DNA from: Streptomyces lycii
GTDB taxonomy: Bacteria; Actinomycetota; Actinomycetes; Streptomycetales; Streptomycetaceae
Length of the DNA: 64,000 nucleotides
Assembly: GCF_009735685.1 (NCBI RefSeq)
Contig: NZ_WHPN01000404.1
Coordinates: forward strand, 4,623 to 68,622
Direction of reading: 5' to 3'
Shown here: in pieces, positions 1 to 64,000 of the stretch
Position numbering within the stretch: the stretch's first letter is position 1
Layout of the letters: each line of letters starts with the position of its first letter
The notes under the pieces: model-generated
What the model saw: the letters and a program-made list of their open reading frames with translations, nothing else
Database searches by the model: none
Told to the model about the DNA's origin: nothing
Made by a program: the position numbers and the translations under genes

Positions 1-640
1 CCTAGGAGATGAGGGGCACGACACTTCTAAATGCCTGCTGACCTGCTGTTACACACTTGCGGAACCCGCCATTGATCATCACTGTTTTTCATCACCTTGT
101 GCAACGTGCGTGCAAGATGATCTTAAATTGGTGACGATGCATCAGAGATATCTGAGTGCCCGTCAGCCTTCACGGAGAGTGCTCGCCACAGGGGCCTCGC
201 GATGTCCGCACCGACGGTGCCGCTGGCGTTCCTAAGATTCGGAGTTCAGTCCTTTCCACGCACGCGCATCAAGCGCACTACGCCGCCACGGCCAGTTCCA
301 GCCCGAACCTCCACGCGCACCGGCGCTCCTTCGATCATCCAGCTGACCCCCACGTCCGGGTCGGCGACCTGCTGACCGAGGCGCCCGCCGACAGCATCCG
401 CGACACCCCTGCCCGGGAGCACGTCGAGAAGAGCAGTCAAATGCGCGCTGCCGTCGTCGAGCCTGCCGGCGGGATGGGAAGCCTAGTTGCGGGCGGTCGT
501 CTGTTCCCAGTGGACAAGCTTTCCCCTGGCTGCAGCCCATTGTCAGACCTCCGGCGTAACGTGAACAGTCATCGTGAGGGGAGCCCCGCCGATGGCCGAT
601 CGGACTAGAGCTGGGAGCCCTCCTCTGCCACGCGGGGGGG
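1..640. other. Intergenic region, no supported gene
   Basis: The first 150 bases are noticeably richer in A/T than the rest of the window, and no convincing gene was found. A short minus-strand reading frame (about 246-482) has a protein-like composition, but it has no good start or ribosome binding site and a stop just upstream. It is at best a remnant. The region presumably holds the promoter of the Argonaute operon and may lie near one end of the element, but no repeat or tRNA was recognised here. Confidence 0.5.
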
Positions 641-670
641 GTGCATCTCTCGCTCGGTGACTGGAGCCGA

Positions 671-2026
671 ATGAAAAAGATTGGCAGGAGCTCTCATATC
701 GGAGACAGCGGCGTCGCCCTCATCCACCAGATGATCAACAGCATGGGATTCGTCTGGCACGAGCGCGCCGGAACACTCGACGCGGGCATCGACGGTGAGA
801 TCGAACTGCGTGATCCCTCCACCGGAGAGGTCGCCAACAGGATCATCCTGGTGCAAAGCAAGGCTAGCGACCGGCCATTTCCTGGTGAGAGCGAACGCGG
901 CTTCCACTACCTGTGCAAGCAGGAAGATGTGGATTACTGGATGAGCGCCGACAATCCCGTCCTCCTGGTCTGCTCCCACCCACAGAGCGGTGAGGCGTGG
1001 TGGATGCATATCCAGAGCTGGTTCGCGGACCCCAGCCACCGTGCCTCCGGCCGGATCGACTTCGACAAGCAAACCCAACGCTTCGGCCAAGACGCGGCAT
1101 ACCGACTGCTCGGCCTCGCCGATCCGCACGGGCGCGCCCACGTACCGGTTGCCGAGCATGGCGAGGAAGTTCTGACCACCAACCTCCTGCGGCTCACCGT
1201 CCCCAACCTCATCTACGGCGCCCCGACTAGTTACACCGACCCGCGGGATGTAGTCGTCCGGCAACGCGAGAGCGGAGACCCGAACGTACGGCACGACTTC
1301 ATTCTGCGAGGTGGACGCATCTACAGCTGGCTGCCACCCGAGGCAACGGCGCTGCGTCACATGGTTAACGGTCCCACCGACGCGGTGGGCTCTGACGAGT
1401 GGAGTTCCGACCCGCTCCGACAGCGCTGGCTCGTCCAACTGCTCAACTACGCACTTCAGCGCGATGTCGACAGCGACTGCGCGTGGCACCGCGGGCGCAA
1501 GATCGTCTACTTCCGCGCCACTCCCGACTTGAAGCCGCGCCATATCCGTGGAGCGAGTGGGCGTCAACGGCTGGTGTTCCACCCGAAGTTCAAGAAGAGG
1601 GCGCCCGACCAAGTCAGCTACTGCAAGCACGCCGCGCTGGAGTGGCAGTTCCTCATCCTCGAGAGCGACTGGTACTGCTCGCTGACTCCAACGTTCCACT
1701 ACACCCGCGACGGCTATCGAGACTCCCTGTATCTGTCCGAGTACCTGACGGGCATAAAGCGGCTCGACCGGAATCCAGCTGTTCACGGGCAGACCCAGAT
1801 GTGGGCGACTTACCTGCATGGCGAGGACGGAGTGCTCGATCCCCGCGACACGATCCTGGACTACGGCAACCTGGTAACCCTCGCTGCCGACCGGGCCATC
1901 GACGACGCGGCCTGGCTGGCCGACCCCCGCAAGACCGACGCCGACGGTGTGGACGCCTCTGAGGGCGCTCCCAAGGTCGAGAACGCAATCGACGGCGAGC
2001 TGGCGCTATTCGAGGTGGAGCTGTGA
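671..2026 (+). CDS. SPARDA DREN-APAZ nuclease (DUF4365 + APAZ)
   Basis: This is the effector subunit of a short prokaryotic Argonaute system. The first ~150 residues look like a DUF4365 PD-(D/E)xK nuclease: GIDGEIEL (D41, E43, E45) is followed by VQSKA (Q62, K64). The rest (~165-451) resembles APAZ, the domain that pairs with short Argonautes. Its typical blocks are WYCSLTPTFHYTRDGY (about 335-350) and GIKRLDRNPAVHGQ (about 361-374). In the known SPARDA family the APAZ protein forms a heterodimer with the Piwi protein. Guide-directed detection of invader DNA then activates collateral DNA and RNA cleavage. The ATG at 671 has GGAG just upstream and matches the usual DUF4365 start. A GTG at 641 is an alternative. 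The gene overlaps the Piwi gene by 4 bp (GTGA), so the two are co-translated. Assignment is from family motifs and gene order. Confidence 0.88.
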   Translation: MKKIGRSSHIGDSGVALIHQMINSMGFVWHERAGTLDAGIDGEIELRDPSTGEVANRIILVQSKASDRPFPGESERGFHYLCKQEDVDYWMSADNPVLLVCSHPQSGEAWWMHIQSWFADPSHRASGRIDFDKQTQRFGQDAAYRLLGLADPHGRAHVPVAEHGEEVLTTNLLRLTVPNLIYGAPTSYTDPRDVVVRQRESGDPNVRHDFILRGGRIYSWLPPEATALRHMVNGPTDAVGSDEWSSDPLRQRWLVQLLNYALQRDVDSDCAWHRGRKIVYFRATPDLKPRHIRGASGRQRLVFHPKFKKRAPDQVSYCKHAALEWQFLILESDWYCSLTPTFHYTRDGYRDSLYLSEYLTGIKRLDRNPAVHGQTQMWATYLHGEDGVLDPRDTILDYGNLVTLAADRAIDDAAWLADPRKTDADGVDASEGAPKVENAIDGELALFEVEL

Positions 2027-3453
2027 AGCTGACCGTCTTGGACGAACCACCGTTGGAGTTCAGCGGCGGTACCCGCCATATCGACCCACGTCACGGCATC
2101 ACCGACTACGGGCCTGCTGACGCCACCAACACCGCCGTGCGCACCATCCGGGTCGGCATCGTCGGCACGCCGGCCTCCATCCAGGGCCTACGGCGCTGGT
2201 TTGATGGATGCCGCCAACCGATCGCCGCCAAGAACAGCCGTCTCGGGCGACTGTTCGTGCCGTTCCCCGGCTTCGACACCGGCACCGGATTCCGATCCAC
2301 GCTGGTGTGGGATTCACGACTGGAGCGCCCTATCCGGGACCGTGACCTGCAGCGGGTAACTGGCCTCAATCCGCGGGACGCGGTCAAGGCCGCCGTGCAG
2401 CTCTACGCGGCCGAACTCGACGTTCTGGACGAGGAGCCCGGGTGTGATGTCGTGATCATCGCCCGGCCCGAAAGCCTGCCTGAACGCCCCGCACCCGAGA
2501 TCGACCCAGATGCCCCTTGGAAGAAGGCCCCGCCCGCCGAACCAGTGGACGACTTCCGCGCCGTGCTCAAGGCCATGGCCATGCGTTACAGCCGCCCAAT
2601 CCAGATCATCCGCCGCAGCACCTGGGACCCGAGCTTCGCCCCACCTGGCGGGGACAAGCCGCGTCTCCAGGACGAGGCCACCCGTGCGTGGAACCTGCAC
2701 ACAGCTCTCTACTACAAGGCCGGCGGCGTTCCCTGGCGCCTGCCCCGTGAGTCGACGGACCTCGACAGTTGCTACGTCGGCGTGACCTTCTACCGCAGCG
2801 GCGACCACAGCACTCTGGAGACCAGCGTCGCCCAGGTGTTCAACCAGCGGGGCGACGGCGTCATCGTCCGGGGAGCGGCTGCCAAAGTCTCCCGCCACGA
2901 CAGGCAGCCCCACCTCGCTCAAGGGGACGCCCACGCGTTGTTCGGTGACGCCCTCCGCCGTTACCGTCAGGAACATCGCCACCTCCCCGCACGGGTGGTC
3001 TTGCACAAGACCTCCTCGTACACGCCGGAGGAAGTCGACGGGTTTCGAGCCGCCGCCGACGGCGCGGACATCGATACCGTCGAAATGCTTTGGTTCCCGG
3101 CCAGCGACCCCGCGCGGCTGTTCCGCTCGGCCGCACACCCGCCGCTGCGAGGGACGCTTTTCAGCCTCGACGCCCGCCAGCATGTCCTCTACACCCGGGG
3201 CAGCGTGCCCTTCTACGGTACCTACCCCGGTATGTACATCCCCGCGCCGTTGCCGTTCCGCATGGTCGAGACCGAATCCAGCCCGGAGCACCTCGCCGAG
3301 GAACTGCTCGCGTTGACCAAGATGAACTGGAACCAGACCCAGCTCGACGGCCGCCTGCCCATCACCTTGCGCACCGCTAACCAGGTCGGACAAATCCTCC
3401 GCCATCTGGGGCCGCAAGAGCGTGCGCAGGGGCGGTATGCGTTCTATATGTAG
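2023..3453 (+). CDS. Short prokaryotic Argonaute (MID-PIWI), SPARDA
   Basis: This 476-residue protein consists of MID and PIWI domains only, as in short pAgos. ALYYKAGGVPWRLP (about 229-242) is the family's characteristic MID/PIWI junction with guide-end-binding residues. YVGVTFYRS (251-259) occupies the strand where active Argonautes carry their first catalytic Asp; a Thr stands there, so slicing is not expected. PARVVLHKTSSYTPEE and LTKMNWNQTQLDGRLPI are further PIWI signatures. The protein should bind a short guide and act as the target sensor for the DUF4365-APAZ nuclease encoded directly upstream. Start is GTG overlapping the upstream TGA. The next gene is convergent, 31 bp away. Confidence 0.88.
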   Translation: MKLTVLDEPPLEFSGGTRHIDPRHGITDYGPADATNTAVRTIRVGIVGTPASIQGLRRWFDGCRQPIAAKNSRLGRLFVPFPGFDTGTGFRSTLVWDSRLERPIRDRDLQRVTGLNPRDAVKAAVQLYAAELDVLDEEPGCDVVIIARPESLPERPAPEIDPDAPWKKAPPAEPVDDFRAVLKAMAMRYSRPIQIIRRSTWDPSFAPPGGDKPRLQDEATRAWNLHTALYYKAGGVPWRLPRESTDLDSCYVGVTFYRSGDHSTLETSVAQVFNQRGDGVIVRGAAAKVSRHDRQPHLAQGDAHALFGDALRRYRQEHRHLPARVVLHKTSSYTPEEVDGFRAAADGADIDTVEMLWFPASDPARLFRSAAHPPLRGTLFSLDARQHVLYTRGSVPFYGTYPGMYIPAPLPFRMVETESSPEHLAEELLALTKMNWNQTQLDGRLPITLRTANQVGQILRHLGPQERAQGRYAFYM

Positions 3454-3484
3454 CAACCTTAGGTAGGCCGACAGCGGACCGGCG

Positions 3485-4024
3485 TCAGCGCGAGAGATCG
3501 GCAGCTGACTTGGGGAGTTTCAACGTTCGCCCTTCGTCTGCCATCCGCCGCATGAGGTCGAAGGCGTCCCTCGCCGCGATGTCGCCGTTGACCACCGCGA
3601 TGGAGACGAGGTCGATGGTCTCGCGGGTCGTGATCCCCTGCATGCGCGCGTAGCGCAGGGCTTCTCGGTCGTCCGAGATCCACCAGGATCCAGCGAACTC
3701 GCTCCAGTTTTTGATCACGAAGCAGGTCTGAGCCTCACCGAGGTGCTTCAGAGGCTGGTCGTCGGTGCCACCGAACACGGAACGTCGGATCCTGTTGATC
3801 TGCTGGGCATCCGCGTCGCCATCGATCTCGATCGCGTCCCCTAACCAACCGGCGTCGATCAGCTCGTCGAGCGCGGGCAGCACGCGGGCGGACCTTCCGG
3901 CCTCGTAGGCCACGGCCTCCGTCCAGCGCCCGCTGCCGGCAAGGACCGACTTGAGCAGGTCAAGGCGTTCCACGGTGGCGAAGTTGCACAGAACCGTGTT
4001 GTCCGGGAAGAGGAAGTCCGTCAC
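3485..4024 (-). CDS. PIN-like nuclease, partner of HTH-peptidase
   Basis: A 179-residue PIN-fold protein. Conserved acidic residues fall where PIN nucleases need them: D8 in the first strand (FPDNTVLCNF), E97 (HLGEAQTC) and D118/D119 (ISDDREAL), followed by TRETIDLV. PIN proteins are usually metal-dependent RNases and often toxins. Its ATG overlaps the stop of the upstream HTH/ImmA-IrrE gene (ATGA), so the pair forms one operon. Pairs of a COG2856-type regulator and a COG2405-type PIN protein have been predicted as toxin-antitoxin-like modules. Here the operon diverges from DISARM, so the protein could be a toxin or an accessory defence nuclease. The PIN fold is well supported; the role is inferred. 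Confidence 0.75.
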   Translation of the reverse strand: MTDFLFPDNTVLCNFATVERLDLLKSVLAGSGRWTEAVAYEAGRSARVLPALDELIDAGWLGDAIEIDGDADAQQINRIRRSVFGGTDDQPLKHLGEAQTCFVIKNWSEFAGSWWISDDREALRYARMQGITTRETIDLVSIAVVNGDIAARDAFDLMRRMADEGRTLKLPKSAADLSR

Positions 4025-5124
4025 AGGGCATCGTGGGTTCCGTGCTCCGACTCAAGCGTGCGCCTGAGATCGTCGACGTCGGCTCCGAGGAGGTTGGCGT
4101 AGGGACGCAACGTGGCCTGTCCGGATTCGTAGGCGGCATAGGCATCCCTGAGGAGAATCCCTGGTGCACGTGTCGTTGCGGCCTTGGCCGTCCGCTGGGC
4201 CAGCTGTTCTCCTCGGCCTGCCAGTTTCGCGGCTTGCATTCCGGTGATCGCCTTGTATCGGTCGCAGGTGCCCGCGTCGATCAACCGGAGCTTGAGCAGT
4301 CGGTAGGCGAGCGTCGACGGGGACACCATTAGCTCACAGGCCAGCTCGGCGAAGGTCTCCTCGGTGAGCCCCGTGGTTCCGACGGCCTCGCGGAGCATCT
4401 CCTCGGGCATGAGGAGTGTGGACGCGAAGGCGTTGGCCCGAACTTCACTCGGGTCTTTGGCTTGCGCCTTGTCGAAGATGTCACGGTCGAGGTGGACGTC
4501 CTGGTCGTCCCCGGCGATAAGGTGACCGAGTTCGTGGGCGAGCGTGAAGCGCTGGCGGGCCGGGACGTGGGTAGTGGCCAAGACGATCAGCTTGGCTTCA
4601 TCGGACGAGGCAGCCAACCCGTCGAAACCGGTGCCGAGGTGGTCGATGGCCACGTCGACCCCAAAGACCGACTCCACGAGGTCGGCGAGGTCGCCCTCGC
4701 TGATCGAGAGACCTGCGTGGCTCACACGGGCAAGCGCTTCGTCGGCCAGCCGCTTGCCCTGGTCCGTGTAGCTGCCCGGGCCGACCCCTACGGCCGACTG
4801 CCGCCAGGGCTGCGGGTAACCGAAGGCATCCAGGTCCGTGCGCAGCACGATGTACCGCTTCGCCGCCTGGAGAGCGGTGCCGGCGTCGCCGGTAGTGGTC
4901 CGGGCCGCGACAGCCAGCGGCAGCTCCACTCCCGTGAGTAGCCAGTCCACGCTGACTTTGCACAGTTCTGCGATACGGGCGAGGTCAAGCGAGGAGAATC
5001 GGCGGGTGCCGTTCAGGGACTTGGATAGTTTCGAATCGTCGAGTCCGACTTGCTGCGCGAAGGCATGGCGACTTACGCCTGATGCCTCGATCAGGCTCAG
5101 TACGCGGTCAGGAATACTGGGCAC
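4021..5124 (-). CDS. XRE-type HTH regulator with ImmA/IrrE metallopeptidase domain
   Basis: A 367-residue protein. An N-terminal XRE helix-turn-helix (about 5-64, including QVGLDDSKLSKSLNGTRR and an LLTG end) is followed by an ImmA/IrrE zinc peptidase domain with LAHELGHLIAGD (HELGH at 197-201). Such proteins are typically repressors or antitoxins whose activity is changed by proteolysis under DNA damage or phage stress. The start is GTG. A perfect palindrome lies 17 bp upstream of the start (5142-5164), exactly between this operon and drmD. The simplest reading is autoregulation, with possible control of DISARM. It is co-transcribed with the PIN gene. Confidence 0.82.
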   Translation of the reverse strand: MPSIPDRVLSLIEASGVSRHAFAQQVGLDDSKLSKSLNGTRRFSSLDLARIAELCKVSVDWLLTGVELPLAVAARTTTGDAGTALQAAKRYIVLRTDLDAFGYPQPWRQSAVGVGPGSYTDQGKRLADEALARVSHAGLSISEGDLADLVESVFGVDVAIDHLGTGFDGLAASSDEAKLIVLATTHVPARQRFTLAHELGHLIAGDDQDVHLDRDIFDKAQAKDPSEVRANAFASTLLMPEEMLREAVGTTGLTEETFAELACELMVSPSTLAYRLLKLRLIDAGTCDRYKAITGMQAAKLAGRGEQLAQRTAKAATTRAPGILLRDAYAAYESGQATLRPYANLLGADVDDLRRTLESEHGTHDAL

Positions 5125-5141
5125 TCGCCCAGACTATCCAT

Positions 5142-5164
5142 CGTCTTGCGATTTTCGCAAGACG
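5142..5164. promoter_or_regulatory. Perfect palindromic operator between HTH-PIN and DISARM operons
   Basis: CGTCTTGCGA, a 3-base TTT spacer, then TCGCAAGACG form two perfect 10-bp inverted arms. The site sits in the 94-bp gap between the divergent HTH/ImmA-IrrE gene (start 5124) and drmD (start 5219). It is the expected geometry for a dimeric XRE repressor that can cover both promoters. It is palindromic DNA rather than a terminator, because genes diverge from it. Which protein binds is inferred. Confidence 0.7.
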
Positions 5165-5218
5165 GGAGGAAGATGTCTCTCGTAGGGCTGCGACCTATCG
5201 AGAAGGAGCCGGTTCAAG

Positions 5219-8200
5219 GTGAAGACTGCTGCGGAGCACCTGCCGGGAGAGCGCGCCGATGCCACCCGTTCGGCATCGCATCCGCCCCTGCCGGAGCCGG
5301 GCCAGGTGGTCAACGTCCGTGGCTCCACCTGGGCTGTGGCCGACGTCCGCCAGCAGGGCCTTCCCCGCAGTCCCGCTGATGAAGGAACTGCCGGTCTCGC
5401 GCACGTGGTGAGCCTTCAGTCACTTGAGGAGGACCGGCTCGGCCAGGAGCTGGCGGTGGTCTGGGAATTGGAGGTCGGGCATACCGTCGCTCCGGATCAG
5501 GGGCTTCCGGAGGCCATCCGCCCGGAGGCATTCGACGACCCCAACACGCTCGCCGCGTTTGTGGACGCCGTGCGCTGGGGAGCAGTCACCTCCGCCGATG
5601 CCGACTCATACCAGGCTCCGTTCCGCAGCGGCGCCAACGTCGAGGCGTACCAGCTGGAGCCCCTTCGCCGAGCTCTGCAGTCCTCCCGTACGAACCTGCT
5701 GCTCGCCGACGACGTGGGCCTGGGCAAGACGATCGAGGCCGGGCTGGTCATACAGGAGCTGTTGCTACGTCACCGCGCCCGATCGGTCGTCATCGTCTGC
5801 CCGCCGAGCCTGGCCCTGAAGTGGCAGGACGAGATGCGGGAAAAGTTCGGCCTGGACTTCGTCATCGTCAACAGCGATCTGATGGCCCGGGTCCGGCGCA
5901 GCCATGGGCTGAACGCCAACCCGTTCAGGCTCTTCCCCCGGGTCATCGTGAGCATGTCCTGGCTACCCACACTGCGGGCGCAGCGCCTGCTGCGCGACGT
6001 GCTGGCCGACGTGCGGGGCACGTCCAACGCCCGGCGCTTCGCCTTCGACATCCTCGTCGTCGACGAGGCCCACCACGTTGCTCCCGCCAGCCCCACCACG
6101 GCGCCCGGGCGACGTGGATACGCCGTCGACAGCCAGCGCACGACGGCCACGAAGCTTCTCGCGGACAGCTGCGAGCACCGGCTGTTCCTCAGCGCGACAC
6201 CGCACAACGGCTACCCCGAGTCGTTCGCGGCCCTGCTGGAGATGATCGACGGCCGGCGGTTCAGCCGCGGCGCGAGCATTGACGAGCGCGCGCTGCGCGA
6301 GGTAGCGGTCCGGCGACTCAAGGGTGAGTTGACCGACAAGGGTTTCAAGACCCGTCAGCTCAAGACGATCCCGTTCACGCCGGACAGCGATGAGCAACAG
6401 CAGTTCACGCGCCTGGAACGCCTGCTCGAAGACAGTGCCCGCGCGAACGGCAAGAGCCGCTCCGGTGACATCGTCTCCATCCTTCTGAAGAAGCGATTCC
6501 TGTCCAGCCCGTGGTCATTCGCCCGCACGCTGGAGCTCTACGAGGAAGCCGGCGCAGGCGACCGACAGCTCCGCGTCGACGACGAAGAGGAGTACTACAC
6601 CGAGGTCCTGGGAAGCGGGCAGTCGGACGAGGAGGAAGGCGAGGCCGACCACCCGGAGTTCACCGCGCTGCGGCAGAGCAAGGGCTCGGACCCCCTCGTG
6701 GCGGCGACCAGTGCCGAGATCTCGTCGCTTGTTGAGTGGGGGCGGCGCTACGAACACCGGCCGGACTCCCGCTTGGAGGCTTTGAAGTCGTTCCTCGACG
6801 CGATCTGCCGCCCGGACGGCCGTCTCTGGACAAACGAACGGGTCGTGGTGTTCACCGAGTACGCCGCAACGCTGGACTGGATCGCCGATGTCCTGTCCCA
6901 GCGCGGCTACCGTGACGTACTGGAGACGATTCAGGGCTCGACGCCCACCGAGGAGCGCGAGAAGATCCGGGCCCGCTTCACTGAGGACCCAGCCAAGCAC
7001 CCGGTCCGCGTGCTGATCGCCACGGACTCCGCAGGTGAGGGCATCGATCTGCAGGCCCACTGCCACCGGTTGATCAACTTCGACATCCCGTTCAACCCCT
7101 CCCGTCTGGAGCAGCGGATCGGCCGCATCGACCGCTACGGCCAGCAGCAGACTCCCGAGATCTACCACTTCGCGCCTGACTCCACCTCCACGACCTATGC
7201 CGCTGACCTGGACTTCATGCGTCGGATCGCGGAGAAGGTCGGCCACGTCGCCGCCGATCTCGGTTCGGTCAACCAGGTCATCGACGCAGACGTACAGAAT
7301 CACTTCAGCCCGACCAGGCCGAGCCGCAGGACGCGGCCGAGCGCACCGGACGACGGCAACGAGGTCATCAACCGCGCCCTGGCCGGCGGTGTCGAACTGA
7401 ACCGTCGGCTGACTGAGCTGTCGCGCACCTACCACGAGCAAAAGACGGAGATGCACCTCATCCCCAGCAACGCACGCCGCGTGGTGGACACGGCGCTAGC
7501 GCTCACCGCCCAACCACCGCTGGAGGAAATCGGCGACGACCGGACCGAAGCCCAGGTCTTCACCGTCCCCTCGCTGGGATCCGCATGGCAGTCGGCGCTA
7601 CGCGGCCTGGACACCCGTCTGGAACCGGGCGTGCCCCGCCCGATCACCTTCGACGACCAGGCCGCCGAGGGCAGAACCGACCTGGTGCACGTCCACCTCG
7701 GCCACGCTCTCATGCAGCGCTCCGGCCGCGTCCTGCGCAGCGCGCTGTTCAGCGTCGACTCCCCCGTCAACCGAGTGACGGCGGTCGTTGCCGAAGACCT
7801 GCCCCAATCGTGCGTCGCCGCCGTCTCACGGCTGGTCCTCGTCGGACGCGGCGGGCTGCGGCTGCACGAGGAGGTCTTCCTCACCGGCATCCGGCTGCGC
7901 GGACAGGCACTCGCCGAGGCCAAGGTCGAGCAGGTCCTCGACGAGGCACTCGACACCGAGGACCTCGTGCTGGCCGACGAACGGGTGCGGACCATGCTCG
8001 CGGGGCTGTGGAACGAGGACGACTCCCGGCTGCGCACCCGCCTACTGACCGCGATGACACGCAAGGGCGAAAGCCGTCGGGAAAAGGTAACCGAGTCCCT
8101 GCAGAACCGCAGGGACGCTGACATCGCCAGGGCACGAGAGATCTTCGGCGCCTTCCGGATCAATCTGAACGAGTCCCGAGACCGCCTGGAGCGGGAGATC

Positions 8201-8422
8201 AGGTCCCAGGAGGAAGCCCTGTTCACCGACGACCAACAGGCCCAACGCCGCCGTGACCTCCGAGCAATGGAGGACCGGCTGGCCAGCCTGGACGAGGAAG
8301 AGGAGCGAGAGATCACCGCGATCGGGGAGCGCTACAGCGACATCAGGCCCCACGTGTCCGCTGCGGCCGTCGTGTTCGCTCTGACCCCGCAGGACGCCGA
8401 GGCCGGGATGGTGCAGTCATGA
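5219..8422 (+). CDS. drmD: DISARM DrmD, SNF2-family helicase/ATPase
   Basis: First gene of a class 1 DISARM operon; 1067 residues. The SNF2/DEAD-like core is clear: Walker A DDVGLGKTIEAG (about 164-175), Walker B VVDEAHH (about 279-285), motif III LSATPHNGYP (about 324-333), and motif VI RIGRIDRYGQQQ (about 633-644). The C-terminal third (about 890-1050) is charged and probably coiled-coil. In class 1 DISARM, DrmD acts with the DrmA-DrmB complex and the methylase against incoming unmodified DNA. The GTG start has AAGGAG about ten bases upstream. It overlaps drmMI by 4 bp. The divergent HTH-peptidase operon and its palindrome suggest regulation. Confidence 0.92.
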   Translation: MKTAAEHLPGERADATRSASHPPLPEPGQVVNVRGSTWAVADVRQQGLPRSPADEGTAGLAHVVSLQSLEEDRLGQELAVVWELEVGHTVAPDQGLPEAIRPEAFDDPNTLAAFVDAVRWGAVTSADADSYQAPFRSGANVEAYQLEPLRRALQSSRTNLLLADDVGLGKTIEAGLVIQELLLRHRARSVVIVCPPSLALKWQDEMREKFGLDFVIVNSDLMARVRRSHGLNANPFRLFPRVIVSMSWLPTLRAQRLLRDVLADVRGTSNARRFAFDILVVDEAHHVAPASPTTAPGRRGYAVDSQRTTATKLLADSCEHRLFLSATPHNGYPESFAALLEMIDGRRFSRGASIDERALREVAVRRLKGELTDKGFKTRQLKTIPFTPDSDEQQQFTRLERLLEDSARANGKSRSGDIVSILLKKRFLSSPWSFARTLELYEEAGAGDRQLRVDDEEEYYTEVLGSGQSDEEEGEADHPEFTALRQSKGSDPLVAATSAEISSLVEWGRRYEHRPDSRLEALKSFLDAICRPDGRLWTNERVVVFTEYAATLDWIADVLSQRGYRDVLETIQGSTPTEEREKIRARFTEDPAKHPVRVLIATDSAGEGIDLQAHCHRLINFDIPFNPSRLEQRIGRIDRYGQQQTPEIYHFAPDSTSTTYAADLDFMRRIAEKVGHVAADLGSVNQVIDADVQNHFSPTRPSRRTRPSAPDDGNEVINRALAGGVELNRRLTELSRTYHEQKTEMHLIPSNARRVVDTALALTAQPPLEEIGDDRTEAQVFTVPSLGSAWQSALRGLDTRLEPGVPRPITFDDQAAEGRTDLVHVHLGHALMQRSGRVLRSALFSVDSPVNRVTAVVAEDLPQSCVAAVSRLVLVGRGGLRLHEEVFLTGIRLRGQALAEAKVEQVLDEALDTEDLVLADERVRTMLAGLWNEDDSRLRTRLLTAMTRKGESRREKVTESLQNRRDADIARAREIFGAFRINLNESRDRLEREIRSQEEALFTDDQQAQRRRDLRAMEDRLASLDEEEEREITAIGERYSDIRPHVSAAAVVFALTPQDAEAGMVQS

Positions 8423-11400
8423 CCCGCACGTCCGCACTGAACGCCTCCGATCTGCACCGCAACTGGCTCGAACTGGTCGACACCGACGGGCCGTTCCTCG
8501 CCGTTCCCGCGCTCAAGCGGGTCTGGCCACAGGGAATCCCCCAGCCGGACGCCCGCGCCCTGGCCACCCTCAAGGACGCCAAGCCCGCGTTCGAGAAGGC
8601 ATGGGAGAACTGGGACAAGCAGCGGGACGACAGCGCCGCCGTCGACCTCTACCGCGAAGCGCGCGATACCTGGGTGGACCTCGTCCTTCGTCAGGTCCTG
8701 CGCTGGGGCGGCTCCTACGCAACCGCTGCCGCGGGCGAGGTCCGGTCGCCGAACCACGCCGTCACCGTACGTCCGAACGGTGCGCTCATGCATGGTGATA
8801 CAACCGGCGCGCTGGTACTGGTCGTCGATCCGGTCGACTCGCTGCGCGACCCTCTCACGGACGGGTGGGCGGCCAGCCCGGTCGACCGCATGGAGGAGCT
8901 GCTGCGGGCGACCACTATCCCGATCGGCGTCGTCACGGACGGACGCTGGTGGGGGATCGTCAGCGCCCGCGAGCAGACCATGGTCGCCTCCGGCATCGTC
9001 GACGCACAGACCTGGATCGAGGAACCTCAGACCCGCAACGCCTTCATCGAGCTGCTCCAGCGCCGGCGCCTGATCGGCGGCAAGCCCGAGGACCGCCTGA
9101 CGGAGCTTTTCGGCGAGTCGGTCGCCGCCGCTGAGGAGATCACCGAGGCGCTGGGCACCCAGGTTCGCCGCGCGGTCGAACTGCTCGTCCAGGCGCTGTC
9201 CGAAGCCGCCCTGGAGGCGGTTCGTCATGGCGAAACGGACCCGCTGCCGGCCAAGCGCGCGGACGTGTACGAAGCGGCCGTGACGGTGATGATGCGGGTC
9301 GTCTTTCTACTCTTCGCCGAAGACCGCGGCTTGCTCCCGCAGAGCAGGCTGTTCGCCATGGGCTACGGCGTCAGCGACGAACTGGACGCCCTCGACACCC
9401 GAGCTCACGAAGAGGGCAGCGAAGCACTCGACGCCACCCATCTGACCTGGCACCGCCTGCTGGCTACGTCCCAGGCGCTGTACCGGGGAGCCTCCTTCGA
9501 GGACCTGCGTCTGCCTGAGTATGGGGGCTCGCTGTTCGACCCCGATCGATTCCCGTTCCTCACCGCGCGCAGAGACCAGGGCACTCTCGCGATCACCGTT
9601 AGCGACCGGGTCATGCTCGAAGTCCTGCGAGCCGTCCAGATCGCCCAGCTCAAGGGGCAGCCCGCCCGGCGGATCTCGTTCCGCGACATCGACGTCGAGC
9701 AGATCGGCTACATCTACGAAGGTCTGCTCGGCTACTCCTGCGCCGAGGTCGACGAGTCCGACGGGGTCATCGTCGGACTCATCGGCACCGCGGGTGAAGA
9801 ACCGGAGATGCCGCTCGCCGAACTCGAAACCCTCGCGGAGGCCAAGCAGACCGACGCCGCACTGACCGACGCGATCCTGGCCTGGGTCAAGGAGTACCAG
9901 CCGGCCGCCAAGCCGCCGACGAAGGCCGCCCTCGCGAAGGCCCTACGGGCCGGCGACATCTTCGAGGACACGGAACGCGCACTGCGCGCCGCGACCACCG
10001 ACGCCGACTTGCGGGACCGGCTGCGCCCGTACATCGGGATCATCAGGCGCGACCTGCGCAACCGGCCCCTGGTCGTGGTGCCCGGTGGGGTGCTGGTCGT
10101 CGAGACCCCGTCGCGTGCCACGGCCGGCGCGCACTACACGCCGCGCTCGCTCGCCGAGGAAGTCGTGCGGTACGCGCTGGAACCACTCGTCTTCGAGCCC
10201 GGCCCGCACCAGACCGCGGACCAGGACGCGTGGCGGCCCGTGTTCTCGGACCGGATCCTCGATCTCAAGATCGCTGACATCGCGTGCGGTTCCGGCGCCT
10301 TCCTCGTCGCCGCAGCGCGCTACCTCGCCGCCCGGCTCGTCGAGGCGTGGCAGCGCGAGGGTGTGGCACACGGGACGCCACACGACCTGCACGTTCACGC
10401 GATAAGGACGGTCGTCGCCACCTGTCTCTACGGCGCTGACATCAACGGCATGGCCGTGGAGATGTGCAAGCTGTCGCTGTGGCTGGTCTCGCTCGATCCC
10501 AAGCTGCCGTTCTCCTTCGTCGACGACAAGGTGCTGCACGGCAACTCACTGCTCGGCCTCACCGACGCGCGCCAGCTCAAGCGCCTGCACATCGACCCCG
10601 ATGCGGCGAGCGGCCCGCCGAGCCTCTTCGATCTGGACGTGGAAGGGGTGCTCGCGCAGGCAACCCGTCTTCGGCGCCAGCTGGCCACCGAGGTGAACGA
10701 CAGCGACCCGCAGCGCTCCGCCGCCACGAAGCGGCGGCAGTGGCGGGAGTACCAGAAACTGACGGCCCAGCTCGCCGACGTCGCGGACGGGGTGATTGCA
10801 GCTGGACTGCGGCTCGGCGGCAAACCTGGCAAGGCGCTGAAGGCGGCGTACGAGAATCTCGGTATCGCGGTGGGTCTCGCTTATCCGGGTGATGGCGGTG
10901 AGGCGGATCGGAGGATGCTCGACGGCATCCTGGACTCTGGCCTCACGCCGACGGTGATGACGGACTACTCACGGTGGAAGCCGCTGCACTGGATCCTCGC
11001 CGTGCCGGATGTGATGGAGCGGGGCGGCTTCGATGCAATCATCGGCAACCCACCGTTCCTCAGTGGATCCGATGTGACAGGAGCGATGGGCACCAATGTG
11101 CGCGACTGGCTTGTCCATACCCTCGCGCATGGGCGACGCGGAAGAGCCGATCTTGTCGCCTATTTCTTCCTGCACGCCATGGCTCTTGTGACGACGAGCG
11201 GCGGACTCGGCCTTATCGCAACTAACAGTATTGCTCAGGGCAAAAGTCGCGAGGTCGGGCTCGACCAAATGGTCGCTGCCGGCTTCACAATTACCCGCGC
11301 AATCCAAAGTCGATCATGGCCAGCCGCAGGCGCCAACCTGGAGTACGCGGCAGTCTGGGGTACTCGCGCGCCCGTAAATCCAGACACACCACGCATGGCT

Positions 11401-12453
11401 GACGAAGTCGCAGTACGGTGCATCTCTACGCTGCTGGAACCTGTTGGCCGAGTGGATGGCGAACCGAGGCGCTTGGTCGAGAATGCCAAAGTTTCCTATA
11501 TCGGCTGCTATGCCTTGGGAATGGGATTCGTACTATCTCCGGAAGAAGCTGACGAGTGGATTGAGTCCGACCCTAGAAATTCGAAAGTTCTGCGACCCTA
11601 CCTCAACGGGGAGGACCTCAACTCTCGGCCGGATAACTCGCCATCCCGATGGGTCATCGACTTCAACAACCGTTCTGAGGATTCAGCTCGGTCATACCCG
11701 CTTCCATATGAACGCCTGCTCTCCAGGGTAAAGCCTGAGCGAGCGAAGAAGAGCAAAGCGGAGCGGGAAGCCCCGTGGTGGCTGTTTCTGCGATCGCGAC
11801 CAGCGCTACGCAAGGCCATTGCCGAACTGGACCAGATGCTGATTTTGACAAGGCACTCAGTTACCTTGATGCCGTGTCGCTTCAGCAAAAGCCACGATGA
11901 TGAATGGCTTGTCCCAAGTGAAGCCACCGTAGTCTTCGCAACCGACTCATTTACCGATCAGGCTGTACTGTCGTCGAGCCCCCACCAGATGTGGGCAATC
12001 AAGTACGGATCTGGCCTGCGAAAGGATCCCCGTTACACGCCTTCGGGTGTTTTTGAGACGTTTCCGCGGCCTGCGCCAACCGTCCGACTGGCCGAGATGG
12101 GCCGAACCGTGGAATCCGAGCGCCGCGAAATCATGCTGCGCCGCGACCTCGGTCTGACCAAGCTCTACAACCTGGTCAACGACCCCAATATCACCGACTC
12201 CGCCGACGGCGACGTGGCGCGGATGCGGGAGATTCACTTCGAACTCGACCAGGCCGTCATGGACGCCTACGGTTGGAGCGATGTCCCGCTCGACCACGGC
12301 TTCCACACGTACCGGCAGATGCGTCGGTGGACGGTCAGCCCCACCGCGCGCGTCGAGATCTTGGACCGGCTACTGGAAGAGAACCACCGACGAGCCGCCG
12401 CTCAGGGTGAGGCTCTGCCCCCGGCCTCCGAGGACGAGGAGGGCGACGAGTGA
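8419..12453 (+). CDS. drmMI: DISARM DrmMI, N6-adenine DNA methyltransferase
   Basis: A 1344-residue, Eco57I/PglX-like adenine methylase. Motif I (AdoMet binding) is DIACGSGAF (about 620-628) and catalytic motif IV is NPPF (877-880). The long N-terminal part is typical of these large enzymes. In class 1 DISARM it marks host DNA so that the helicase complex spares it. The segment from about 11040 to 12100, after motif IV and where target recognition is expected, has many A/T-ending codons unlike both flanks. This suggests a swapped recognition domain. The ATG overlaps the drmD stop, and the 3' end overlaps drmA. Not frameshifted. Confidence 0.92.
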   Translation: MTRTSALNASDLHRNWLELVDTDGPFLAVPALKRVWPQGIPQPDARALATLKDAKPAFEKAWENWDKQRDDSAAVDLYREARDTWVDLVLRQVLRWGGSYATAAAGEVRSPNHAVTVRPNGALMHGDTTGALVLVVDPVDSLRDPLTDGWAASPVDRMEELLRATTIPIGVVTDGRWWGIVSAREQTMVASGIVDAQTWIEEPQTRNAFIELLQRRRLIGGKPEDRLTELFGESVAAAEEITEALGTQVRRAVELLVQALSEAALEAVRHGETDPLPAKRADVYEAAVTVMMRVVFLLFAEDRGLLPQSRLFAMGYGVSDELDALDTRAHEEGSEALDATHLTWHRLLATSQALYRGASFEDLRLPEYGGSLFDPDRFPFLTARRDQGTLAITVSDRVMLEVLRAVQIAQLKGQPARRISFRDIDVEQIGYIYEGLLGYSCAEVDESDGVIVGLIGTAGEEPEMPLAELETLAEAKQTDAALTDAILAWVKEYQPAAKPPTKAALAKALRAGDIFEDTERALRAATTDADLRDRLRPYIGIIRRDLRNRPLVVVPGGVLVVETPSRATAGAHYTPRSLAEEVVRYALEPLVFEPGPHQTADQDAWRPVFSDRILDLKIADIACGSGAFLVAAARYLAARLVEAWQREGVAHGTPHDLHVHAIRTVVATCLYGADINGMAVEMCKLSLWLVSLDPKLPFSFVDDKVLHGNSLLGLTDARQLKRLHIDPDAASGPPSLFDLDVEGVLAQATRLRRQLATEVNDSDPQRSAATKRRQWREYQKLTAQLADVADGVIAAGLRLGGKPGKALKAAYENLGIAVGLAYPGDGGEADRRMLDGILDSGLTPTVMTDYSRWKPLHWILAVPDVMERGGFDAIIGNPPFLSGSDVTGAMGTNVRDWLVHTLAHGRRGRADLVAYFFLHAMALVTTSGGLGLIATNSIAQGKSREVGLDQMVAAGFTITRAIQSRSWPAAGANLEYAAVWGTRAPVNPDTPRMADEVAVRCISTLLEPVGRVDGEPRRLVENAKVSYIGCYALGMGFVLSPEEADEWIESDPRNSKVLRPYLNGEDLNSRPDNSPSRWVIDFNNRSEDSARSYPLPYERLLSRVKPERAKKSKAEREAPWWLFLRSRPALRKAIAELDQMLILTRHSVTLMPCRFSKSHDDEWLVPSEATVVFATDSFTDQAVLSSSPHQMWAIKYGSGLRKDPRYTPSGVFETFPRPAPTVRLAEMGRTVESERREIMLRRDLGLTKLYNLVNDPNITDSADGDVARMREIHFELDQAVMDAYGWSDVPLDHGFHTYRQMRRWTVSPTARVEILDRLLEENHRRAAAQGEALPPASEDEEGDE

Positions 12454-15400
12454 CCACGCCAGCCAACCCCCAGGACCTGCCCTACCGGCTCGCTCTCGAA
12501 CCGGACGACCGGTCCTGGACCGCCCGCGAGAACCTGGTCGACATCCTGGAACGCGAGCTGCTCGGACCGGCCAACGGGCCCGAGGAGGTCCTCGACGGCG
12601 TACCGGACTCGGCCTATCTGATTGGACGGATCGCCCCCGTTCGCCTCACCTCTGGCAACGACGACCCCGGGGAGGCCGGCTCGGACGATGCCTCGACCGA
12701 CGTCGGTGACGCCGTCGACGCTGTGGCAAGCCGGGGCGTACCGGTGACCGCCGTGGACGAGGCCGGCGCGAGTGCTGACGAGGACACCGTCGAGGACGAT
12801 CCGCAGAAGCGCGGCCTGATGATCCCGGCGTCGATGGGTCTGCGCTGCCAGATCCCGGACGCCCTCGACTCGTTCACCGTGACCGCCTCCTGGGGCGTGT
12901 ACGAGCCGATCAAGGAGAAGGGCAGCCAGGACGGGAGCGATGGAGAGACGACCTCGCGCATTCGTCGTTTCAAGCGCACGCCCATCGAGATCACCAAGAC
13001 GGTCATCGTCGCCGACCTGCGCCCCTCCCAGACCAAAATGATCCCCCTCAAGGACAAGGTGCTCCTGCGGGTCGACCGCTACGACGACACCGATCGCGGC
13101 TGCCGCTTGATCGAGGTGGCGCTGTGCAACGACCGGGAGACTCCCCGCAAGATCCCCGTCGAGGCATGGCTCTACCAGACCAAGCTGTCTGTCAAGGCCG
13201 GTGGCGCCGAGGTTTTCCTCCCGGTCGCCGACGTGCTTCAGGACACCCGGCTGGAACGGGACGACGAGTTGCGCCGCCTGCGGCTTCAGTACCGGGACCG
13301 GCTCGAGTTCGCGATCGGGCGCACGTGTTCGGTCGACTGGGCGGTGGCAGACGGCGCGCGTCGGGCCAGCGAGGTCTGGACGACCTGGCTGCCGGCCTGT
13401 CAGACGCCGCAGACCGCCGCCGAGGAGATCGGCGAGGCGCTGCTGGACATGCGAAAGTTGGCGTCGGCGAGCCCCGCAGACCTGATGGCCGGGCTCACAC
13501 CCATCGTCGCGGGCTACGCCGCCTGGCTCGATGGCGAACAGCAGCGGGCCGAGGCGTTGCCGGCGCACCTGCGCTCCGAGGGCCTGGACGCGGTGGCCGA
13601 GGCCCGCAAGGTGCAGCGTCAGCTCGAGGACGGCCTGGAACACCTGCTCGGTGATGAGGAGGCGCTGCGTTGCTTCCGGTTCATGAACCAGGTGATGGCC
13701 GACCAGCGCATCCAGTCGCAGGTGGCCCAGCGCCGGGCGAAGCAGCCCGATGAGAGCATCGACGAAGCTCGCGCGACGATCCTCTCCGAGCTGGAGGCCA
13801 AGGCGCACTCGTGGCGTACGTTCCAGCTCGCCTTCGTACTGATGCAGCTCCCGCTGCTGTCCGATCCGGCGGCCGAGAAGCGTTCCGGCGACCTCGCCAA
13901 GGCGCAGCTGCTGTTCTTCCCGACCGGTGGCGGCAAGACGGAGGCGTACCTCGGCCTTGCCGCGTACACCTTCGCCATCCGGCGGCGCCAGGGTGTCGTC
14001 GACGCCTTCGGCGGCCCGCTCGACGGCAGGTCCGGGGTGGCCGTGCTGATGCGGTACACGCTGCGGTTGCTCACCGCCCAGCAGTTCCAGCGCGCCACGG
14101 CCCTGATCTGCGCGGCCGAGATGGCGCGCCTCAAGGACCCGACGACGTGGGGCGACGAGCCGTTCCGGATCGGCCTGTGGGTCGGCACGGACGTGAGTCC
14201 GAAGCGCTATGACGAGGCAGCGACCCAGCTGCAAAAGGTCAACGAGGGCCGGGGGTACCGGCTGACCGTGTTGCAGATCCAGCGCTGTCCCTGGTGCGGC
14301 ACCAGGATCGAGGCACGCGATGTGCGGGCGGACGGCGGAAAGCGCCGGGTGTACGTCTACTGCGGTGACGAACTGGCCGAGTGCCCGTTCGCCGACGGCG
14401 GTGAGGTGGCCGAAGGGCTGCCGGTACTCACTGTCGACGAGGAGATCTACCGCCTCGCCCCCGCCTTCGTCATCGCCACCGTCGACAAATTCGCCCGACT
14501 AGCGCGCGAGGGCGAGGCGGCCTCGCTCTTCGGCTATGTGTCCAGGCGGTGCGAACGCCACGGCTTCGTCCATCCCGACTACCAGCACTGCGAGATCAAG
14601 GACGGCAGCAAGCATCCGAAGAAGGACGCGCTGCCAGCCGCCGCCGTGCACCCGGCGGCGCGGCTCCGGCCGCCAGACCTGATCATCCAGGACGAGCTGC
14701 ACCTGATCACTGGGGCGCTCGGCACGACGGTCGGCCTGTTCGAGGTCGCCATCGACGTGATGACCGCCTGGCGTGCGAGCGATGGGCGTCCGGTACGTCC
14801 CCTCCTCGTCGCCTCGACGGCGACCGCCCGTAACGCGCCCGACCAGGTGCGTGCCCTCTACGGGCGCGACGTCACGATCTTTCCGCCGCAGGTGCTCGAC
14901 GCGGGGAACACGTTCTTCTCCAAGGAGGTGCCGGTCTCCGAGAAGGCGCCCGGCCGGCAGTACGTCGGGATCAGCACCACCGGTGTGCGCCTGACCACGG
15001 CGGAGATCCGTGTGTCCGAGGTCCTGATGGCCGCGGCGCAGCTGCTCCTCGACCGGTCCGGGGATGCCGCCGATCCGTACCTGAGTCTGGTCGGCTACTT
15101 CAGCGCGACCCGTGAACTGGCCGGTATGGCCCGCTACATGGGCGACGACATCCAGACCGCGCTCGCCAAGCGCCGCCCGTGGTCGAAGCTGCCGAGCCGT
15201 ACCGGAACGAACTTCGGTGCCCTCCATGTCGCCGAGCTGACCTCACGCGTGGCCAGCGCCGATATCACCGCGACCCTGGACCAGATGGCGGTGCCGTTCG
15301 ACCCGAGTTTCGACTCGACGGCCGGCAAGCGACAGCTCCGGTCCCTGCGCGAGGCCAAGAAGCCGGTGCCCGAGCGCGAGGTGAGCCCGTACGACGTGGT

Positions 15401-16157
15401 CCTGGCCACTTCGATGCTCCAGGTCGGCGTGGACGTGACCCGGCTCGGCCTGATGCTCGTCGTCGGTCAGCCGAAGAACACCGCCGAGTACATCCAGGCT
15501 TCCTCACGCGTGGGACGTGTCGCGGAGAAGCCCGGTCTGGTCGTCGCGCTCGGCAACTGGGCGAGACCGCGCGACCTCGCTCATTTCGAGCAGTTCCGGC
15601 ACTACCACGAGACCTTCTACGCCCAGGTCGAGGCGCTGTCCGTCACGCCGTTCTCTGTGACGTCCTTGGAGCGTGGCCTGGACGGCGTACTGGTCAGCGC
15701 GGCCCGCGTACTCCAGGCCGTCCAGGTGCAGGGTCTCTCACCCGAGCACGGCGCGGCCCGCATCGAGGGCGAGCAGCACTTCGCTGGCGAGCTGATCGAC
15801 GCGCTGGTAAGCCGCGTACGACGAGCGTCCGACGAGGACGCAGCCGAGCGGGCGCGGCTGCGGCTGAGCAACCGCTTGGACCACTGGGGCAAGCGCCGCA
15901 AGCATCTTGAGGACCTGCGTAAATCGCTGGTCTACGAGAAGGTCACTGACGACACGCGGCACGACGCCCTCATGATGAGCGCCGAGAACGCCAAGTCGCG
16001 CGCCGACACCCGGGACGCTCCGCCGTTCGTGGTGGCGAACTCGATGCGCGAGGTGCAGCCGGAGATCAACCTGCTCGTGAGCCCGATCAAGGAGAACCTG
16101 GTGTACATCGCACCCCCCGGTGCACCACAGTGGGTGTTTCCCGAGGAGACCTCGTGA
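12450..16157 (+). CDS. drmA: DISARM DrmA, helicase-domain protein
   Basis: A 1235-residue helicase of the DISARM core. Walker A is FPTGGGKT (490-497) and the Walker B-like box is QDELHL (D748, E749, H751). The C-terminal helicase part contains LQVGVDVTRLG and YIQASSRVGRV. A zinc-knuckle-like CPWC (C613, C616), followed by a further cysteine pair, lies in between. DrmA forms a DNA-loading complex with DrmB in known DISARM systems. GTG start overlapping drmMI (GTGA); RBS lies inside drmMI. Length and order match class 1 systems. Confidence 0.93.
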   Translation: MTTPANPQDLPYRLALEPDDRSWTARENLVDILERELLGPANGPEEVLDGVPDSAYLIGRIAPVRLTSGNDDPGEAGSDDASTDVGDAVDAVASRGVPVTAVDEAGASADEDTVEDDPQKRGLMIPASMGLRCQIPDALDSFTVTASWGVYEPIKEKGSQDGSDGETTSRIRRFKRTPIEITKTVIVADLRPSQTKMIPLKDKVLLRVDRYDDTDRGCRLIEVALCNDRETPRKIPVEAWLYQTKLSVKAGGAEVFLPVADVLQDTRLERDDELRRLRLQYRDRLEFAIGRTCSVDWAVADGARRASEVWTTWLPACQTPQTAAEEIGEALLDMRKLASASPADLMAGLTPIVAGYAAWLDGEQQRAEALPAHLRSEGLDAVAEARKVQRQLEDGLEHLLGDEEALRCFRFMNQVMADQRIQSQVAQRRAKQPDESIDEARATILSELEAKAHSWRTFQLAFVLMQLPLLSDPAAEKRSGDLAKAQLLFFPTGGGKTEAYLGLAAYTFAIRRRQGVVDAFGGPLDGRSGVAVLMRYTLRLLTAQQFQRATALICAAEMARLKDPTTWGDEPFRIGLWVGTDVSPKRYDEAATQLQKVNEGRGYRLTVLQIQRCPWCGTRIEARDVRADGGKRRVYVYCGDELAECPFADGGEVAEGLPVLTVDEEIYRLAPAFVIATVDKFARLAREGEAASLFGYVSRRCERHGFVHPDYQHCEIKDGSKHPKKDALPAAAVHPAARLRPPDLIIQDELHLITGALGTTVGLFEVAIDVMTAWRASDGRPVRPLLVASTATARNAPDQVRALYGRDVTIFPPQVLDAGNTFFSKEVPVSEKAPGRQYVGISTTGVRLTTAEIRVSEVLMAAAQLLLDRSGDAADPYLSLVGYFSATRELAGMARYMGDDIQTALAKRRPWSKLPSRTGTNFGALHVAELTSRVASADITATLDQMAVPFDPSFDSTAGKRQLRSLREAKKPVPEREVSPYDVVLATSMLQVGVDVTRLGLMLVVGQPKNTAEYIQASSRVGRVAEKPGLVVALGNWARPRDLAHFEQFRHYHETFYAQVEALSVTPFSVTSLERGLDGVLVSAARVLQAVQVQGLSPEHGAARIEGEQHFAGELIDALVSRVRRASDEDAAERARLRLSNRLDHWGKRRKHLEDLRKSLVYEKVTDDTRHDALMMSAENAKSRADTRDAPPFVVANSMREVQPEINLLVSPIKENLVYIAPPGAPQWVFPEETS

Positions 16158-18181
16158 CCGACGTGACGCGATTCGTCTACGACGCCGCGACCGCCGTCGA
16201 CCCCCTCGGCGACCTGGAGAAGGAAGCGGAGAAGGCGGCCAAGCACAACCGCGCCAAGGTCGGTTCGGGACGGCCGTCCTCGCTGCTCTACACCTACGGC
16301 CCCGGCTCGATCATGGACCTGCCCCAGTTCACGATCATGTCCACCGGCCTGGACGACTGGGACCGCATCTGGCGACGCCGGGACTCGCTCCCGCCTCAGA
16401 TCCACGCGCCCCGTCTGCGCGACGTGGTGCGCATGCTCCTGCGCTCCCCCGACGTCCAGCTGCGCCCCCACCCCTGGCAGCCGAAACGGATCAGTCTGTC
16501 CACCGAGGGCAATGATCTCGGCGTGCCGGCCCGCGTGTTCCCGCAGTGGCTGCGGTGCACCGGCTGCGACATGCTCGGCATGCTCTCTCAGTTCGACTAC
16601 CGCAACACCCACCCGTTCCGGACCGACCTGGCCTGCTTCGAGCACGCCAAGTGCACCGGCCGGTCCGGCAACAGGGCACGCAAGCCTGCCCGCCGCACCG
16701 CCGTGCCCGCCCGCTATCTGCTCGCCTGCGTCGACGGACACCTGGACGAGTTCCCGTACGACCAGTGGGTCCATCACGGCAAGCCGTGTGCCCAGGCGCA
16801 GTTCCCGGCCCTGAAGATGGTCGACCGGACGGCCGGCAAGGGCGCCTCGGCGGTCATCCACTGCGCGTCCTGCAATATGCGCCGCCCGATGAACGAGGCC
16901 CAGGGCGAGGCCGGAAAGTCCAAGCTGCCCGACTGCCGGGGCCGCCACCCACACCTTGACGCCTTCGAGCCCAAGGGCTGTCGGAACAAGACGCGGCTGA
17001 TCCTGGTCGGTGCCTCCAATCTCTGGTTCCCCGCCACCCAGTCGATCATCGTCATGCCAGAGTCCCAGCAGGAACGGGCAAGCGACCTCGCGGACCGGAT
17101 CCGCACTTCCCTGGGTGACAAACTGGCTAAGTACCGCGAGAACCTGGATATCCTCCGCGATCTGCTCGAAGGCAAGGTGGACATCACCCTGCTGTCCGAC
17201 CAGGAACTGGAGCAGGCAGTGACGGCAGCCTCGGCGCCGCCCGCCACCGAGGAGGAGCAGGAAGAGCAGATCCGCACCTGGGATCCGGTCGACCTGCTGG
17301 TTCCGGAGTGGCGCTATCTGCTGAAGGATCCGCTCGGCACCCGCCACGAGGACGAGGCGAGCGGTCTGACGCTGTCAAAGCGTGCGCGCGACCCCGCTCT
17401 CCGGCCCGAGATCACGCGGGTTCTCGCCGTGGAACGACTGCGCAAGGTCAATGCCTTGGTGGGCTTCACGCGCATCGACGACATGGATCGTGTAGGCGAC
17501 CTGCCCCGGCGGCTGGCGCCCCTGACCCGTGCCGCGAGGCCGACCTGGACGGTCGCGACCGAGGACCGGGGTGAGGGCATCTTCCTGCAGCTCGACGAGG
17601 AGAGGGTTGCCGCCTGGGAAAACCGGGTCCTCGCGACGGACCTGTGGCAGGCCCACCGCAAGGCGCATCAGCGCAACTTCAACCGCCGGTTCTCCGACAC
17701 GGCTGCGAGCGTCGATCCCGACACCCGGCTGAGGTTTCCGCGATACTGGCTTGTCCATACCTTCGCGCATGTCCTCATCCGCGAACTCGCCATGACATGC
17801 GGCTACTCCGCGGCAAGCCTGAGCGAACGGCTCTACGCCTGGCCGGAGGCGGAAGGACGTGAGCCAGCGGCCGGTCTGCTGATCTGCACCACGGCGTCGG
17901 ACAGCGACGGGACACTGGGCGGCCTGGTCCAGCTGAGCGAACCCGCCCGCCTGCAGCGCGTCGTGTCCAACGCGCTCGACAAGGCGACGCGGTGCTCTTC
18001 AGACCCCATCTGCGCTATGCGCACGCCCCAGGACCCCGAGGACTTTCTACACGGGGCGGCGTGCCACTGCTGCGTGATGGCGTCGGAGACCTCGTGCGAA
18101 CGCGCCAATCGCTTCCTCGACCGCCGGTTCCTCGTCGACCTACCCGGGAGCGACCTTGGCTTCTTCTCGCCCCTCGGCTGA
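16154..18181 (+). CDS. drmB: DISARM DrmB (DUF1998)
   Basis: A 675-residue DUF1998 protein, partner of DrmA. The N-terminus has the characteristic YTYGPGSIMDLP (about 47-58). The C-terminus has the conserved cysteine cluster CHCC (C637-C640), then ETSCERANRFLDR (C648), likely zinc-binding. DrmB binds DrmA and helps it load on DNA. I chose the GTG at 16154 because it makes the same GTGA overlap with drmA as the other DISARM junctions and has GAGGAG upstream. A GTG 24 bp earlier (16130) is in frame but has a poorer context. The 3' end overlaps drmC by 26 bp. Confidence 0.92.
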   Translation: MTDVTRFVYDAATAVDPLGDLEKEAEKAAKHNRAKVGSGRPSSLLYTYGPGSIMDLPQFTIMSTGLDDWDRIWRRRDSLPPQIHAPRLRDVVRMLLRSPDVQLRPHPWQPKRISLSTEGNDLGVPARVFPQWLRCTGCDMLGMLSQFDYRNTHPFRTDLACFEHAKCTGRSGNRARKPARRTAVPARYLLACVDGHLDEFPYDQWVHHGKPCAQAQFPALKMVDRTAGKGASAVIHCASCNMRRPMNEAQGEAGKSKLPDCRGRHPHLDAFEPKGCRNKTRLILVGASNLWFPATQSIIVMPESQQERASDLADRIRTSLGDKLAKYRENLDILRDLLEGKVDITLLSDQELEQAVTAASAPPATEEEQEEQIRTWDPVDLLVPEWRYLLKDPLGTRHEDEASGLTLSKRARDPALRPEITRVLAVERLRKVNALVGFTRIDDMDRVGDLPRRLAPLTRAARPTWTVATEDRGEGIFLQLDEERVAAWENRVLATDLWQAHRKAHQRNFNRRFSDTAASVDPDTRLRFPRYWLVHTFAHVLIRELAMTCGYSAASLSERLYAWPEAEGREPAAGLLICTTASDSDGTLGGLVQLSEPARLQRVVSNALDKATRCSSDPICAMRTPQDPEDFLHGAACHCCVMASETSCERANRFLDRRFLVDLPGSDLGFFSPLG

Positions 18182-18917
18182 CGCCGAGGCGGCCAGGCGA
18201 CTCGGCCAGCTGCTCACCGGGACCGAGGCCAGGGAAGTCGCCGACCGACTGGCCGACGGCGACACCCTGACCACGGCGCTCAAGGTCATCGCCGTCGGCC
18301 ACCGAGCAGAGGTTCGGGCACTCCTGGAGCTCACCGACCCGAGTGCCCCCTCACCGAGCCATCTCATCACCCTCCTGCGTGCCATAGAAGGCGCTCGCTC
18401 GGCACCCACACTTCTCACCCCTCTCTGGACCATGCCTGGTCCCCTCGCCCAGAGCGGGCCACTGACCACCTCGGCGACCCAGCTGGTCGACAGCGCGCGC
18501 TGCTCCGTCACGTGTTCGACCTTCAACTTCCAAAGGACATCGGGGCTCTGGAACTCACTGCGGCTGATAGCGCAACGGCCGGAGATCGCCGTACGCGTCT
18601 ACCTCGACACCAGGGCCGCTGACCGCGGCCAGCGAAGCTGGTCCCCAACCACCACCGAGGTCGCCGAGCATATGAAGCCGGCGACTATCTTGCGAACGAG
18701 GAAGTTCGACGGCGATCACGTCCGCAACCACGCGAAGTTCCTCGCCATCGACCACCGCTTTCTGCTCGTGACCAGTGCCAACTTCTCGTGGAGCGCGGAG
18801 CACAACAACATCGAGTTCGGAGTGCTCATCGACAATCCGAACCTGACCGACGCTGTCGAACGCGAACTCCTGCGAGCGGAAGACTCACTCTACGAGCGGG
18901 TTCCCACATCGCTTTGA
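18156..18917 (+). CDS. drmC: DISARM DrmC, phospholipase D-like protein
   Basis: A 253-residue protein with one PLD/HKD motif: H192-A-K194, D199, then TSANFSWS, matching HxKx4D...SxN. DrmC is the accessory DISARM component and is considered dispensable in the studied system; its nuclease or structural role is not settled. TTG start with GGGAG five bases upstream, inside the end of drmB. It closes the DISARM operon. A single HKD motif implies dimerisation to form an active site, as in Nuc-type PLD enzymes. Confidence 0.88.
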   Translation: MASSRPSADAEAARRLGQLLTGTEAREVADRLADGDTLTTALKVIAVGHRAEVRALLELTDPSAPSPSHLITLLRAIEGARSAPTLLTPLWTMPGPLAQSGPLTTSATQLVDSARCSVTCSTFNFQRTSGLWNSLRLIAQRPEIAVRVYLDTRAADRGQRSWSPTTTEVAEHMKPATILRTRKFDGDHVRNHAKFLAIDHRFLLVTSANFSWSAEHNNIEFGVLIDNPNLTDAVERELLRAEDSLYERVPTSL

Positions 18918-19102
18918 AGCGGCTCATCTGTTCCCTCTTCGATCACTGTTCGCCTGCGCCCACATTCGTCAACGCTGAGGCCACCAAGAGGACACACACA
19001 CGGCAAGTAGAGCCGGATACCGACTGCTCCGCGCCTATAGGAATAGATCAAAGTCCGGTCGGATTCTCCCGTAGTTGGCCCGTACGCAACAGAGGGACAC
19101 TT

Positions 19103-20038
19103 GTGGGCGATCTGAAGCTATTCCGGCTCAACGCGGACGGACGGGATGTCGAGCTGTGCAGTTCGACGGTAGCCCTGGAGGTGGAGCTGCAGCGGCGGGT
19201 CGAGGCCGGCCTGGAGCAGATGCTGGGCGTCCGTTTCCTGGCATCGGAGTATCCGACTGGCCCCTGGCACCGGGGGCGGATCGACACCCTGGGGCTCGAT
19301 GAGAACGGCAGCCCGGTGGTGATCGAGTTCAAGAAGGGCTCGGACAGCGGGGTGATGTCCCAGGCGGTCTCCTACCTGTCCTGGCTGGAGTCGGCGCACC
19401 ACGAGTTCGAGGCGCTCGTGCGGAAGGTGCTGGGGGCGGAGGCCGCCGAGTCCGTCGACTGGCGTCGTCCGCGGATGATCTGCATCGCGGCGGGCTTCTC
19501 GCACCACGACCGGGTGGCGGTGCAGAGGTTGCCCGAGCGGATCGACCTGGTGCGCTACCGGATCTTCGACGGTGGCCTGCTGGGGCTGCTGCTCGTGGAC
19601 TCCGCGACCGGCTTCCCGAGCGCTGCCTCGTCTCGCCGGGGCCGGGAGCGGGCACCCGTGGCGGACAGCGTGCCGACGGCTTCGGCGGTCTCTCCGCCTG
19701 CGGGTGGAGGAGCGGTGCCGGAGTGCCTGCGGGACCTGTACGCGGAACTGGACGAGGCGCTCACGGCATGGGGCGAGGTGGAGGTGGCGTCCCTGCGGCA
19801 CTACATCGCCTATCGGCGGTTGGTGAACGTGGCGTCGGTGATCTTCCGTCCGAAGCACGAGGCGATCCTGGTGTACCTCAGACTCGACCCGGACACGGTC
19901 GAGTTGGAGGAGGGCTTCACCCGGGACATGCGCGGTATCGGACACCTCGGGACCGGCGACCTGGAGGTCCGTATCGTCTCGGCAGCCGACTTGGAGAAGG
20001 CGGCGCCGCTGATCCGGCGGGCGTTCGAGGCGGCCTGA
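19103..20038 (+). CDS. DUF91 (NucS-like) nuclease with C-terminal DUF5655
   Basis: A 311-residue protein. The N-terminal half (about 1-160) resembles the DUF91/NucS-like endonuclease fold: RGRIDTLGLDENG (Asp) followed by VVIEFKKGSD supplies a D-ExK active site (about D61, E76, K78). A Pro/Ser linker precedes a C-terminal DUF5655 domain (about 200-311), which commonly accompanies such nucleases. The GTG start has AGAGGGA just upstream. The 185 bp after drmC holds no gene and presumably its promoter. It converges on a DNA methyltransferase gene, with a shared hairpin between. Its biological role is unknown. Restriction or repair of foreign DNA are both plausible, and the neighbourhood favours defence. 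Confidence 0.75.
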   Translation: MGDLKLFRLNADGRDVELCSSTVALEVELQRRVEAGLEQMLGVRFLASEYPTGPWHRGRIDTLGLDENGSPVVIEFKKGSDSGVMSQAVSYLSWLESAHHEFEALVRKVLGAEAAESVDWRRPRMICIAAGFSHHDRVAVQRLPERIDLVRYRIFDGGLLGLLLVDSATGFPSAASSRRGRERAPVADSVPTASAVSPPAGGGAVPECLRDLYAELDEALTAWGEVEVASLRHYIAYRRLVNVASVIFRPKHEAILVYLRLDPDTVELEEGFTRDMRGIGHLGTGDLEVRIVSAADLEKAAPLIRRAFEAA

Positions 20039-20046
20039 CGTAACAG

Positions 20047-20092
20047 GAGGGGCGGCTGGTGCATCGGTTAGTCGATGCTCCAGCCGCCCCTC
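20047..20092. terminator. Bidirectional hairpin terminator
   Basis: GAGGGGCGGCTGGTGCATCG and its near-perfect complement (one mismatch) form a 20-bp stem around GTTAG. It lies eight bases after the nuclease-like gene and faces the end of the convergent methyltransferase gene, so it can terminate both. There is no U-tract, as usual for high-GC actinobacteria. Confidence 0.8.
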
Positions 20093-20137
20093 TGGCGTCT
20101 GTGGGCCGCCGGCCCTGGCCTCTCTTCGATCTCACGC

Positions 20138-20884
20138 TCAGGCCTCCGGTCCGGCCAGCTCGAAGTCGTCCTTCGTCAGTTCGGCCCGCAGCCGCTCCTC
20201 GGCGACGTCCGCGTAGTGCGCGGACAGCTCGACGCCCACGAAGCGGCGTCCCTCGCGCAGGGCCGCGACCCCGGTGGAGCCGCTGCCGGTGAACGGGTCG
20301 AGGACGGTGCCACCCTCGGGGCAGACCTGGACGAGCTGCTGCATGACCTCGACCGGCTTCTGGGTGATGTGAACCCGGCCCTTGCGGGGCTGGGAGGCGA
20401 TGTAGTGCCCCGGCAGGTAGAGGTCGCGGGTGTTGTCGAGGGAGCCCTTGACGCCCCAGATGATGAACTCCGAGTCCTGCTTCGGCCCGCCCTTGCGGGG
20501 CCGGCTGGACGGCTTGATCCACGGAATCGTGCCGCTCCAGGTCCATCCCGCCATCTGCAGGGCGTCGGAGGTGGTCGGCTCCTGGCGCCAGTCGGTGAAG
20601 ACCATCGCGACCGCGTGCTCGGTCGAGGCCCGGTACGCCTCGGTGAGAAGTTCGGTGAGCCAGGAGCGGTAGGAGCGCTGGTCGCGGTTCTCGCCCGGGA
20701 AGTTGGCGAGGTCGTGCGCCGAGTTGCTCGTGACGTACTTGGCACGTGCGGTACGGCCGGTTCGATCAGAGCTGGTGCGGCCCCCGGAGTTGTACGGCGG
20801 ATCGGTGATCACCGCCTGGACGCTCTCGTCCGGGAGGGACTTCAGGACGGTCAGGGCGTCGCCTCGGTGCAGCGTGTAGCTCAT
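20138..20884 (-). CDS. DNA methyltransferase, beta class (N4-cytosine/N6-adenine)
   Basis: A 248-residue amino-methyltransferase. Motif IV AVITDPPYNSGG (DPPY at about 27-30) precedes motif I VLDPFTGSGSTG, the beta-class order. The expected AdoMet-binding residues follow (FVGVELS). Such enzymes are either orphan methylases or the M part of restriction systems. The ATG at 20884 gives a compact protein starting just before the first beta strand; upstream in-frame codons look non-coding. It points away from the transfer operon and towards the DUF91-like nuclease gene. Neither N4 nor N6 specificity can be decided from the sequence. Confidence 0.85.
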   Translation of the reverse strand: MSYTLHRGDALTVLKSLPDESVQAVITDPPYNSGGRTSSDRTGRTARAKYVTSNSAHDLANFPGENRDQRSYRSWLTELLTEAYRASTEHAVAMVFTDWRQEPTTSDALQMAGWTWSGTIPWIKPSSRPRKGGPKQDSEFIIWGVKGSLDNTRDLYLPGHYIASQPRKGRVHITQKPVEVMQQLVQVCPEGGTVLDPFTGSGSTGVAALREGRRFVGVELSAHYADVAEERLRAELTKDDFELAGPEA

Positions 20885-20984
20885 GGGGAGGGCCTCTCTT
20901 CGGGCGCGGCGGAGTCTGGACCTGCTCCGGGCAGCGCTCAACGGCGTGCATCCGGTGCGAGGTTGCAGCGGAGGTTAACGGCGA

Positions 20985-21058
20985 ATTCCGGCCGCGCCTA
21001 ACGAGGTGGCTCCCTGCTTCGGGCCCCTGGATGGCAGTCGTTTGGCGCGGCCGGAATC
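20985..21058. promoter_or_regulatory. Inverted repeat with CGGCCGCGCCwAAC arms
   Basis: The arms ATTCCGGCCGCGCCTAACG and CGTTTGGCGCGGCCGGAAT (one mismatch) face each other across about 35 bases. They lie between the methyltransferase start (20884) and the leader of the transfer operon (21246). The arm core CGGCnGnnCCAAAC recurs at 29481, 31609, 37763 and 55652. This suggests a binding site for an element-encoded regulator controlling both directions. Function is inferred from position and recurrence. Confidence 0.45.
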
Positions 21059-21245
21059 CCGGTCTACTGTCTCGCCGTGCCACCGGGAAGGAGCGCTGCT
21101 CCACCCCCGTTGAGCTGTGCTTATCCGTGCCGTCTCGTCCAATCGAGCAGCGTCGGAGGCATGTTGCCCATCTGCCCGCGAGCGCCGTGAGGAGGCCCCT
21201 GTGCACTGCCTGAGATTACGAGCGCGGCTGGCTGCCGCGCGTGAC

Positions 21246-21373
21246 CTGAAACCGGCGTCCTGGAGCTACCAACTCCTCTGACCCGGGCCCGCCGAGAGGC
21301 GGATGCACATCGGCGCGGTGCCGACGGCTTTGCACGAGAAGTCGGCACCGCGTCTCCTTCGAACACCGAGGAG
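21246..21373 (+). promoter_or_regulatory. Structured leader of transfer operon (copy 1 of 2)
   Basis: This segment is homologous to the region upstream of the oppositely oriented replication/mobilisation operon (56926-57058, minus). Shared pieces, in order, are CTGAAACCGGCG, GGAGCTACCAACTCC, a CCGCC-GAGA-GGCGG hairpin, and a 10-bp hairpin CGGTGCCGAC/GTCGGCACCG with loop GGCTTTGCACGAGAA. These are followed by CTCCTTCGAAC and a GGAG. The stems differ between copies but remain paired, while the loops are conserved. It therefore looks like a transcribed cis-regulatory RNA. It matches no riboswitch family I recognise. Confidence 0.55.
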
Positions 21374-21381
21374 CCGCTGCG

Positions 21382-21468
21382 ATGCAGCATGCCCTGACAC
21401 ACCCGCGCCCCGACCCACCTCCCTCGACCGGTCCGCACCACCGACACGCTGAACGGCGGCGGCCGTGA
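21382..21468 (+). CDS. Putative proline-rich leader peptide
   Basis: A 28-residue reading frame beginning MQHALTHPRPDPPP. It starts eight bases after GAGGAG at the end of the structured leader. Its TGA overlaps the GTG of the NlpC/P60 gene (GTGA), the arrangement used for translational coupling elsewhere in this element. The gene downstream has no strong ribosome binding site of its own. Pro/Arg/His-rich leader frames also precede several other genes of the transfer region. Chance in high-GC DNA cannot be excluded. Confidence 0.35.
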   Translation: MQHALTHPRPDPPPSTGPHHRHAERRRP

Positions 21469-22610
21469 AGAAGACGACGGGAGCCCTCGTCGGTCTGTGC
21501 GCCACCGGACCACTCCTGCTGGCACTGCCGATCCTTGGCATCGGTGCCGGGACCGCCTCGGCTTCGTGCTCGACCGACGGTGCACAGGGTGTGGACGCCT
21601 CCGCCGTCGCCAAGCAGGTGAAGGCCATCCTGGACGGCGGCGACAAGGGCTCGGTCTCCGTGCCGGGTCTGGACGCGCCTGCCGACCAAGTGCCCAACGC
21701 CAAGACGATCCAGGCCACGGGCGTCGCGATGAACATCCCCGCCCGAGGGCAGGTCGTCGCCCTGGCGACCGCGCTGCAGGAGAGCGGCCTGCGGAACCTG
21801 ACCTACGGCGACCGCGATTCGCTGGGTCTCTTCCAGCAGCGGCCGTCGATGGGCTGGGGTACGGCCAGCCAGATCCTCGACCCGGTGCACGCCTCGACGA
21901 AGTTCTACGAGGGGCTCAAGAAGGTCTCCGGCTGGCAGTCCCTCTCTGTCACCCAGGCCGCCCAGGCGGTACAGAAGTCGGGCTTCCCGGAGGCGTACGC
22001 CAAATGGGAGCCGCTGGCCACCGCCCTGCAGAAGGCCATCGAGCCCCTGCTGCAGAAGGCTGGCGGCGCATCGCCGAGCCCGTCGCCGTCCGGCTCTGCC
22101 GACACCGGCAGCCCCTCTCCCGATTCCGCGGGGGGTTGTTCGGCGGACGGCGATGGGACGGACTTCGGCACCATCCCGGCGGGCGTACTGCCGGAGGAGT
22201 ACAAGATTCCCGCCTCCGCGCCGCCGAAGGTACAGACGGCGATCCGGTGGGCGCTCGGCCAGCTCGGCACCCCGTATCAGTGGGGCGGCACGTGCACCGA
22301 CTCCCACGGCAAAAACCCGATGGGCCGCTGCGACTGCTCCTCCCTGATGCAGGGCGCGTACAAGGCCGCCGGGGTCACCCTGACGCGGACCACGTACACG
22401 CAGGTCAAGGACGGCAAGGCCGTCTCGGTCGATGCCCTCAAGCCGGGCGACCTCCTCTTCACCGAGGGGACGGCCGCCGTACCGGAACACGTCGGGATGG
22501 CGATCGGGCAGGGCCTGATCGTCCACGCCCCGCACACCGGTGACGTCGTACGGATCACCACCGTCGCGTCCTGGAAATCGCGGACTCTCGCGGCCCGCCG
22601 AGTCGTCTGA
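21465..22610 (+). CDS. VirB1-like cell-wall hydrolase with NlpC/P60 domain
   Basis: A 381-residue exported protein that should open the peptidoglycan for the conjugation channel. The N-terminal hydrophobic segment (about 8-33) is a signal peptide or anchor. Residues ~45-200 form a lysozyme-like region of the kind found in actinobacterial conjugation proteins (LQESGLRNL, LGLFQQRPSMGWG). A Ser/Pro linker follows. The C-terminal NlpC/P60 domain has catalytic Cys291 in CDCSS, His342 in EHVGMAIG and a third polar residue near HAPH (about 353). GTG start. First clear gene of the transfer operon, downstream of the structured leader. Confidence 0.85.
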   Translation: MKKTTGALVGLCATGPLLLALPILGIGAGTASASCSTDGAQGVDASAVAKQVKAILDGGDKGSVSVPGLDAPADQVPNAKTIQATGVAMNIPARGQVVALATALQESGLRNLTYGDRDSLGLFQQRPSMGWGTASQILDPVHASTKFYEGLKKVSGWQSLSVTQAAQAVQKSGFPEAYAKWEPLATALQKAIEPLLQKAGGASPSPSPSGSADTGSPSPDSAGGCSADGDGTDFGTIPAGVLPEEYKIPASAPPKVQTAIRWALGQLGTPYQWGGTCTDSHGKNPMGRCDCSSLMQGAYKAAGVTLTRTTYTQVKDGKAVSVDALKPGDLLFTEGTAAVPEHVGMAIGQGLIVHAPHTGDVVRITTVASWKSRTLAARRVV

Positions 22611-22699
22611 CCGGCGCTCCTCCCCCCTCCTCACCTCCCCTCGCACCGCTGGTTCGCCCCACCGGGCTTTGGCGTGCACTCATTCGAACTGGAGTTCCC

Positions 22700-23008
22700 T
22701 TGTATCTCGCTGAACAGGTCATACAGCTCGCCTACGACCCCGGAATCAAGCCCAACGAGGGCGGGCTCCCTGGCCTCAACGTCCTCAAGCAGGTGATGGG
22801 CTCGATCAACTTGTTCGGACTCATTGCCGTGGTCGGAGCCCTCGCCGTCAGTGCGGGCGTGTGGGCCTGGGGTCACCACTCCGGTGGTCACCAGGCCGAG
22901 GCGAACGGGAAGAAGGGCGTGCTGGTAAGCGCGGGCGCGGCCCTTCTTCTCGGTGCGGCCAACGGTGTGGTGGCGTTCTTCTCGACGCTCGGGACGCAGG
23001 TCCACTGA
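22700..23008 (+). CDS. Small integral membrane protein (DUF6112-like)
   Basis: A 102-residue protein with two hydrophobic helices (about 35-57 and 74-95) separated by a short basic His/Gly loop. Small proteins of this type precede SCO6881/SCO6880-like genes in actinobacterial transfer modules and probably belong to the channel, perhaps VirB2-like. TTG start with GGAG five bases upstream. Its stop overlaps the next ATG by one base. The 89-bp gap after the NlpC gene holds nothing else. Family identification is from length, topology and context. Confidence 0.7.
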   Translation: MYLAEQVIQLAYDPGIKPNEGGLPGLNVLKQVMGSINLFGLIAVVGALAVSAGVWAWGHHSGGHQAEANGKKGVLVSAGAALLLGAANGVVAFFSTLGTQVH

Positions 23009-23688
23009 TGGCTCAGCACTCCACCCACCCCGGCGGCGCATCTCGCGTGCGCCGCCGGGCGCTGCTCGGCACTGCCGTCCTGGCGGTGCTCGTCGCCCTC
23101 GCCGGCCTGGCCGCCTACCTCACCCGCGAGGGCCGAAGCCCCTCCGATACTGCTTCCCCACCGCCGAGTTCGCCCACGGCGTCCTCGTCGCCCGCGGCAC
23201 CGTCCGGGCCGCACACCCGGCCCCGCGCTCTGCCCGTTCCGCCGAAAACCCACGACCCGATCACGTACGGGAAGGCCGCCGCCGCAGCGCTGTGGTCGTA
23301 CGACACCCGCGCGTACTCGCAGCCCGAGCTGCGCAAGGCGCTGCGCGGCTGGCTGACCACGGAGTCGAAGTACGCCGACCCGGCCTCCGTCGACCAGGCG
23401 GTCCCCTCGGCCGTGCTGTGGAAGGAGATGGCGGCCAACAGGCAGGTCGCCACCGCCAAGATCAACGAGGGGCACTTCCCGCACGCCTTTACCCAGGCCC
23501 TCCAGGACGACCCCGGGGCGATCACCCAGGCGTACGTCTACGCCATCACGGTCTCCGGCAAGCAGTCGATTCGCTGGAAGGGCTCGGCCGCCGGCGGCGC
23601 GGAGAGCCGGTCCACCACCCTCGCGGTCCAGTGCCGGCCCAACCACTCCTGCGCCCTGGTCGGCGTCATGCCGTCCGTCGCGCCCTGA
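23008..23688 (+). CDS. Single-pass transfer protein, possibly VirB8-like
   Basis: A 226-residue protein. A short cytoplasmic tail precedes one membrane helix (about 18-37), then a Ser/Pro linker (about 45-75) and a compact extracellular domain (about 80-226) with a cysteine pair near the end (CRPNHSC). This topology and the position in the operon fit a VirB8/TraH-like assembly factor with an NTF2-like domain, but no decisive motif is visible. The ATG overlaps the stop of the preceding gene (TGATG). Role is inferred from context. Confidence 0.7.
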   Translation: MAQHSTHPGGASRVRRRALLGTAVLAVLVALAGLAAYLTREGRSPSDTASPPPSSPTASSSPAAPSGPHTRPRALPVPPKTHDPITYGKAAAAALWSYDTRAYSQPELRKALRGWLTTESKYADPASVDQAVPSAVLWKEMAANRQVATAKINEGHFPHAFTQALQDDPGAITQAYVYAITVSGKQSIRWKGSAAGGAESRSTTLAVQCRPNHSCALVGVMPSVAP

Positions 23689-23716
23689 CCCTCGCCCCAG
23701 AACGGAGGTACGACCC

Positions 23717-25126
23717 ATGGGAGTCTGCGACTTCCCGCTGATGGACAAGGTGTGCGGCGCTGTCGACTTCGCCACCAACCCCGCCGGCACCGTCACCGAC
23801 GGTCTCGGCGCGTGGATCGCGAAGTCGGCGGGCGAGCTGGCGTCCAGCGCGGCCGACCTGGCCGCCAAGGCCGTCAACAAGACGACGGCCATCGACCTCA
23901 ACGCCGGGTGGTTCCGCGACAACTACGAGCTGCTGCTGCCCATCGGCCTCGCCCTGACCGTCGGCATCTTCTGCATCCAGCTCATGACCGCGGCCTGGCG
24001 CCGAGACGAACGTGCCCTCGCCAAGGCGGCGTTCGGCACCATGACCGGAGTCCTGTTCAGCTTCTCCGCGATCGCTTTCACGACCGTCGCCATCACCGTG
24101 GTGGACGCGCTGTCCGACGGCCTCTTCAAAGCCGCCAACACCTCGATCGACGACGCGATCCGTCGTGTGATCAAGGTTGATCAGATGGGGGCCATGTACG
24201 GCCTCGGCTGGGGTGTGCCCGCGCTGGTGGCCTTCGGGTGCGCGATCGGTGCCTTCCTCTACTGGGGCGTGATGGTGGCCCGCAAGGTAGGTGTCCTGAT
24301 CATGGTCGCGCTCGCGGTGTTCGCCGGGGCGGGCGGCGGCTGGGAAGTCGCCAAACGGTGGCGGCGCGGCTGGATCGAGGCCACCGGAACCCTGATCGTC
24401 TCCAAGCTGTTGATGACCGTGGTCTTCCTGATCGGCGTCTCCGCCATGGGCAAGACCGACGCCAGCGACGGAATGGCGGCCCTGTCCGACGCGATGGCTG
24501 GCATCGTCGTGATGGTCCTGGTGTTGCTCTGCCCCTACGCGACGTACAAGTTCGTCCACTGGGCCAGCGACGGCGGCGGCCACGACGACATGCACCGCAC
24601 CGGTGTCGCCGGCATGGCGGTCGCCGCAGGAGCCGCGAAGACCGCAGGCAGCCTCGCACTGCGGGCCGGTACCGGCGCCCCCGCTCCGCAGGGTCCGAAC
24701 CAGGTCCCGGGCGCGGGCACCGATGGCGTCGCCTCCGGCATCAACCCCTCCGGCGGCAACCTCAGCAAGGAGGGCATCGACGCCGGGCCGCCCAAGCAGC
24801 AGACCCGCTTCCGGTACGGCGAAGACCCGAACGCGAGCGGCGACAAGGGCCGGGCTCTGATCCAGCGCCCCGGGATCCCGCCGCTGATCACACGTCCTGG
24901 CGAGGACGAACCGGAAGGGTCCGAATCGACTGCCCAAGGCGTTGCGGGCGGCTCCGGTCACCTTGCAGCCGCATCGGCTCCGGGCGGCGACATGACCTCC
25001 ATGCCGCCAGCCGACCCCGGACCTTCGGCCTCGGGCACTCCGGCGTCCGCGTCCGGTCCGTCGGCCACCGGCTCCGCGACGCCGACGAACTGGGTGTATC
25101 CCACCCAGCCGCCGTCGGGTTCCTGA
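23717..25126 (+). CDS. SCO6881-like polytopic membrane protein (VirB6/TrbL-like)
   Basis: A 469-residue protein with about six membrane helices between residues 75 and 290, followed by a long disordered Gly/Pro/Ser-rich cytoplasmic or extracellular tail. This layout is that of VirB6/TrbL inner-membrane channel subunits and of the SCO6881 family in Streptomyces. ATG start preceded by GGAGG. It lies between the VirB8-like and SCO6880-like genes, and a hairpin follows its stop. No catalytic motif is expected or seen. Confidence 0.75.
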   Translation: MGVCDFPLMDKVCGAVDFATNPAGTVTDGLGAWIAKSAGELASSAADLAAKAVNKTTAIDLNAGWFRDNYELLLPIGLALTVGIFCIQLMTAAWRRDERALAKAAFGTMTGVLFSFSAIAFTTVAITVVDALSDGLFKAANTSIDDAIRRVIKVDQMGAMYGLGWGVPALVAFGCAIGAFLYWGVMVARKVGVLIMVALAVFAGAGGGWEVAKRWRRGWIEATGTLIVSKLLMTVVFLIGVSAMGKTDASDGMAALSDAMAGIVVMVLVLLCPYATYKFVHWASDGGGHDDMHRTGVAGMAVAAGAAKTAGSLALRAGTGAPAPQGPNQVPGAGTDGVASGINPSGGNLSKEGIDAGPPKQQTRFRYGEDPNASGDKGRALIQRPGIPPLITRPGEDEPEGSESTAQGVAGGSGHLAAASAPGGDMTSMPPADPGPSASGTPASASGPSATGSATPTNWVYPTQPPSGS

Positions 25127-25136
25127 CCCACATCCC

Positions 25137-25169
25137 CGGGGGCGGGCCGCACTCCACGGCCCGCCCCCG
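25137..25169 (+). terminator. Strong GC hairpin after the SCO6881-like gene
   Basis: CGGGGGCGGGCCG, a 7-base loop, then CGGCCCGCCCCCG form a perfect 13-bp stem, eleven bases after the preceding stop. It may attenuate transcription or protect the upstream transcript end. The operon continues on the same strand 28 bp later, so full termination is unlikely to be its only role. Confidence 0.6.
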
Positions 25170-25196
25170 CCTCCCCTCCAGCAGGAAGGTTTCGCC

Positions 25197-25295
25197 ATGA
25201 CGTCCAGAAGAGCGCCGCGCGCCCCGTCCTCCGCCCGCTCCCACCGTCTGGAACCACCATGTCCGGCAAGCACCAGTCCTCCACGCCCACCGTGA
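25197..25295 (+). CDS. Putative proline/arginine-rich leader peptide
   Basis: A 32-residue frame (starts MTSRRAPRAPSSARSH) with a good ribosome binding site, AGGAAGG, seven bases before its ATG. Its end overlaps the start of the SCO6880-like gene, which lacks a strong site of its own. The distance between the two starts is 62 bases, the same as for the frame at 33214 ahead of the coupling-protein gene, whose peptide shares an EPPC segment. It may couple translation. Possibly just a shadow. Confidence 0.35.
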   Translation: MTSRRAPRAPSSARSHRLEPPCPASTSPPRPP

Positions 25296-26725
25296 AGTTC
25301 CCGCACCGCAGCAGGCGGGGCGTCCTGCTCGGCCTGACCGTCCCGCAGTTGACCGTCGCCGGACTCACCGGCCTTCTCCTGCTCGCCGTGATTCTCGCCC
25401 GCGGTGTGGTCGGCGCCCTCCAGCTCATCCCGCTGTGGGCCGTGATCGCCCTGCTCGTCTTCGTCCGCCACCGAGGCCGTGCTCTGGCGGACTGGGCCCC
25501 GATCGTCGTCCGATACGCGCTGCGCCGGATGCGAGGCCAGCTCGTCTGGCTCACCCGGCCCTCCCGCCGGCCAACCCGCGAGGGCCTGCTCCACCTTCCC
25601 GGCACCGCTGCCAGCCTGCGCGTGACCACTGCTCCCGACGGCAAATACGGCGCCGTCCACAACCCGCAAACCGGGACGCTGACCGCGGTGGTCAAGGTCT
25701 CCTCCCGCGCCTACGCCCTGCTCGACCCCGGCACGCAGCAGGCCAACGTCGGCGGCTGGGGACGCGCTCTGGCAGCCCTCGCCCGTACCGGGCAGATCGC
25801 CCGCATCCAGGTGATCGAGCGCACCATCCCCGACTCCGGCGACGCGCTGCGCCGCTACTGGGAAGAGCACGGCCGACCCGACACCCCGATGGCCGGCGCG
25901 ATCTACAACGAGCTGATCCAGAGCGCCGGCCCCGCAGCCGCCCCGCACGAGGCGTACGTCGCGGTGTCCCTGGACACCAAGGCGGCCCGTCGGCTGATCA
26001 ACCAGGCTGGCGGCGGTCTCACCGGTGCCTTCAGTGTCCTCGCCCAGCTCACCTCCACGTTCGACCAGGCGGCGCGAACCGCGGGTCTCACCCCGACGGG
26101 CTGGCTCACCGCCCGCGAGATCGCCGCCGTGGTGCGCACCTCCTACGACCCCAAGGCGCTGGCGACACTCGACCGCTGGTCCACGGCCGGTCGCCCCGAG
26201 GCCGAGCCCGCCGCCGCCGGCCCCGTCGTGGTCGTCGAGAAGGCGGACCACATCGCAACCGACTCCGCCGTGCACGCCACCTACTGGGTGGAGAACTGGC
26301 CGCGCACCGAGACCAGCGCCGGCTTCCTGCACCAGCTCCTGTTCACCGGCGGCGTCCGGCGCACGCTGTCGCTCTCCTACGAGCCGAAGAACCTCGACGC
26401 GGCCCTGCGCGACGTGCAGCGCAAGAAGTCCAGCGTGATCGCCGACGCCGCCGAACGGGCCCGGCGCGGCCAGGTCGACTCCGAGGCGGACTCGATCGAG
26501 TACCAGGACATCAAGTCCCGCGAACGCCAGCTCATCGCCGGGCACGCCGACGTCGCCCTGACCGGTCTGCTGACCGTCTCGGCCGACACCGAGGACGAGC
26601 TGCGCACAGCCTGCGCCGTCGTGGAGACCGCCGCTGTCGGCGCCCAGCTCGATCTCCGGCCGCTGACCTGGCAGCAGGCCGAGGCGTTCACCGCCGCCGC
26701 CCTGCCGCTCGCGCTCGCCGCCTGA
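25259..26725 (+). CDS. SCO6880-family conjugation protein
   Basis: A 488-residue membrane-anchored protein of the actinobacterial conjugation module. Two hydrophobic helices near the N-terminus (about 22-60, PrgI/VirB3-like) are followed by a large soluble domain. The domain includes a charged stretch around VQRKKSSVIADAAERARRGQ (near residue 381). In this family the protein is thought to work next to the VirB4-like ATPase encoded two genes later. It has no intact Walker A, so it is probably structural. ATG start; overlapped by a leader frame. Confidence 0.8.
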   Translation: MSGKHQSSTPTVKFPHRSRRGVLLGLTVPQLTVAGLTGLLLLAVILARGVVGALQLIPLWAVIALLVFVRHRGRALADWAPIVVRYALRRMRGQLVWLTRPSRRPTREGLLHLPGTAASLRVTTAPDGKYGAVHNPQTGTLTAVVKVSSRAYALLDPGTQQANVGGWGRALAALARTGQIARIQVIERTIPDSGDALRRYWEEHGRPDTPMAGAIYNELIQSAGPAAAPHEAYVAVSLDTKAARRLINQAGGGLTGAFSVLAQLTSTFDQAARTAGLTPTGWLTAREIAAVVRTSYDPKALATLDRWSTAGRPEAEPAAAGPVVVVEKADHIATDSAVHATYWVENWPRTETSAGFLHQLLFTGGVRRTLSLSYEPKNLDAALRDVQRKKSSVIADAAERARRGQVDSEADSIEYQDIKSRERQLIAGHADVALTGLLTVSADTEDELRTACAVVETAAVGAQLDLRPLTWQQAEAFTAAALPLALAA

Positions 26726-26750
26726 CCCTTCCCTTCGAAAGAGCACCCTC

Positions 26751-27203
26751 ATGTCCCGCACCGCCAGCCCGACCGCGCAGGACTTCGTGCCCTTCGCCAC
26801 CGCCGCGCTCGACTTCCATCGGGCACTCAACATCCCGGGCGGCCCGCTGGTCACCACCCGGGCTGAGCTGGACACCCTGCACGCCCACCTCGTCTCGCTG
26901 TACGGGCTGCTCGACGCCCACGCCAGTCGCACCGGGGGGCTCGTCGCGGTCGAGGGCGACCAGCTCCGTACCGCCCGCACCCGCATCTGGCAGGCCGCCG
27001 AGCACCTCCACGCCGCCTACCACGCGGCACCCCGGCCGGAGTCCGGCGAGATCCCCGCACCGGAGGCGTGCCAGGCCGGCCTTCCCGAGGGAGCACCGGA
27101 ACTGACCATCTGCCAGCGCCACCAGCGCACCGCTCATCTCGTGCGGCGGCGCACCACCCCGGCCGACCTGCACGCTCCGTTCACCGGCCTCGTCCGCCGC
27201 TGA
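26751..27203 (+). CDS. DUF6238-like transfer-region protein
   Basis: A 150-residue soluble, mostly helical protein between the SCO6880-like and VirB4-like genes. It recalls the DUF6238 family found at this place in Streptomyces elements. Visible features are a helical N-terminal part, a cysteine pair region (EACQAGL...LTICQRHQ) and a basic end. ATG start after GAAAGAG. No enzymatic motif is seen; it could be a chaperone or channel accessory factor. Confidence 0.65.
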   Translation: MSRTASPTAQDFVPFATAALDFHRALNIPGGPLVTTRAELDTLHAHLVSLYGLLDAHASRTGGLVAVEGDQLRTARTRIWQAAEHLHAAYHAAPRPESGEIPAPEACQAGLPEGAPELTICQRHQRTAHLVRRRTTPADLHAPFTGLVRR

Positions 27204-27229
27204 CCCACCCCTCACCTGGAGAAACGCTC

Positions 27230-28735
27230 ATGCCTCGTACCCGCGCCAGCGCCTCCCCTCTGTTCGTGCCCCGTAAGACGACACGCGCCGAGCAGCGGGC
27301 CGCCCGAGCCGGTTTCACCGAAGCCCGCCGCCAGGCACGCCTCGCCGGAAACCCGCCCAAGCACCGCGCCGAGCAGACCCTCGACCCAGATCTGCGGCCC
27401 ACCTACCCGCTCGCCGGTCGCCCCGGTCCGGCCTCCGCCCGCGGCGGCAAGCTCGCCCTGCCCGCCCACCGGATGACCACCGCCACAGCCAGCGGCGCGT
27501 ACCCGTTCGTGGCCGAGGGCGGCCTGGGCGCCGAAGGGGTGTTCATCGGCCGCGATGTGCACGCGGAGGCGGCTTTCTGCTTCGACCCGTTCTCGCTCTA
27601 CAACAGCGGCAGGGTGGAGGGCTTCACCAACCCCAACGCGGTCCTGGCCGGGATCATCGGCATGGGCAAGTCGGCGCTGGCGAAGTCGATCGCCACCCGG
27701 TCGATCGCCCACGGCTACCGGATCTACATCCCCTGCGATCCCAAGGGGGAGTGGACCGGTGTCTCGCAGGCCCTCGGCGGATACAGCATCGCCCTGGGCC
27801 CGGGGCTCCCTGGACGGTTGAATCCGCTGGACGCCCCGGCTCGCCCCGCCTCCGTGAGCGAGGAGGACTGGTTCACGGAGGTTCGCAAGCGCCGTCTGCT
27901 GCTGCTGGCCAGCCTCGCCCGCACCGTGCTGAAGCGCGACCTGCTACCGATGGAGCACACCGCCCTCGACCTGGCCCTGGATCTGGTCGTCGCTGACGCC
28001 GCCGCCCGGGGCACGGTGCCGCTGCTCGGCGAGATCGCCCACGTACTCGGCTCCCCCGAACGCCTCGACCAGGCCCTCGGCCACCAGGCGGGGCACCTCG
28101 GTTCAGCCGCCCAGGACCTCGCCCATGCCTTGCGACGTCTCGTGCACGGCGACTTGAGCGGCATGTTCGACGCGCCGAGCACCGTGTCGTTCGACCCAAC
28201 CACACCGATGCTGTCCATCGATCTCTCCCGTCTCGGCGGCTCCGGTGACGACACGGCACTGGTACTCGCGATGACGTGCGCGAGCGCGTGGATGGAGTCA
28301 GCCCTCAGTGATCCCGATGGCGGTCGGCGCTGGGTGATCTACGACGAGGCGTGGCGGCTGATGCGGCACGTCGGGCTGCTGGAGCGGATGCAAAGCCAGT
28401 GGAAGCTCTCCCGAGGGCTGGGCATCGCGAACCTGATGGTGATCCACCGCCTCAGCGATTTGCTCTCGGCGGGCGACGCCGGGTCGCGCGGCCGGGTCCT
28501 TGCCGAGGGGCTCCTCGCGGACTGCAGCACGCGCATCATCTACCGCCAGGAGCCCGACCAGCTCGCCGCCGCTGCATCTCTGCTCGGCCTGACCGGCGTC
28601 GAGACCCAGGCGGTGTCCGCTCTGACCAAGGGCCGAGGTCTGTGGAAGGTCGCCGGCCGCTCGTTCATCACCCAGCACATCCTCCACCCGGCTGAGCGGG
28701 AGCTGTTTGACACAGACGCCCGCATGGCGGCCTAG
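27230..28735 (+). CDS. VirB4/TraC-like conjugation ATPase
   Basis: A 501-residue P-loop ATPase energising the secretion channel. Walker A is GIIGMGKSALAKS (about 140-152) and Walker B RWVIYDEAWRLM (about 366-377). Downstream come the helicase-like strands around MVIHRLSDL and the arginine-containing CSTRIIYRQ, as in VirB4 proteins. It is shorter than proteobacterial VirB4 because the N-terminal region is supplied separately, probably by the SCO6880-like protein. ATG start with GGAGA upstream. Confidence 0.85.
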   Translation: MPRTRASASPLFVPRKTTRAEQRAARAGFTEARRQARLAGNPPKHRAEQTLDPDLRPTYPLAGRPGPASARGGKLALPAHRMTTATASGAYPFVAEGGLGAEGVFIGRDVHAEAAFCFDPFSLYNSGRVEGFTNPNAVLAGIIGMGKSALAKSIATRSIAHGYRIYIPCDPKGEWTGVSQALGGYSIALGPGLPGRLNPLDAPARPASVSEEDWFTEVRKRRLLLLASLARTVLKRDLLPMEHTALDLALDLVVADAAARGTVPLLGEIAHVLGSPERLDQALGHQAGHLGSAAQDLAHALRRLVHGDLSGMFDAPSTVSFDPTTPMLSIDLSRLGGSGDDTALVLAMTCASAWMESALSDPDGGRRWVIYDEAWRLMRHVGLLERMQSQWKLSRGLGIANLMVIHRLSDLLSAGDAGSRGRVLAEGLLADCSTRIIYRQEPDQLAAAASLLGLTGVETQAVSALTKGRGLWKVAGRSFITQHILHPAERELFDTDARMAA

Positions 28736-28767
28736 CCCAACGACCAGCACAGCAACGGGAATCGATC

Positions 28768-29463
28768 ATGTCTGCTTCTTCCACTCCTTCCTCCGGTGAC
28801 AACCAGCCGTCGCAGGCCACCGACCCTTTGGCGTGGCGACGGCACCTCCCGGCATTGGCCTCGGCCGCCGCCGGGATCAACGAGGCGTGCGACGCCTGGG
28901 ACGCGGTTTCGGACTCGCTCTGCGACGCGGACGGCTGGCCGCTGGACGACAAGGTCTACGGGGACGGGAAGGTCAAGCGGGACGCCGAAGCGTGGAAGCA
29001 CGCCGAGGTGTTCCTCGACCACGGACCCGAGGTGCTGGCCGGGGTCCGCGCCGCCGCCGACGGCCCCGACTACGTCGAGGGGCCGATCAGTGACGACCTC
29101 CGTCGGATACGCGGGATCGACACCATCCTGTTCCGGGCGGAGGAGCTGCGGCACGAATGGTACGGCGTCATGGCGCTTATGGACGGTTCGCAGCCGAGCG
29201 TGCTTCACCTCTACAAGGAGCGTGCCGAGGAGCACCGCAACACCGAGGGCTGGCACTACTCACATGAACTCGGTTCCAAGGGACCGGCGTTGGTGCGTGT
29301 CGGTGAATACCTAGCTCACCGAGCGGACACCGAACGGCCGGCGCAGACCGAGCGGGCTCGCGTCGCCCGGACCCGCTCGACGCACAACACCCCTGGGGTA
29401 TCACCTGCTTTGCCCCAGGTCCCGCCGGCATCGCATCCACCGGCTCCCGGTCGCTCGCGGTGA
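28768..29463 (+). CDS. Unknown helical protein with element-type C-terminal tail
   Basis: A 231-residue protein of no recognised family. The body (about 20-195) is charged and helical with several Trp residues. The C-terminus carries the tail shared with many neighbours: RARVARTRST, then 26 Ala/Pro/Ser-rich residues ending GRSR. ATG start after GGGAA. Its place directly behind the VirB4-like gene ties it to the transfer operon. The tail may be a secretion signal (see findings); the body's function is unknown. Confidence 0.65.
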   Translation: MSASSTPSSGDNQPSQATDPLAWRRHLPALASAAAGINEACDAWDAVSDSLCDADGWPLDDKVYGDGKVKRDAEAWKHAEVFLDHGPEVLAGVRAAADGPDYVEGPISDDLRRIRGIDTILFRAEELRHEWYGVMALMDGSQPSVLHLYKERAEEHRNTEGWHYSHELGSKGPALVRVGEYLAHRADTERPAQTERARVARTRSTHNTPGVSPALPQVPPASHPPAPGRSR

Positions 29464-29480
29464 TCCCTAGCACGCAGTCA

Positions 29481-29514
29481 CGGCAGCGCCAAACTGCCCG
29501 ATCACCGGATCCTC
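29481..29514 (+). promoter_or_regulatory. 34-bp motif, copy 1 of 3
   Basis: This is CGGCAGCGCCAAAC followed by CCGGATCCTC in phase with the copies at 31609-31642 and 37763-37796. All three align over 34 bases without gaps and lie 40-80 bases ahead of genes with otherwise weak upstream signals. Conserved positions are CGGC-G--CCAAAC, a C, CCGGA and CTC. Candidate promoter or operator. Confidence 0.45.
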
Positions 29515-29593
29515 ATGGACCACCGCACTCCTTCAAGCTCCACGCCCCCGTCGGCTCCCGCCGTGCGGCGGGGCGTTCGCAACGGAGAACTCC

Positions 29594-30157
29594 ATGCACC
29601 ACAAAACCTCGCCCCCGACCGCCAGGTCCGATCCGCGTCGCCTTCAGGCTGCCCTCTGTTCCGCGCTCGGGCAGCGCGGCCTGGAGGGCACCGTCGAGTA
29701 CGGCCTGAGCGACTACATCGTCCACGCCGAGCTTCCCGACGGCAGTTCGCTGATCATCTCGCCGCCGCAGGAGCCGCCCTCCGAGCACCCCGAGTCCCCG
29801 GAAAGCTGGATGGTCACCCGCCACCGGTCCGTCGAGCCTGCCGTCTACGAGGTGATCTACGACTCCGAGCCGGACGGTCCGCATGCGCGCCACGGCGGCA
29901 GCGTGCCGGATCTCCTCTCCGCTGTCGACGCCCGCCTGGACCAGCTTGGCGTACCACCACGCCAGGAGCAGGAACGTTCCGGCAAGGCGCGCGCCGCCAC
30001 CGTGCTCCCGCCCGACTCCGCTCCATCCCGGGCGAGTGTCGCTCTCGCCTCTTCGCCGTCGGTCGGCCAGCGCGTGCTCCCGACCGGTCCGCCGCCGGAG
30101 TCTTCCGCGCGGGCCGCGCCGCCGTCGGCCAGGTCCTCATCCGCCCCCCGGCTCTAA
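29594..30157 (+). CDS. Unknown protein with disordered C-terminal tail
   Basis: A 187-residue protein. Residues 14-110 appear folded (mixed alpha/beta, ISPPQEPPS loop, WMVTRHRSVEPAVYEVIYD strand pair). From about 115 onwards it is disordered, Ala/Pro/Ser-rich, and ends SSAPRL. The tail resembles but is longer than that of its neighbours (KARAAT box). ATG start following GGAG. No family recognised. Confidence 0.6.
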   Translation: MHHKTSPPTARSDPRRLQAALCSALGQRGLEGTVEYGLSDYIVHAELPDGSSLIISPPQEPPSEHPESPESWMVTRHRSVEPAVYEVIYDSEPDGPHARHGGSVPDLLSAVDARLDQLGVPPRQEQERSGKARAATVLPPDSAPSRASVALASSPSVGQRVLPTGPPPESSARAAPPSARSSSAPRL

Positions 30158-30254
30158 CCGACCGCGATCCAGGAGTCCTCCGTGCACGGCACCCTCAGAA
30201 CTGATCCGCCCGTCGCCCGCACCTGTAACCGCACCCGCCTCGGATGGATCTGCC

Positions 30255-31016
30255 ATGCCCAGCCACTACGACGTGCTGCCCGACCTGGCCTTCGGCCACC
30301 ACCCCGTCCACGGCATCGTCGCCGCGAACCCGAAGAACCTCGCGGCCAGCACCTGGATGCTCAAGGGATTCGACTTCCATCCCGTCCCCGACCAGCCGAC
30401 GTTGTACGCGCTGGCCGACCAGAACCGTGACGGCCACGGCCGTACGAGCCGGGCCATCGAGCTGCTGCGCAAGGCCGGCTACCAGGTCGATGTGGACGTC
30501 GCACTTGACCCTGCGCTGGCGCCCGACACGGCACAGGTACGCGACCGCGGTCCGCTCGGTGAACCAGACGTCGCCTTCGCCGATCACCCGCAGCTCGGCA
30601 TCGTCGCAGCCCTCGACGACCGTGTCTCCGGCCTCAGCGGGCTCGCGCTGGTGGAGGACGGCTGGCGGCACAACTCGAGCCTGGACATCTACACGCTCCC
30701 CGCGACCACCGATCGCGTCGAGGCGCTGGGGAAAGTCGCCGACGCCACGGTGGCCCTGCACCGTTCGGGGCTCCAGGTCGCAGTGCAGCCCCGCCTCGCT
30801 CAAGAGGTGACGGCTCGGCCCCGCCCTGCTGCCACGCCGGCCGTCGGCCGTGAGCGCGGCCGTGGTCCCGCTCGCGCGTCTCCGTTGAGCGCCGCCGCGC
30901 TCGCCGCCAGCCCGGCCCGTGCCGGTATCCCGGGCAGGGCGCCGGTCCCCGCCGCCGTCACCACACCGGCGGTCCGGCCGGTTGACCCCCGCATCGCGTA
31001 CTCCCGCGACCGCTGA
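30255..31016 (+). CDS. Two-repeat unknown protein with Arg-rich C-terminus
   Basis: A 253-residue protein made of two tandem ~85-residue modules (about 8-92 and 100-180). Each has the pattern HGIVAA...GF...YALAD...LRKAGYQVDV...LD. The protein encoded at 31698 carries a third version of the module. The C-terminal ~75 residues are disordered, rich in Ala/Pro/Arg, ending YSRDR. ATG start with GGATGG upstream. A reading frame from a GTG at 30182, with a strong CAGGAG, overlaps the start and may couple translation. Function unknown. Confidence 0.6.
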   Translation: MPSHYDVLPDLAFGHHPVHGIVAANPKNLAASTWMLKGFDFHPVPDQPTLYALADQNRDGHGRTSRAIELLRKAGYQVDVDVALDPALAPDTAQVRDRGPLGEPDVAFADHPQLGIVAALDDRVSGLSGLALVEDGWRHNSSLDIYTLPATTDRVEALGKVADATVALHRSGLQVAVQPRLAQEVTARPRPAATPAVGRERGRGPARASPLSAAALAASPARAGIPGRAPVPAAVTTPAVRPVDPRIAYSRDR

Positions 31017-31041
31017 TCCAACTCCTCAAGGAGGCCCTTCC

Positions 31042-31539
31042 ATGGCCGTGAAGACGATCTGGCCTATCGACCACACCTGCGGTCACCATGCCGACCGCGA
31101 CTTGTCCGACCGACCGGCCGACCGCCGCGCCGGCTTCGCCGAGTGGCTCGCCAGGCAGGAGTGCACGGACTGCTGGCGCGCCTCGAACGAGGGCGCCGAG
31201 CAAGACAAGGCCGCCTGGCTCAAGGCGAAGCGCGCCGAGGAGCAGACGGCGTCCGAAGCCTGGTCCGAGCAGTACCGGATGCCTCCCCTGGAGGGGACGG
31301 AGCGGGCCGTTCCCTGGGGCGTGCGCTGTCGTCACCAGATCCTGACCAACGCCTACACCGCACTGGTCACCGAAGGCACGACCAGCGAAGCGGAGTGGGC
31401 GGAGATCGAGGAGAACGCTCGTACGGTGACCCGTGCCGGGTGGTGGATAGACCAGAGGTCGTCCGAGCCCGAAGACCTCACCGAACTGCTCCGAGCCGCC
31501 ACCGAGGCCGACCGGCCGACAGAGAATCCCTTCTTCTGA
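31042..31539 (+). CDS. Small putative zinc-binding protein
   Basis: A 165-residue protein with an N-terminal metal-site candidate: HTCGHH (about 11-16) and QECTDCW (about 41-47), i.e. CxHH...CxxC. The rest is helical and acidic, ending in NPFF, without the Arg-rich tail of its neighbours. Excellent ribosome binding site, AAGGAGG, seven bases before the ATG. The family is not recognised. It is followed by a terminator-like hairpin, so it may close a transcription unit. Confidence 0.65.
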   Translation: MAVKTIWPIDHTCGHHADRDLSDRPADRRAGFAEWLARQECTDCWRASNEGAEQDKAAWLKAKRAEEQTASEAWSEQYRMPPLEGTERAVPWGVRCRHQILTNAYTALVTEGTTSEAEWAEIEENARTVTRAGWWIDQRSSEPEDLTELLRAATEADRPTENPFF

Positions 31540-31543
31540 CCGA

Positions 31544-31573
31544 CCGGGTGCCCTGCTGCGGCGGGGCACCCGG
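31544..31573 (+). terminator. GC-rich hairpin terminator
   Basis: CCGGGTGCCC and GGGCACCCGG form a perfect 10-bp stem with a 10-base loop, starting four bases after the stop of the zinc-binding protein gene. It is followed by intergenic DNA with the second copy of the 34-bp motif, consistent with termination and a new transcription start. Confidence 0.7.
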
Positions 31574-31608
31574 CTGACCGCCACCGTGCGGCCTCTACCA
31601 GCGATTCT

Positions 31609-31642
31609 CGGCCGGACCAAACCCCGGATTTGCCGGACGCTC
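31609..31642 (+). promoter_or_regulatory. 34-bp motif, copy 2 of 3
   Basis: CGGCCGGACCAAACC is followed by CCGGACGCTC. The first 15 bases are identical to the copy at 37763. It lies between a hairpin terminator and the next gene (start 31698), the expected place for a promoter or operator. Confidence 0.5.
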
Positions 31643-31697
31643 TGCCCACTGGCCCACCTCCAACGGGTCCTTCGCTCCCTCTGCCCCGGAGACTTCC

Positions 31698-32423
31698 GTG
31701 CCTACCTCGATCACCATCACGTCCGAGTTCAGCGGCAGCGTCGTTGCCAAGGGCGCTACTGATGACCTCTCCGCGCAGCTCCTCCGTCACGCCGGTTTCA
31801 AGCAGATCGACGACTGGCACGGCCGACGCCATCGCCTGCCCACCACCACTCCGCTCGCCGACCAGGTCGCCATCGCCAGCCATGCGGCCGAGATGCTTCG
31901 AGCCGCTCGCTATGACGTCACCCTTCCGCCGTCTCTGGACACGGCCCGGATGAGCCCTCCGGTGCATGTGCTGGGGCCCTACGCCGCCGGAGCCGAACTT
32001 CTCAGCATCACGGACCAGATCCGTGCGGCCGAAGACGGAGCCAGCCTTCAGCGGGCAGTTGACCACCTCCTTCACCCCGAGCACGGTGCGCTGGAGCGTG
32101 TCCGGGAGGCGCTGGAAGCAGCGGGAGAACAGGTCAACGACCTGGACGACGACGCGTATGCGCTCGCCGACCGGTTCGGCTTCGCCTCGGAGTTCGTCAG
32201 CTCGGCCCAGTCCGAACTCGTCGATTCCGAGGCCGAGCTACGCCGCGTCGGCGCCGCTTCGACGAGTTACTCGGCAGCACGGACCGTCCGTGATCACCGT
32301 GGTGCCGCTCTGGCCACTTCTCCTGCGGCGAACCAGGCCAAGGTCTCCTCGGCGTCCAGTTCCCAGACGGCGCCGCTCACTACGACGGGTCACCCGCCGC
32401 GCGCCGCAACGCCCCGACGGTGA
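31698..32423 (+). CDS. Unknown protein with LRxAxYxV module
   Basis: A 241-residue protein. The N-terminal ~75 residues match the repeat module of the protein encoded at 30255 (GSVVA, LLRHAGF, HRLP, EMLRAARYDV). The middle is a long helical segment (about 100-190) like a coiled coil. The end is disordered, rich in Ser/Ala/Thr, finishing AATPRR. GTG start with GGAGA seven bases upstream; downstream of the 34-bp motif. Function unknown; the module may bind a common partner. Confidence 0.6.
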   Translation: MPTSITITSEFSGSVVAKGATDDLSAQLLRHAGFKQIDDWHGRRHRLPTTTPLADQVAIASHAAEMLRAARYDVTLPPSLDTARMSPPVHVLGPYAAGAELLSITDQIRAAEDGASLQRAVDHLLHPEHGALERVREALEAAGEQVNDLDDDAYALADRFGFASEFVSSAQSELVDSEAELRRVGAASTSYSAARTVRDHRGAALATSPAANQAKVSSASSSQTAPLTTTGHPPRAATPRR

Positions 32424-32514
32424 CCCCGGCGGCTCTCTTCGCCGTCGGCCACCAGTACGTCGCGCGTCCCCGCTCGACCCACCTGTCAAAGACCACTCAC
32501 CCGAAGAGGCAAAC

Positions 32515-33180
32515 GTGCCCGAGTACTACTCCAGCATCGGCGAGGCCGTCGGTGCGGCCATGCAGCACAACATCCGGCTCGCCCACCGCAGCGCGGCACC
32601 GGGCTCCGACAAGCCGCTGCAGGTCAGGCACCTGCCCAGCGCTTCCGCCGATCCGTACTCGGTCCGTGGAATGATCTCTCGCCTCCACGAGGACGCCTCG
32701 CCCGATGAGGTGGCGGGCATCATCGAGGAGGTCAACGGCGCACTGGTCGGGGCTCTGCCCGAGCTGGCCGAACTCGTCGCCTCTGCCGCTGACTGGACTC
32801 GCGCCCGTCTCGACTTCGACGACCCGCATCACAATCCGACTTTCGAGACGTGGACACGACTGGCAGCCGCGTACGGGATGCTCCAGGACGTCCGTGAGCA
32901 GTTGGAAGTCGCCGAGGACAGTCTCGCTGCCTGTCCCGCAGAGCGCACGGACCCCCGGCACCACCAGATGGTCAACGTCTTGCGCAGCCGGGAGCTGCTC
33001 GACGATGTCCTCGGTGCCGAGGCTGCTCGTGTGCCGTCCGCTCCCCGGAACGTCGATTCAGACCGGCAGCGGGCGGCCCGCGCCTCCTCGCCGCGCGCCG
33101 GAACATCGCCGTCGACCGGCAGTCCGCCGGCCACCGCAGCACCTCCGCCCGCGCCTCGTTCTGCCGGCCGACCCCGCTGA
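32515..33180 (+). CDS. Unknown helical protein with element-type tail
   Basis: A 221-residue protein, largely alpha-helical (about 5-180), with no recognised domain. The C-terminus has RQRAARASSP, then about 30 residues rich in Ala/Pro/Ser ending SAGRPR, the arrangement seen in several neighbours. GTG start after GAAGAGG. A frame from the GTG at 32420, overlapping the preceding stop as GTGA, runs into this start and may couple the two genes. Confidence 0.6.
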   Translation: MPEYYSSIGEAVGAAMQHNIRLAHRSAAPGSDKPLQVRHLPSASADPYSVRGMISRLHEDASPDEVAGIIEEVNGALVGALPELAELVASAADWTRARLDFDDPHHNPTFETWTRLAAAYGMLQDVREQLEVAEDSLAACPAERTDPRHHQMVNVLRSRELLDDVLGAEAARVPSAPRNVDSDRQRAARASSPRAGTSPSTGSPPATAAPPPAPRSAGRPR

Positions 33181-33275
33181 AGCGTTCCGCCTCAGACGTC
33201 CAGGAGTACCCCCATGAGCTGCATGAGAGCCGAGCGCGCCCCGCCCCCGCCCGCTCACACACCCAAGGAACCGCC

Positions 33276-35064
33276 GTGCCTTCCCCGCGCACCAGCGCGC
33301 CCTCGACCACCACCGGGTCGGACGCGCTCCTCTACCTCCTGTTCGGCATCCTCGGCGCCGCCATGGCCTTCGGCTCCCTGGCCTGGCTGACCGGAAATCT
33401 CACCAATAACTTCGTCGGGAGCGGGACATGGGCCCCCTTCCGCGTCACGGACGCGCTGCTGCACCCGGAGGTGCTGTGGCCGACCTTGAGCACCAGCATG
33501 CTGATGGTCGGTGCCCGCGTCGTCCCCGGCTTGCTCACCGTTGCCCTGGTCGTCACCGCTGCGGTGATGTGGATGCGCTGGCGTGCCGGGTCCAAGTCCG
33601 GCCTCGCCCGCAAGGCGGACCTGGCGCCGCTGCTGGACAAGGAGATCGTCGCCAAGGCGAAGAGCCTCCGCCCGAGCCTGGGCGGCCGGGAGAGTAGAAG
33701 AGGTCCTGCCCGCTGACCGCGGCATCCTGCTTGGCACCCTCGATCCCGGTCGTGCGGAGGTCCGCGCGTCCTGGGAGGACGTGATCGTCGCGATCATGGC
33801 TCCGCGTTCCGGCAAGACGTCCGGGCTGGCGATCCCCGCGATCCTCTCGGCACCGGGTCCGGTCCTACTCACCAGTAACAAAGCCGCGAACGACGCCTTC
33901 ACCGCCACGGTGGACGCCCGCGCCGAGGTCGGCACGATCTGGACCCTCGATCCGCAGCAGATCGCCCACCACCCGCGCGAGATGTGGTGGGACATCCTCG
34001 CTGACGCCCGCGATCTCGCCGGGGCGAAGAGGCTGGCGGGGCACTTCGTGACGGCGAGCGTGGACGAGTCCAGCGGCTCCGACTTCTGGTCAACCGCCGC
34101 GAGCAACACCCTCGGCGCCCTCTTCCTCGCCGCCGCGTCCCACCGGCGGCCGATCACCGACGTCCTGGCCTGGCTCGCCATGCCGGCCGACCGCACCCCG
34201 GTGGACCTGCTCACCGACGCCGGCCACCACGCGGTCGCCGCCCAACTCCAGGGCACCGTCTCCGGCGCCACCGAAACGCGTGACGGCATCTATGAGACCG
34301 CGAGGCAGTACGCGAGCTGCCTACTCGACGCGGACGTCGCCGCCTGGGTCACCCCGAACGACGACCTCCCCGAGTTCCAGCCGTTCGCCTTCGCCACGTC
34401 CCGCGACACCCTGTACCTGCTGAGCAAGGACGGCGGCGGCAGTGCGTCCGCCATCATCGCGGCGGCGGCCGACGCCGTCATGCGCGCGGCCGTGATCGTC
34501 GCCGAGCGCTCCGGCGGGCGACTCGACCCGCCCGCTTTGTGCGTCCTCGACGAGGCGGCGAATGTCTGCCGCATCTCGGACCTCCCTGATCTCTACAGCC
34601 ACTTGGGAAGCCGAGGCGTCATCCCGATGACGATCCTGCAGTCCTACCGTCAGGGCCAGCGGTGCTGGGGCGAGGCCGGTATGGACGCCCTGTACTCCGC
34701 CGCCACCATCAAGATCATCGGATCTGGCATCGACGACGCCGACTTCGCCGACCGGCTCAGCCGACAGGTCGGCGACCACGACGTCCAGACCACCTCGGTG
34801 TCGACCAGCGAGGGCGGCAAGTCCACCTCGGTGAGCATGCGCACGGAGCGGATCCTTCCACCGGACGCCATCCGCGCCCTGCCCAAGGGCAAGGTGCTGC
34901 TGCTGGCCACCGGCATCCGGGTCGCCATGCTCAACCTCAAGCCCTGGTACAAGGAGCCCTCCGTCAAGGTGGTCGGCCCGGCTTCCGCTCGCGCCACGAA
35001 GGCCATCACCGAGCGCGCCCTCGCGAAGAGCATCGGCCAGGACGATCTTGGACTGTCGGCATGA
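33276..35064 (+). pseudogene. VirD4/TraG-like coupling protein, frameshifted
   Basis: This is the coupling protein that should bring the relaxase-DNA complex to the channel, but it is split by a +1 shift. Frame one (33276-33716) encodes two N-terminal membrane helices and runs to RPSLGGRE. Skipping one base at about 33693 joins it to VEEVLPADRGILLG in the next frame, which continues to 35064. That part has Walker A MAPRSGKTSG, Walker B CVLDEAANV and the coupling-protein end (ILQSYRQGQ). The second frame has no good start before its ATP site, so it is not an independent gene. Either a real mutation that would block conjugation, or a sequencing error. GTG start. Confidence 0.8.
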
Positions 35065-35291
35065 GCGCGCCCACACCACAGCAGGGGCGGTTGGCCCACG
35101 CCCCGGTCGTCCTACGCGGTGGCCGGTGGTGGCTTGACAGCGGGGCCGGCTCGGTCCCCGCCTCCGATCCCGCCTTCACCGCCGTCCTGGACGACTTCGC
35201 GCTGTCGATGGCCGCTGCCGACCAGGCAGTCGCCCACCTCCTCATCCGGCAGGACGAGGCGTCCTCCGTTGATCCCGGAGGCCGGCGGTGA
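35061..35291 (+). CDS. Small unknown protein
   Basis: A 76-residue protein between the coupling-protein gene and the DnaB_N-like gene, with ATGA and GTGA overlaps on both sides. It starts with a beta-hairpin-like VVLRGGRWWLDSG and continues with a helix (TAVLDDFALSMAAADQAVAH), ending GGRR. No family recognised. Tight coupling to neighbours supports that it is real. Confidence 0.6.
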   Translation: MSAPTPQQGRLAHAPVVLRGGRWWLDSGAGSVPASDPAFTAVLDDFALSMAAADQAVAHLLIRQDEASSVDPGGRR

Positions 35292-36460
35292 ACCCGCTGA
35301 TGAGTGCCGAGCAGGCGGTCCTCGGCGCCGCACTCCTCGACCCCGAGCAGCTCACGCACCTGGAGTGGCTCGCTGCGGACCACTTCTATCGGCCCGTCCA
35401 CCAGGCGCTGTTCGACGCCCTCCGCAAGCTGCGCAACGACGGGCACCCCGCGCTCTCGGCCGATGGTCCGTTGCCGCTGTCGTGGGTGACCGACGCGGTC
35501 GAGGAGGCCGGACAGCACGTGCGCGGGCTGACCGCGGCGTACGCCCACACCCTGATCCAGGCGTGTCCCCGAACCGAGCACGCCCCGGTGTACGGCCGCA
35601 TGGTGCTGGAGGGGGCGATTCACCGCACCGTCGCCCAGCACGCAATCCGTCTCCACCAGGCGGCTCGGGCCGACGCCGTCCAGGGCGAGGTCGAGGGAGC
35701 GTTGCGCACGGCAGACGTCCTGAGCGGCGTACTCACCGACCTTGCGCGACGCTGGGGAACCGATCCTCGACCGGTCCCACCCACCGCTGGGCCCTCTGCC
35801 GCCACGGACATCCCGCCTCCGGCACAGAGCGGCCAGGTCGCCGAGGACGAGCGGTTCCTCCTGGCCGTCCTCGCCGAACAGCCGGGGGCCATGGGCGAGG
35901 TGGTGGCCTGGCTGCGGCCGGGAGACTTCGCCGACCCGACCCACGGGCAGCTCTACCGGTGCCTGGGCGCGCTGCACCACCGGGGCGAACCCATCGATCG
36001 GATCACCCTGCTCTGGGAGGCCCAGCGACGCGGCCTGCTGGCCGACGGCACAGTGTCGAGCGAGCAGCTGACCGCCGTCTGCGAAGGCATGGTCCCCGGC
36101 AGCGCTGACTGGTTCGGACAGCGGGTGATGCGCTCCTCCGTCACCCGCACCGCCGCCGCCTCCGCGCGAGCCATCCGGACCCTGGCCCAGGACGAGGTCC
36201 TGGGGCCCGGCCGGCTGATCAACCACGCCCTGCACGAACTCGGTCCGCTCGACGAAGTACGTGCCCGCTGGGCCACCGCGAACAGCAGTCCGGCCCCGAA
36301 GACCACGGCATCCGCTCCGTCGGCGGCCGAGCCGCCACCCGACCGAGTGAAGGCCGCCCGCGCCCGCAGCACACCCCGCCCAGGCGCGTCACCCCCAGCC
36401 CCGGCCAGCCGTCTCCCCACGCTGTCAGCAGCCCGACCACCCTCGCGCGGCCACCCGTGA
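35288..36460 (+). CDS. Protein with two DnaB N-terminal domains, no helicase domain
   Basis: A 390-residue protein. Residues ~5-130 and ~185-310 each resemble the DnaB N-terminal helical domain (SAEQAVLGAALLDPE, DHFYRPVHQALFDALR; then ERFLLAVLAEQPG, DFADPTHGQLYRCLGALH). No RecA-like ATPase domain or Walker A is present. DnaB_N domains mediate helicase oligomerisation and primase or loader binding. This protein could recruit or block the host replicative helicase during element transfer. The C-terminus bears the shared tail (DRVKAARARST, then 28 residues). GTG start overlapping the preceding gene. Confidence 0.75.
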   Translation: MNPLMSAEQAVLGAALLDPEQLTHLEWLAADHFYRPVHQALFDALRKLRNDGHPALSADGPLPLSWVTDAVEEAGQHVRGLTAAYAHTLIQACPRTEHAPVYGRMVLEGAIHRTVAQHAIRLHQAARADAVQGEVEGALRTADVLSGVLTDLARRWGTDPRPVPPTAGPSAATDIPPPAQSGQVAEDERFLLAVLAEQPGAMGEVVAWLRPGDFADPTHGQLYRCLGALHHRGEPIDRITLLWEAQRRGLLADGTVSSEQLTAVCEGMVPGSADWFGQRVMRSSVTRTAAASARAIRTLAQDEVLGPGRLINHALHELGPLDEVRARWATANSSPAPKTTASAPSAAEPPPDRVKAARARSTPRPGASPPAPASRLPTLSAARPPSRGHP

Positions 36461-37741
36461 GGCCCCCTCCCCATCAGCCTCTTCTGCCCCTGGAACTCGC
36501 ATTGATCTACCCCACCTCCGCAGCCGCGCCGGACCTACGCGTCACGGCCTCAAGCCTCGCCACCCCGTTGATCGGGTCTCTCTGCTCGGGGTACGGCGGC
36601 CTCGACCTGGGTGTGCAGTCCGCGCTCGGCGGCACGCTCGCCTGGCACGCCGAGGTCGACCCGAACGCCTCACGCATCCTGGCCCGCCACTGGCCCGGCG
36701 TCCCGAACCTGGGCGATATCACCGCCGTCAACTGGTCCACCGTCCCCCGGGTGTGCGTCCTGACGGCCGGCTTCCCCTGTCAAAGACGTCTCGGTCGCCG
36801 GCCGCCGGGCCGGACTCAACGCCCAGACCCGCTCCGGGCTCTGGCTGCACGTCGCCCGTGCGGTCGCAGCCCTCCGACCCTGCCTGGTTGTGATCGAGAA
36901 TGTGCGCGGCCTCCTCACCTCCCCCGCCGGCTCCCCTGGCGACGTGGAACTCTGCCCGTGGTGTCTGGGAGACACCGCAGGTCAGCCTGCTTTGCGGGCA
37001 CTCGGTGCCGTACTCGGATCCCTGGCCGACCTCGGGTACGACGCGAAGTGGCTCGTGCTTCGCGCCTCCGACGTCGGGGCCCCGCACCGCCGCGAGCGGA
37101 CCTTCCTCGCCGCATGGCCCGCCGGGCACCCTGCTGAAGACGCCGACCAGCAACATCGGCAAGAACGGCGGCAGCCAGCATCCATCGAAGCGGAAGAGCG
37201 GGGGCCACGGTCCGAACCTGGCCGACGAGGTCGAGTGGCTGCTGCTGCCGACCCCGAAGGCGTCGGACGGAATCAAGGGCTCGCCGAACCAGCGGCACGG
37301 GAATGGCGACATGACCCTGCCCAGCGCGGCTGCGTCGTTGTTGCCGACGCCGAGGGCCAGCGACACGGGCACCCCGGGCCGCCGCCCCGGGAAGGGATGG
37401 CGGCCTCCCTTGTCGGCGGTGGTCCTGCCCCTCTGGGCGGAGGAGACGCCGGAGGCGGGGACGCGGACCGGCGATGGGGAGCGTACGGATCCGCCATCAC
37501 CCGATGGGAGAGCCTCACCCGCCCGGCCCCGGCTCCCACGGACGCGGCCGGTCGGCTCCGCGCGGACTTCGTGGAGTGGATGCAGGGCCTCGACGCCGGC
37601 TGGGTCACCGCGACTCCGGGGCTCGGCCGTCCGGCGCAGCTCACCGCGCTCGGCAACGGTGTCGTCCCACAACAGGCTTCGCACGCCTTGCAGTTGCTGG
37701 CACCACCCTTCCCCCGCTGTCCCCGCTGCGCCGACCGATAG
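36457..37741 (+). pseudogene. C5-cytosine DNA methyltransferase, three frameshifts
   Basis: Dcm-like protein whose reading frame changes three times. Frame one gives motif I (GSLCSGYGGLDLG) and reaches the catalytic loop AGFPCQ. An extra A at about 36784 moves it to the frame with DVSVAGRRAGLN and ENVRGL. An extra C at about 37127 moves it to LLKTPTSNIGKNGG and the variable region. A net loss of one base near 37476-37480 returns it to ITRWESLTRPAP and the motif IX-X end QLTALGNGVVPQQA. The joined product is typical of actinophage and element C5 methylases. All key motifs survive, so the lesions are recent or are sequencing errors. Confidence 0.8.
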
Positions 37742-37762
37742 CGCTCCACTACCGCGTTCTTC

Positions 37763-37796
37763 CGGCCGGACCAAACCGCTGATTCTCCGGATCCTC
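37763..37796 (+). promoter_or_regulatory. 34-bp motif, copy 3 of 3
   Basis: CGGCCGGACCAAACC followed by CCGGATCCTC combines the left half of the copy at 31609 with the right half of the copy at 29481. It sits in the 93-bp gap between the methyltransferase pseudogene and the DUF4913 gene. A short frame starts at the ATG (37803) just behind it. Confidence 0.5.
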
Positions 37797-37834
37797 TCGG
37801 GCATGTCGCCGTCTCACAGATGGAGCACACCCCC

Positions 37835-38434
37835 ATGGCCGACACCAGCCCGACCTCCCCCGGCCCCGAGCCGTACCGCGTCCCCGACGCAGACCTCGAC
37901 GACCTCGCCAGCACCCTCGCCAAGACCATGGCCGAGGTCAGGCAGCACGGCGTCATCCTCGACCGCCTCGGCTCCGAGCCCGACCCCGGCGCCATCCAGC
38001 CGCCGGACGGCGCTCCGGAAGCCGAGGCGGCTGACGGGAAGAAGCCCGACGGCCCCGCCTCGGTGTTCATCCTCGCCCTGGGCGGCAAGGAGTACGCCGT
38101 CGAACTCGCTGCCCTCAGCGACTGGGTGAACTACCTCTTCCTACCGGTGTACGGCCGGGAGATCAGCACGAGCCGTCCCTGGTGCGCGCACTGGCACGAA
38201 CACCCCGAGGCCGTCGCCCGGCTCCACGCACTCTGGCTCGCCTGGCAGCAGTTCACCGACACGGAGGCCGGCCTGTCCGGCCCCTCGACCTGGCACCGCG
38301 ACCACCTGGACCAGACCCTGGCGCACCTGCGTGCGCCCGACGGACCGTTCGCGGCCTGCACGACCAGCGCAACTCGCCCCAATCACCGGGTGCTGGCCAC
38401 CCCGGCGCCCGAGCAGGCGGGGGTGGCGGCGTGA
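37835..38434 (+). CDS. DUF4913 protein
   Basis: A 199-residue protein. After a disordered N-terminal third, residues ~95-185 match the DUF4913 pattern typical of actinobacterial mobile elements: LSDWVNYLFLPVYGR, WCAHWHEHPEAVARLHALW, TWHRDHLDQTLAHLR. Function of DUF4913 is unknown. Start: I prefer the ATG at 37835, with GGAG upstream; an ATG 15 bases earlier is in frame. The stop overlaps the next GTG. No Arg-rich tail. Confidence 0.75.
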   Translation: MADTSPTSPGPEPYRVPDADLDDLASTLAKTMAEVRQHGVILDRLGSEPDPGAIQPPDGAPEAEAADGKKPDGPASVFILALGGKEYAVELAALSDWVNYLFLPVYGREISTSRPWCAHWHEHPEAVARLHALWLAWQQFTDTEAGLSGPSTWHRDHLDQTLAHLRAPDGPFAACTTSATRPNHRVLATPAPEQAGVAA

Positions 38435-39210
38435 ACGACATTCTCGACTTCGGCCTCGCCGATCTATCGCCGGCCAACGACGACTCCGAGGAAGCGATGG
38501 AGGCCCTCTGGACTGGCGACCTGACGGTGCTGTCCCAGCACCACACCACACCCAACGGTTCGCACAGCTTCGTCCTCGCCCACGACCGATCGGTCACCTG
38601 GGGGATACCCGGCGAGCCACAGCTCGTTGCGATCGCGGTCGCTCGGGATCTACGGCAGTCCACGTTCACGTTCGAGACGAGTCACCACGCCACGGCGTCC
38701 TTCGCACAGAACTGGCTGGCAGAACGCGGCTGCCCGCTCGAACGGATCGCACTGCACGGTGGCGACTACATCAAGCCCGCCGACGACCTCACCCTCCAGG
38801 TGGAACAGCAGATCCAGAAGTCGGGCACCCGCTACGAGGTCCTCGACACCTACACCTCTGACGACAACCCCAGCGAGGCGTGGACACTCGTCAACGACTC
38901 CCAGGCCACCCAGGCACCGGTTCGTCTCTTCTACGAGGAGTGGAACCACGGTGCCGGCACGTACACGATGCGCGAAGGCGCCTTCCCCGACGTCGGCGTC
39001 GCCCAGACCTGGCTGGACGAGCGCAGCGAACCGCTGCCCGAGCCTCCGGAGTACAGCGACCACAACGGTGCTGTCGTCCGGGCCCGCATCGCCCGCATCG
39101 CCCTTTCCCGGTCCGCCGGAACCTCTCCGACACCGCAGACCGGGCTCGACGCGCCCCGCGCGTCAGCGGCGGTACCGGTCCAGCGCGCGGTCCAGGGGAG
39201 GCTGCTGTGA
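38431..39210 (+). CDS. Unknown protein with element-type tail
   Basis: A 259-residue protein. Two similar beta-rich segments (about 15-110 and 120-215) each end in a helix with a Trp-Leu (FAQNWLAERG, AQTWLDERS), suggesting an internal duplication. The C-terminal ~40 residues (RARIARIALSRS, then 31 residues ending QGRLL) resemble the shared tail. GTG start with GTGA overlap; linked by another GTGA to the ParE-like gene. Function unknown. Confidence 0.6.
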   Translation: MNDILDFGLADLSPANDDSEEAMEALWTGDLTVLSQHHTTPNGSHSFVLAHDRSVTWGIPGEPQLVAIAVARDLRQSTFTFETSHHATASFAQNWLAERGCPLERIALHGGDYIKPADDLTLQVEQQIQKSGTRYEVLDTYTSDDNPSEAWTLVNDSQATQAPVRLFYEEWNHGAGTYTMREGAFPDVGVAQTWLDERSEPLPEPPEYSDHNGAVVRARIARIALSRSAGTSPTPQTGLDAPRASAAVPVQRAVQGRLL

Positions 39211-39683
39211 GCCGCGCCCGCTTCGCCTTCGCCGCGCACCCTGACGCCATCGCCGACCTGCGGGAACTCCCCTCTGAGATGCGCGATTTGGCCTTGCTGG
39301 AGCTGCAGAACCTGGTCCACGGAAGCGACGACTGCTTGCCGTTGAAGGGCCGTCTCGCCGGCTTCCACAAGGTGTACGTCGACCCGGCGGTCTCTTACCG
39401 GCTGGTCATCCAGTTCCGCCAAGCGCCACCGACCTCGACCCACAAGCGCGAGATCTACCTCGTGGCGGCTGGCAGCCGGAAGAACTACGCGGTCTACCGC
39501 GCGGCCCACCTGCGGACCGAGCCTCAGCAAGGGCTCGGCCCGGACTCCGCCACGGAGGCCCGCGTGCAGGCCGCCCGGTCTCGCTCGACGCTCACCACCG
39601 AACGGCCGACAACGGGCCGCGCGGCTGCCCCGTCACCAGCGCCGCCCTCGGCCACTGCTTCTCGAAAGGCCACCCAGCGATGA
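39207..39683 (+). CDS. RelE/ParE-fold protein with element-type tail
   Basis: A 158-residue protein. Residues ~1-100 have the RelE/ParE toxin layout: helices (DAIADLRELPSEMRDLALL), LKGRLAGFHKVYVD, a strand with YRLVIQF, and a closing REIYLVAAGSRKNYAVYRAAH. The C-terminus adds the shared tail (ARVQAARSRST, then 30 residues ending KATQR), absent from ordinary RelE/ParE. No typical antitoxin gene is adjacent; the next gene is larger. It may be an mRNase or gyrase-type toxin, or a domesticated version with another job. GTG start overlapping its neighbour. Confidence 0.65.
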   Translation: MSRARFAFAAHPDAIADLRELPSEMRDLALLELQNLVHGSDDCLPLKGRLAGFHKVYVDPAVSYRLVIQFRQAPPTSTHKREIYLVAAGSRKNYAVYRAAHLRTEPQQGLGPDSATEARVQAARSRSTLTTERPTTGRAAAPSPAPPSATASRKATQR

Positions 39684-40345
39684 CCAACGACGGTACTGCG
39701 CTGACCCGTTCAGAGCTGGCGGATCTCCTCACCGAGGCCGCTCAGAACGTCGGCGGCATCCCTGCCGCCGAGTACCCGACGGCCGCCGCCCGCTCCTACC
39801 TGCATCCCGTCTTGGGTCCGCTGGCCGCTGGGCCCCGCGTGATCACCGAGCTGAACGACCGGTTCGAGGGCTTCGTGGCCACCGAGCCACGCCCCGCTGG
39901 TTCGGCGGGCCTGTTCGCTCTGGCCTCCTACGCCTCCGCGCTGGGGTGGCTCACCGAGTCGTTCGCCGAGCTGACCTCCTCGGTCGACGAGATCTGTACC
40001 CGCGTGGGCATCCCTACGGAGCCTTGCGCCCCGATCGCCGCCACGTCCGGCGGAACCGAGCGGGACGACGAGTTCGACTTCGCCTTCAGCACACTTGAGT
40101 TGGAGGCGGTCCGCAACGCAGCCGAGGCCGCCGGCCTCGCGCCGGACGCCTACGTCGAGGTTCTCTCCCAGTCGCTACTCGCCGCCGCCCGGATCACCGA
40201 CGCCTGCATGGAGATCTCCAGCGGCCTGCTCGATGACGCCGATCTCCTCAGCGAAGTGAGTGACCGCCCTCGGCTCGACAACGATCCCGGGAGCCTGCCC
40301 GCTCTGGTCCGCTCCCTGCTGGCCCGGATGGAGGCGACGGAGTGA
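39680..40345 (+). CDS. Unknown helical protein
   Basis: A 221-residue, acidic, mainly helical protein translated with the RelE/ParE-like gene (ATGA overlap) and the following gene (GTGA overlap). The C-terminal part (FSTLELEAVRNAAEAAGL onwards) looks like a compact helical DNA- or protein-binding segment, loosely recalling ribbon-helix-helix antitoxins. That similarity is too weak for an assignment. It lacks the Arg-rich tail. Confidence 0.6.
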   Translation: MTNDGTALTRSELADLLTEAAQNVGGIPAAEYPTAAARSYLHPVLGPLAAGPRVITELNDRFEGFVATEPRPAGSAGLFALASYASALGWLTESFAELTSSVDEICTRVGIPTEPCAPIAATSGGTERDDEFDFAFSTLELEAVRNAAEAAGLAPDAYVEVLSQSLLAAARITDACMEISSGLLDDADLLSEVSDRPRLDNDPGSLPALVRSLLARMEATE

Positions 40346-40608
40346 ACCCGTACGACGCAGACACACACCCTGGGCCTTATCTCGTCGTCGAAGTGCTCGG
40401 TGTCGGGGATGTCAGCGTGCACGCCCTCGCGCATGGTCCGGAGGAGCCGCTGCACCAGGCCGCTACACGCGTCATCGAAGCCGCAGCGGCGTTGGACGAG
40501 CGACACGACACAGGAACCGATGGCCGAAGCCGAGCGGGTCGAGGACGCGCTGCGCCGCTTGCATCTTCGGCACTCAACTGCCGTGATTCAGGCCCTCGAC
40601 TCGGCTGA
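40342..40608 (+). CDS. Small unknown protein, 3' end overlapping next gene
   Basis: An 88-residue frame starting GTG with a GTGA overlap. Its first ~55 residues (YLVVEVLGVGDVSVHALAHG) look like a real protein. The last ~30 lie over the start of the winged-helix gene and look like a shadow, so the gene may have lost its own stop. No family recognised. Confidence 0.45.
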   Translation: MNPYDADTHPGPYLVVEVLGVGDVSVHALAHGPEEPLHQAATRVIEAAAALDERHDTGTDGRSRAGRGRAAPLASSALNCRDSGPRLG

Positions 40609-41026
40609 CGGCCAGATGCGGTTCGTTCACATCGCCGAGGCGGCCGGTCTGGACTACGGCCTCGCACGGCAGCGACTTGTCCGGCTTCAGGCCGATGGCC
40701 TGGTCACGCGGACGGGCTCCCGGCACGGAGACCCTTACGTGCTCACCGATGCCAGCCAGGCGTTGGGGGCCGTCTACGCAAGTGTCGAGCACTGGAGCCA
40801 GCCCTTCGCGCTGCGAGGTGGAACAGCGGCACCGCGTCCGGCAGCGGCAGCCACGCGCACCCACGTCGGCATTCCGCTGGAGGCGGGAGCCGACAGCGCC
40901 CGGACCGCGGCGGCCCTACGACGGAGCGCCGCCGCGTCGAACGTCATGTTCAGCCACGCGCCTCAGCCGGAACCGCAGGTGCCGGCGGCCGTGACCGCTC
41001 AGTCGGCACCGGGCCGGGGCCGGTGA
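40520..41026 (+). CDS. Winged-helix protein with element-type tail
   Basis: A 168-residue protein. Residues ~5-90 form a MarR/ArsR-like winged helix: FVHIAEAAGLDYGLARQRLV is the helix-turn-helix and LVTRTGSRHGDPYVLTD the wing. The remaining ~75 residues are disordered and end SAPGRGR, with an ARTAAALRRS box 32 residues before the stop. It could regulate element genes or, if the tail is a secretion signal, act in the recipient. ATG start after AGGAACC, inside the end of the preceding frame. Confidence 0.6.
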   Translation: MAEAERVEDALRRLHLRHSTAVIQALDSADGQMRFVHIAEAAGLDYGLARQRLVRLQADGLVTRTGSRHGDPYVLTDASQALGAVYASVEHWSQPFALRGGTAAPRPAAAATRTHVGIPLEAGADSARTAAALRRSAAASNVMFSHAPQPEPQVPAAVTAQSAPGRGR

Positions 41027-41141
41027 CGGAGGTGAGAACTAGAGGCCACTCGCCGCCACTACGGCATCCGCGTGCGCTCCGGCGGCTCCCGCCGCTGCAT
41101 ACGCGGATCCGTTCTCCTCCTTCGCTTCCGGAGACTCGACC

Positions 41142-42092
41142 ATGTACGCCCCTGATGACCCGACCCGGTACCAAGAGGTACTGGTCAGCCCCATGTATCT
41201 GGCTGGTTCCAACGGGACCGGCGAGGCTGGCTTCGCGCCCGTCGCCCACTGGCCCCATCAGTACCTCGATGAGGGCCCCTGCCAGCTCCTCGTGACCTCT
41301 CCCGACCAACGGATTCGGATCGGCTGGTTCGGCGACGACTTCGAACTGTGGAAGATCAGCGCAGCCGAGGACGCCTTCTCGGCGCCTCGCTGGACGGCGA
41401 CGTTCAACCACGTCACCCCGGCCGAGATGGTCGCCGGCCTCACCGCCGCACTGGTCCAGGACTACGACGAAGCCATCGCCTCCGACACCCTCGGCCGCTT
41501 CTTGACAGGGCCAACCGTCCCCTGGAGGGACACCGTCGGGCCGCTGACCGATGCCGGCTGGAACCTTGACGGAGCTGCTGAACTCGGCACCGTCGAGATC
41601 ATCGCTCCTGACGACCAAGCGGGCATCCTTATCGATCGGCGCGGCTACGGCTCCGACCGCACGACCGTTGAGCTGTGGGCTGGCCCGCCGGGCTGGGGCA
41701 CTCGTGCCGAAGCGACGTTCACGGCCCGCACACCGTCCCATTTGATCGCCGCAACCGCCGCTGTGATGGCGGAGTCGACCCCGGTGGTCCGCGAGCGCCA
41801 CCAAGTCGACCGGCGGATGCAGCACTTGGTCACCATGACCCCTGTCGCGTCGTCCACGCCGATCGCCGAGGCTCAGGTCTCGCGCGCTCCGACTCCGCTG
41901 GACGTACGCCGCACCGCGGTCACCCAGGCCGTACACCGTGCCGCGCGGGCACCACGCACAGCAGCCGACCTCCGGGTGATGGCCGCGCAGAGCCGCTCCA
42001 CGGGGGCGGCGCAGAAACGGACGGGACACCCCGCGCCCGCGACCTCTGCCCGGCTGCCGGCCAGCTCGCCGACGCCCCGGCGCGGACGCTGA
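41142..42092 (+). CDS. DUF317 protein with element-type tail
   Basis: A 316-residue Streptomyces-type DUF317 protein with two copies of the domain. Each ends in the hallmark aromatic/TP segment: WTATFNHVTPAEMVAGLTAA (about 85-105) and ATFTARTPSHLIAATAAVM. DUF317 proteins are abundant on actinobacterial mobile elements and have no known function. The C-terminal tail is a clear example of the shared type (LRVMAAQSRST, then 29 residues ending PRRGR). ATG start after GGAGA; the 115 bp upstream hold no other gene. Confidence 0.75.
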   Translation: MYAPDDPTRYQEVLVSPMYLAGSNGTGEAGFAPVAHWPHQYLDEGPCQLLVTSPDQRIRIGWFGDDFELWKISAAEDAFSAPRWTATFNHVTPAEMVAGLTAALVQDYDEAIASDTLGRFLTGPTVPWRDTVGPLTDAGWNLDGAAELGTVEIIAPDDQAGILIDRRGYGSDRTTVELWAGPPGWGTRAEATFTARTPSHLIAATAAVMAESTPVVRERHQVDRRMQHLVTMTPVASSTPIAEAQVSRAPTPLDVRRTAVTQAVHRAARAPRTAADLRVMAAQSRSTGAAQKRTGHPAPATSARLPASSPTPRRGR

Positions 42093-42149
42093 CTCCCACC
42101 CCAGGCCGCACTCCACTCGCGACCGTCCCCGCCCAACAGGAGTTCCACC

Positions 42150-42638
42150 ATGCCCACCACCACCATGCTCGACCAGGCCACGGCCATGATCGAGAACGCC
42201 TGGGGGCAGCCCATCGAAGCTCTTGAGGTCCTAGGGGTCCGCCGCCCCAGCGAGGACCCGCTCCTGCGCTGCGCCATGCACACCCGCGCGGCCCTGGCCA
42301 TCACGGACAGCGCGGTAACCGTTCACCAGGACCGTCTTCACGCCCTGTCCCGGCATGGGTACGTGCCTGACTTCTACGAACTCGACCGGATCACCGAAAC
42401 GGCGGTCAAGCTCCGCGTCGCCCACGCGGAGAGCCGTGCGTACCTCCAGGCGATCCGGCGCGTGGTGGAGGCTCGGGAGGCCGCCGCACCCGAGGTTGAG
42501 GCACCGGCGGTTCGGCTGGCTCAGGCCGCTGTCGCCCGCTCCGGGCAGACGCGGCACGCCCCGGGGGCCGTGCCCGAACCGTCCTCTCCGGCGGCGGTCG
42601 TAGGGCCGTCAGCGCCCACAACGGGGCCCCGACGTTGA
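42150..42638 (+). CDS. Unknown helical protein with element-type tail
   Basis: A 162-residue protein, helical over residues 5-120, with HQDRLHALSRHGYVPDFYEL in the middle. The last ~40 residues are disordered: VRLAQAAVARSG, then about 31 residues ending TTGPRR, as in its neighbours. ATG start after AACAGGAG. Convergent with the small minus-strand gene that follows. Function unknown. Confidence 0.6.
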   Translation: MPTTTMLDQATAMIENAWGQPIEALEVLGVRRPSEDPLLRCAMHTRAALAITDSAVTVHQDRLHALSRHGYVPDFYELDRITETAVKLRVAHAESRAYLQAIRRVVEAREAAAPEVEAPAVRLAQAAVARSGQTRHAPGAVPEPSSPAAVVGPSAPTTGPRR

Positions 42639-42642
42639 ACGC

Positions 42643-42906
42643 TTAGCTCCGATTCTCGTCGCGGTGGCCCTCTTCGGCCCGGGGGCCCACCGCGCGGGCC
42701 AGCTCCTCCACCGTCAGCTCCACGCGTTGGCCTTCGGCGACCCGGCGCTCCAACGTCTCCTCGTCCGGCCACCGGTCGGGCTGTGCGCCGACTCCCCACT
42801 GGCCGTCGGCGACCATCGCGATGTCGCCCACGGTCCACGGCCGCCCGGCCGCCCGGACCTTGCGCTCCAACCCGGCACCGTCCCAGTGTCTGCTCGCCTC
42901 GGCCAT
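42643..42906 (-). CDS. Small unknown acidic protein
   Basis: An 87-residue minus-strand frame with convincing composition: helix-rich, acidic, with QWGVGAQPDRWPDEE in the middle and a hydrophilic end. It is the only minus-strand gene inside the transfer region. ATG start after a weak AGGGGGA. It could antagonise or regulate its neighbours, but nothing in the sequence shows a function. Confidence 0.5.
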   Translation of the reverse strand: MAEASRHWDGAGLERKVRAAGRPWTVGDIAMVADGQWGVGAQPDRWPDEETLERRVAEGQRVELTVEELARAVGPRAEEGHRDENRS

Positions 42907-43123
42907 CGCTGTCCCCCTTCTCTCGCCTGCGGCCCGTCACCGCAACCCATGTAGGACAACCACGGTGGCCTGTCCATTCCCCGGTCTCCCGTCACCTGCC
43001 GACGACCCCGGGTTCGCCCACGGCAGACGTCCTTGCCGGGAAACGACTACGCACTTCGGCATGTCACATGCCAACGTACGGGTGTCGGGAAAACCGCAGC
43101 TCAACGAAGGGATCCATCTAACC

Positions 43124-43471
43124 GTGAGCCCCTCTTCCACCCTCCTTCCGGCCGTTATCCGCCCCGCAGCGGATGCTCTCAACTGGCTCTCCGCCGACCA
43201 CGGTGCGGGCCCGGTGCTCGATCTCCTGGACGCACTCGGGTGGGCGATCGTTGACACCCCCGAGGCCAACGTCCACGCGACCAGCCCCGACGGTTGTGTC
43301 TACGTCGGCTGGCTCCCCGAGGACCCGTCGGCCTGGCAGCGCAACATCGTCTGGCACGTCCGGGTGCAGTCCGCCGATGGCGACACATAGGTCCAGGAGT
43401 TCGGTCTCCACACCCCCTCCGAGGCCGTTGCCGGATTCCTCGCCGCCTTGGTCACCAACTCCTCGTGCTGA
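43124..43471 (+). pseudogene. DUF317 gene with in-frame stop
   Basis: A DUF317-type frame starting at GTG 43124 (GAAGGG upstream). It reads through WLPEDPSAWQRNIVWHVRVQ (about 64-83) and stops at TAG (43388-43390). In the same frame the typical domain end follows directly (VQEFGLHTPSEAVAGFLAAL), terminating at 43471. The interrupted position is normally Trp, so TGG to TAG is the simplest change. Either a true nonsense mutation or a base-calling error. Confidence 0.7.
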
Positions 43472-43571
43472 CTGCCGATCAGGCTCCGCTCATACATTCA
43501 CTGACGGCTCGACGACTCCCCGTCGTCGAGCCGACCAGCCTCGTAGATGTTCACCGTTCACGGAGACTCCC

Positions 43572-43784
43572 TTGCCCCAGTACCTGACCGTCGGCCACCT
43601 GCTCCGCCAGCTCCAGGATCTCGACCCCAACCTGCCGGTCCGTCTCGCCGTCAACCCCGACTTCCCGTTCGCCCACTTTGTGGGGGCCGAGGTCGTCATC
43701 CGCGACGGCAAGGCATACATCGCCGATGACGGCCAAGAGGACTACCTCCCGGTGGGGACGCGCCACGCCCTCACCTGGGCCTGA
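43572..43784 (+). CDS. Small conserved-looking protein of the transfer region
   Basis: A 70-residue protein, TTG start with CGGAGA seven bases upstream. It begins with a helix (LTVGHLLRQLQDLDPNLPVR) followed by beta strands containing FVGAEVVIRDG and an acidic turn. The layout is that of small phage and element proteins which present a short helix followed by a beta-hairpin. No function can be assigned. Complete and unbroken. Confidence 0.6.
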   Translation: MPQYLTVGHLLRQLQDLDPNLPVRLAVNPDFPFAHFVGAEVVIRDGKAYIADDGQEDYLPVGTRHALTWA

Positions 43785-43812
43785 TCTCATTCCCATCACT
43801 ACGGAGGTTTCC

Positions 43813-44202
43813 ATCTCGTCACTGTCGCGCCCCGCGCCTTGCCTCGCGCTGCACGATCTCGCGGCGGGCCCCATGCCGCATGGCATGCACAGCGCGCTTG
43901 TCCAGCGCATCTCCAACCGCTCCGACGGCCCCCTCGATGTCACTTGGCTCGCTGCCGGAACTCCCAGACTTCCCCTTGGGCGCATCCGACTGCGCTGGGA
44001 GTCCGCATCGCGCACCGGCTGGGACGTCACGGCGCATCTGGGCCTGACCACTGCCGAGGTGCTCCTCGGTTCCTGGCCCGCCGCCCCGGACGACTGGCCG
44101 CGCCTGGTCCGTCCGACCCTGTACGAGGTCACCGGCCTGTGCGCCGCCCTCGCTTTCGCCACCGACGCCCTCGACCTCTCGAACAGTCTCGCCGGAGTCT
44201 GA
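43813..44202 (+). CDS. DUF317-like protein, start codon unclear
   Basis: A ~130-residue frame with a Trp-rich DUF317-like pattern (WLAAGTPRLPLGRIRLRWE; WDVTAHLGLTTAEVLL). A good ribosome binding site, ACGGAGG at 43801, is followed five bases later by ATC rather than ATG. The next in-frame candidates are CTG at 43822 and ATG at 43873. The start may have been lost by mutation (ATG to ATC), or translation begins at a rare codon. DUF317 membership is less certain than for the neighbours. Confidence 0.5.
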   Translation: MSSLSRPAPCLALHDLAAGPMPHGMHSALVQRISNRSDGPLDVTWLAAGTPRLPLGRIRLRWESASRTGWDVTAHLGLTTAEVLLGSWPAAPDDWPRLVRPTLYEVTGLCAALAFATDALDLSNSLAGV

Positions 44203-44502
44203 TAGGCCACCGAACGCGCAGGCCGCTGACCTGTACCGCGGCTGGAGCTCGTCAGCGATGCCCTACGGCGTGCTGACTGTGATCGACGCTGAGGAGCTTG
44301 CCACTGGCTCTCAGCCGCTCCCACGCCTCTGTGGCATCGAGATCGTTGTACATGTCCGGCGACGCTATCGGCTGAGGGGCAGGGCTGCTCCTGGAATGAC
44401 AAGACCGCATGCTGTAGGGAACCCCAGGCCTGGATCCCGGAGGGACCTTCCCCGCTACGAGGCGGTGCTCTCCGGCGGCTCAGGCACCCACCCGCTGAGG
44501 GC
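44203..44502. other. Spacer between transfer region and qat operon
   Basis: No well-supported gene. A 33-residue minus-strand frame (44252-44353, starts MYNDLDATEAWERL) has protein-like composition and could be a remnant or a small gene behind qatD. The plus strand shows nothing with a ribosome binding site. This is the junction where the defence cargo was probably inserted. Confidence 0.4.
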
Positions 44503-45279
44503 TCAACGAGGCGGGAGCGATGCAAGATGAGACCGCACGCGCCGGCTGAAGTGTGCTGCACAACGCGTGTCTCTCACGAGTGCGGCCAGGTTGTGCCATA
44601 CGGTCTGGCGAATATCCCTGGGCGTTGTCCGATGATGGCGTGCCAGGGTCTGCTCCACGTCGGCGACGTTACCGGGCAGTGGCTGAGCGGAGCTGCGGTC
44701 ACCGAAGGGGTGGTCGGTCTCGGTCAGCACACGATCGAGCGGGATGGTCTGCAGCAGAGCCGTCTTGCGTGCGGCGGAGACGTTGACGGAGAAGTAACAG
44801 CCCAGGCGGACGGCGCGGGCGGTCTGTTCCGGGTCGCCAAGCCACCAGTGGAGGACCATGCCAGGGGCCGGGGCACGTTCGAGTTCGTCGAGCACCTGCT
44901 CGCAGGCGCCGTAGCTGTGGATGCTGGCGATGCGCGGGGTGCGCTCCAGGACGCCGAGGACACTGCGGAAAGTGGTCTGCTGGCGATCTAGCGGGACGCG
45001 GCTCTTGCCGTCGAGTCCGATCTCGCTGACCAGGGGGGTGTGGGCGATCAGCTGGGTGAAGGCGTCGGGGTCGAATGCGGTGTGGCTGCGGGCGAGTCCG
45101 GGATGAGCGCCGACTCCCCAGATGATCCGGTCGTCGTGCCGCTGGACGGCCTCAGTGGCCTCGGTCAGGGAACGGGTGGCGGCGAAGATGACGGCGCCCA
45201 GGCCTGCGAGGTCGTCGGCCGGGACGCTGCTGTCGATGTGTGCGTGCAGGTCCAGCGGCGGCAGTGCGCTCGTCCTCAT
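44503..45279 (-). CDS. qatD: QatD, TatD-like hydrolase
   Basis: A 258-residue TatD-family metal hydrolase. The metal ligands HAH (H12, H14) open the TIM barrel, followed by VGAHPGL, SEIGLDG (Glu ligand), HSYG, HWW and the terminal TETDHPFG (Asp ligand). In the Qat defence system this TatD-like nuclease is one of four required proteins. Last gene of qatABCD; its ATG overlaps the qatC stop. The in-frame extension upstream belongs to the shadow of qatC. Confidence 0.88.
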   Translation of the reverse strand: MRTSALPPLDLHAHIDSSVPADDLAGLGAVIFAATRSLTEATEAVQRHDDRIIWGVGAHPGLARSHTAFDPDAFTQLIAHTPLVSEIGLDGKSRVPLDRQQTTFRSVLGVLERTPRIASIHSYGACEQVLDELERAPAPGMVLHWWLGDPEQTARAVRLGCYFSVNVSAARKTALLQTIPLDRVLTETDHPFGDRSSAQPLPGNVADVEQTLARHHRTTPRDIRQTVWHNLAALVRDTRCAAHFSRRVRSHLASLPPR

Positions 45280-46565
45280 GGGTACAGCAACTCCAGTTCT
45301 GCGACGCCCCGCCTGCACAGGTCGTAGGCCTGACGGGTGGAGTAGTCGGAGGGCAGGTTCAGGGTGGTGATGTCGGCCGGGCGCAGCCCGCGAGCGAGGA
45401 AGGTGCGCAGGGAGGGTTCGACCGACTTGCCGGTCAGGTAGGCGCTGAGGTTCTCGGCGTGGCGGGTGTGAAGGTAGTCGGTCGTGTCCTCGATCTGGGC
45501 GGCGCGGAAGGAGGCGCGGCGCAGCAGGCAGCCGAAGCACACGCCGCAGTGGGTGCGTACGGGGATGCGGTGAGTGCGGTGTCCGGTGTGGGCGCAGGAG
45601 TGGGTGTTGCTGAGCAGCCGAGTGGCTGCGGCGGGGCCGACCAGTTCGGCGGCCCGGGTGAACATTTCGCCTTTGGTGTGGGCGGCGAAGGGGTTGTGGA
45701 TGTGTGCGTGGGCTCCGGCGTCGTGGGCGATGGCAGCCAGGGTCTGCAGGAAGAGGGGGTGGGTGGTGCGGGTAGACACGGCGCCGCGCTGGTCGGCGGT
45801 GAGCGGCACGTTGAGGGAGGCGAAGCCGTTCTCCGGGATCCACAGTGGGACCTTTTCCACTGCTGCGGCGGCCAGGCCGAGGGCGAGGAAGAGCAGGGAG
45901 CGGGTGCGGGTGGAGTACTCGTTGGGCAGTTTCGTGCCGGTGGGCTGATGGCTTTTGCGGGAGAAGCGCAGGGCCTGGTGCGGCTGTGGGGGGCCGTCGA
46001 TGAGGTATCCGATGGTGTCGGCGACGGTTCGCTGGATGGGGGCGAGGGTGGTGGCGCCGACGTGGGAGAGCAGCAGATGCTGCTCGGGGCCGAGGTCGTG
46101 GCGGGAGTGCAGGGCGCCGACGGCGGAGTCGGCGCCGCCGCTGAGCAGGACCACTCGCCGGATCCCGGGGTGCGGTGTGTCGTGGATGGTTTCGTGCGGG
46201 GTGCCAGCGGTGTGGAAGCGGATCGACCATCGGTCTCCGGACAGGAACGCCAGGAGGGCTTCGAGGCGTTCGCGCACCGCGGTCCAGCGGGCCGGGTCGT
46301 AGACGGGGATGTCCAGTTCGAAGGTGCGCTGGGTCCAGTTGGAGTGGGCGGCGCGGCGGGTAGTGGTGCGGTCGGCGGCGTAGACCAGGGCGGCCAGGCG
46401 GACCAGTTCGATGTTGGGTTCGGGGACGGGGCCCAGGGCTCCCAGTGACGGACCGAGAGTGGAGACGAAGGAGCCGCCCGCCCCGGCGGGCCACCAGAAC
46501 ACGGTGGTGTCGTCGGGCGCGGGGCGGGTGGTGTCCGCGTCCAGGCGCATGGTGTAGGCGGGCAT
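45276..46565 (-). CDS. qatC: QatC, QueC-like nucleotide-modifying protein
   Basis: A 429-residue protein with the PP-loop ATP pyrophosphatase motif LLSGGADSAVGAL (S142, G143, G144, D146, S147) of the 7-cyano-7-deazaguanine synthase QueC. A zinc-type HCGVCFGCLLR motif near residue 340 agrees with QueC. QatC-type proteins are longer than QueC and define the Qat system; the chemistry used in defence is not established. ATG start overlapping the qatB stop (ATGA). Confidence 0.88.
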   Translation of the reverse strand: MPAYTMRLDADTTRPAPDDTTVFWWPAGAGGSFVSTLGPSLGALGPVPEPNIELVRLAALVYAADRTTTRRAAHSNWTQRTFELDIPVYDPARWTAVRERLEALLAFLSGDRWSIRFHTAGTPHETIHDTPHPGIRRVVLLSGGADSAVGALHSRHDLGPEQHLLLSHVGATTLAPIQRTVADTIGYLIDGPPQPHQALRFSRKSHQPTGTKLPNEYSTRTRSLLFLALGLAAAAVEKVPLWIPENGFASLNVPLTADQRGAVSTRTTHPLFLQTLAAIAHDAGAHAHIHNPFAAHTKGEMFTRAAELVGPAAATRLLSNTHSCAHTGHRTHRIPVRTHCGVCFGCLLRRASFRAAQIEDTTDYLHTRHAENLSAYLTGKSVEPSLRTFLARGLRPADITTLNLPSDYSTRQAYDLCRRGVAELELLYP

Positions 46566-47341
46566 CAGGGCTCCATCCAGATGGACCGCATCGCGGTGAT
46601 GCCCTCTTCGACGGCCTGGGTGATCTCGGTGGTGCTGGGACCGGTGATCGTGAGGGAGGTGCGGTCGGCCAGGGCGCGTGCGGTCTCGCGCAGTTGGCGT
46701 TCGCCGTCGGCAGTGGCCCAGGCGGGGCGGGAGCCGTCGTTCATCTTCGCCGCGGTCTCGCTGATGACCGCTTCGAAGATGATCAGGGCCAGGGTTTCCC
46801 GGACGACTTCGTCGGGGCTGGGGGGTGTGCTGTCGGTGCCAGCTTCCAGGACCCATTGAGCTACTTCGCTGGCGACGAAGCGGCGTTCCTGGTCTTCGAT
46901 GGTGCCGTCGGCGAGCGGCCCGCAGGCCGCGTCCACGATGCGGCGGGTCCAGTCGATCGGGTCGGCGGCGGCGGCCTGCAGTTGTGCGTAGTCGAGGCCA
47001 AGTTCGTGCAGAGCCTGCGCGTTGCCGGTGCGGTAGGCGTAGGCCGCGGCCGCGGCACGGCCTGCGGTGCGTGAGGACCGGGCGACGCTGCGCTGCGCCC
47101 CTCCCCCGCTACGGCCTCCTCCGGCCCCTCCGGCCCCTCCGCCTCCGCCGCCGGGGCCGTCGGCGTGGCCGCCGGAGGGGCGGAACAAGCCGAGGGCAGG
47201 GATCAGCTGATCGGTGTTGAGCTGGGGTGGGGGCGCGCCGGGACCGGAGCCGGCTAGAGCGTCGAGCCACTGGGTGATGTTGTGCTGCAGTTGTTTGCTG
47301 GCCGGTGTGCCGTTTCCGGTGTAGGAGCCTTTGGTGCCCAT
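46565..47341 (-). CDS. qatB: QatB
   Basis: A 258-residue protein at the qatB position. The N-terminus (MGTKGSYTGNG) and a Gly-rich low-complexity segment (about 60-85) precede a helical C-terminal half with no enzymatic motif. QatB proteins are poorly characterised and known only by association. Gene order, the ATGA overlaps on both sides and the length all agree with qatABCD operons. Confidence 0.82.
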   Translation of the reverse strand: MGTKGSYTGNGTPASKQLQHNITQWLDALAGSGPGAPPPQLNTDQLIPALGLFRPSGGHADGPGGGGGGAGGAGGGRSGGGAQRSVARSSRTAGRAAAAAYAYRTGNAQALHELGLDYAQLQAAAADPIDWTRRIVDAACGPLADGTIEDQERRFVASEVAQWVLEAGTDSTPPSPDEVVRETLALIIFEAVISETAAKMNDGSRPAWATADGERQLRETARALADRTSLTITGPSTTEITQAVEEGITAMRSIWMEP

Positions 47342-49251
47342 CAGCGGCTGCTTCCTGTGCCCAGCGCGTGGTCGAGGGTGCGCCCGATCTGGTCCTGGCC
47401 GGCCGGGACATGGCTCTTCCAGTGCTCTAGCACGCCGCGGAAGACGGGGACGGCGGACGGGAGAACCAGGATGGTGGCCGGTTGCAATTCTCGGGCAGGA
47501 ATGGACTGAAGGAGGCGGGTGGCCCGCTCGGCACTGGCCGGGTAGGCAGTGGTGATGCGAACCAGGCTGCGCACGGCTGCGGTCTGTTCGGTAGGCCGGT
47601 CTCGGCCGGCCCGGCCGAGGTATTCGACCAGGCTCGCAGCGTCGTCCTCGCCGAGCGCGGTGATGTCGGCTTCGGTGACCCGGCGCTGGTCGAAGCGCAC
47701 GCTGGACAGCAGGTTGGCCGCGATGTCGCGCAGCCGACCGGGCAGTCCGGCGTCGAGGAGCTGCTCGCCGGTGAACGCGGCTGCCAGGTAGAGGTAGGGG
47801 GCCAGGTCCACGGGGCCGAGGTCGGGGGGAAGTTTGGCCCATCGGATCAGGTCGTCGTCGAAGGCGACCGGCTCGCTCTCGCCTTCGTCCGGCGTCGGTT
47901 GCTGTTCCGGGGAAGCAGCGTCGTCGGGATCGGGGTCGGCGGCGATGGGGGGTTCAGGGGCGGGCCGGCCGGCGGTTGTCTCCAGTTTGGCCATGCGGGG
48001 ACGCAGTTCGCCGCGGGCCAGCCATCCCAGGACGGTAGCGAAGGCGTTGGGCAGCAGCTTCTCCAGAACCATGAGCTTGGCCACGATGTCCGGCTCGAGT
48101 TCGATGCCGCGATGGCCGGCGACGGACTGGCGCACCCGCAGGTCGTTGAGAAAGCGCTTGATGCGGCGGGGGCTGCCTTGGAGCTTCTCGTAGAGGATGG
48201 GTGTCATCCGTGAGGCAAAGGCCATTTCGGCGAAGATGTCGTTGCCGTTCACGGCCTCGGCCAGGTCGTCCAGCAGGCCCTTCTCCAGCCGCAGGTGTAC
48301 GCAGGCCTCGATATAGGGGGTGAGTTCCTCGACGGTCAGGCGCTGAGAGAGCTGCAGCAGGACGAGGAATGCCTCGGTGTCGAAGCGGCTCAGGGTGGGC
48401 AGCGGCACCGTGGTCTGCACGATCTTGTGCAGGTAGAGGCTGGCCGGTTCCTCGAAGTATCTCTCTTGCGCTGCCTGTTGTCCGCTGCCGGGGTCGGGGA
48501 AGCGGGCTCGCAGGGCGTCGGCAACCCGGTGCTCGTCGGCGGCGACGACGAAGGCCATCTTCGGCACGGCCAGGAACAGCCGGATGGTCTCCAGCGTGTC
48601 CACGACCGTGTCGGGCAGGCAGCGGTCGAGATCGTCGACCAGCACGACCACGCGCCTGAGGTGGCTGAGTTCGGCGGACTCCATCAGTGTGCGGAACTCA
48701 CTGCGGAATTCGCCGAGTCCGCGTGAGGGCGGGTCGCCTGCGTCGGCATCATCGTTGCTGGGCTCGGTGTTGATCAGGCTGGTGAGGTCGTCGACGGAAG
48801 GCAACTGCAGGGTCAGGGACGTCTTGGCCGCCACTTGCAGGGCCTTGGCCCAGTCGACTCGCTGGCGCAGCTTGGTCAGCATCGTCCGGGCGCGGCTGAT
48901 GCGGCCCTCTGGCTGTTCCTTCTTGGCGAGCTCGGCGGCGACGGCGCTGAGCACCTCGCCGATCAGGGTTTCCTTGGCGCCCACACCGGGGTCGTAGCGC
49001 CACGGGTCTGTGCTGATCACGAGAATGGTCGTGTCCGTTGCGGGCGGCTTGGGGGCGAGTTCGTCCTCGATGAGGCGGAGCACGGTGGTCTTGCCACTCC
49101 CCCAGGCGCCCGAGACTCCGACGGTCACCGGGTCAAGGGCGTCGTCGAGGACTGCCTGGACCACAGTTTTGGCCACCGCGTCAAAAGACAGAAGATCCAG
49201 GCGGGTCGGCTCGTCCGACCACAGCTGTGCAGACATATTGCTCTTGCCCAT
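47341..49251 (-). CDS. qatA: QatA, KAP-family P-loop ATPase
   Basis: A 636-residue KAP NTPase. Walker A is GAWGSGKTTVL (about 48-58), and the extended Walker B VVVLVDDLDRCLPD (about 201-214) is characteristic of KAP proteins. A FVVAADEHRV strand follows. QatA is the ATPase that defines the Qat system. First gene of the operon; ATG at 49251, with a second in-frame ATG five codons later. About 260 bp upstream, before the IS remnant, must hold the promoter. Confidence 0.87.
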   Translation of the reverse strand: MGKSNMSAQLWSDEPTRLDLLSFDAVAKTVVQAVLDDALDPVTVGVSGAWGSGKTTVLRLIEDELAPKPPATDTTILVISTDPWRYDPGVGAKETLIGEVLSAVAAELAKKEQPEGRISRARTMLTKLRQRVDWAKALQVAAKTSLTLQLPSVDDLTSLINTEPSNDDADAGDPPSRGLGEFRSEFRTLMESAELSHLRRVVVLVDDLDRCLPDTVVDTLETIRLFLAVPKMAFVVAADEHRVADALRARFPDPGSGQQAAQERYFEEPASLYLHKIVQTTVPLPTLSRFDTEAFLVLLQLSQRLTVEELTPYIEACVHLRLEKGLLDDLAEAVNGNDIFAEMAFASRMTPILYEKLQGSPRRIKRFLNDLRVRQSVAGHRGIELEPDIVAKLMVLEKLLPNAFATVLGWLARGELRPRMAKLETTAGRPAPEPPIAADPDPDDAASPEQQPTPDEGESEPVAFDDDLIRWAKLPPDLGPVDLAPYLYLAAAFTGEQLLDAGLPGRLRDIAANLLSSVRFDQRRVTEADITALGEDDAASLVEYLGRAGRDRPTEQTAAVRSLVRITTAYPASAERATRLLQSIPARELQPATILVLPSAVPVFRGVLEHWKSHVPAGQDQIGRTLDHALGTGSSR

Positions 49252-49511
49252 CCCCAGGGCCTGTGACTATCTCGTCTCAGGCGATACCCGCACCAGCACT
49301 GCGCATACGGACGCTCCCGAGTGTGCAGCAAACACACACAATAGTGCTCACTTCATCCTCAACAATAGAAACAGACGCATCCGTTGCGGCCGCCGACGTG
49401 GCCGACGCCGACCCGGGGCGGGCGGCGGATGACTGCATCCTCGGTCTGCCCGTGCCGACTCGATTCGGCCATTGCGTGCGTGAAGCCGGGCGCGCCACAG
49501 CCGAGAGAGTA

Positions 49512-49684
49512 GCCGCCAGCCCGCACCCAGTACGCCAGTGCGTCGATCAACCCACGCCGCGGATGCTTGCGCGGGCGCTCGCCCGGCATCGCGGGCGGCA
49601 CCAGCGGTTCGAGCACCGCCCATCCGACATCGGAAAGATCCGTAGGGTACCCCCCGCCGTTCGGCCACACCCGCCTCCCCATAG
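49512..49684 (-). pseudogene. IS5-type transposase N-terminal remnant
   Basis: A minus-strand fragment encoding YPTDLSDVGWAVLEPLVPP and RPRKHPRRGLIDALAYWVRAG, the start of IS5/IS1182-like transposases common in Streptomyces. The frame then loses similarity, with no DDE region, so it is a truncated relic. It lies between the qat operon and the mobilisation genes, marking a past insertion. The stretch 49700-49810 beyond it is A/T-rich. Confidence 0.7.
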
Positions 49685-49860
49685 TGCAGGGCCTGCTAGC
49701 TCGCCTGCCCTTGCTGGCACTTAGCAGATACCTACTAACTCCATTGCTGTTAAGGTCTGTTACGCGACAACGCTCAAGGTGCAGCGCCAGTCTGTCGGCA
49801 AACGGCACGGTGGGTTAGGCGCCACTGTCACGCCGGCGGCGCCTCCAGCCCGTTACCTGC

Positions 49861-50265
49861 CTACTCCAGGTAAATTCCGGCGAACGCACCGTCGAAGCCG
49901 AGCGCGGCCAAGCCCGCCTCGACACTCGGGTAGGTCGTCCCGTGCGGGCCGCCGACCAGGGCGTCGAAGTCGGCGCGGCTGATCTCGGGCTCGAGCCACT
50001 GGTTGCCGCACCGGCAGCGGACCCAGACGTTGCGCCCGTGGTTGATGAGCAGCCAGTCGCGTCGGGCACGGCAGGCGGAGCACATCACGGGGATGCCCCC
50101 GAGAGCGAGTTCGCGTGAGTGGCCGACGCAGCGAATCGCCCCGGGGCCGTCGGCCGGCCGAGTCTCGGCCTGGAGCTGCAGCAGGGGGTCGGTACCAGTG
50201 GGGAGGACGGGCAGCGCGGGTGCCGGCTCCGTGGTGCGGGTGGTGGTTCTGAGCACGAGCGTCAT
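49861..50265 (-). CDS. Small zinc-ribbon protein
   Basis: A 134-residue protein. The central part carries VMCSACRARRDWLL and VWVRCRCGNQW, a CxxC...CxC zinc ribbon (about residues 60-90). The C-terminus (ADFDALVGGPHG, EAGLAALGFDG) is helical. The ATG at 50265 gives a compact protein; longer in-frame versions run into Arg/Pro-rich shadow sequence. It lies downstream of the relaxase gene on the same strand and could bind DNA or RNA in mobilisation. Confidence 0.65.
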   Translation of the reverse strand: MTLVLRTTTRTTEPAPALPVLPTGTDPLLQLQAETRPADGPGAIRCVGHSRELALGGIPVMCSACRARRDWLLINHGRNVWVRCRCGNQWLEPEISRADFDALVGGPHGTTYPSVEAGLAALGFDGAFAGIYLE

Positions 50266-50371
50266 CTCCCGGTTGTCGGTCCTGTCTTCATCCGTAACAG
50301 CCGGTGGAACCGGCTGTCCATACATTTCGCGGCGTCCGCTCGGTCGGTGGCCGGCTACCGGTTCGACCTGT

Positions 50372-52132
50372 TCAGCGACGTGGCGAGCGGCGGTTGGGGT
50401 CTTGAACAGTCCCGAGCAGCGCGGCTGCCGTCGCGTTTCGTTCACTGGTGCGGCTGCTCGGCGTGGTGGCCTGGCGGGTGGCGGCCTGCGGACGACGGGC
50501 ACCGTCACCCGGGTGTGCCGGGAGCTGGGCGATGCGCCGCAGGCGCCAGACCAGGACGTCGTTCACGTCATCGGCGCTGTCGAGTTCGCGCATGTCGATG
50601 GCCTGGCGCAGGAGGGCTTCGGAGTCGTGGCCTGCCCGCTCGGCCTGGGCAAGGGTGGCGACCAAGGCGTCGGTCCTCGCTTCCGTGCCTCCTGCCCGTA
50701 CGACCTTCTCGGGCAGGACGGCGCGAAGGGTGGCCTCGTGCATGAGGCGTTGGGCGTCAGGAAGGGCGCGGCCTTGGTCGTGCAGCATGCGCATCGGGGT
50801 GGCGGCGGCCTGCCGGTAGGCGGTGCGCAGGTGCGCGGCGGCTTGTCGGGAGGCGTCGGCCTGCTGGGCGTGTCCGCGGGCGGAGTGCCAGCGGGCGGCG
50901 GCGAGGGTGACGAGGACGAGGGTGGAGACGAGCATGGCGGTGGTGCCGCCGTCCTCGCCTCGGCCGAGCGCCCCGCCGGCCTGGACAATGCCTCGGGCGG
51001 CTGAGCGGAGGGCCCGGGTGTCGGCGCGTTCGGCGCGGACATGACTGCGGGTTGCCCGTTCGAAGGCGCGAGCTGCGGCGGCCAGCTCGGTGCGGGTAGT
51101 GGCCGGTGAGGTCTGGGCCACTGCGTCGAGGAGTTCTCCGACGCCGACGAGCTGGGGGGCGGCCTCGCCGTCCTCATCGCGTTCCAGGAGCGTGGCCGAG
51201 CGCTCTGCGATGACGGTGGCGTTGCGTCGTTGACGGGCGGGCGGTGACCAGTTCGTCCGGTCAGCCGCGACCGCGGGCGCGCTCGGCTCGGCGGCCCCAT
51301 CGGTGAGGCGTAGGCGGATCTTCGGAAGGGAGAGGTCGGGGCCCAGTTTGGAGCCGGGGTACCAGACCGGGGCTCCGTCGCGGTTGCGGTCGCCGGGCAG
51401 GGCCACGTTGTAGCCGAGCGCGTCACCAGACGGTGCGTGCCGCAGCTTCACCCGTACTCCCGCCTCTCGGAGCCGCGTGAAGAACTCCTCTTCCGAATCC
51501 GCTCCCGCCACGGCTCGACGAACGGCCTCGCGGAGCGTCTCGCGCGAGGTCTCCGGGCGGCCGGTGCGCTCGGCCTTGAACTTCTCGGCGCTGCTGGGAT
51601 TCTTCGCTGCGGTTCCGTCGCCCGTGTTCAGGCGCCGCAGGCCCATCTCCTTCTCGATGCGGCGGCATTCGGCCTGGGCCTTGTTGAAGTCGTAGTTCAG
51701 GCGCGGGTTGCGCAGGTCGCCGCGTACGAGGGTGGCGACGATGTGGATGTGGTCTTCCGCGTGGCGGACGGCGATCCACCGGCAGCCGTCGGAGTCTCCA
51801 GCCGGGGCGATGCCGGTGGCGTGGACGATGCGCTGGGCGACGGCGTTCCACTCCTCGTCGTCCAGCCGCCGGTCCCCGGGGGCTGTGCGGACCGAGCAGT
51901 GCCAGACGTGCTTGGCGGGTGCGCGGTCGCCGGCCTGCTTGACCCGCAGGTCCAGGGCGGCGGTGAGCCGGGCGAGGGTGACCTTCGGGTCGGGGTCGAG
52001 GCCGGGGTCGGGGGCGAAGCCGTCCCAGGAGCCGACGAGGTGTGCGTCGGTGTGCTCCTCGCGCCGTCCGGGGCCGTACAGGTAGACGAGGAGTCCGTGG
52101 GTGCGGGAGCCGCGTCCGATGTCGGGAACCAT
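50372..52132 (-). CDS. Relaxase / mobilisation nuclease
   Basis: A 586-residue relaxase that should nick oriT and pilot the strand. The HUH motif is RHAEDHIHIVATL (H124, H128, H130). The N-terminal GLLVYLYGPGR supplies a candidate nucleophilic Tyr (Y17 or Y19). The C-terminal half is helical and Arg/Ala-rich, ending PNRRSPRR, a basic end like that expected for type IV secretion. The ATG at 52132 overlaps the mobC stop (TGATG); a GTG one codon earlier is also possible. A MobC-like gene directly upstream completes the relaxosome. Confidence 0.88.
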   Translation of the reverse strand: MVPDIGRGSRTHGLLVYLYGPGRREEHTDAHLVGSWDGFAPDPGLDPDPKVTLARLTAALDLRVKQAGDRAPAKHVWHCSVRTAPGDRRLDDEEWNAVAQRIVHATGIAPAGDSDGCRWIAVRHAEDHIHIVATLVRGDLRNPRLNYDFNKAQAECRRIEKEMGLRRLNTGDGTAAKNPSSAEKFKAERTGRPETSRETLREAVRRAVAGADSEEEFFTRLREAGVRVKLRHAPSGDALGYNVALPGDRNRDGAPVWYPGSKLGPDLSLPKIRLRLTDGAAEPSAPAVAADRTNWSPPARQRRNATVIAERSATLLERDEDGEAAPQLVGVGELLDAVAQTSPATTRTELAAAARAFERATRSHVRAERADTRALRSAARGIVQAGGALGRGEDGGTTAMLVSTLVLVTLAAARWHSARGHAQQADASRQAAAHLRTAYRQAAATPMRMLHDQGRALPDAQRLMHEATLRAVLPEKVVRAGGTEARTDALVATLAQAERAGHDSEALLRQAIDMRELDSADDVNDVLVWRLRRIAQLPAHPGDGARRPQAATRQATTPSSRTSERNATAAALLGTVQDPNRRSPRR

Positions 52133-52797
52133 CACAGCCGCCGGGTCACCAGGTCGTTCGCCGCGTCATCGACGCGGGCGAGAACTCCGGTCAGCGCGCC
52201 CAGCGCGCGTTCGAGTTCACCGGCGCGCGGCTGGCCACCGCTGTTGAGGACGAAGGCGATCTGGTTGATGTTGTTGCCGATCCGGGCCAGCGCGGTGCGC
52301 AGAGCGGCGAGTTCGTCGATGGCGGTGTCGAGCTGGTCGTTGCTGTTCACGGCGGCGCATCCGCGGGCGGCGCTCAGGCCGGAGACGGCGAGGAAGCGGG
52401 CGACGGTGACGCCGCGCTTGGTGGCGGCCTCGGCGATCTCGGTCTTCTCGGTGTCGGAGAGGCGGGTGGTCGTCTTGCGGGTGCGCTCGCTGGGGTTGCG
52501 GGTGCGGCGGCGCGGTTTGCGGTCGGGGTAGGCGGGCGTGCTCGGGCTCGGCTGCTCGCGGTGGTCGTCACGGTCGGCTTCTCCCCCGGTGACCGGCGCC
52601 CCCTGGTGCCGGTTGCCCGGCTGGTCCCCGTGCGCCCTCGCTCGGGGACCAGCCGGGCTTCCCCCGCCCTCCTGGGCGGGGGCAAGTGCGTACGTCGGGC
52701 CGTAGGACCGTCGTACGCGATAGCTTGCTCCGCCAGGAGCCGTGGTGGGGTCACGCTGCTGTCCAGCGGAGGTGGCCACCGGGTCGTTGCTGTTCAC
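52132..52797 (-). CDS. MobC-like relaxosome accessory protein
   Basis: A 221-residue protein. After a disordered basic N-terminal half, residues ~105-215 match the MobC family: a ribbon-helix-helix-like RLSDTEKTEIAEAATKRG, then ALARIGNNINQIAFVLNSGG, the MobC hallmark. It should bind oriT and aid the relaxase. GTG start overlapping the upstream small gene; stop overlapping the relaxase start. The order MobC-relaxase is usual. Confidence 0.87.
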   Translation of the reverse strand: MNSNDPVATSAGQQRDPTTAPGGASYRVRRSYGPTYALAPAQEGGGSPAGPRARAHGDQPGNRHQGAPVTGGEADRDDHREQPSPSTPAYPDRKPRRRTRNPSERTRKTTTRLSDTEKTEIAEAATKRGVTVARFLAVSGLSAARGCAAVNSNDQLDTAIDELAALRTALARIGNNINQIAFVLNSGGQPRAGELERALGALTGVLARVDDAANDLVTRRL

Positions 52798-53018
52798 CGG
52801 CTCGTCTCCGGGTCCTGCTGCTGGATTTCGCGGACGAGTTCCTCGATCCAGTCCATGGCCAGGACGGGGTGGTGCAGGGTCCAGGGCCGGTCGTGCTGCT
52901 CGCGTTGCACGATCCAGGTGGTGTCGGGGCCGGACTGGGCGCGGTGGAGGTGTCCGTGCTGGTGCAGGACGGTCAGCCAGGAGTCGACTTCGGCGGGCGT
53001 GGCCGGGTGAGTGCGCAT
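52794..53018 (-). CDS. Small protein upstream of mobC
   Basis: A 74-residue protein (MRTHPATPAEVDSWLTVLHQ onwards) with helical N- and C-termini and a central strand TTWIVQREQHDR. Its stop overlaps the mobC start. It lies next to the candidate oriT inverted repeat and may take part in DNA processing. No family recognised; tight coupling and composition support it. Confidence 0.6.
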   Translation of the reverse strand: MRTHPATPAEVDSWLTVLHQHGHLHRAQSGPDTTWIVQREQHDRPWTLHHPVLAMDWIEELVREIQQQDPETSR

Positions 53019-53064
53019 CGGGTGCTCTCCGCTTCTGCTGTGGCGGGGTGTGTCGGTGACATGC

Positions 53065-53108
53065 GGAGTGGGTGACCGGCCGGGGTGACCGGTTCGGTCA
53101 CCCACTCC
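53065..53108. other. Candidate oriT inverted repeat
   Basis: GGAGTGGGTGACCG and CGGTCACCCACTCC form a perfect 14-bp inverted repeat with a 16-base loop. It lies in the 102-bp gap upstream of the small gene, mobC and relaxase genes. Such repeats next to a nick region are typical of oriT. As it also lies behind the DUF2637 gene, a terminator is the alternative. No known nic sequence was recognised. Confidence 0.45.
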
Positions 53109-53120
53109 GTGGAGGTTCGG

Positions 53121-54188
53121 TCAGGGCCGGGAGGAAGTGACCGGCTGGCGGTGCTGCTCACGCAGCTGAGCCATCAGCGCGGTCAGGGTGTCGCTGGACA
53201 GCGGGATCTGCTGACCTCGGATCGCCTGGGCGACCACCTTGCGGGTCAGTTTGTCCTCGGCCCTGACCGCCGACCGGGCGATCGCCAGCAGCTCCTCGGT
53301 GTCCGGGTCAGGACGCCGGTCACCAGTCGGCCGAGCGGCCCGGTCAGTGACCGGCGGCGAGGTGACCGGCGGGGCACTGACCGCCGCCGGGCTGCCCTGG
53401 TCATCACCGACCGGGGCCGCACTGCCGGGGCGGTCAGTGACCGTCCGACCCTTGTCCGCCTGTCCCGGCAGGTCAGGGGCACCGTGGCTGCGGTTGTGGT
53501 GGTCGGTGACCGACTGGCCGCTGGTCGCCGGGGTCGAGTCTCCGGTCACTGACCGGGCGGCGGTGTCCTCGTCGGTCGGGGACAGCGGCAGCCGGTCGGT
53601 CAGAGCGGTGACCGACTGACCGGACTTGACCTGACCGGCCGCTGACCACTGCTGACCGGCTCGGTCGGTCCGGGTGACCTCGATAGCGTCGCCCCGGTCG
53701 GTCTCACCGAGGTGACCGGGCTGACCGAGGTTCTGCCGGCCAGAGTCCTCGACCGGGCCCCGGGCAATGAGGATGTAGAGGTGGACCGCTCCGGCCAGTG
53801 CGAGCGGGGCAATGGTGGAGAGCACCGCGACCACCGCGTCACCGAGCTGGAGGCCGGTGCCGGCGACCGTGTCCTGGTTGATGCGCACCGCGTGGAGTGC
53901 GTTGGCCCAGATGCTGGCGGCGGTGGCCGTGCCGAAGAGCGTCCAGACGTAGAGCCGGGCGCGCAGTGGTGCGTTGCGCAGGACCAGGAGGGCTCGGATG
54001 CCGTAGGCGATGAACCCATCGATCACCAGGGGGAACAGGTAGGTAAGGAAGCCTCGGATGTGGATGGCCACGGCCATCTGCTGCAGGGCGTCGTACGACA
54101 GCGCGCACCCCGCGCCCCCGAGCGCCACGACAGCCGCGCGGTCCCACCCGGATATGTGCGCCGTCTTCGACGCGCTTGCGATGTTCAT
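53121..54188 (-). CDS. DUF2637 membrane protein
   Basis: A 355-residue protein. About four N-terminal membrane helices (residues 18-135) match DUF2637/SpdB-like proteins of actinobacterial plasmids, implicated in plasmid spread. The middle (about 145-285) is low-complexity with repeated VTDR/DRP units, encoded by densely repeated TGACCG. The last 60 residues form a helix-turn-helix-like domain (KLTRKVVAQAIRG, SSDTLTALMAQLRE). ATG overlapping the upstream whiB stop (ATGA). Confidence 0.78.
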   Translation of the reverse strand: MNIASASKTAHISGWDRAAVVALGGAGCALSYDALQQMAVAIHIRGFLTYLFPLVIDGFIAYGIRALLVLRNAPLRARLYVWTLFGTATAASIWANALHAVRINQDTVAGTGLQLGDAVVAVLSTIAPLALAGAVHLYILIARGPVEDSGRQNLGQPGHLGETDRGDAIEVTRTDRAGQQWSAAGQVKSGQSVTALTDRLPLSPTDEDTAARSVTGDSTPATSGQSVTDHHNRSHGAPDLPGQADKGRTVTDRPGSAAPVGDDQGSPAAVSAPPVTSPPVTDRAARPTGDRRPDPDTEELLAIARSAVRAEDKLTRKVVAQAIRGQQIPLSSDTLTALMAQLREQHRQPVTSSRP

Positions 54189-54751
54189 GCCGCCGTCCCG
54201 AAGTCGTCGCGGATCAGGCGCTCGCCGCTGGTCTCGGGGGGCGTGGTGTTCGTGGTGGGCTGGTTCAGGGTTCGGTTGCGCTCGGCCCGGCGGATCTCGC
54301 GGTACCGCTTCTTGGCGTGCTCCTCGGTGACCTTCAGAAGCCAGGCCAGGCGCTGCTCGCTCACCCCGTGGCGGTAGGCCGCGTACTCGACCGCGCGGCG
54401 CTCCGTATGGGTGAGGTGCACGTCGCGTCCGGCGATGGTGGCATTGACGCGGCTGTAGTCGAGGCGGCTGGCGAGCTTGCCGTGCAGCGGCCCGCGCTCC
54501 TCTTCCGTCAGGCCGCCACGGATCCCGTCGGTGTCACCCCCTTCGAGAGCGGCGTCCAGGCAGGTGCGCCGGACCGGGCACTGGCCGCACAGGGCCTTGG
54601 CCGTGGCGATCTTGGCGGTCTCGTCGGGTTCGGGGAAGAAGACTTCGGGGTCCACCGGGTTGTACTCGGTGTTCTGGCAGACGGCGTCGGCCTGCCAGGT
54701 CTGGTCGCCGAGCTGACGGTGGTGGGCGGGGCCGTTCATCGTGCTGGTCAT
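54185..54751 (-). CDS. WhiB-family iron-sulfur regulator
   Basis: A 188-residue WhiB-like protein. The 4Fe-4S ligands are C25, C55, C58 and C64 (AVCQNTE; LCGQCPVRRTC). The following turn is GIRGG where most WhiB proteins have G[VI]WGG. The C-terminal ~100 residues add a basic helix-turn-helix-like region (SEQRLAWLLKVTEEHAKKRY) absent from chromosomal WhiB proteins. Plasmid and phage WhiB proteins often control their own element or host sigma factors. ATG at 54751; longer in-frame starts give low-complexity sequence. Confidence 0.85.
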   Translation of the reverse strand: MTSTMNGPAHHRQLGDQTWQADAVCQNTEYNPVDPEVFFPEPDETAKIATAKALCGQCPVRRTCLDAALEGGDTDGIRGGLTEEERGPLHGKLASRLDYSRVNATIAGRDVHLTHTERRAVEYAAYRHGVSEQRLAWLLKVTEEHAKKRYREIRRAERNRTLNQPTTNTTPPETSGERLIRDDFGTAA

Positions 54752-54867
54752 GCGGGTGCTCCGATCGCTCTCCGCGCGCAGGGGCGTCGGCGGAGAGGTG
54801 CGCTGGCGGTAGGTACCCGGGGGACGGCGCTGCGAGGGCGCGGTCCGGCGGGGTGGCCTGTGGAGGG

Positions 54868-55572
54868 TCAGGCGGCGGCGCTGTGGCGTCTGCGGTCGAC
54901 GGCCTCGAACTCGACTCGGGTGGTCATCTGCGCGAGCCTGCTGGCGACTCGGTCCCCGAGGTAGGAACGCAGGTCCTTGATCGCCAGGTTGGTCGTGATC
55001 AGCGTGGGGAGTTCGTAGTTGTACCGCCGGTTGATCAGCCGGTACGTGATCTCCTCGACCCACTCGCTCGCCTTGGCCGCGCCGAGGTCGTCGATGATCA
55101 GCAGCGGGCACCGGCTGACGGCCGCCAGCTCCCGCTCACTGTCCACCCCGGGTCGGGGACGGAGATCGGCGTAGAGGTCGGCGGCGGTGGTCGCCCGCCA
55201 GCGCGCGCCGACCCCGCTCTGCACCAGCGCTCGGACTGCGCCGTACGCCTGGTGTGTCTTGCCCGCGCCGACGACCCCGGCCATCAGCAAGCTAGGGCCG
55301 GTGGTGACCTGTCGTCGGGCTCCTCGGCTGGGGGCGACGGCCGCGTCGGTGACCCTCCGGACCCACTCCAGGACCGTGGGGTGGTCGGCGACAGCCGTTT
55401 GATAGCGCGGGGGCATCCCGGCGAGCAGAGCGTCCAGCGGCGAGAAGGGCTCGGCGTCGTCCGGCAGCGCGGCGTCGGCCGGGTCGATGTTGCGGGCGGC
55501 CAGGATCCGGGCCATGCGCTCCAGCGTGGCTTCGTTGCCGAGGAGCTGAGGTTCGCGGTGACGGGTGTGCAT
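54868..55572 (-). CDS. DnaC/IstB-like ATP-binding protein
   Basis: A 234-residue AAA+ ATPase. Walker A is GVVGAGKTHQ (about 101-110), Walker B CPLLIIDDLGAAK, and sensor 1 LITTNLAIKDLRSY, as in DnaC-type helicase loaders. It should load the replicative helicase onto the element's origin. The ATG overlaps the stop of the preceding replication-protein gene, the usual initiator-loader pairing. C-terminal EAVDRRRH is typical of the family. Confidence 0.82.
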   Translation of the reverse strand: MHTRHREPQLLGNEATLERMARILAARNIDPADAALPDDAEPFSPLDALLAGMPPRYQTAVADHPTVLEWVRRVTDAAVAPSRGARRQVTTGPSLLMAGVVGAGKTHQAYGAVRALVQSGVGARWRATTAADLYADLRPRPGVDSERELAAVSRCPLLIIDDLGAAKASEWVEEITYRLINRRYNYELPTLITTNLAIKDLRSYLGDRVASRLAQMTTRVEFEAVDRRRHSAAA

Positions 55573-56591
55573 CACAGCTCCTCGGCGTAGGCGGCAGAAG
55601 CGTTGGCCGGGTTGGTCCACGCCTGGTGGGCGGGCACGTTAGGCCGGATTCCCGGCCGCGCCAAACCGCCGGGGCGAGCGTTCATCGCCTCGTTGACCAT
55701 GCTGGTCAGCACGCTCGGGTGCTTGGGGTTGGCCGTGAAGTTCGCCAGCCCGGCTCGGATGTGCGCCGGTGCGATGCCCTCGTCCAGGAGCTTCTTGATG
55801 ATCCGGCCGAGGTGCCCGATCACGTCGCTCGGGGGGCGCTGGTCGCACCCGGCGACGTACTCCCCGACGAGGTCCTTGGCGGAGATGCCGGCTGCGGGCG
55901 CTGTGCGCCCCGTAGGGACAAGAGATCCAGGATCCAAGATCCTAGATCCAGGCGCCGAGCCTTCGGGGAGGCTTCGGGGAAGGTTCGGGGAGCCGCCGGA
56001 GACAACCCTCTGAGCTGCACTTTTAACTCCGGTCCGCCCGGGTGCGCTGCTGGCTGCATCAGCGGCCTCCTGCCGGTCGGCGGCTGGCCCGTCTGCCTGT
56101 TCCGACACCGTCGAGGAGGGTGCGGCAGGAAGATCGAGAGCTCGGGGTGCCCTCGCCGAGGTCTCAGCGAGTCCTCGGGGAGTGGTGGGCGAGTCCTTCC
56201 CCCTCTGGGAGCAGGAGCCCTTGCAGGGGGCGCATCGGTCGGCAGCCTGGTGCTGCGGGCACGAGGGCAGGCGCGACTGGCTCGGCTTGTCGATCTTCTG
56301 GTGCTCGGACCAGGTCACGATGTGGAGGTAGAGGCGACCGTCGCATCCGGTGTATCGGCAGATCAGTCCGGCGTTCGCGAGCTGGTGGAGGTCGTCTTCG
56401 ACGTGGACCGAGGTGTGCTCGGCGCGCAGGGGCCAGAGGAGCCCCGCGATGATCGCGGCGTTGTCCCGGTGGCGACCATGGTCGTCGGCCTGGGTGAGCA
56501 GGCCGAAGAAGGTCCGCTCGGCCGCCACGGTCACTTCGGCGAGCGACTCGGACGTGAACGCCTCCGGCTTGACGGTTCGGATCCGGGCCAT
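55572..56591 (-). CDS. Replication initiator-like (phage replisome organiser type)
   Basis: A 339-residue protein beginning MARIRTVKPEAFTSESLAEV, the signature of actinobacterial phage and element replication proteins with an N-terminal winged helix (TFFGLLTQADDHGRHRD, LHQLANAGLICRY). A Pro/Ser-rich linker with a Cys cluster (CPQHQ...CAPCKGSC) and a C-terminal helical domain (VGEYVAGCDQRPPSDVIGHL) follow. It probably binds the origin and recruits the DnaC-like ATPase. ATG start; one base separates it from the upstream gene. The shared CGGCCGCGCCAAAC core lies near its 3' end. Confidence 0.75.
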   Translation of the reverse strand: MARIRTVKPEAFTSESLAEVTVAAERTFFGLLTQADDHGRHRDNAAIIAGLLWPLRAEHTSVHVEDDLHQLANAGLICRYTGCDGRLYLHIVTWSEHQKIDKPSQSRLPSCPQHQAADRCAPCKGSCSQRGKDSPTTPRGLAETSARAPRALDLPAAPSSTVSEQADGPAADRQEAADAASSAPGRTGVKSAAQRVVSGGSPNLPRSLPEGSAPGSRILDPGSLVPTGRTAPAAGISAKDLVGEYVAGCDQRPPSDVIGHLGRIIKKLLDEGIAPAHIRAGLANFTANPKHPSVLTSMVNEAMNARPGGLARPGIRPNVPAHQAWTNPANASAAYAEEL

Positions 56592-56592
56592 C

Positions 56593-56919
56593 TCAGCGGC
56601 CCCGCTCAGCGGCGACCAGGTCGCTGCGGGTCAGGGTGGCGTCGGCAAGGCAGAAGGTGTGGGGGCGCATCCAATCCACCTCCGGCCAGACCCGCAGGAT
56701 CCAGCGTGCCACGACCCTGGCGGTCGGGCGGCCCAGCTCCAGGGTCCTTCCGGCCTGGTCCTTGACGACGGCGTGCAGATGAGGCCACGTCCGTGTCGGG
56801 TCGGTGAGGCTGACCCGGATCGTGGCCGCCCCCGGGATCATGTCGGCGAGCTGTGCGGCGAGGCGGCGCGGACGGCCGTCGTCCGCGCAGGCCGGGCTTC
56901 CGCTCGGCGTGGCGAGCAT
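56593..56919 (-). CDS. Small first gene of replication operon
   Basis: A 108-residue protein with beta-strand content (AATIRVSLTDPTRTWPHLHA) and a helix (ARVVARWILRVWPEVD). No family recognised. It is the first gene behind the second copy of the structured leader, with CGGAG six bases before its ATG, and so should respond to whatever that leader senses. The following replication gene starts one base after its stop. Confidence 0.65.
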   Translation of the reverse strand: MLATPSGSPACADDGRPRRLAAQLADMIPGAATIRVSLTDPTRTWPHLHAVVKDQAGRTLELGRPTARVVARWILRVWPEVDWMRPHTFCLADATLTRSDLVAAERGR

Positions 56920-56925
56920 GCGATA

Positions 56926-57058
56926 CTCCGTTGTTCGAAGGAGCGCGGTGCGGCGGTCTCGTGCAAGAAGCCCTGCCGCCCGCGTGATGTGTAATTGGCG
57001 CCCCTCGGGGTGCCAGCCCGGCGCTTGGGAGTTGGTAGCTCCTCGGCGCCGGTTTCAG
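56926..57058 (-). promoter_or_regulatory. Structured leader of replication/mobilisation operon (copy 2 of 2)
   Basis: Minus-strand homologue of the leader at 21246-21373. Conserved boxes are CTGAAACCGGCG, GGAGCTACCAACTCC, a CCC-CGAG-GGG hairpin flanked by paired GGC/GCC, loop GGCTTCTTGCACGAGA closed by a GGCGG/CCGCC stem, CACCGCG, CTCCTTCGAAC, and GGAG. Stem sequences differ from copy 1 but still pair. It lies directly upstream of the operon start, in the same orientation relative to its genes as copy 1. Confidence 0.55.
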
Positions 57059-57475
57059 TTTCGGGGTCAGATCACGGGTCGTATGCCGGTATCTGTCCCG
57101 CCTCCTTTTCGCTGGTCATCGGCCCCTTTCCGGGGCGCTGCCCGGCGTGGGACGACGAACATACGTAGACCCCGCGGACAAGTCCATCCCGTTGTCCGGA
57201 AGATCGTTTGCGGTCGTCTTACTCCGTGTCGGCCGCTCTCAGGAGGGCGATGCAGACGTGGATCCACGCCGACCGGCAAGCGCCGCAAGCGCTTGTCGCG
57301 TGAGCGGTTATGGCATACGAATATGCACAGAGGTCCCCCAGGGCTCGGCACCGTAGAATCGGGCCTGATCAACAGGTGCGATACGGAAACGTACGTCAGT
57401 TTCGAAAATGCATCAACCCTGGCTTACAGTTGACCCCGACACCGAGCCCATCGCCACCTCGCACCAGGAGTCCCA
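57059..57475. other. Divergent promoter region, no gene
   Basis: This gap between the minus-strand replication operon and the plus-strand XRE gene holds no supported gene. It contains a CGGACAA-N10-TTGTCCG inverted repeat (57176-57199) and an ACGTACGT-like palindromic stretch near 57393, both plausible operator sites. Local A/T-rich patches around 57310-57420 suit promoters. Confidence 0.4.
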
Positions 57476-58357
57476 GTGCCCCCTCGCCAGTTCGACGGCA
57501 GCCGCGTGCGTGCTGTCCGCCGACGCAGGGACATGCACCAGAGGCAGCTGGGCGAACTGGTGGGCGTCAGCGGTGCCACCGTCGCACGATGGGAATCCGG
57601 GAAGGATTTTCCCAAGGGCGAGAAGCTGCCGGCGATCGCCACGGCGCTCAACGAACCACTCGACGAACTGTTCCCCCACGACGGGCCGCCGGACCTACAG
57701 CTCCTACGCTGTGACGCCGGTCTCAGCGTGGCGGAGGCCACCGAAATCATCGGCGCAAGCCGGGGGCCGGTGAGCAACGCCGAGTCCGGGCGGCGCAGGC
57801 TCAACGCCAGCTATGTGAAGCCGCTGGCGGCGGCGTACGGGGTGACCGAGGAGGAGCTGCTCGCGGCGCAGGATCGCTCGTTCGGCCTTCGCACCACCGC
57901 CCCACATGGCGATCAAGAGGCCGCGCCTCGCACGATCGGAGAAAAGATCAACTTTCTCCTGCAGTACGGTTCCACCGGCGAGGAGGCGCTCTCCGACGCG
58001 GAGATCGCGCGACTCGTCAACGAGCATGCGCCGACCGCAGCCGTCACCGCCGAGGGCATCGGCGAGCTGCGCGACGGAACCGAAACCGCGGCATCGGATG
58101 AAGTGCGCGCCGGCCTGGCGCACGCCTTCCAGGTCCCCGCCTGGCTGTTCGGCGATGACGCAGAACTAAGCCCCATGGTCCAGGAGTTCCTGGAGGCTGT
58201 TCGCTTCATCGACTCGATTCACCAGGGACACATCCTCGGCCTGGCCGCACGCGGCAGCGAGATCCTCTCCCGGAGATCGATGGCCGACATCAACAGGCTC
58301 GTAGGAGAGCTGCGGCACGCACTGTCCGAGGTTCAGGACAAAGAGCAGCCCCGCTAG
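57476..58357 (+). CDS. XRE-family regulator with two HTH domains
   Basis: A 293-residue protein with an N-terminal XRE domain (about 8-64: LGELVGVSGATVARWESGKDFP) and a second related one (about 75-125: VAEATEIIGASRGPVSNAESGRR). The C-terminal half is helical and may sense a ligand or partner. Double-HTH regulators occur on Streptomyces mobile elements. GTG start preceded by CAGGAG. Divergent from the replication operon, which it may control. Ends before a bidirectional terminator. Confidence 0.78.
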   Translation: MPPRQFDGSRVRAVRRRRDMHQRQLGELVGVSGATVARWESGKDFPKGEKLPAIATALNEPLDELFPHDGPPDLQLLRCDAGLSVAEATEIIGASRGPVSNAESGRRRLNASYVKPLAAAYGVTEEELLAAQDRSFGLRTTAPHGDQEAAPRTIGEKINFLLQYGSTGEEALSDAEIARLVNEHAPTAAVTAEGIGELRDGTETAASDEVRAGLAHAFQVPAWLFGDDAELSPMVQEFLEAVRFIDSIHQGHILGLAARGSEILSRRSMADINRLVGELRHALSEVQDKEQPR

Positions 58358-58476
58358 TAGCGGGCGGGTGGAGATCAGTTGCGGTACCGCCGCCTTGCGG
58401 GCGCGTCCGAGGACCCCTGACCGCCTATCGCTCCTCGACTCTGGCCGGGCCAGCACACTTCTCGGACCGGATGCAC

Positions 58477-58524
58477 GAAGGGACTACGGCTCGGCCTCCG
58501 GGGAGGCCGAGCCGTAGTCCCTTC
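58477..58524. terminator. Strong bidirectional terminator
   Basis: GAAGGGACTACGGCTCGGCCT and its complement form a perfect stem of about 22 bp with a tiny loop. It lies between the convergent XRE and HAD genes. The best hairpin in the window; it can end transcription from both sides. Confidence 0.88.
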
Positions 58525-58547
58525 CTACGGACAGAATCGACGCCGAT

Positions 58548-59177
58548 CTATGAAGCGGCCAGGTCGACGTCGAACAGCTCGGACAGGGCTGCGACCGTCT
58601 GCTTCGGGTCCTGGTTGTGCACTCCCGCGAGGCCGAGCTGCTCCGCTGCCTGGACGTACGCCTCGGTGTCATCGACGAAGACGCACTCTTCGGCAGGCAG
58701 GCCCATCAGCTTCAGCGTGGTCTCGAAGAGCTGGGCGTCGGGCTTGCGCATCATGTGGTGCTCGCTGATGACGACGACGTCGTACAGCTTCTCCAGCTCG
58801 TAGCCCGCATACAGGTCCCACGGCTCCAGGCCCACGGAATTCGACAGGATGCCGACCTTGATCCCGGCCCGGCGTGCTGCGGCGGCAGCGTCGATCAGCA
58901 GCGGCTCAGGGCGGAGGTCGCCGAAGATCCTCCCCATCAGCCCGTCCGCCGGCACATTCAGCATCCTGCCGGCGAACTCGTTCCACTCGCGCTGGGACAC
59001 CACTCCGCGTTCCAGATCGCTGGTGATCCGGACGCCCTCCGGGTCCTTGTACAGGGCAGTGAGGCAGGCCCCCTGGGGAAGCCCTTCACGCTGCTCGAAC
59101 GCCAACACAGCGGGCAGCAGGGGGGTGGTGAGAACGCCTCCGAAATCAAGAATGAGGCCGGTACGGCGGTTGGACAT
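58548..59177 (-). CDS. HAD-superfamily hydrolase
   Basis: A 209-residue HAD phosphatase-like enzyme. Motif I is LILDFGGVLT (nucleophile D11; the DFGGV form is common in soluble epoxide hydrolase-type HADs). Motif II is GILSNSVG, motif III lysine is in MMRKPDAQLFE, and motif IV is CVFVDDTEAYV. It should hydrolyse a small phosphorylated or halogenated substrate. ATG at 59177 with GGAG upstream; longer starts give shadow sequence. Its relation to the sugar-nucleotide-like operon to the right is uncertain. Confidence 0.82.
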   Translation of the reverse strand: MSNRRTGLILDFGGVLTTPLLPAVLAFEQREGLPQGACLTALYKDPEGVRITSDLERGVVSQREWNEFAGRMLNVPADGLMGRIFGDLRPEPLLIDAAAAARRAGIKVGILSNSVGLEPWDLYAGYELEKLYDVVVISEHHMMRKPDAQLFETTLKLMGLPAEECVFVDDTEAYVQAAEQLGLAGVHNQDPKQTVAALSELFDVDLAAS

Positions 59178-59459
59178 GCGGGGAACTCCATTGCTGAGAT
59201 TTCGGACGCCTATCCAGACCGGACAGCGTCGCGGACCCGGCGTACATGGCGGTCGCAGAAGCTGCGCATCGCAGGCCAGGGAGTGCACTTACAGGGCGGA
59301 GAAAAACCTCTCTTTCCGCCTTGCCCACGGTACCAGTCGCGACCGCATGCCCGGTGGTGCCGAATCTCACGCAAGCCTTACAAGATCGCATCTCTGAGTG
59401 ACAGGGCGCACACGCCGAAAACACGGATACGGCAACCCGACGCACCCCGTGCTCCAGAA

Positions 59460-60737
59460 CTACCGCCGAGATTCCGATTCCAGCTTCTCGGAGTCAAGAA
59501 GAACTTCTCGCGCTTGGTCACCGGTGATCTGCGTGTAGACCGTGCTGACTCGCACGTACCACGCAGCTTCACTTTCGGTGTCCACGAACGGCTTGTCTCT
59601 CATCAGGGTGGCCGAAGACGGCCTGACGGATTCCGCGTTAGCGGCAAGAAGGCCAGCCTTTATCCAGTATGCCTCCGCAGCAGGCTCGGGATCGGAGTGT
59701 GGGGACGCCTTGTCCTCCGCAGCAAACATCAAGTCGCGTGGCACGTAGTAGCGCAGTTTCTCGCAGGCGTCGGAGATATCCTGCGTCCATCGGTCCAAGC
59801 GAACATCAATGGGGACGCGGAACTGCAAGAGTTCCGTGATCCGTCGGCTGGGCGGGTACAGGCTTGTTCCGGGAAAAGCCTCGACTAGATCGAACCAGAG
59901 CGGATAGATCAAGTTCAGGGTTCGGAACGTCTTCCATCGCGCAGCAGCCGCGCGGGTCGTCGGGATGCTTGCCCCTACTGCGACGATAACGAAAAGGAGA
60001 TTCATCCAGATCGCAGTGGCATCAACCAGGAATCGCACCGTCGATTGACTGAGCGGGAATACTACGGCACTCCACAAGATGGCAATTCTGGCTATCGTGT
60101 GAACGAGCCCCATCCACATCGCGAAACCCATCAAACCGAGCCCGATGCGCATGCTCGTGCTCTCAGCTCGGCGTGCCGCCCTCGTCCACTGATAGCCGCA
60201 TACGGCGGTGGTGACTAGCGGAAAGAAATAGAACACGGTCATGTAGACCGCGACGCCCCATTCTCCCGCATGGTCAACGAGAAAGTCCTCGCTCGGCCGA
60301 TCTCGTTGGACAACGGTAAAGAAGAGGATCGCGAGCAGCACCACGCCGACGGCTCCGGCCTTGTACGACGCTCGGGCGATCCACCGTGAGAACTCCACGT
60401 GCCTGGGCACGACCGCCTCAGCGGTCTTGCCGTAGCTGGTGGCGACATAGGTCAGGGCCGCCATGATCGCCGCCGTGCTGGCAAAGTGCCGGAGCAGGGC
60501 GCTGAGATCGACCACCGGAATGCGATCGACCGCGTCCATTGCTGCTGGGGTGTATAGACACAGGGCCACTGCAAACCCGGCGTAGCCGCCCCAGAGCGCC
60601 CTACGATGCGCATCGCCATACCTGACAGCCGGGAAACGCCAGATGGAGATCAGCGTCATGACTGCAGCAGTGAAGTATTTGAAGGAGTCGAACACGGAAT
60701 CAGTCGATCTATAGATGCCACACCTGTCGCCGCTCAC
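59460..60737 (-). CDS. MAB_1171c-family membrane protein
   Basis: A 425-residue protein with about seven membrane helices in the N-terminal 270 residues and a soluble C-terminal domain (about 290-425, including FRVPIDVRLDRWTQDISDAC, RYYVPRDL). This is the MAB_1171c-type putative transporter seen beside ImmA/IrrE peptidase genes in actinobacteria. The peptidase gene lies 52 bp upstream, so they form a pair. Substrate and function unknown; a membrane effector controlled by the protease is possible. Confidence 0.78.
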   Translation of the reverse strand: MSGDRCGIYRSTDSVFDSFKYFTAAVMTLISIWRFPAVRYGDAHRRALWGGYAGFAVALCLYTPAAMDAVDRIPVVDLSALLRHFASTAAIMAALTYVATSYGKTAEAVVPRHVEFSRWIARASYKAGAVGVVLLAILFFTVVQRDRPSEDFLVDHAGEWGVAVYMTVFYFFPLVTTAVCGYQWTRAARRAESTSMRIGLGLMGFAMWMGLVHTIARIAILWSAVVFPLSQSTVRFLVDATAIWMNLLFVIVAVGASIPTTRAAAARWKTFRTLNLIYPLWFDLVEAFPGTSLYPPSRRITELLQFRVPIDVRLDRWTQDISDACEKLRYYVPRDLMFAAEDKASPHSDPEPAAEAYWIKAGLLAANAESVRPSSATLMRDKPFVDTESEAAWYVRVSTVYTQITGDQAREVLLDSEKLESESRR

Positions 60738-60789
60738 GGGCCCTGCAGAGTGCAGACTTGGTCAGTGCGAGATTGCGGATCGTGTGGAG

Positions 60790-61344
60790 CTACCGCCGAC
60801 GCCGCGGCGGGGCAACCGGATGCGCCAACGAATACTCCAACAGGCTGATCACATCGTCTCCGGTAGCAGACTGGCGACGTGCCAGGCGCTTGATCAATGA
60901 CGCTGAAAGCTCGGCCTGCTTCTCCTCGTGGCTGTCGAAATCTACGCGCGCTTGAATGAGGGCTGATGGGTAGCGCCGAAGCACTTCTTGCCGGATACGC
61001 TCAGGGACGTAGCGCTCGATTTCCACGGCCGTCAGAGAGGTGCCGTGATCCATCCACTCATGCGCGATCTCATGGAGGATTACGTGTTCTGTTTGATTTC
61101 TGCTTGAGCGGCGACGATAGAGAATGATGGTCGCCTCGGGAGTTTTCACCCGAAGGCCGCACGCTGTCCCTAGGCCCCCGTCGGGGTCGTCCAGTGGGAC
61201 CAACTGGATCTGACGCCTCAGCGCGCTTTCCATATTGCTCACCAGCGTCTCGACGCTGAAGGGGGTTGGTATAGGGAGATCAGCGAGCTTCCTCTCGCAT
61301 TCCCTCACAAGGGCGCGACGTGAAGGATCCCTACGCCAACGCAT
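60790..61344 (-). CDS. ImmA/IrrE-family metallopeptidase
   Basis: A 184-residue protein without an HTH domain. The zinc site is ILHEIAHEWMDHG (HEIAH), preceded by the strand EATIILYRRRSSRNQ. Basic N- and C-termini. These peptidases cleave regulators in response to stress or phage. ATG at 61344 has TGGAG six bases upstream; the longer in-frame version lacks support. Co-directional with the MAB_1171c-like gene; its regulator is not obvious, but the XRE gene at 57476 is a candidate. Confidence 0.8.
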   Translation of the reverse strand: MRWRRDPSRRALVRECERKLADLPIPTPFSVETLVSNMESALRRQIQLVPLDDPDGGLGTACGLRVKTPEATIILYRRRSSRNQTEHVILHEIAHEWMDHGTSLTAVEIERYVPERIRQEVLRRYPSALIQARVDFDSHEEKQAELSASLIKRLARRQSATGDDVISLLEYSLAHPVAPPRRRR

Positions 61345-61746
61345 AGTCGCTCCATTCTCACTGCAGACCCCATACCTCAACGCGCGTACGCGAGGCGCTG
61401 GCAGGCTGGAGCCGTATTCGATGCGCACGGTGCTGGACCGGCACGCACTGTCCGCGCCTAAGCGTACAAGGGGGATTAAGTGACCATGAGAGAAGAACGT
61501 GTTGCAAAGGTCACCCGGGCGTGACGGATCACTAGGGCAAGGCAAGATCAAAAGCGGCCGGTGACCTCTCCCATTGATCTTGAAATGCCTTTGGAGTGCG
61601 CTCTCGGGAGGCACTCTATTTCTCACCAAGCACCGTTGCCCAGAAAGCCCGAGGACCTTCGCTAACCCGTCGCCTAAATAACCTAGTTGACGGCCGATAA
61701 ATGCAACGAGGCGTCCAACAGGAAGGGTTGCGTTCGCGCGGATGTC
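61345..61746. other. Intergenic region, no gene seen
   Basis: About 400 bp between the peptidase gene and the KdsB-like gene. The part at 61630-61740 is relatively A/T-rich (for example CTAAATAACCTAGTTGACGG) and probably holds the end of the upstream transcript or a promoter for the peptidase operon. No hairpin of note was found. Confidence 0.4.
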
Positions 61747-62511
61747 TCAGTGGTGCTGATCGAGGAGACGTTCGGCTCGCGCCAGATCCTCGGGAGTGTC
61801 TACTGCCACTCCGTCGTCCAGGACGGGCACCATCCGTACGGCGTGGCCGTGTTCGACGAAGCGCAGCATCTCCACTCCCTCGGCACGCTCCAAGGGCCCC
61901 TGCTGGAGCCGCCGGAAGTGCTGGAGAGCCTCGCCGGTGAAGCCGTAGAGGCCCAGTTGGCGCAGGTACTTCGGCCGGTCGCCCCTGGGGTACGGGATGG
62001 GCTGGCGCGAGAACATGAGGGCCTCGCTGCGAGCCGTGACGACGACCTTGACGACGTTGTGGTCCAGGACGGCGCCGACATCGACCAGCTCGGTGTAGGC
62101 GTTCACGGCGAGGGTGCTGGGCGGAGTGAATTCCAGGGCTTCGGAGACGTCGTTGATGGCGGTCGGCGAGATGAACGGCTCGTCGCCCTGGACGTTGATG
62201 TATCCGTCGGCTGGCAGGCGTGCGGCTACCTCCGCGACGCGGTCGGTGCCGGTGAGGTGCTCCCCGGTACGGATGCTGTCGATGCCGAGTTTGCGGCACT
62301 CCGCTTCGATGCGTTCGTCGTCCGTCGCGACGATGGCTCCGTCGAGGCGTTTGGCCTCCAGGCAGCGCTGGTGGACGTGCCAGAGCAGCGGCTTGCCGCC
62401 GAGGAGGGCCAGTGGTTTGCCGGGGAAACGGGAGGCACCCCAGCGGCACGGTATGACGGCGATGTGCCGGCGGCGTTGGGCGTCGGTCTGTCGGGCTGTG
62501 GTGGCGGCCAC
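61747..62511 (-). CDS. KdsB-like CMP-sugar cytidylyltransferase
   Basis: A 254-residue nucleotidyltransferase of the KdsB/CMP-acid sugar synthetase family. The CTP-binding motif is IAVIPCRWGASRFPGKPL, with DDERI and the metal-site NVQGDEPFI. PYPRGDRP and the C-terminal VDTPEDLARAE also agree. Actinobacteria make no KDO, so the substrate is probably another 2-keto acid sugar or an unrelated acid. GTG start, 33 bp behind the NUDIX gene. Part of an operon entering from the right edge. Confidence 0.83.
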   Translation of the reverse strand: MAATTARQTDAQRRRHIAVIPCRWGASRFPGKPLALLGGKPLLWHVHQRCLEAKRLDGAIVATDDERIEAECRKLGIDSIRTGEHLTGTDRVAEVAARLPADGYINVQGDEPFISPTAINDVSEALEFTPPSTLAVNAYTELVDVGAVLDHNVVKVVVTARSEALMFSRQPIPYPRGDRPKYLRQLGLYGFTGEALQHFRRLQQGPLERAEGVEMLRFVEHGHAVRMVPVLDDGVAVDTPEDLARAERLLDQHH

Positions 62512-62544
62512 GGCGTCCTCCTGGTGGTCGGGTTCGGGCAGGCT

Positions 62545-63105
62545 TCAGGTGAGCTGGGCGAGCTTGGCGCGGACGGTGGGTGAGGAAGTGGTCGCGAACG
62601 GCCGCCACTGGTAGCCGTCGACCTCCTCCTCCTGCAGCACCACCGCGTGATCGGTCGCGAGTTGGAAGGCCCAGCGGAAGTCCACGTGGTGGTGGGCCGG
62701 CTCGTTCTTCGACGGGTTCGCGTCGATCGCGTGCACGTCGATGTCGAGGGGGATGTCCTCGTGGCCGGCGAGGGGAACCACGGCGCTCGGCGGGATGCCG
62801 GCCTCCTCGTGCAATTCGCGCAGGGCGGCGTCGCGCAGGCGCTGGTCGGACGGTTCGTTGTGCCCGCCGGGCGCCAGAAGTTTCCCGGACGCCTTGTGCA
62901 GGATGTGGAGCACGTGCCGTTCACCGTTGATGACGATGGCGCTGCAGGTCACGTGGGCAGGGAAGGTCTTGCGGCTGGTGGGATCGTCCGCGCCCGCGAG
63001 TACGTCGAACAGCATCGTCAGGGAGGCGCGCTCGTCCGGGTGGCAGGCGAGGTACGCCTCGGTGACGGCGCGGACGTGTCCGGTGGAGGGTGGCAACGAG
63101 GTCAC
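62545..63105 (-). CDS. NUDIX hydrolase
   Basis: A 186-residue NUDIX protein. The box is PGGHNEPSDQRLRDA followed by ALRELHEEAGI, close to GX5EX7REUXEEXGU with Asp near the first Glu. It should split a nucleoside-diphosphate-linked compound, perhaps a by-product or substrate of the neighbouring cytidylyltransferase. GTG start overlapping the preceding stop (GTGA), so tightly coupled to the SAH-hydrolase-like gene. Confidence 0.82.
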   Translation of the reverse strand: MTSLPPSTGHVRAVTEAYLACHPDERASLTMLFDVLAGADDPTSRKTFPAHVTCSAIVINGERHVLHILHKASGKLLAPGGHNEPSDQRLRDAALRELHEEAGIPPSAVVPLAGHEDIPLDIDVHAIDANPSKNEPAHHHVDFRWAFQLATDHAVVLQEEEVDGYQWRPFATTSSPTVRAKLAQLT

Positions 63106-64000
63106 CTTTCGAAGTGGCGGAGCCAGGTTCTGGCGATGGTGTCGCGGTCGGCCGCCGGCATCTCGTGCAGTCCGGGCTGGAGCCGCGTGTGGCTGAGTGC
63201 GGCGGTGGCGGCGAGTATCTCGGCCTGGACGAGGTGGATGTAGGTGCCGACGGCGGCGCCGTGCACGAAGTTGACGGCACCGCCGTCGGCGAGAACGTAG
63301 AAGTAGTGGCCGGTGACCTCGTACCGGGTCAACTGGGGGCCAACGGGCTGACGTTCGTAGAGGTCGTCGAGGCTGCCCAGTTCGAGTTCGTCCTCGGAGG
63401 AAGTCACCGATCCGAGGTACGCGCCGTTGCGCAGGGCGGCGAAATCCTCGTGCCGGAGGGCGAGATTGCCGGTGGCGCACAGGACGAGATCCGCGTCGTG
63501 GACGGCTTCGGTGGTGGACGCGCTGGTGTGGAAGCCGAGGGCGTGCGCTTGTACCCGCTTGACCGCGTCGTTGTCGTACACGGTGACGCGCAGGTCCTGG
63601 GCACGTAGGGTCTGCGCAATCGAGCGACCGATCTTGCCGAAGCCGATGACGCAGGCGCTGCGGCTCGTGAGGATGTCCCCGCGGGCGCGGACGAGGGCGT
63701 CGGTAGAGAACACGATAGACCGGCCGACGAGGTGGTCCTCGCAGTCCTTGAGCGGTGAGCGGGCCACGGACACGACCGGGCACGGGAGCGAGCCGAGGGC
63801 CGCGTACCGCTGGTGTCCGTTCTCGGTGTCTTCGACGACGCCGAGGATGCGGCCGGAGAACTTGTCCACGAGGGTGTCGAGGCTGGCTGCGAAATAGCCG
63901 CCGATGTCGACCAGGACGACGTCCTGGCCGCCGGCCGTGTCCTCCAGGTAGTGCAGGGCCTGGGTCTCGTCGGTGAACCGCTCGCGGCTCAGGTCGTGGA
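63102..64000 (-). CDS. S-adenosylhomocysteine hydrolase-like protein, 5' end beyond window
   Basis: The visible part (about 299 residues) is open to the window edge, so the true start lies to the right. It contains a Rossmann NAD site CVIGFGKIGRSIAQTLRAQD (GxGxxG) and later LVLCATGNLALRHEDF and GAYLGSVTSSEDELEL. These resemble the NAD domain of SAH hydrolase with its ATGN strand. Residues for adenosine binding cannot be checked fully. In context it may act on an adenosyl or other nucleoside-linked compound rather than in housekeeping methyl metabolism. Confidence 0.7.
   Translation of the reverse strand, partial: HDLSRERFTDETQALHYLEDTAGGQDVVLVDIGGYFAASLDTLVDKFSGRILGVVEDTENGHQRYAALGSLPCPVVSVARSPLKDCEDHLVGRSIVFSTDALVRARGDILTSRSACVIGFGKIGRSIAQTLRAQDLRVTVYDNDAVKRVQAHALGFHTSASTTEAVHDADLVLCATGNLALRHEDFAALRNGAYLGSVTSSEDELELGSLDDLYERQPVGPQLTRYEVTGHYFYVLADGGAVNFVHGAAVGTYIHLVQAEILAATAALSHTRLQPGLHEMPAADRDTIARTWLRHFER

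Follow-up and report, generated by a model that had tools for sequence, protein, structure and literature searches.

Little is known about how DISARM is regulated, and a locus in Streptomyces lycii raises the question of whether a small toxin-antitoxin-like gene pair could serve as its switch. The pair, a gene for a fused HTH-M78 protein followed by a gene for a PIN-fold nuclease, stands back-to-back with a DISARM operon, and the gap between them holds a perfect palindrome. Here we ask what the pair is, to which of the two transcription units the palindrome belongs, and how far the pair and DISARM may share one switch. The window is the whole stretch of DNA that was analyzed, 64,000 nt of contig NZ_WHPN01000404.1, and the positions of the features below are positions in it.

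The locus and its neighbors

3485..4024, minus strand: PIN-fold nuclease gene, 179 aa, predicted toxin
4021..5124, minus strand: HTH-M78 gene (ImmA/IrrE, COG2856-Xre fusion), 367 aa, leaderless GTG start, predicted repressor and antitoxin
4890..4921, minus strand: HTH-M78 protein linker predicted to be disordered (residues 68-78, pLDDT <50), holding A73-A74-R75, a candidate cleavage site
5131..5160, minus strand: predicted HTH-PIN promoter, -35 TTGCGA (5160-5155), 18-bp spacer, -10 TAGTCT (5136-5131), 6 nt to the GTG at 5124
5142..5164, no strand: perfect 10+3+10 palindrome, predicted operator, arms 5142-5151 and 5155-5164, core TTGCGA-N3-TCGCAA at 5146-5160
5146..5174, plus strand: predicted drmD promoter, -35 TTGCGA (5146-5151), 17-bp spacer, -10-like GAAGAT (5169-5174)
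5219..8422, plus strand: drmD, class 1 DISARM gene 1, GTG start; NCBIfam DISARM_DrmD 1241 bits (cut-off 610), PADLOC DrmD
8419..18917, plus strand: drmMI, drmA, drmB and drmC, the remainder of the DISARM operon; PADLOC DrmMI, DrmA, DrmB, DrmC

A sequence-only reading had recognized the neighboring operon as DISARM, and PADLOC and NCBIfam bear this out and assign it to class 1, with drmD, drmMI, drmA, drmB and drmC complete and in order. The same reading had described an HTH/ImmA-IrrE gene and a PIN gene diverging from drmD across 94 bp that contain the palindrome, and this layout is found exactly so (5124-4021 and 3485-4024 against drmD at 5219, gap 5125-5218). The two genes of the pair overlap by 4 bp as it had said, with stop and start joined as GTGA in the window rather than the ATGA it had given, which is the commonest form among the relatives. 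A SPARDA-like operon at 641-3453, made up of a DUF4365-APAZ and a short Argonaute gene (PADLOC Aga_REase-PNTD1-PNTD2 9e-147, pAgo_I 8e-174), converges on the pair, and since DISARM lies on the other side, the pair sits between two defense systems. The region downstream of DISARM (20138-26725) has, besides a gene resembling DNA methyltransferases (20941-20138, DPPY motif), what looks like a conjugation cluster of actinobacterial type; from these genes, the DISARM island may be carried on an integrative element.

The HTH-M78 and PIN proteins

The HTH-M78 reading frame matches Pfam Peptidase_M78 (1.6e-20) and HTH_31 (9.5e-9) in one chain. Its HELGH motif occupies residues 197-201, and H197, E198, H201, D206 and E227 are invariant across 21 HTH-M78 relatives. 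In an AlphaFold2 model (pLDDT 86) the M78 domain matches CapP and IrrE/PprI, and the HTH domain matches phage repressors of the P22/434 type. The linker between the two domains is variable except for A73, A74 and R75, each of which is kept in 37 of 38 homologues; judged from this conservation and from the predicted disorder around it, the AAR triplet is a candidate for the cut site, or else for a motif that binds the toxin.

The 179-aa partner has no match among Pfam, NCBIfam or PADLOC profiles, and a PDB sequence search gave it no assignment. Its AlphaFold2 model (pLDDT 91) has a PIN/VapC fold, which superposes on PAE2754 with Z 12.2 and rmsd 2.6 over 121 aligned residues and on VapC4 with Z 11.5, and its acidic residues D8, E41, E97, D118 and D119 do not vary among 22 relatives. 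By their sequences, the active sites of both proteins look intact.

A conserved two-gene module

We surveyed two overlapping samples of 394 genomes each, one from the family and one from the class, together with a scan of genome_contigs, a scope of about 730 species genomes in one class; whole-genome surveys were used because the single-protein scan of genome_contigs gave two relatives only. In all, 38 full-length HTH-M78 loci were obtained, some of them read from assemblies that may hold errors. The PIN gene lies directly downstream in 37 of these, co-directional and mostly with the 4-bp overlap. In the sole exception, L119 (10681-13000), the HTH-M78 homologue has no PIN gene, and genes judged by eye to read as yefM/yoeB follow it, a possible toxin swap from PIN to yefM/yoeB. 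Conversely, a search of the family genome set with the PIN protein found it apart from the HTH gene once only, as an 83-residue fragment. The HTH-M78/PIN pair is thus a conserved toxin-antitoxin-like module, in which toxicity and its neutralization are predicted.

Among the viral contigs, a close pair with the operator lies on one 118-kb contig (L126/L128), two Streptomyces HTH-PIN pairs lie on plasmids, and phage records held no match to the PIN protein. At some loci Wadjet genes adjoin the pair, namely JetC3/JetD3 at L033 (11792-17310; the same gene clusters occur at L034) and JetA2 at L052 (7554-9296).

The palindrome goes with the HTH gene

About 0.0007 palindromes of this kind are expected in a 94-bp gap of the same composition. 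The core TTGCGA-N3-TCGCAA recurs 19-23 bp upstream of the HTH start in 36 of the 38 loci (25 exact, 10 with one mismatch and 1 with two), a spacing slightly biased by the fact that start codons at some loci were picked with its help. This conservation argues that the palindrome is not a product of chance, and since the core precedes the HTH start with or without DISARM nearby, it is best read as the module's own operator; it is kept even in members of 35% identity far from DISARM. The exact site has one copy in the genome of the window, at the drmD/HTH gap, and is likewise single-copy in nearly all pair-bearing genomes with an exact operator, and it was found in 1 of 20 genomes that lack the pair. 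We also considered the palindrome as an element of DISARM itself and rejected this, as it tracks the HTH gene and was not found at 20 inspected DISARM loci without the pair.

Two loci, L033 and L034, have no operator, and there four basic residues are also gone from the recognition helix (KLSKSLNGTRRF to QLTECLSGTSPF or QFRECLSGTSPF). This joint loss, which represents a single evolutionary event, serves as natural evidence that the HTH domain reads the site, and the palindrome is very probably the operator of the HTH-M78 protein. In L117-L119 the operator upstream of the HTH gene is extended into overlapping palindromes (TTGCGATTTGCGCAAATCGCAA), possibly two dimer sites.

Recruitment beside class 1 DISARM in one clade

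The sequence-only reading had held that one operator wires the pair to DISARM, and had named a pair found mostly away from DISARM as an outcome that would refute this. In our survey that outcome is seen: 29 of the 38 loci lie away from class 1 DISARM, with the same operator, and 9 adjoin it. All nine fall within one clade of 12 (support 100/99), and the DISARM label changes twice on the tree against 8.3 times in shuffles; none of the 26 loci outside the clade lies beside class 1 DISARM, and drmD is missing from the genomes of the three clade members that are not linked. In the 394-genome family survey, only 5 of 43 genomes with class 1 drmD have the pair at the DISARM locus, so that the pair was rejected as a component of class 1 DISARM. 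Clade-limited linkage and this low count together indicate a module that is mostly independent of DISARM, and on these distributions its linkage to DISARM is a secondary recruitment in one actinobacterial clade. What stands of the proposed wiring is therefore the two-gene unit, the operator and, within the linked lineage, the predicted overlap with the drmD promoter described below; what falls is the module as a part of DISARM.

At L049 (2247-7177), DrmA-like and DrmB-like genes stand upstream of a distant pair member (37% identity), and no drmD was found nearby; the module may here have become linked to a DISARM-type system a second time, independently.

Predicted promoters on both sides of the operator

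On the side of the HTH gene, nearly all relatives share one arrangement, with 16-19 bp between the -35-like TTGCGA and TAnnnT and then about 6 nt to the start codon; from this geometry a leaderless promoter is predicted. On the side of drmD, an AAGGAG at 5203-5208 precedes the GTG at 5219, and the hexamer xxxGAT stands exactly 17 bp past the outer half-site TTGCGA (or a variant of it) in every one of the 7 operator-bearing loci with a divergent drmD, against 0 of 31 others, reading GAAGAT, CAGGAT, TTAGAT, GAGGAT (twice) and CATGAT (twice). A Fisher test of this split gives 8e-8, or 8e-6 with near-duplicates collapsed, and the signal is suggestive only, because the criterion was picked post hoc after viewing the sequences and the related loci are not independent. 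Most of these hexamers lack the consensus first T, and a best-of-offset TAnnnT score on the outward side did not separate DISARM from other loci; only xxxGAT at the fixed position did. It is plausible that xxxGAT is the drmD -10, and in the DISARM-linked lineage the operator would then overlap a putative drmD promoter. At L002 the operator forms the center of a perfect inverted repeat of about 50 bp, which gives mirror-image promoters.

A proposed shared switch and its alternatives

We favor, with a probability of roughly 0.55, an autoregulated COG2856-Xre/PIN module whose operator has secondarily come to be shared with DISARM, release probably occurring through cleavage by the M78 domain. In this model a dimer of the HTH-M78 protein would bind TTGCGA-N3-TCGCAA and repress its own leaderless promoter, and the same protein would also restrain the co-translated PIN nuclease. 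Once the module had arrived head to head with class 1 DISARM, in a single clade of actinobacteria, the outer half of the operator would act as the drmD -35, and because of this we propose that a single repressor holds both transcripts. A signal, for example single-stranded DNA, may then activate the M78 domain to remove the HTH domain, possibly by cutting AAR in the linker, upon which DISARM would be raised and the PIN nuclease freed as a back-up growth-arrest arm. The module and DISARM may switch on together, since the shared switch sits at the expected DISARM promoter. A more specific version, in which a phage or DNA-damage signal makes a self-cleaving repressor-antitoxin cut itself at AAR, so that in the one clade the shared operator is vacated and DISARM is switched on at the same moment as a PIN suicide nuclease is released, a layered immunity switch, we regard as distinctly unlikely as a whole.

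The module could instead be a free-standing autoregulated toxin-antitoxin unit in a defense island, with an operator for the pair only and an independent drmD promoter within or beyond the 94-bp gap. That the operator goes with the HTH gene in all lineages, that most pairs lie away from DISARM, and that pair-less DISARM operons are common and need no such operator would all agree with this, as would the weakness of the drmD -10-like sequence and its post hoc discovery. It does not account for the xxxGAT that every one of the seven linked divergent loci has at 17 bp, and the sole TTGCGA-like -35 suitably spaced for drmD in the window is the one within the operator, where a bound protein (5142-5164) would lie about 55 bp from the drmD start; on balance we place this reading on the unlikely side. 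An HTH-M78 protein acting as activator or dual regulator of DISARM appears very improbable: sequence does not tell the sign of regulation, and immune-operon regulators of both signs exist (activator SiwR, PMC10693628), but the operator overlaps both predicted -35 elements, the classical position for repression, and earlier work on HTH-M78/PIN modules predicts or demonstrates a toxin-antitoxin function (PMC2701414, PMC6504116).

Self-cutting by the M78 domain is itself subject to doubt: quite possibly, though we lean the other way, the protein combines only repressor and antitoxin roles, its peptidase has PIN or some other target, and AAR is where the PIN toxin docks. Toxin binding is expected of such antitoxins, and L033 and L034 keep the pair, still beside DISARM with the operator gone; as they retain it without the DNA-binding residues, a role other than repression seems to be under selection, which suggests that the pair does more than repress. 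Against this, the known repressor-linked M78 peptidases cut the repressor (PprI/DdrO, PMC4374696; CapP/CapH, PMC10904395), and a conserved triplet in a disordered linker beside an intact peptidase fits a substrate site. Should the shared-switch model be true, a roaming toxin-antitoxin module has been recruited as the switch of a large defense system, tying DNA-level defense to a back-up growth-arrest arm.

Comparison with known systems

COG2856-Xre fusions with PIN partners were predicted as toxin-antitoxin modules by Makarova (2009, PMC2701414), and in M. tuberculosis the toxicity of Rv2514c is rescued with Rv2515c (PMC6504116). By analogy these are likewise two-gene operons with an HTH-M78 fusion ahead of a small toxin-like gene; unlike the pair in the window, they have no reported operator shared with a large defense system. 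RosmerTA (RmrA/RmrT; PMC10440598) similarly joins an HTH-ImmA antitoxin and a toxin against phage, and 13 RmrA profiles match the HTH-M78 protein of the window (best 6.1e-16). Its characterized toxins are membrane-acting and it shares no operator with a neighboring defense operon, whereas the partner here has a PIN fold; RmrT toxins are diverse, and RmrT is among the PADLOC profiles that the PIN protein does not match. PIN or PIN-like partners of ImmA antitoxins have been seen in the RosmerTA network (PMC10440598).

In CapH+CapP (PMC13373217, PMC10904395) an HTH repressor and an M78 protease control an adjacent immune operon, as proposed for the window, and such regulators, which act like PprI/DdrO, occur next to BREX, Pycsar, CBASS and DISARM (PMC13373217). 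The capP profile matches the HTH-M78 protein at 1.4e-23, and the palindrome in the drmD gap with its plausible -10 may be a comparable promoter site, where binding is predicted. CapH and CapP are two separate proteins with no PIN partner, whereas the window has one fused 367-aa chain with a PIN partner, divergent from the immune operon. In Deinococcus, too, an M78 peptidase cuts an HTH repressor as we propose here: single-stranded DNA activates PprI/IrrE (PMC10904395), which cleaves DdrO between a Leu and an Arg residue (PMC4374696). These two proteins govern a global DNA-damage regulon, in contrast to a single-site local regulator here. RptR (PMC12255303) resembles the repressor proposed here in acting locally, from a palindromic site of its own, to control a defense island that includes a toxin-antitoxin system; it differs in being a small separate protein that lacks a peptidase domain and in having a short palindrome within repeats as its site.

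Regulators of this type beside immune operons (PMC13373217) and HTH-ImmA antitoxins with PIN-like partners (PMC10440598) were thus known already. In an open-access search, which was not complete, we found no literature joining DISARM with ImmA and PIN, and no paper combining the operator, the sharing with DISARM and the linker motif. New here are the family-wide operator, its one copy per genome, its apparent use by a DISARM promoter as well within a single clade, and the motif conserved in the linker. For the study of DISARM regulation, the pair offers a candidate repressor, one operator, predicted starts of both transcripts and a candidate cut site.

Class 1 DISARM loci without the pair

At two DISARM loci without the pair (L089, L091), a gene upstream of drmD shares the start of JetC3. 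At loci with a drmD type of 45% identity (L095-L099, L102, L103), the place of the HTH-PIN pair upstream of drmD is repeatedly taken by genes that look like Ser/Thr kinase genes, together with a divergent gene of about 660 aa (VPVSLAEIARIAGVGRAAVSNWRRRHDSFP).

Follow-up and report, generated by a model that had tools for sequence, protein, structure and literature searches.

When the type IV secretion elements of Streptomyces replicate and transfer is, to our knowledge, largely an open question. A 64,000-nucleotide stretch of Streptomyces lycii DNA (the window) raises it in a concrete form. Both of its opposed main operons, one for transfer and one for replication, begin with a leader of about 135 nt that carries the hairpins P1 to P4 and has a Shine-Dalgarno (SD) sequence as its 3' end. 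The reading preferred here, to which a probability of about 0.4 is given, is that conjugative elements of Streptomycetaceae carry such 5' leaders in pairs, and that translation would be gated through them by one shared, element-specific partner. The sequences suggest one element-specific switch turning on DNA transfer and replication together.

The leaders of the window and their reading frames

The original prediction named a set of boxes common to both leaders, and all of them were found in both window copies, in the order and on the strand claimed. The string GGAGCTACCAACTCC has two exact copies in the window, and the whole 7.65-Mb genome holds no other exact copy. The 11-mer box CTCCTTCGAAC was found 31 times with up to 2 mismatches (18 expected). 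Lone 11-mer boxes are thus unremarkable, and it is the ordered set of boxes that is remarkable. Two hairpins had been predicted to stay paired despite differing stems. They are P2 (CCGCC/GGCGG versus CCC/GGG) and P3 (CGCGGTGCCGAC/GTCGGCACCGCG versus CGCGG-GCGGC/GCCGC-A-CCGCG). A third hairpin, P1, consists of GGAG..CTCC nested in CCGG.../...CCGG, and P4 is formed by CTCC(T) opposite the SD GGAG. The MFE z-scores of the two window copies are -3.9 and -3.0. The parts of the leaders are as follows.

21252..21286, plus strand: P1 of the transfer-side leader, with CTACCAA (21266-21272) as its loop
21289..21302, plus strand: P2 of the transfer-side leader, CCGCC/GGCGG
21314..21352, plus strand: P3 of the transfer-side leader, with GGCTTTGCACGAGAA (21326-21340) as its loop
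21354..21373, plus strand: P4 of the transfer-side leader, CTCCT opposite AGGAG, the SD of uORF2
57018..57052, minus strand: P1 of the replication-side leader, with CTACCAA (57038-57032) as its loop
56996..57015, minus strand: P2 of the replication-side leader, TGGC-A-CCC/GGG-C-GCCA
56944..56984, minus strand: P3 of the replication-side leader, with CTTCTTGCACGAG (56970-56958) as the core of its loop
56926..56943, minus strand: P4 of the replication-side leader, CTCC opposite GGAG, which serves the 108-aa gene as SD

The frames and genes around them are listed next.

21201..21281, plus strand: uORF1 of the transfer-side leader, starting with GTG and reading VHCLRLRARLAAARDLKPASWSYQLL then stop, AGA-TTA-CGA at codons 5-7, stop inside P1
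21222..21240, plus strand: P0 hairpin GCGCGGC-TGGCT-GCCGCGC within uORF1, part of the motif GATTACGAGCGCGGC
21382..21468, plus strand: uORF2, 28 codons (MQHALTHPRPDPPPSTGPHHRHAERRRP then stop), its stop overlapping the GTG with which the NlpC/P60 gene starts
21465..22610, plus strand: NlpC/P60 gene, first of the transfer (T4SS) operon, orthologues found
57072..57119, minus strand: short frame ahead of the replication-side leader (MTSEKEAGQIPAYDP then stop), relatives likewise ending Pro-stop
56593..56919, minus strand: 108-aa gene, first of the replication/relaxase operon, no family match
50372..56591, minus strand: remaining replication/mobilisation operon (339-aa protein, IstB/DnaC-like, DUF2637, 103-aa, NikA/MobC-like, MobA/VirD2 relaxase)
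57476..58357, plus strand: XRE-type HTH regulator, divergent, adjoining the replication-side leader

The conserved uORF of the transfer-side leaders carries the rare-codon run AGA-TTA-CGA and encodes the peptide MHxLRLRARLAAA. Its start codon lies at the identical place in 95/95 distinct sequences (GTG 79, ATG 12, TTG 4). TTA belongs to the motif with which these sequences were collected, so that its invariance is partly by construction and that of the start codon is not. Because the uORF1 frame is conserved, transcription on the transfer side probably starts upstream of the boxes; by inference, this would speak against a start downstream of them, one of the conditions named earlier as refuting the prediction. 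One leader of the transfer-side type (L178) is without the uORF1 motif. The comparison of the P0 motif covered leaders with anchors only, with L155, L152 and L073 counted as A type. The replication-side leader was considered as coding sequence and this was rejected; a frame is open in some copies, but the length differences are not multiples of three. The 108-aa protein was also considered as an RNA-binding regulator, and its structure model (pLDDT 81) gave a best PDB match of E 0.11, to unrelated folds.

Leaders of type A and of type B have a strongly paired SD, with a mean unpaired value of 0.08 in A and 0.15 in B, against 0.29 for 11 control genes (3 of the 99 leaders left out of the computation), and the window copies reach 0.02 and 0.03. 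Masking of the SD is not universal, since it fails in types C and D (0.34 and 0.41). A conserved CCTAC(G/A)A box lies near the SD at an almost constant spacing.

Spread of the family and compensation in the stems

A covariance model built from 17 replication-side leaders only detects the transfer-side leader of the window with 64 bits (E 5.7e-15). The search for homologues that had been proposed returned many, placed ahead of the transfer operon that begins with NlpC/P60 and of the replication/relaxase operon. The family is present in 42/295 Streptomyces genomes. A family-level sample holds leaders in 45/200 genomes and 9/17 genera, and a class-level sample in only 3/246 genomes; outside Streptomyces and the relatives sampled, the family is found almost nowhere else. 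One contig scan used an exact 15-mer, by which the inner stem and loop of P1 are invariant there by construction; the Streptomyces, family-level and further sets are free of this constraint. Where a pair lies on one contig, the leaders are convergent in 53/53 elements. Two convergent leaders could serve as a DNA mark for recognising these elements. The plasmid collection gave one transfer-side relative, on the S. angustmyceticus plasmid p1, and no match to the replication-side leader.

Compensatory change was seen at 29/37 base pairs of 98 aligned leaders. The compensation score is 0.344, compared with 0.126 after shuffling (0/500 reach it) and at most 0.074 after sliding. The alignment was fitted to the model, and arm swapping is alignment-free: in 90/99 leaders (anchors not found in 9), the own arms of P1 and P3 pair better than 5000/5000 permutations. 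P4 shows a single compensatory cell only. There is no excess of G-U over A-C, with 223 versus 209 cells overall and 78 versus 85 in well-paired columns, and the complement gives slightly better folds for P1 and P2, the leader strand a better one for P3. The claim of a cis-regulatory RNA was accordingly upheld in part, by the homologues and the strong compensatory change, and left without support from the wobble pairs and from the strand preference of P1 and P2.

Such strand-symmetric compensation would also suit an element acting as DNA, either a dyad operator or a hairpin in single-stranded transferred DNA, through which elements of this kind pass. This explanation is judged very unlikely. 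The arms drift while complementarity is kept, which recognition of double-stranded DNA does not explain, and the two copies are oppositely directed and so never lie both in one orientation on the transferred strand. Moreover, both leaders end at an SD, and uORF1 implies that the region is transcribed.

Loops shared within an element

Within an element, the two leaders have unlike stems and matching loops. In 52 of the 53 pairs, with the entries of 17 pairs assigned by hand from sequences, the P3 loop dinucleotide is alike in 49/52 (34.5 expected) and the P1 loop core in 43/52 (30.1 expected). The matching is weaker within the main lineage alone (P3 42/42, 40.0 expected; P1 37/42, 33.5 expected), and it is partly shared descent. 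One genome holds two elements with different P3 dinucleotides, CC in both leaders of the first (G344a) and GC in both leaders of the second (G344b). Both leaders of another element (G431) share an unusual P1 loop, CUGCGAA. Mismatched leaders also occur: a natural recombinant (G230) joins a C type with an A type, and the P3 dinucleotide differs within the pair in G318 and G294. Loops matched within an element, also in G344a and G344b, support the action of a single element-specific partner on the two leaders and are what co-ordination of the operons would predict. The two addresses in one genome and the mismatched recombinant are natural test cases for one partner serving both operons. The further idea that the loops track the element and the stems track operon orthology held for the loops only, the stems showing no clear preference in 81/99 leaders. 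Because the stems follow orthology no more clearly than the element, exchange between leaders may have occurred.

Matched loops bear on two other explanations. For antisense (countertranscript) control, both leader strands would be transcribed and fold, and the antisense RNA of one leader would kiss the loops of both, setting replication and transfer together. Action in trans of this kind needs matched loops and not matched stems, the wobble pairs and the folds of P1 and P2 agree with it, and a short coupled frame ahead of the main gene resembles the leaders of plasmid rep genes. However, a scan of both strands for the sigma-70 consensus alone, which tests for promoters only weakly in Streptomyces, gave no promoter-like site in the regions covered, P3 favours the leader strand, and five scanned elements contained neither a third full loop copy nor an independent antisense locus whose loops are complementary, only two partial matches with 2 mismatches. 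We regard this control as quite unlikely.

A leader of about 135 nt with several hairpins and conserved loops at an SD could likewise be a riboswitch binding a small molecule. Rfam 15 has 0 families at gathering score in the window and only matches far below the cut-off for each leader, in line with the earlier failure to recognise a riboswitch class. Yet the P1 and P3 loops, the candidate core, switch between lineages in both leaders together, unlike the aptamer of a fixed ligand, and the flanking genes indicate no metabolite. A riboswitch is judged highly improbable. The string CGGCACCGCG resembles the T-box consensus, yet no T-box model matched up to E 10. The motif name 'NLPC-P60' was dropped as an identity, with no paper on such a Streptomyces RNA motif in the open-access literature searched and no Rfam match. 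No description of the paired leaders was found in the open-access papers searched, nor in Rfam 15.

A proposed shared switch and comparable known systems

In the preferred reading of translational gating, the transcript of each operon would begin with its leader. In both leaders, the partner, which is most likely an RNA-binding protein encoded by the element, would recognise the loops of P1 and P3 together with the linker. Its binding would alter access to the SD and start codon, which P4 and the CCTAC(G/A)A box abut, and the first frames of both operons would be switched jointly between translation and silence. In the transfer-side leader, a ribosome translating uORF1 across the rare-codon run may supply a second input ahead of P1, and uORF2 may hand the signal on to NlpC/P60 through coupled translation at the stop/start overlap. 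The paired leader with its element-specific loops would be a concrete control point for when these elements replicate and transfer. An extended form, somewhat unlikely as a whole, is a two-site, element-addressed RNA switch. The leaders of both operons would recognise a common element-specific partner by their loops, which would insulate co-resident elements such as G344a and G344b, and the ribosome-sensing uORF of the transfer side only (AGA-TTA-CGA, peptide rich in +X+) would add an input of host state or antibiotic. If this is true, replication can be on without transfer.

Leader peptides regulate genes in the RLR-type erm leaders, and TTA codons are under the control of bldA. By sequence alone, uORF1 resembles these in its arginine-rich LRLRAR and its rare-codon run; it differs in that no resistance gene lies downstream.

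The main rival, processive antitermination, is unlikely. Here, the leaders would be RNAs like nut, put or conAn that modify RNA polymerase, alone or with an element protein, for read-through of long operons. Inside the two operons, the only terminator-like sites (2 and 2 matches, fewer than in shuffles) were antisense, by a scan leaning on T runs, which high-GC terminators may lack. The near-constant spacing between CCTAC(G/A)A and SD is also not required by antitermination. In lambdoid phages, nutL and nutR (boxA/boxB) are paired sites of opposed operons used with N, and the boxB loop is phage-specific, a logic with which the element-specific loops agree. The paired-site layout is alike, whereas the leader here is far longer. 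A precedent in a Gram-positive element is conAn of pLS20 (ConAn1 protein, conAn2 RNA), described as an antitermination RNA element heading a single conjugation operon of more than 30 kb with more than 20 terminators (PMC8955417). The operon-head RNA is alike, while the present elements carry it twice and the T-run rule, which is weak in high-GC DNA, gave no terminators in the sense direction. The layout of two homologous RNAs heading opposed long operons is also that of HK022 putL and putR, multi-hairpin RNAs of which one heads each early operon of the mobile element (PMC9378689). A put RNA has about 70 nt and two stem-loops, binds the zinc domain of the RNA polymerase beta' subunit and works on the polymerase with no trans factor. 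The paired leaders, read here as translational gates, share this operon-start layout and differ in their length of about 135 nt, their four hairpins ending at the SD and their element-specific loops.

The element and its two leaders

The window lies within a 98-kb contig of a 7.65-Mb genome, and the element in it is a conjugative element. Its features are as follows.

21248-21384, plus: transfer-side leader, before the NlpC/P60 operon
From 21.2 kb rightwards: transfer operon, NlpC/P60 gene and T4SS genes (SCO6881 family, EccE-like, TraG-type coupling protein)
57056-56917, minus: replication-side leader, before the 108-aa gene
From 57 kb leftwards: replication operon, 108-aa gene, 339-aa protein, IstB/DnaC-like, DUF2637, NikA/MobC-like, MobA/VirD2 relaxase
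20138-20941, minus: N4/N6-type DNA methyltransferase, divergent from the transfer-side leader
5219-18917, plus: DISARM genes DrmD, DrmMI, DrmA, DrmB and DrmC in series (PADLOC models)
641-3453, plus: short prokaryotic Argonaute (pAgo class I) after an APAZ/REase partner (PADLOC models)
44503-49251, minus: QatA, QatC and QatD matches

The DISARM row directly adjoins the left side of the transfer operon. The Qat genes are cargo between both operons and are absent from all four other elements compared; the methyltransferase is kept in all four, at 70-88% identity. The SCO6878-6881 cluster appears in PMC2782261, and PMC9513070 and PMC2864571 were also drawn on. A text search of PMC3218068 gave no match.

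Both leaders of the window share a fold of four hairpins (MFE z -3.9 and -3.0).

P1: CCGG...GGAG-loop-CTCC...CCGG
P2: present between P1 and P3
P3: long stem with the loop CTT..GCACGAG
P4: CTCC opposite the SD GGAG

The leaders opening the two opposed operons had been claimed to be homologous. A covariance model trained on 17 replication-side leaders indeed recovered the transfer-side copy at 64 bits (E 5.7e-15).

Family, covariation and strand

The exact P1 box matched at least 119 stretches in a search of genome contigs. Among the matches listed, 47 loci also have the remaining boxes plus a start codon (28 transfer-side and 19 replication-side, the window's own two included), and every named locus comes from Streptomyces, Kitasatospora, Streptacidiphilus or Actinacidiphila. 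The covariance-model check for homologues likewise found a family, with leaders in 42 of 295 genomes of the Streptomyces sample, 45 of 200 of the family sample (9 of 17 genera), 29 of 197 of the order sample (1 of 6 genera) and 3 of 246 of the class sample, where the sole match outside the family was weak (32.6 bits). Both leaders lie on one contig in 53 elements (21, 24 and 8 from the Streptomyces, family and order samples), 17 to 103 kb apart and convergent in every pair. The remaining genomes have a single leader, or two on separate contigs.

Two single loci are unusual. At L184 (G170:C1:1937601), a transfer-side leader near-identical to the window copy as far as P3 continues as unrelated sequence before the P3 loop, a natural break inside the leader. 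At L185 (4890-5135, genome G090), opposite-strand model matches of 92.8 and 35 bits overlap at P1, possibly a divergent second leader or merely a palindromic P1.

Covariation of the stems, as in the original prediction, was borne out by 98 leaders (95 distinct rows) in an alignment fitted to the model. There, 89.0% of cells are paired and 29 of 37 base pairs have changed on both sides. The covariation score was 0.344 vs 0.126 in shuffles (0 of 500 as high) and at most 0.074 when slid. In an alignment-free comparison, each of 5000 permutations with arms exchanged between leaders gave poorer pairing than the leaders' own arms, for P1 and for P3. Within single types (A and D, transfer-side; B, replication-side; and C), B and A reproduce this result for P3, and B and C for P1; it fails for P1 in A or D and P3 in C or D. 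P4 has one compensatory cell only; therefore, it rests on position and not on covariation.

The strand pattern is at odds with a textbook single-strand RNA. The leader strand gives the better fold for P3 (66/95), the complement for P1 and P2 (76/95 and 65/95). There is also no excess of G-U over A-C cells (223 vs 209). Given both observations, antisense control of the leaders or a DNA-level element may apply instead. In favour of a transcribed leader is uORF1, an upstream frame ending in or before P1.

Upstream frames and access to the SD

The motif GATTACGAG lies upstream of all transfer-side leaders in the 53 pairs with at most one mismatch, and within uORF1. In all 95 distinct sequences the start codon stands exactly five codons before TTA (GTG 79, ATG 12, TTG 4), and an SD precedes it in 92. 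The codon run is AGA-TTA-CGA (CGA in 87 of 95); 29 genes from the element of the window contain 869 Leu codons, none of them TTA, and 818 Arg codons, 13 of them AGA. The peptide, M-x-x-LRLRARLAAA, spans the hairpin P0 upstream of P1, and the frame ends mostly inside P1 in type A and just before P1 in type D. uORF1 may be connected with bldA, or with macrolide arrest at +X+ motifs. A second frame, uORF2, lies between leader and NlpC/P60. It is 26-30 codons long at all but one of 28 loci, and the window copy overlaps the start of NlpC/P60.

A short frame with an SD and a Pro-stop before P1 was counted by eye in 22 of 37 type B leaders (in the window 57119-57072, minus, ...AYDP*; elsewhere MHARGP* and MRAHGP*). 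It may encode a termination-arrest peptide.

All four types have the conserved box CCTAC(G/A)A directly ahead of the SD. Pairing of the SD is strong in types A and B (0.08 and 0.15 unpaired; 11 SD-bearing control genes give 0.29), and the SD is not masked in types C and D (0.34 and 0.41 vs the same 0.29).

Loop matching and the regulatory reading

The elements form two lineages with orthologous operons in the same gene order. The loops are CUACCAA and CUUUUGCACGAG in the A/B lineage, and UUAGCAG and CUUUUCGACGAG in the C/D lineage. Within each lineage, the loops are identical in both leaders and the stems are different. Matching was scored in 52 of the 53 pairs against shuffled partners, with kinship ignored: the P3 dinucleotide agrees in 49 pairs (34.5 expected) and the P1 core in 43 (30.1). 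In the A/B lineage alone, kinship again ignored, the values are 42 of 42 (40.0 expected) and 37 of 42 (33.5). The sharpest cases are G344, a genome whose two elements carry CC in both leaders of one and GC in both of the other, and G431, where CUGCGAA is the P1 loop of both leaders. The exceptions are G230, G318 and G294. G230 is a natural recombinant: its transfer genes, like its relaxase and NikA, are of the A/B type, and its replication genes are of the C/D type, as is its XRE regulator. Either loop matching is not essential, or G230 is a recent hybrid no longer co-ordinated.

The best supported reading is that these are cis-regulatory leaders of both operons, read via their loops by one element-specific partner. 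Of the predicted cis-regulatory RNA co-ordinating transfer with replication, the structure and the family stand; we infer the partner and the regulated step. Such a partner would read the loops of both leaders and would most likely act on translation initiation. The terminator scans lend no support to antitermination. The two nearest known layouts are HK022 putL/putR (PMC9378689) and pLS20 conAn (PMC8955417).

Follow-up and report, generated by a model that had tools for sequence, protein, structure and literature searches.

A short C-terminal box on unrelated proteins of a Streptomyces conjugative element: a probable recruitment signal for a VirD4-type secretion system

C-terminal signals of positive charge, read by VirD4, are carried by the Agrobacterium VirB/D4 substrates VirF, VirE2 and VirE3 and by MobA of RSF1010, according to the passages on these substrates in PMC10025392 (Vergunst 2005 cited there). 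The BID domain, which occurs on Bartonella effectors and on some conjugative relaxases, is a C-terminal signal that can be transplanted and whose tail is positively charged, and the XVIPCD of the Xanthomonas bacterial-killing type IV secretion system (T4SS) is a C-terminal module of unrelated bodies, likewise read by VirD4, that serves delivery between bacteria (PMC10025392). Additionally, the F plasmid pED208 co-transfers ParA, ParB, SSB, PsiA and PsiB, as described in the part of PMC8406263 that deals with these proteins. Reviews treat transfer in Streptomyces via TraB (PMC12857230, PMC3218068), and our literature search found neither a description of the substrates of VirD4-type systems in streptomycetes nor an earlier account of the C-terminal tail reported here.

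The window, a stretch of 64,000 nucleotides from Streptomyces lycii, holds on its + strand the genes of a T4SS: an NlpC/P60 peptidoglycan hydrolase (21465..22610; PF00877, 3.9e-21), a VirB6/TrbL-like membrane protein (23717..25126), a SCO6880 family protein (25259..26725), a VirB4-like ATPase (27230..28735; assigned by position and homologue annotation) and a VirD4/TraG-type coupling protein (33276..35064; PF12696, 7.5e-34; PF02534, 1.4e-19). The gene of the latter reads as two overlapping open reading frames (33276-33716 and 33583-35064), and its product, presumably the receptor of the tail, is itself without the box described below. Indeed, the box is found in none of 218 members of the VirD4, VirB4-like (0/47), SCO6880 (0/42) and VirB6 (0/20) families.

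Eleven further proteins of the + strand, all predicted cargo, share the box R-x-x-[AVI]-A-[LRQV]-[AS]-[R/A]-S-[TPAG], which we checked in their translations; it lies 26-33 residues ahead of the stop, and the disordered tail after it ends in Arg in most cases. The initial annotation had reported four near-identical boxes, and these stand in both position and sequence: VARTRST, within RARVARTRST (29353-29382), in a protein to which no family is assigned (28768..29463; 26 aa to the stop, end GRSR); AARARST, within RVKAARARST (36344-36373), in a protein with two DnaB N-terminal domains (35288..36460; 28 aa); AARSRST, within RVQAARSRST (39561-39590) on a predicted short helix, in a predicted RelE-fold protein (39207..39683; 30 aa); and AAQSRST, within RVMAAQSRST (41973-42002), in a DUF317 (SPDY) protein (41142..42092; 29 aa, end RRGR). 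The looser versions that it listed were also recovered, namely AARASSP, within RQRAARASSP (33064-33093), at 28 residues from the stop of 32515..33180; IALSRSA (39097-39117), at 30 residues in 38431..39210, a protein with two predicted beta4-alpha repeats; AALRRSA, within RTAAALRRSA (40901-40930), at 31 residues in 40520..41026, a predicted winged-helix protein; and AAVARSG, within LAQAAVARSG (42516-42545), at 30 residues in 42150..42638 (end GPRR). For the remaining proteins the annotation had seen the tails and overlooked a box variant at equal distance: VALASSP (30038-30058, 32 residues before the stop) in 29594..30157, AALAASP (30894-30914, 33 residues) in 30255..31016 and AALATSP (32304-32324, 32 residues) in 31698..32423. 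These variants are kept in the homologues of the proteins concerned, AALAASP in many relatives.

The domains previously proposed for the bodies were borne out for DnaB_N (PF00772, 1.9e-29, with DnaB structures also in support) and DUF317 (PF03771, 2.9e-20), and an AlphaFold model supports the RelE fold, its 12 best matches in the PDB being RelE, YoeB and HigB toxins; the domain match for a winged helix in 40520 is weak, yet consistent with that assignment. A PDB fold search with the body of 38431 gave no significant match, and its model runs from the beta4-alpha repeats through a helix holding the box to a disordered tail. Homologues of the 28768 protein keep the box across VirD4 loci, as do 36 of 44 members of the 38431 family, 40 of 46 of the 39207 family, 21 of 30 of the 40520 family and 17 of 19 of the close family of 42150. 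At least 11 body families have three or more boxed members; for the RelE-like and DUF317 cargo, the relatives on plasmids were not numerous enough to be of use.

Our survey took in 80 loci from genomes and 10 from plasmids, with a homologous VirD4-type coupling protein at the centre of each. The position-locked box is present in 213 of the 1,873 proteins of these loci versus 0 of 299 controls taken from the genome to which the window belongs, and in none of the 55 proteins of six TraB-type plasmids. The initial annotation had predicted that such tails would not fall at random on the chromosome and would concentrate on conjugative elements, and both predictions hold: six-frame matches near a stop in the 7.65-Mb genome are the window proteins only, and matches cluster on elements with SCO6880/VirD4 genes, on unrelated bodies, with none on structural T4SS proteins. 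Within the window tails we count 7 strict boxes against 0.03 expected (20,000 shuffles per tail, P ~1e-16), although the strict pattern was set after viewing the tails, and the independent loci consequently weigh more than this P value. The box Ser is encoded by both TCN and AGY, and the other box positions by several codons, which indicates that selection acts on the protein and led us to reject a reading of the box as an element of the DNA itself; in a GC-rich genome, a degenerate nucleotide pattern for it was of no use. Arg-ended tails occur in 618 of the 1,873 proteins versus 7 of 299 own-genome controls, and in 3 of 55 on the TraB plasmids. Given that these controls rarely have such tails, a compositional or Shine-Dalgarno artefact behind them was set aside.

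Among 88 non-redundant tails, most place the end of the box 28-32 residues from the stop, while Arg stands at position -3 in 63 and within the last four residues in 84; neither the spacing, nor the Arg at -3, nor the Arg end was demanded by the search pattern. Within families, per-column identity is 79-96% in the box versus 44-52% in most of the spacers after it, and 183 of 212 tails contain no more than a single acidic residue among their last 30. In models of two unrelated folds (39207 and 38431) a short helix ends at the box and the tail is disordered, with pLDDT after the box mostly below 50. We found no Pfam matches within the tails.

The box follows the tree of the coupling proteins, with two or more boxes in 47 of 57 loci of one VirD4 clade and none in 25 of 26 loci of its sister clade. 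The tails of the sister clade are Arg-ended, and a search by k-mer enrichment against shuffles for a sharp box of its own gave no convincing motif, so that an equally sharp box in this clade is unsupported. A basal member of the sister clade retains some boxes, indicating that the pairing of box with VirD4 is not strict; moreover, VirD4 and cargo are inherited together, and the tree match alone thus does not prove binding. Further afield, a protein neighbouring the relaxase on one distantly related Streptomyces plasmid has a box-like tail, and no clear box-like tail was found in plasmids of Rhodococcus, Saccharopolyspora or Micromonospora (the Arthrobacter locus L286, where there are no gene calls, lies outside this comparison). 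Judged from these sequences, the box belongs to a single clade of coupling proteins and is not a general feature of actinobacterial T4SSs.

The window relaxase (50372..52132, - strand; MobA/VirD2 fold, clade A; PF03432, 1.1e-8) ends in NRRSPRR as had been claimed, an Arg-ended tail but one without the box. None of 20 relaxases of its clade has the box, those of mobilizable elements among them, and consequently it is not required for every relaxase. Integrated mobilizable elements that lack a T4SS nevertheless carry the same box on the relaxase, in 17 of 26 cases in clade B, as AARSRST, AARRRST, AAIARST and similar, 25-33 aa ahead of the stop; where searched for, the nearest VirD4 is more than 300 kb off or on a different contig, or the genome has none, and the relaxase is the sole boxed protein of these neighbourhoods. 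In an element with no channel, the relaxase is the one protein that the coupling protein of a helper must recognise. A tail common to unrelated proteins and also borne by channel-dependent relaxases is therefore probably an address label into the recipient. The boxed relaxases, evidence that the initial annotation did not have, strengthen the link between tail and secretion. Set against a general VirB/D4-type C-terminal signal, the tail lies within the last ~50 residues, is net positive, Arg-containing and disordered, and occurs on relaxases (those of clade B, not those of the window's clade).

The box is conserved, regular in its geometry, modular, linked to the element and present on relaxases. 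On this comparative evidence we consider it probable that the tail acts as a new C-terminal signal by which proteins are recruited to the VirD4-type T4SS of the element. The signal would be tripartite: first a short helix with the box at its end (consensus R-x-x-A-A-[LR]-[AS]-R-S-[TPA]), then a Pro/Ala/Ser/Thr-rich spacer of ~30 residues for which disorder is predicted, and lastly a basic end that has Arg among its final four residues. The helix-box would be bound by the coupling protein or by an adaptor that the element encodes and that sits on the coupling protein, whereupon the flexible basic end would be fed into the channel, and about a dozen otherwise unrelated proteins could thereby reach the recipient with or before the DNA. 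Their likely tasks there may include priming and settling of the incoming strand, where the DnaB_N protein could recruit host primase, and toxin-like or regulatory action by the RelE-fold and winged-helix proteins, along with some further role for DUF317-type proteins. In mobilizable elements without a channel, the same box on the relaxase would be a ticket for the channel of a helper. Recognition by VirD4, translocation and the functions in the recipient are what we infer from the pattern. The broader view, in which a Gram-positive element delivers many effectors (replication, toxin-like, regulatory, DUF317) by a short clade-specific export code that mobilizable relaxases counterfeit, strikes us as evenly balanced between right and wrong.

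Alternatively, the tail may be a docking tag that, by way of the coupling protein or some protein of the host, gathers proteins at the donor mating apparatus, relaxosome or hyphal tip, with no crossing into the recipient. Unrelated bodies, element linkage and boxed relaxases would fit any shared partner at the transfer site, and several bodies are DNA-related (DnaB_N, winged helix). However, no role at the donor pore suggests itself for the RelE-fold, winged-helix and DUF317 proteins that bear the box, and mobilizable elements box the relaxase, a class known to be translocated, and no other protein of their own; we judge docking unlikely, while giving it some weight. That the tail arginines bind DNA or RNA, such that the protein rides into the recipient on the transferred strand, would suit the mean net charge of about +5 over the last 45 residues, but charge alone leaves the invariant A-x-x-R-S core, the helix and the distance from the end unexplained, and this explanation appears very doubtful. 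Protease signals are typically short C-terminal tags with a disordered end, and a tag for regulated degradation or processing by a host protease or adaptor could look much the same; yet none of 212 tails ends in AA, unlike ssrA-type tags, and there would be no reason for its restriction to conjugative cargo and mobilizable relaxases, never other proteins of the genome, making degradation extremely improbable. Scarcely credible, too, is compositional drift, whereby GC-rich mobile genes end in Ala/Pro/Ser/Thr/Arg-rich junk with the box as by-product: box-less, Arg-ended low-complexity tails are common in VirD4 loci, at the frequencies given above, but the excess over shuffled tails, a box conserved at nearly fixed spacing while the spacer drifts, and its absence from same-genome controls and TraB plasmids refute drift for the box, a verdict that does not extend to the box-less tails.

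If the tail is indeed an export code, streptomycete conjugation becomes a many-protein delivery event, and a sequence rule would predict both its substrates and its helper-hitchhiker pairs. With a short tag locked in position, dozens of proteins so far hypothetical can be predicted to be delivered, each of them individually testable; the tag also offers a possible molecular reason for particular pairings of mobilizable element and helper. A first context would also emerge for DUF317, which is common in Streptomyces but of unknown function, and the tag, being small and transplantable, could be used to send chosen proteins between antibiotic-producing bacteria.

As in pED208, a conjugative T4SS would here send element proteins beside the relaxase, which in that plasmid aids establishment; unlike pED208, for which the relevant part of PMC8406263 describes internal relaxase signals and no tag common to the co-transferred proteins, the present case, from Gram-positive actinobacteria, has one short tag on roughly a dozen bodies. 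The boxed tails also set this system apart from TraB/FtsK-type Streptomyces conjugation, since they are not found on TraB-type elements (the 55 proteins of six plasmids above), and from Dot/Icm E-block signals, an acidic EExxE-like block near the C-terminus occurring in none of 212 tails. The BID domain resembles our tail as a C-terminal signal with a positively charged end on effectors (predicted here) and relaxases, but folds as a domain of ~100 residues, whereas the tail is one short helix with a disordered extension, ~45 residues in all, and has no Pfam match. With the XVIPCD it shares the principle of a C-terminal module common to unrelated bodies, yet it is shorter than that conserved domain, and the XVIPCD motif GLxRIDH is found in 0 of 212 tails. 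Like the Agrobacterium signals, it occupies the last 30-50 residues, is Arg-rich and is borne by unrelated substrates (predicted here) and a mobilizable relaxase. However, the VirF-like Arg consensus R-x7-R-x-R-x-R-x-x-R matches none of the 212 tails, and what is conserved here is instead an AALARS(T/P) box that sits on a helix, ~30 residues ahead of the C-terminus.

In the window, the conjugative element comprises genes for an NlpC/P60 hydrolase, a VirB6-like protein, SCO6880, a VirB4-like ATPase, a VirD4/TraG coupling protein (33276-35064; PF12696, 7.5e-34) and a MobA/VirD2-type relaxase, with about a dozen small proteins encoded between and downstream of them (contig C174 of a 7.65-Mb genome; closest relatives Streptomyces). 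The initial annotation proposed that many of these small proteins share a C-terminal type IV secretion signal. Translation of every protein that it named showed all coordinates and tail sequences to be correct, and its tight boxes (VARTRST, AARARST, AARSRST, AAQSRST) and looser ones (AARASSP, IALSRSA, AALRRSA, AAVARSG) prove to be versions of a single pattern. The proteins at 29594, 30255 and 31698 do possess the Arg-ended tails described, but a box at the same place (VALASSP, AALAASP and AALATSP) had been overlooked, such that in all 11 named proteins the box ends 26-33 residues before the stop. Seven strict boxes are present in the tails, against 0.03 expected when the last 60 residues of each are shuffled 20,000 times; the P-value of this test is post hoc, and we therefore place weight on independent sequences.

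Our sample placed a VirD4 homologue at the centre of every locus: 80 loci came from named genomes (coupling proteins 69-99% identical to that of the window) and ten from plasmids. A strict box was scored where it lay 22-36 residues before the stop. Such position-locked boxes occur in 213 of 1,873 proteins of these loci. By comparison, the 299 proteins encoded in 394 kb of sequence from the window's own genome had none, and neither had the 55 proteins of six TraB-type plasmids. Away from the tails, in the bodies of the locus proteins, the pattern arises at 0.0005 per tail-sized stretch. A 20-residue profile, the kind of check suggested by the initial annotation, gave 37 weak matches across six frames of the whole own genome, and those with the correct box-to-stop distance were confined to the window. 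Outside the VirD4 clades studied, two unrelated proteins adjacent to the relaxase in plasmids L016 and L017 have AAAARST and AAAAQST-like boxes, and locus L283 has a weak box on a homologous protein; no clear box was found on plasmids of other genera.

Among 88 non-redundant tails the core reads A-A-[LR]-[AS]-R-S-[TPA], and several features not demanded by the search pattern recur: Arg at -3 (63 tails), Arg within the last four residues (84 tails), and a box-to-end distance of mostly 28-32. Within families, box columns are 79-96% identical, whereas spacers reach 44-52% in four of the six families and 64-72% in the remaining two, and box serines are encoded by TCN as well as AGY codons. In AlphaFold models of two unrelated cargo proteins, a confidently predicted body is followed by a short helix with the box at its end, after which the chain is disordered.

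When families were clustered on bodies, with tails removed first, at least 11 unrelated families had three or more boxed members, including the RelE-like (40/46), DnaB_N (39/73), 38431 (36/44) and winged-helix (21/30) families, one absent from the window (L025:6571; 23/31), and the 42150 family, DUF317 and others. No box was found in the coupling-protein (0/109), VirB4-like (0/47), SCO6880 (0/42), VirB6 (0/20) or DUF4913 (0/58) families, and the DUF317 proteins read on two mobilizable elements have no tail at all. Since the tail occurs on would-be cargo of unrelated bodies and not on the machine, it is an add-on. The body of 39207 structurally matches solved RelE, YoeB and HigB toxins, bearing out the fold originally assigned. 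Its gene overlaps the next (39680; together 39207-40345), with the tail on the first product only (0/31 in the family of the second), and it could represent a delivered toxin whose partner stays behind.

The coupling-protein gene, encoding the presumed receptor, is interrupted at GGGAGnGTAAAAGAGGTC (about 33692-33709) by a +1 frameshift. About 20 related loci with variable flanks have both the additional base and a near-invariant GTAAAAGAGGT; other relatives are in frame, and locus L009 lacks one A. This is a candidate for programmed frameshifting, slippage or re-initiation. A C5 cytosine methyltransferase gene (36457-37835) is apparently frameshift-broken and is an ordinary annotated gene in the related locus L013. 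The winged-helix protein (40520-41026), as called, has an N-terminus some 110 residues shorter than most homologues (~280 aa), and its gene may have a damaged start or frame. Defence genes flank the transfer region (671-18181 and 44503-49236): those for DISARM class 1 (DrmD, DrmMI, DrmA, DrmB), for a nuclease protein associated with Argonaute (671-2026) and for a Qat-like set (QatA, QatC, TatD-type QatD).

A box that serves as a ticket to the channel would be expected on the relaxase of elements that have no channel of their own. The window's relaxase matched sequences in 23 of 61 genomes, and in a tree these relaxases fall into clade A, which includes the window's, and its sister, clade B. 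Of the 26 clade-B relaxases, 17 have a box 25-33 residues before the stop and a basic end (AARSRST, AARRRST, AARRQST, AARLRST and AAIARST among them); the other nine are degenerate, were extracted out of frame, or lack it. Six boxed-relaxase neighbourhoods, inspected by eye, encode a mobilization protein and small DNA-binding proteins alongside replication-type genes and an integrase or other genes for mobility; no T4SS genes were seen in them, and the relaxase is the sole boxed protein in each. In the genomes searched for VirD4, the nearest copy lies over 300 kb from the relaxase, sits on a different contig, or is missing. Boxed relaxases on T4SS-less elements are our strongest argument that the box has to do with recruitment to a conjugative channel rather than being a private feature of one element. 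Loci L192, L194, L196, L198, L200 and L203 are small integrated mobilizable elements of this kind, which are common in Streptomyces genomes, with several per genome in some.

Two groups fit less well. Clade-A relaxases, of which the window's is one and some belong to mobilizable elements, lack the box, though their tails end in Arg. A sister coupling-protein clade (26 of 95 tree members) belongs to elements rich in Arg-ended Pro/Ala/Ser/Thr tails, yet the strict box is absent from the elements of 25 of the 26, and k-mer searches found no sharp motif peculiar to these tails. In L236, L239, L244 and other sister-clade loci, most cargo ends in a Pro/Ala/Ser/Thr stretch and a basic end with no AALARST box. 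These box-less tails may be a pared-down version of that signal. A basal member of the sister clade still has boxes on its RelE-like and other proteins. A mixed view is therefore likely, in which a basic disordered end may be what is required in general and the AALARST box may be an extra affinity element of coupling-protein clade 1.

Overall, the initial observation is confirmed and extended. The tail is quite probably a recruitment signal, and this part of the original secretion-signal claim is well supported; delivery of the cargo, and its roles in recipients, we infer. The winged-helix and DUF317 proteins could set recipient gene expression, and the RelE-fold protein, arriving without its never-tailed neighbour, could be a toxin or RNase there. 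A DnaB_N module without a helicase could bring DnaG primase to the entering strand, on which delivered primases act in other conjugation systems. SogL primase is listed among delivered proteins, and F plasmids are known to co-deliver proteins damping the recipient SOS response (PMC8406263), so the concept of protein co-delivery is established, whereas this tag and system are not. The reviews and open-access papers searched treat Streptomyces transfer mainly via TraB and contain no substrate signal for VirD4-type Streptomyces systems (PMC12857230, PMC3218068, PMC9513070), although an earlier description elsewhere is possible. Among known signals, none of 212 tails matches the Arg consensus of Agrobacterium, the motif of XVIPCD or the E-block, and BID is a folded domain, unlike the short helix and disordered end modelled here. 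In position, charge and presence on relaxases, the tail agrees with the general kind of signal that VirD4 reads at the C-terminus, which is basic and disordered.
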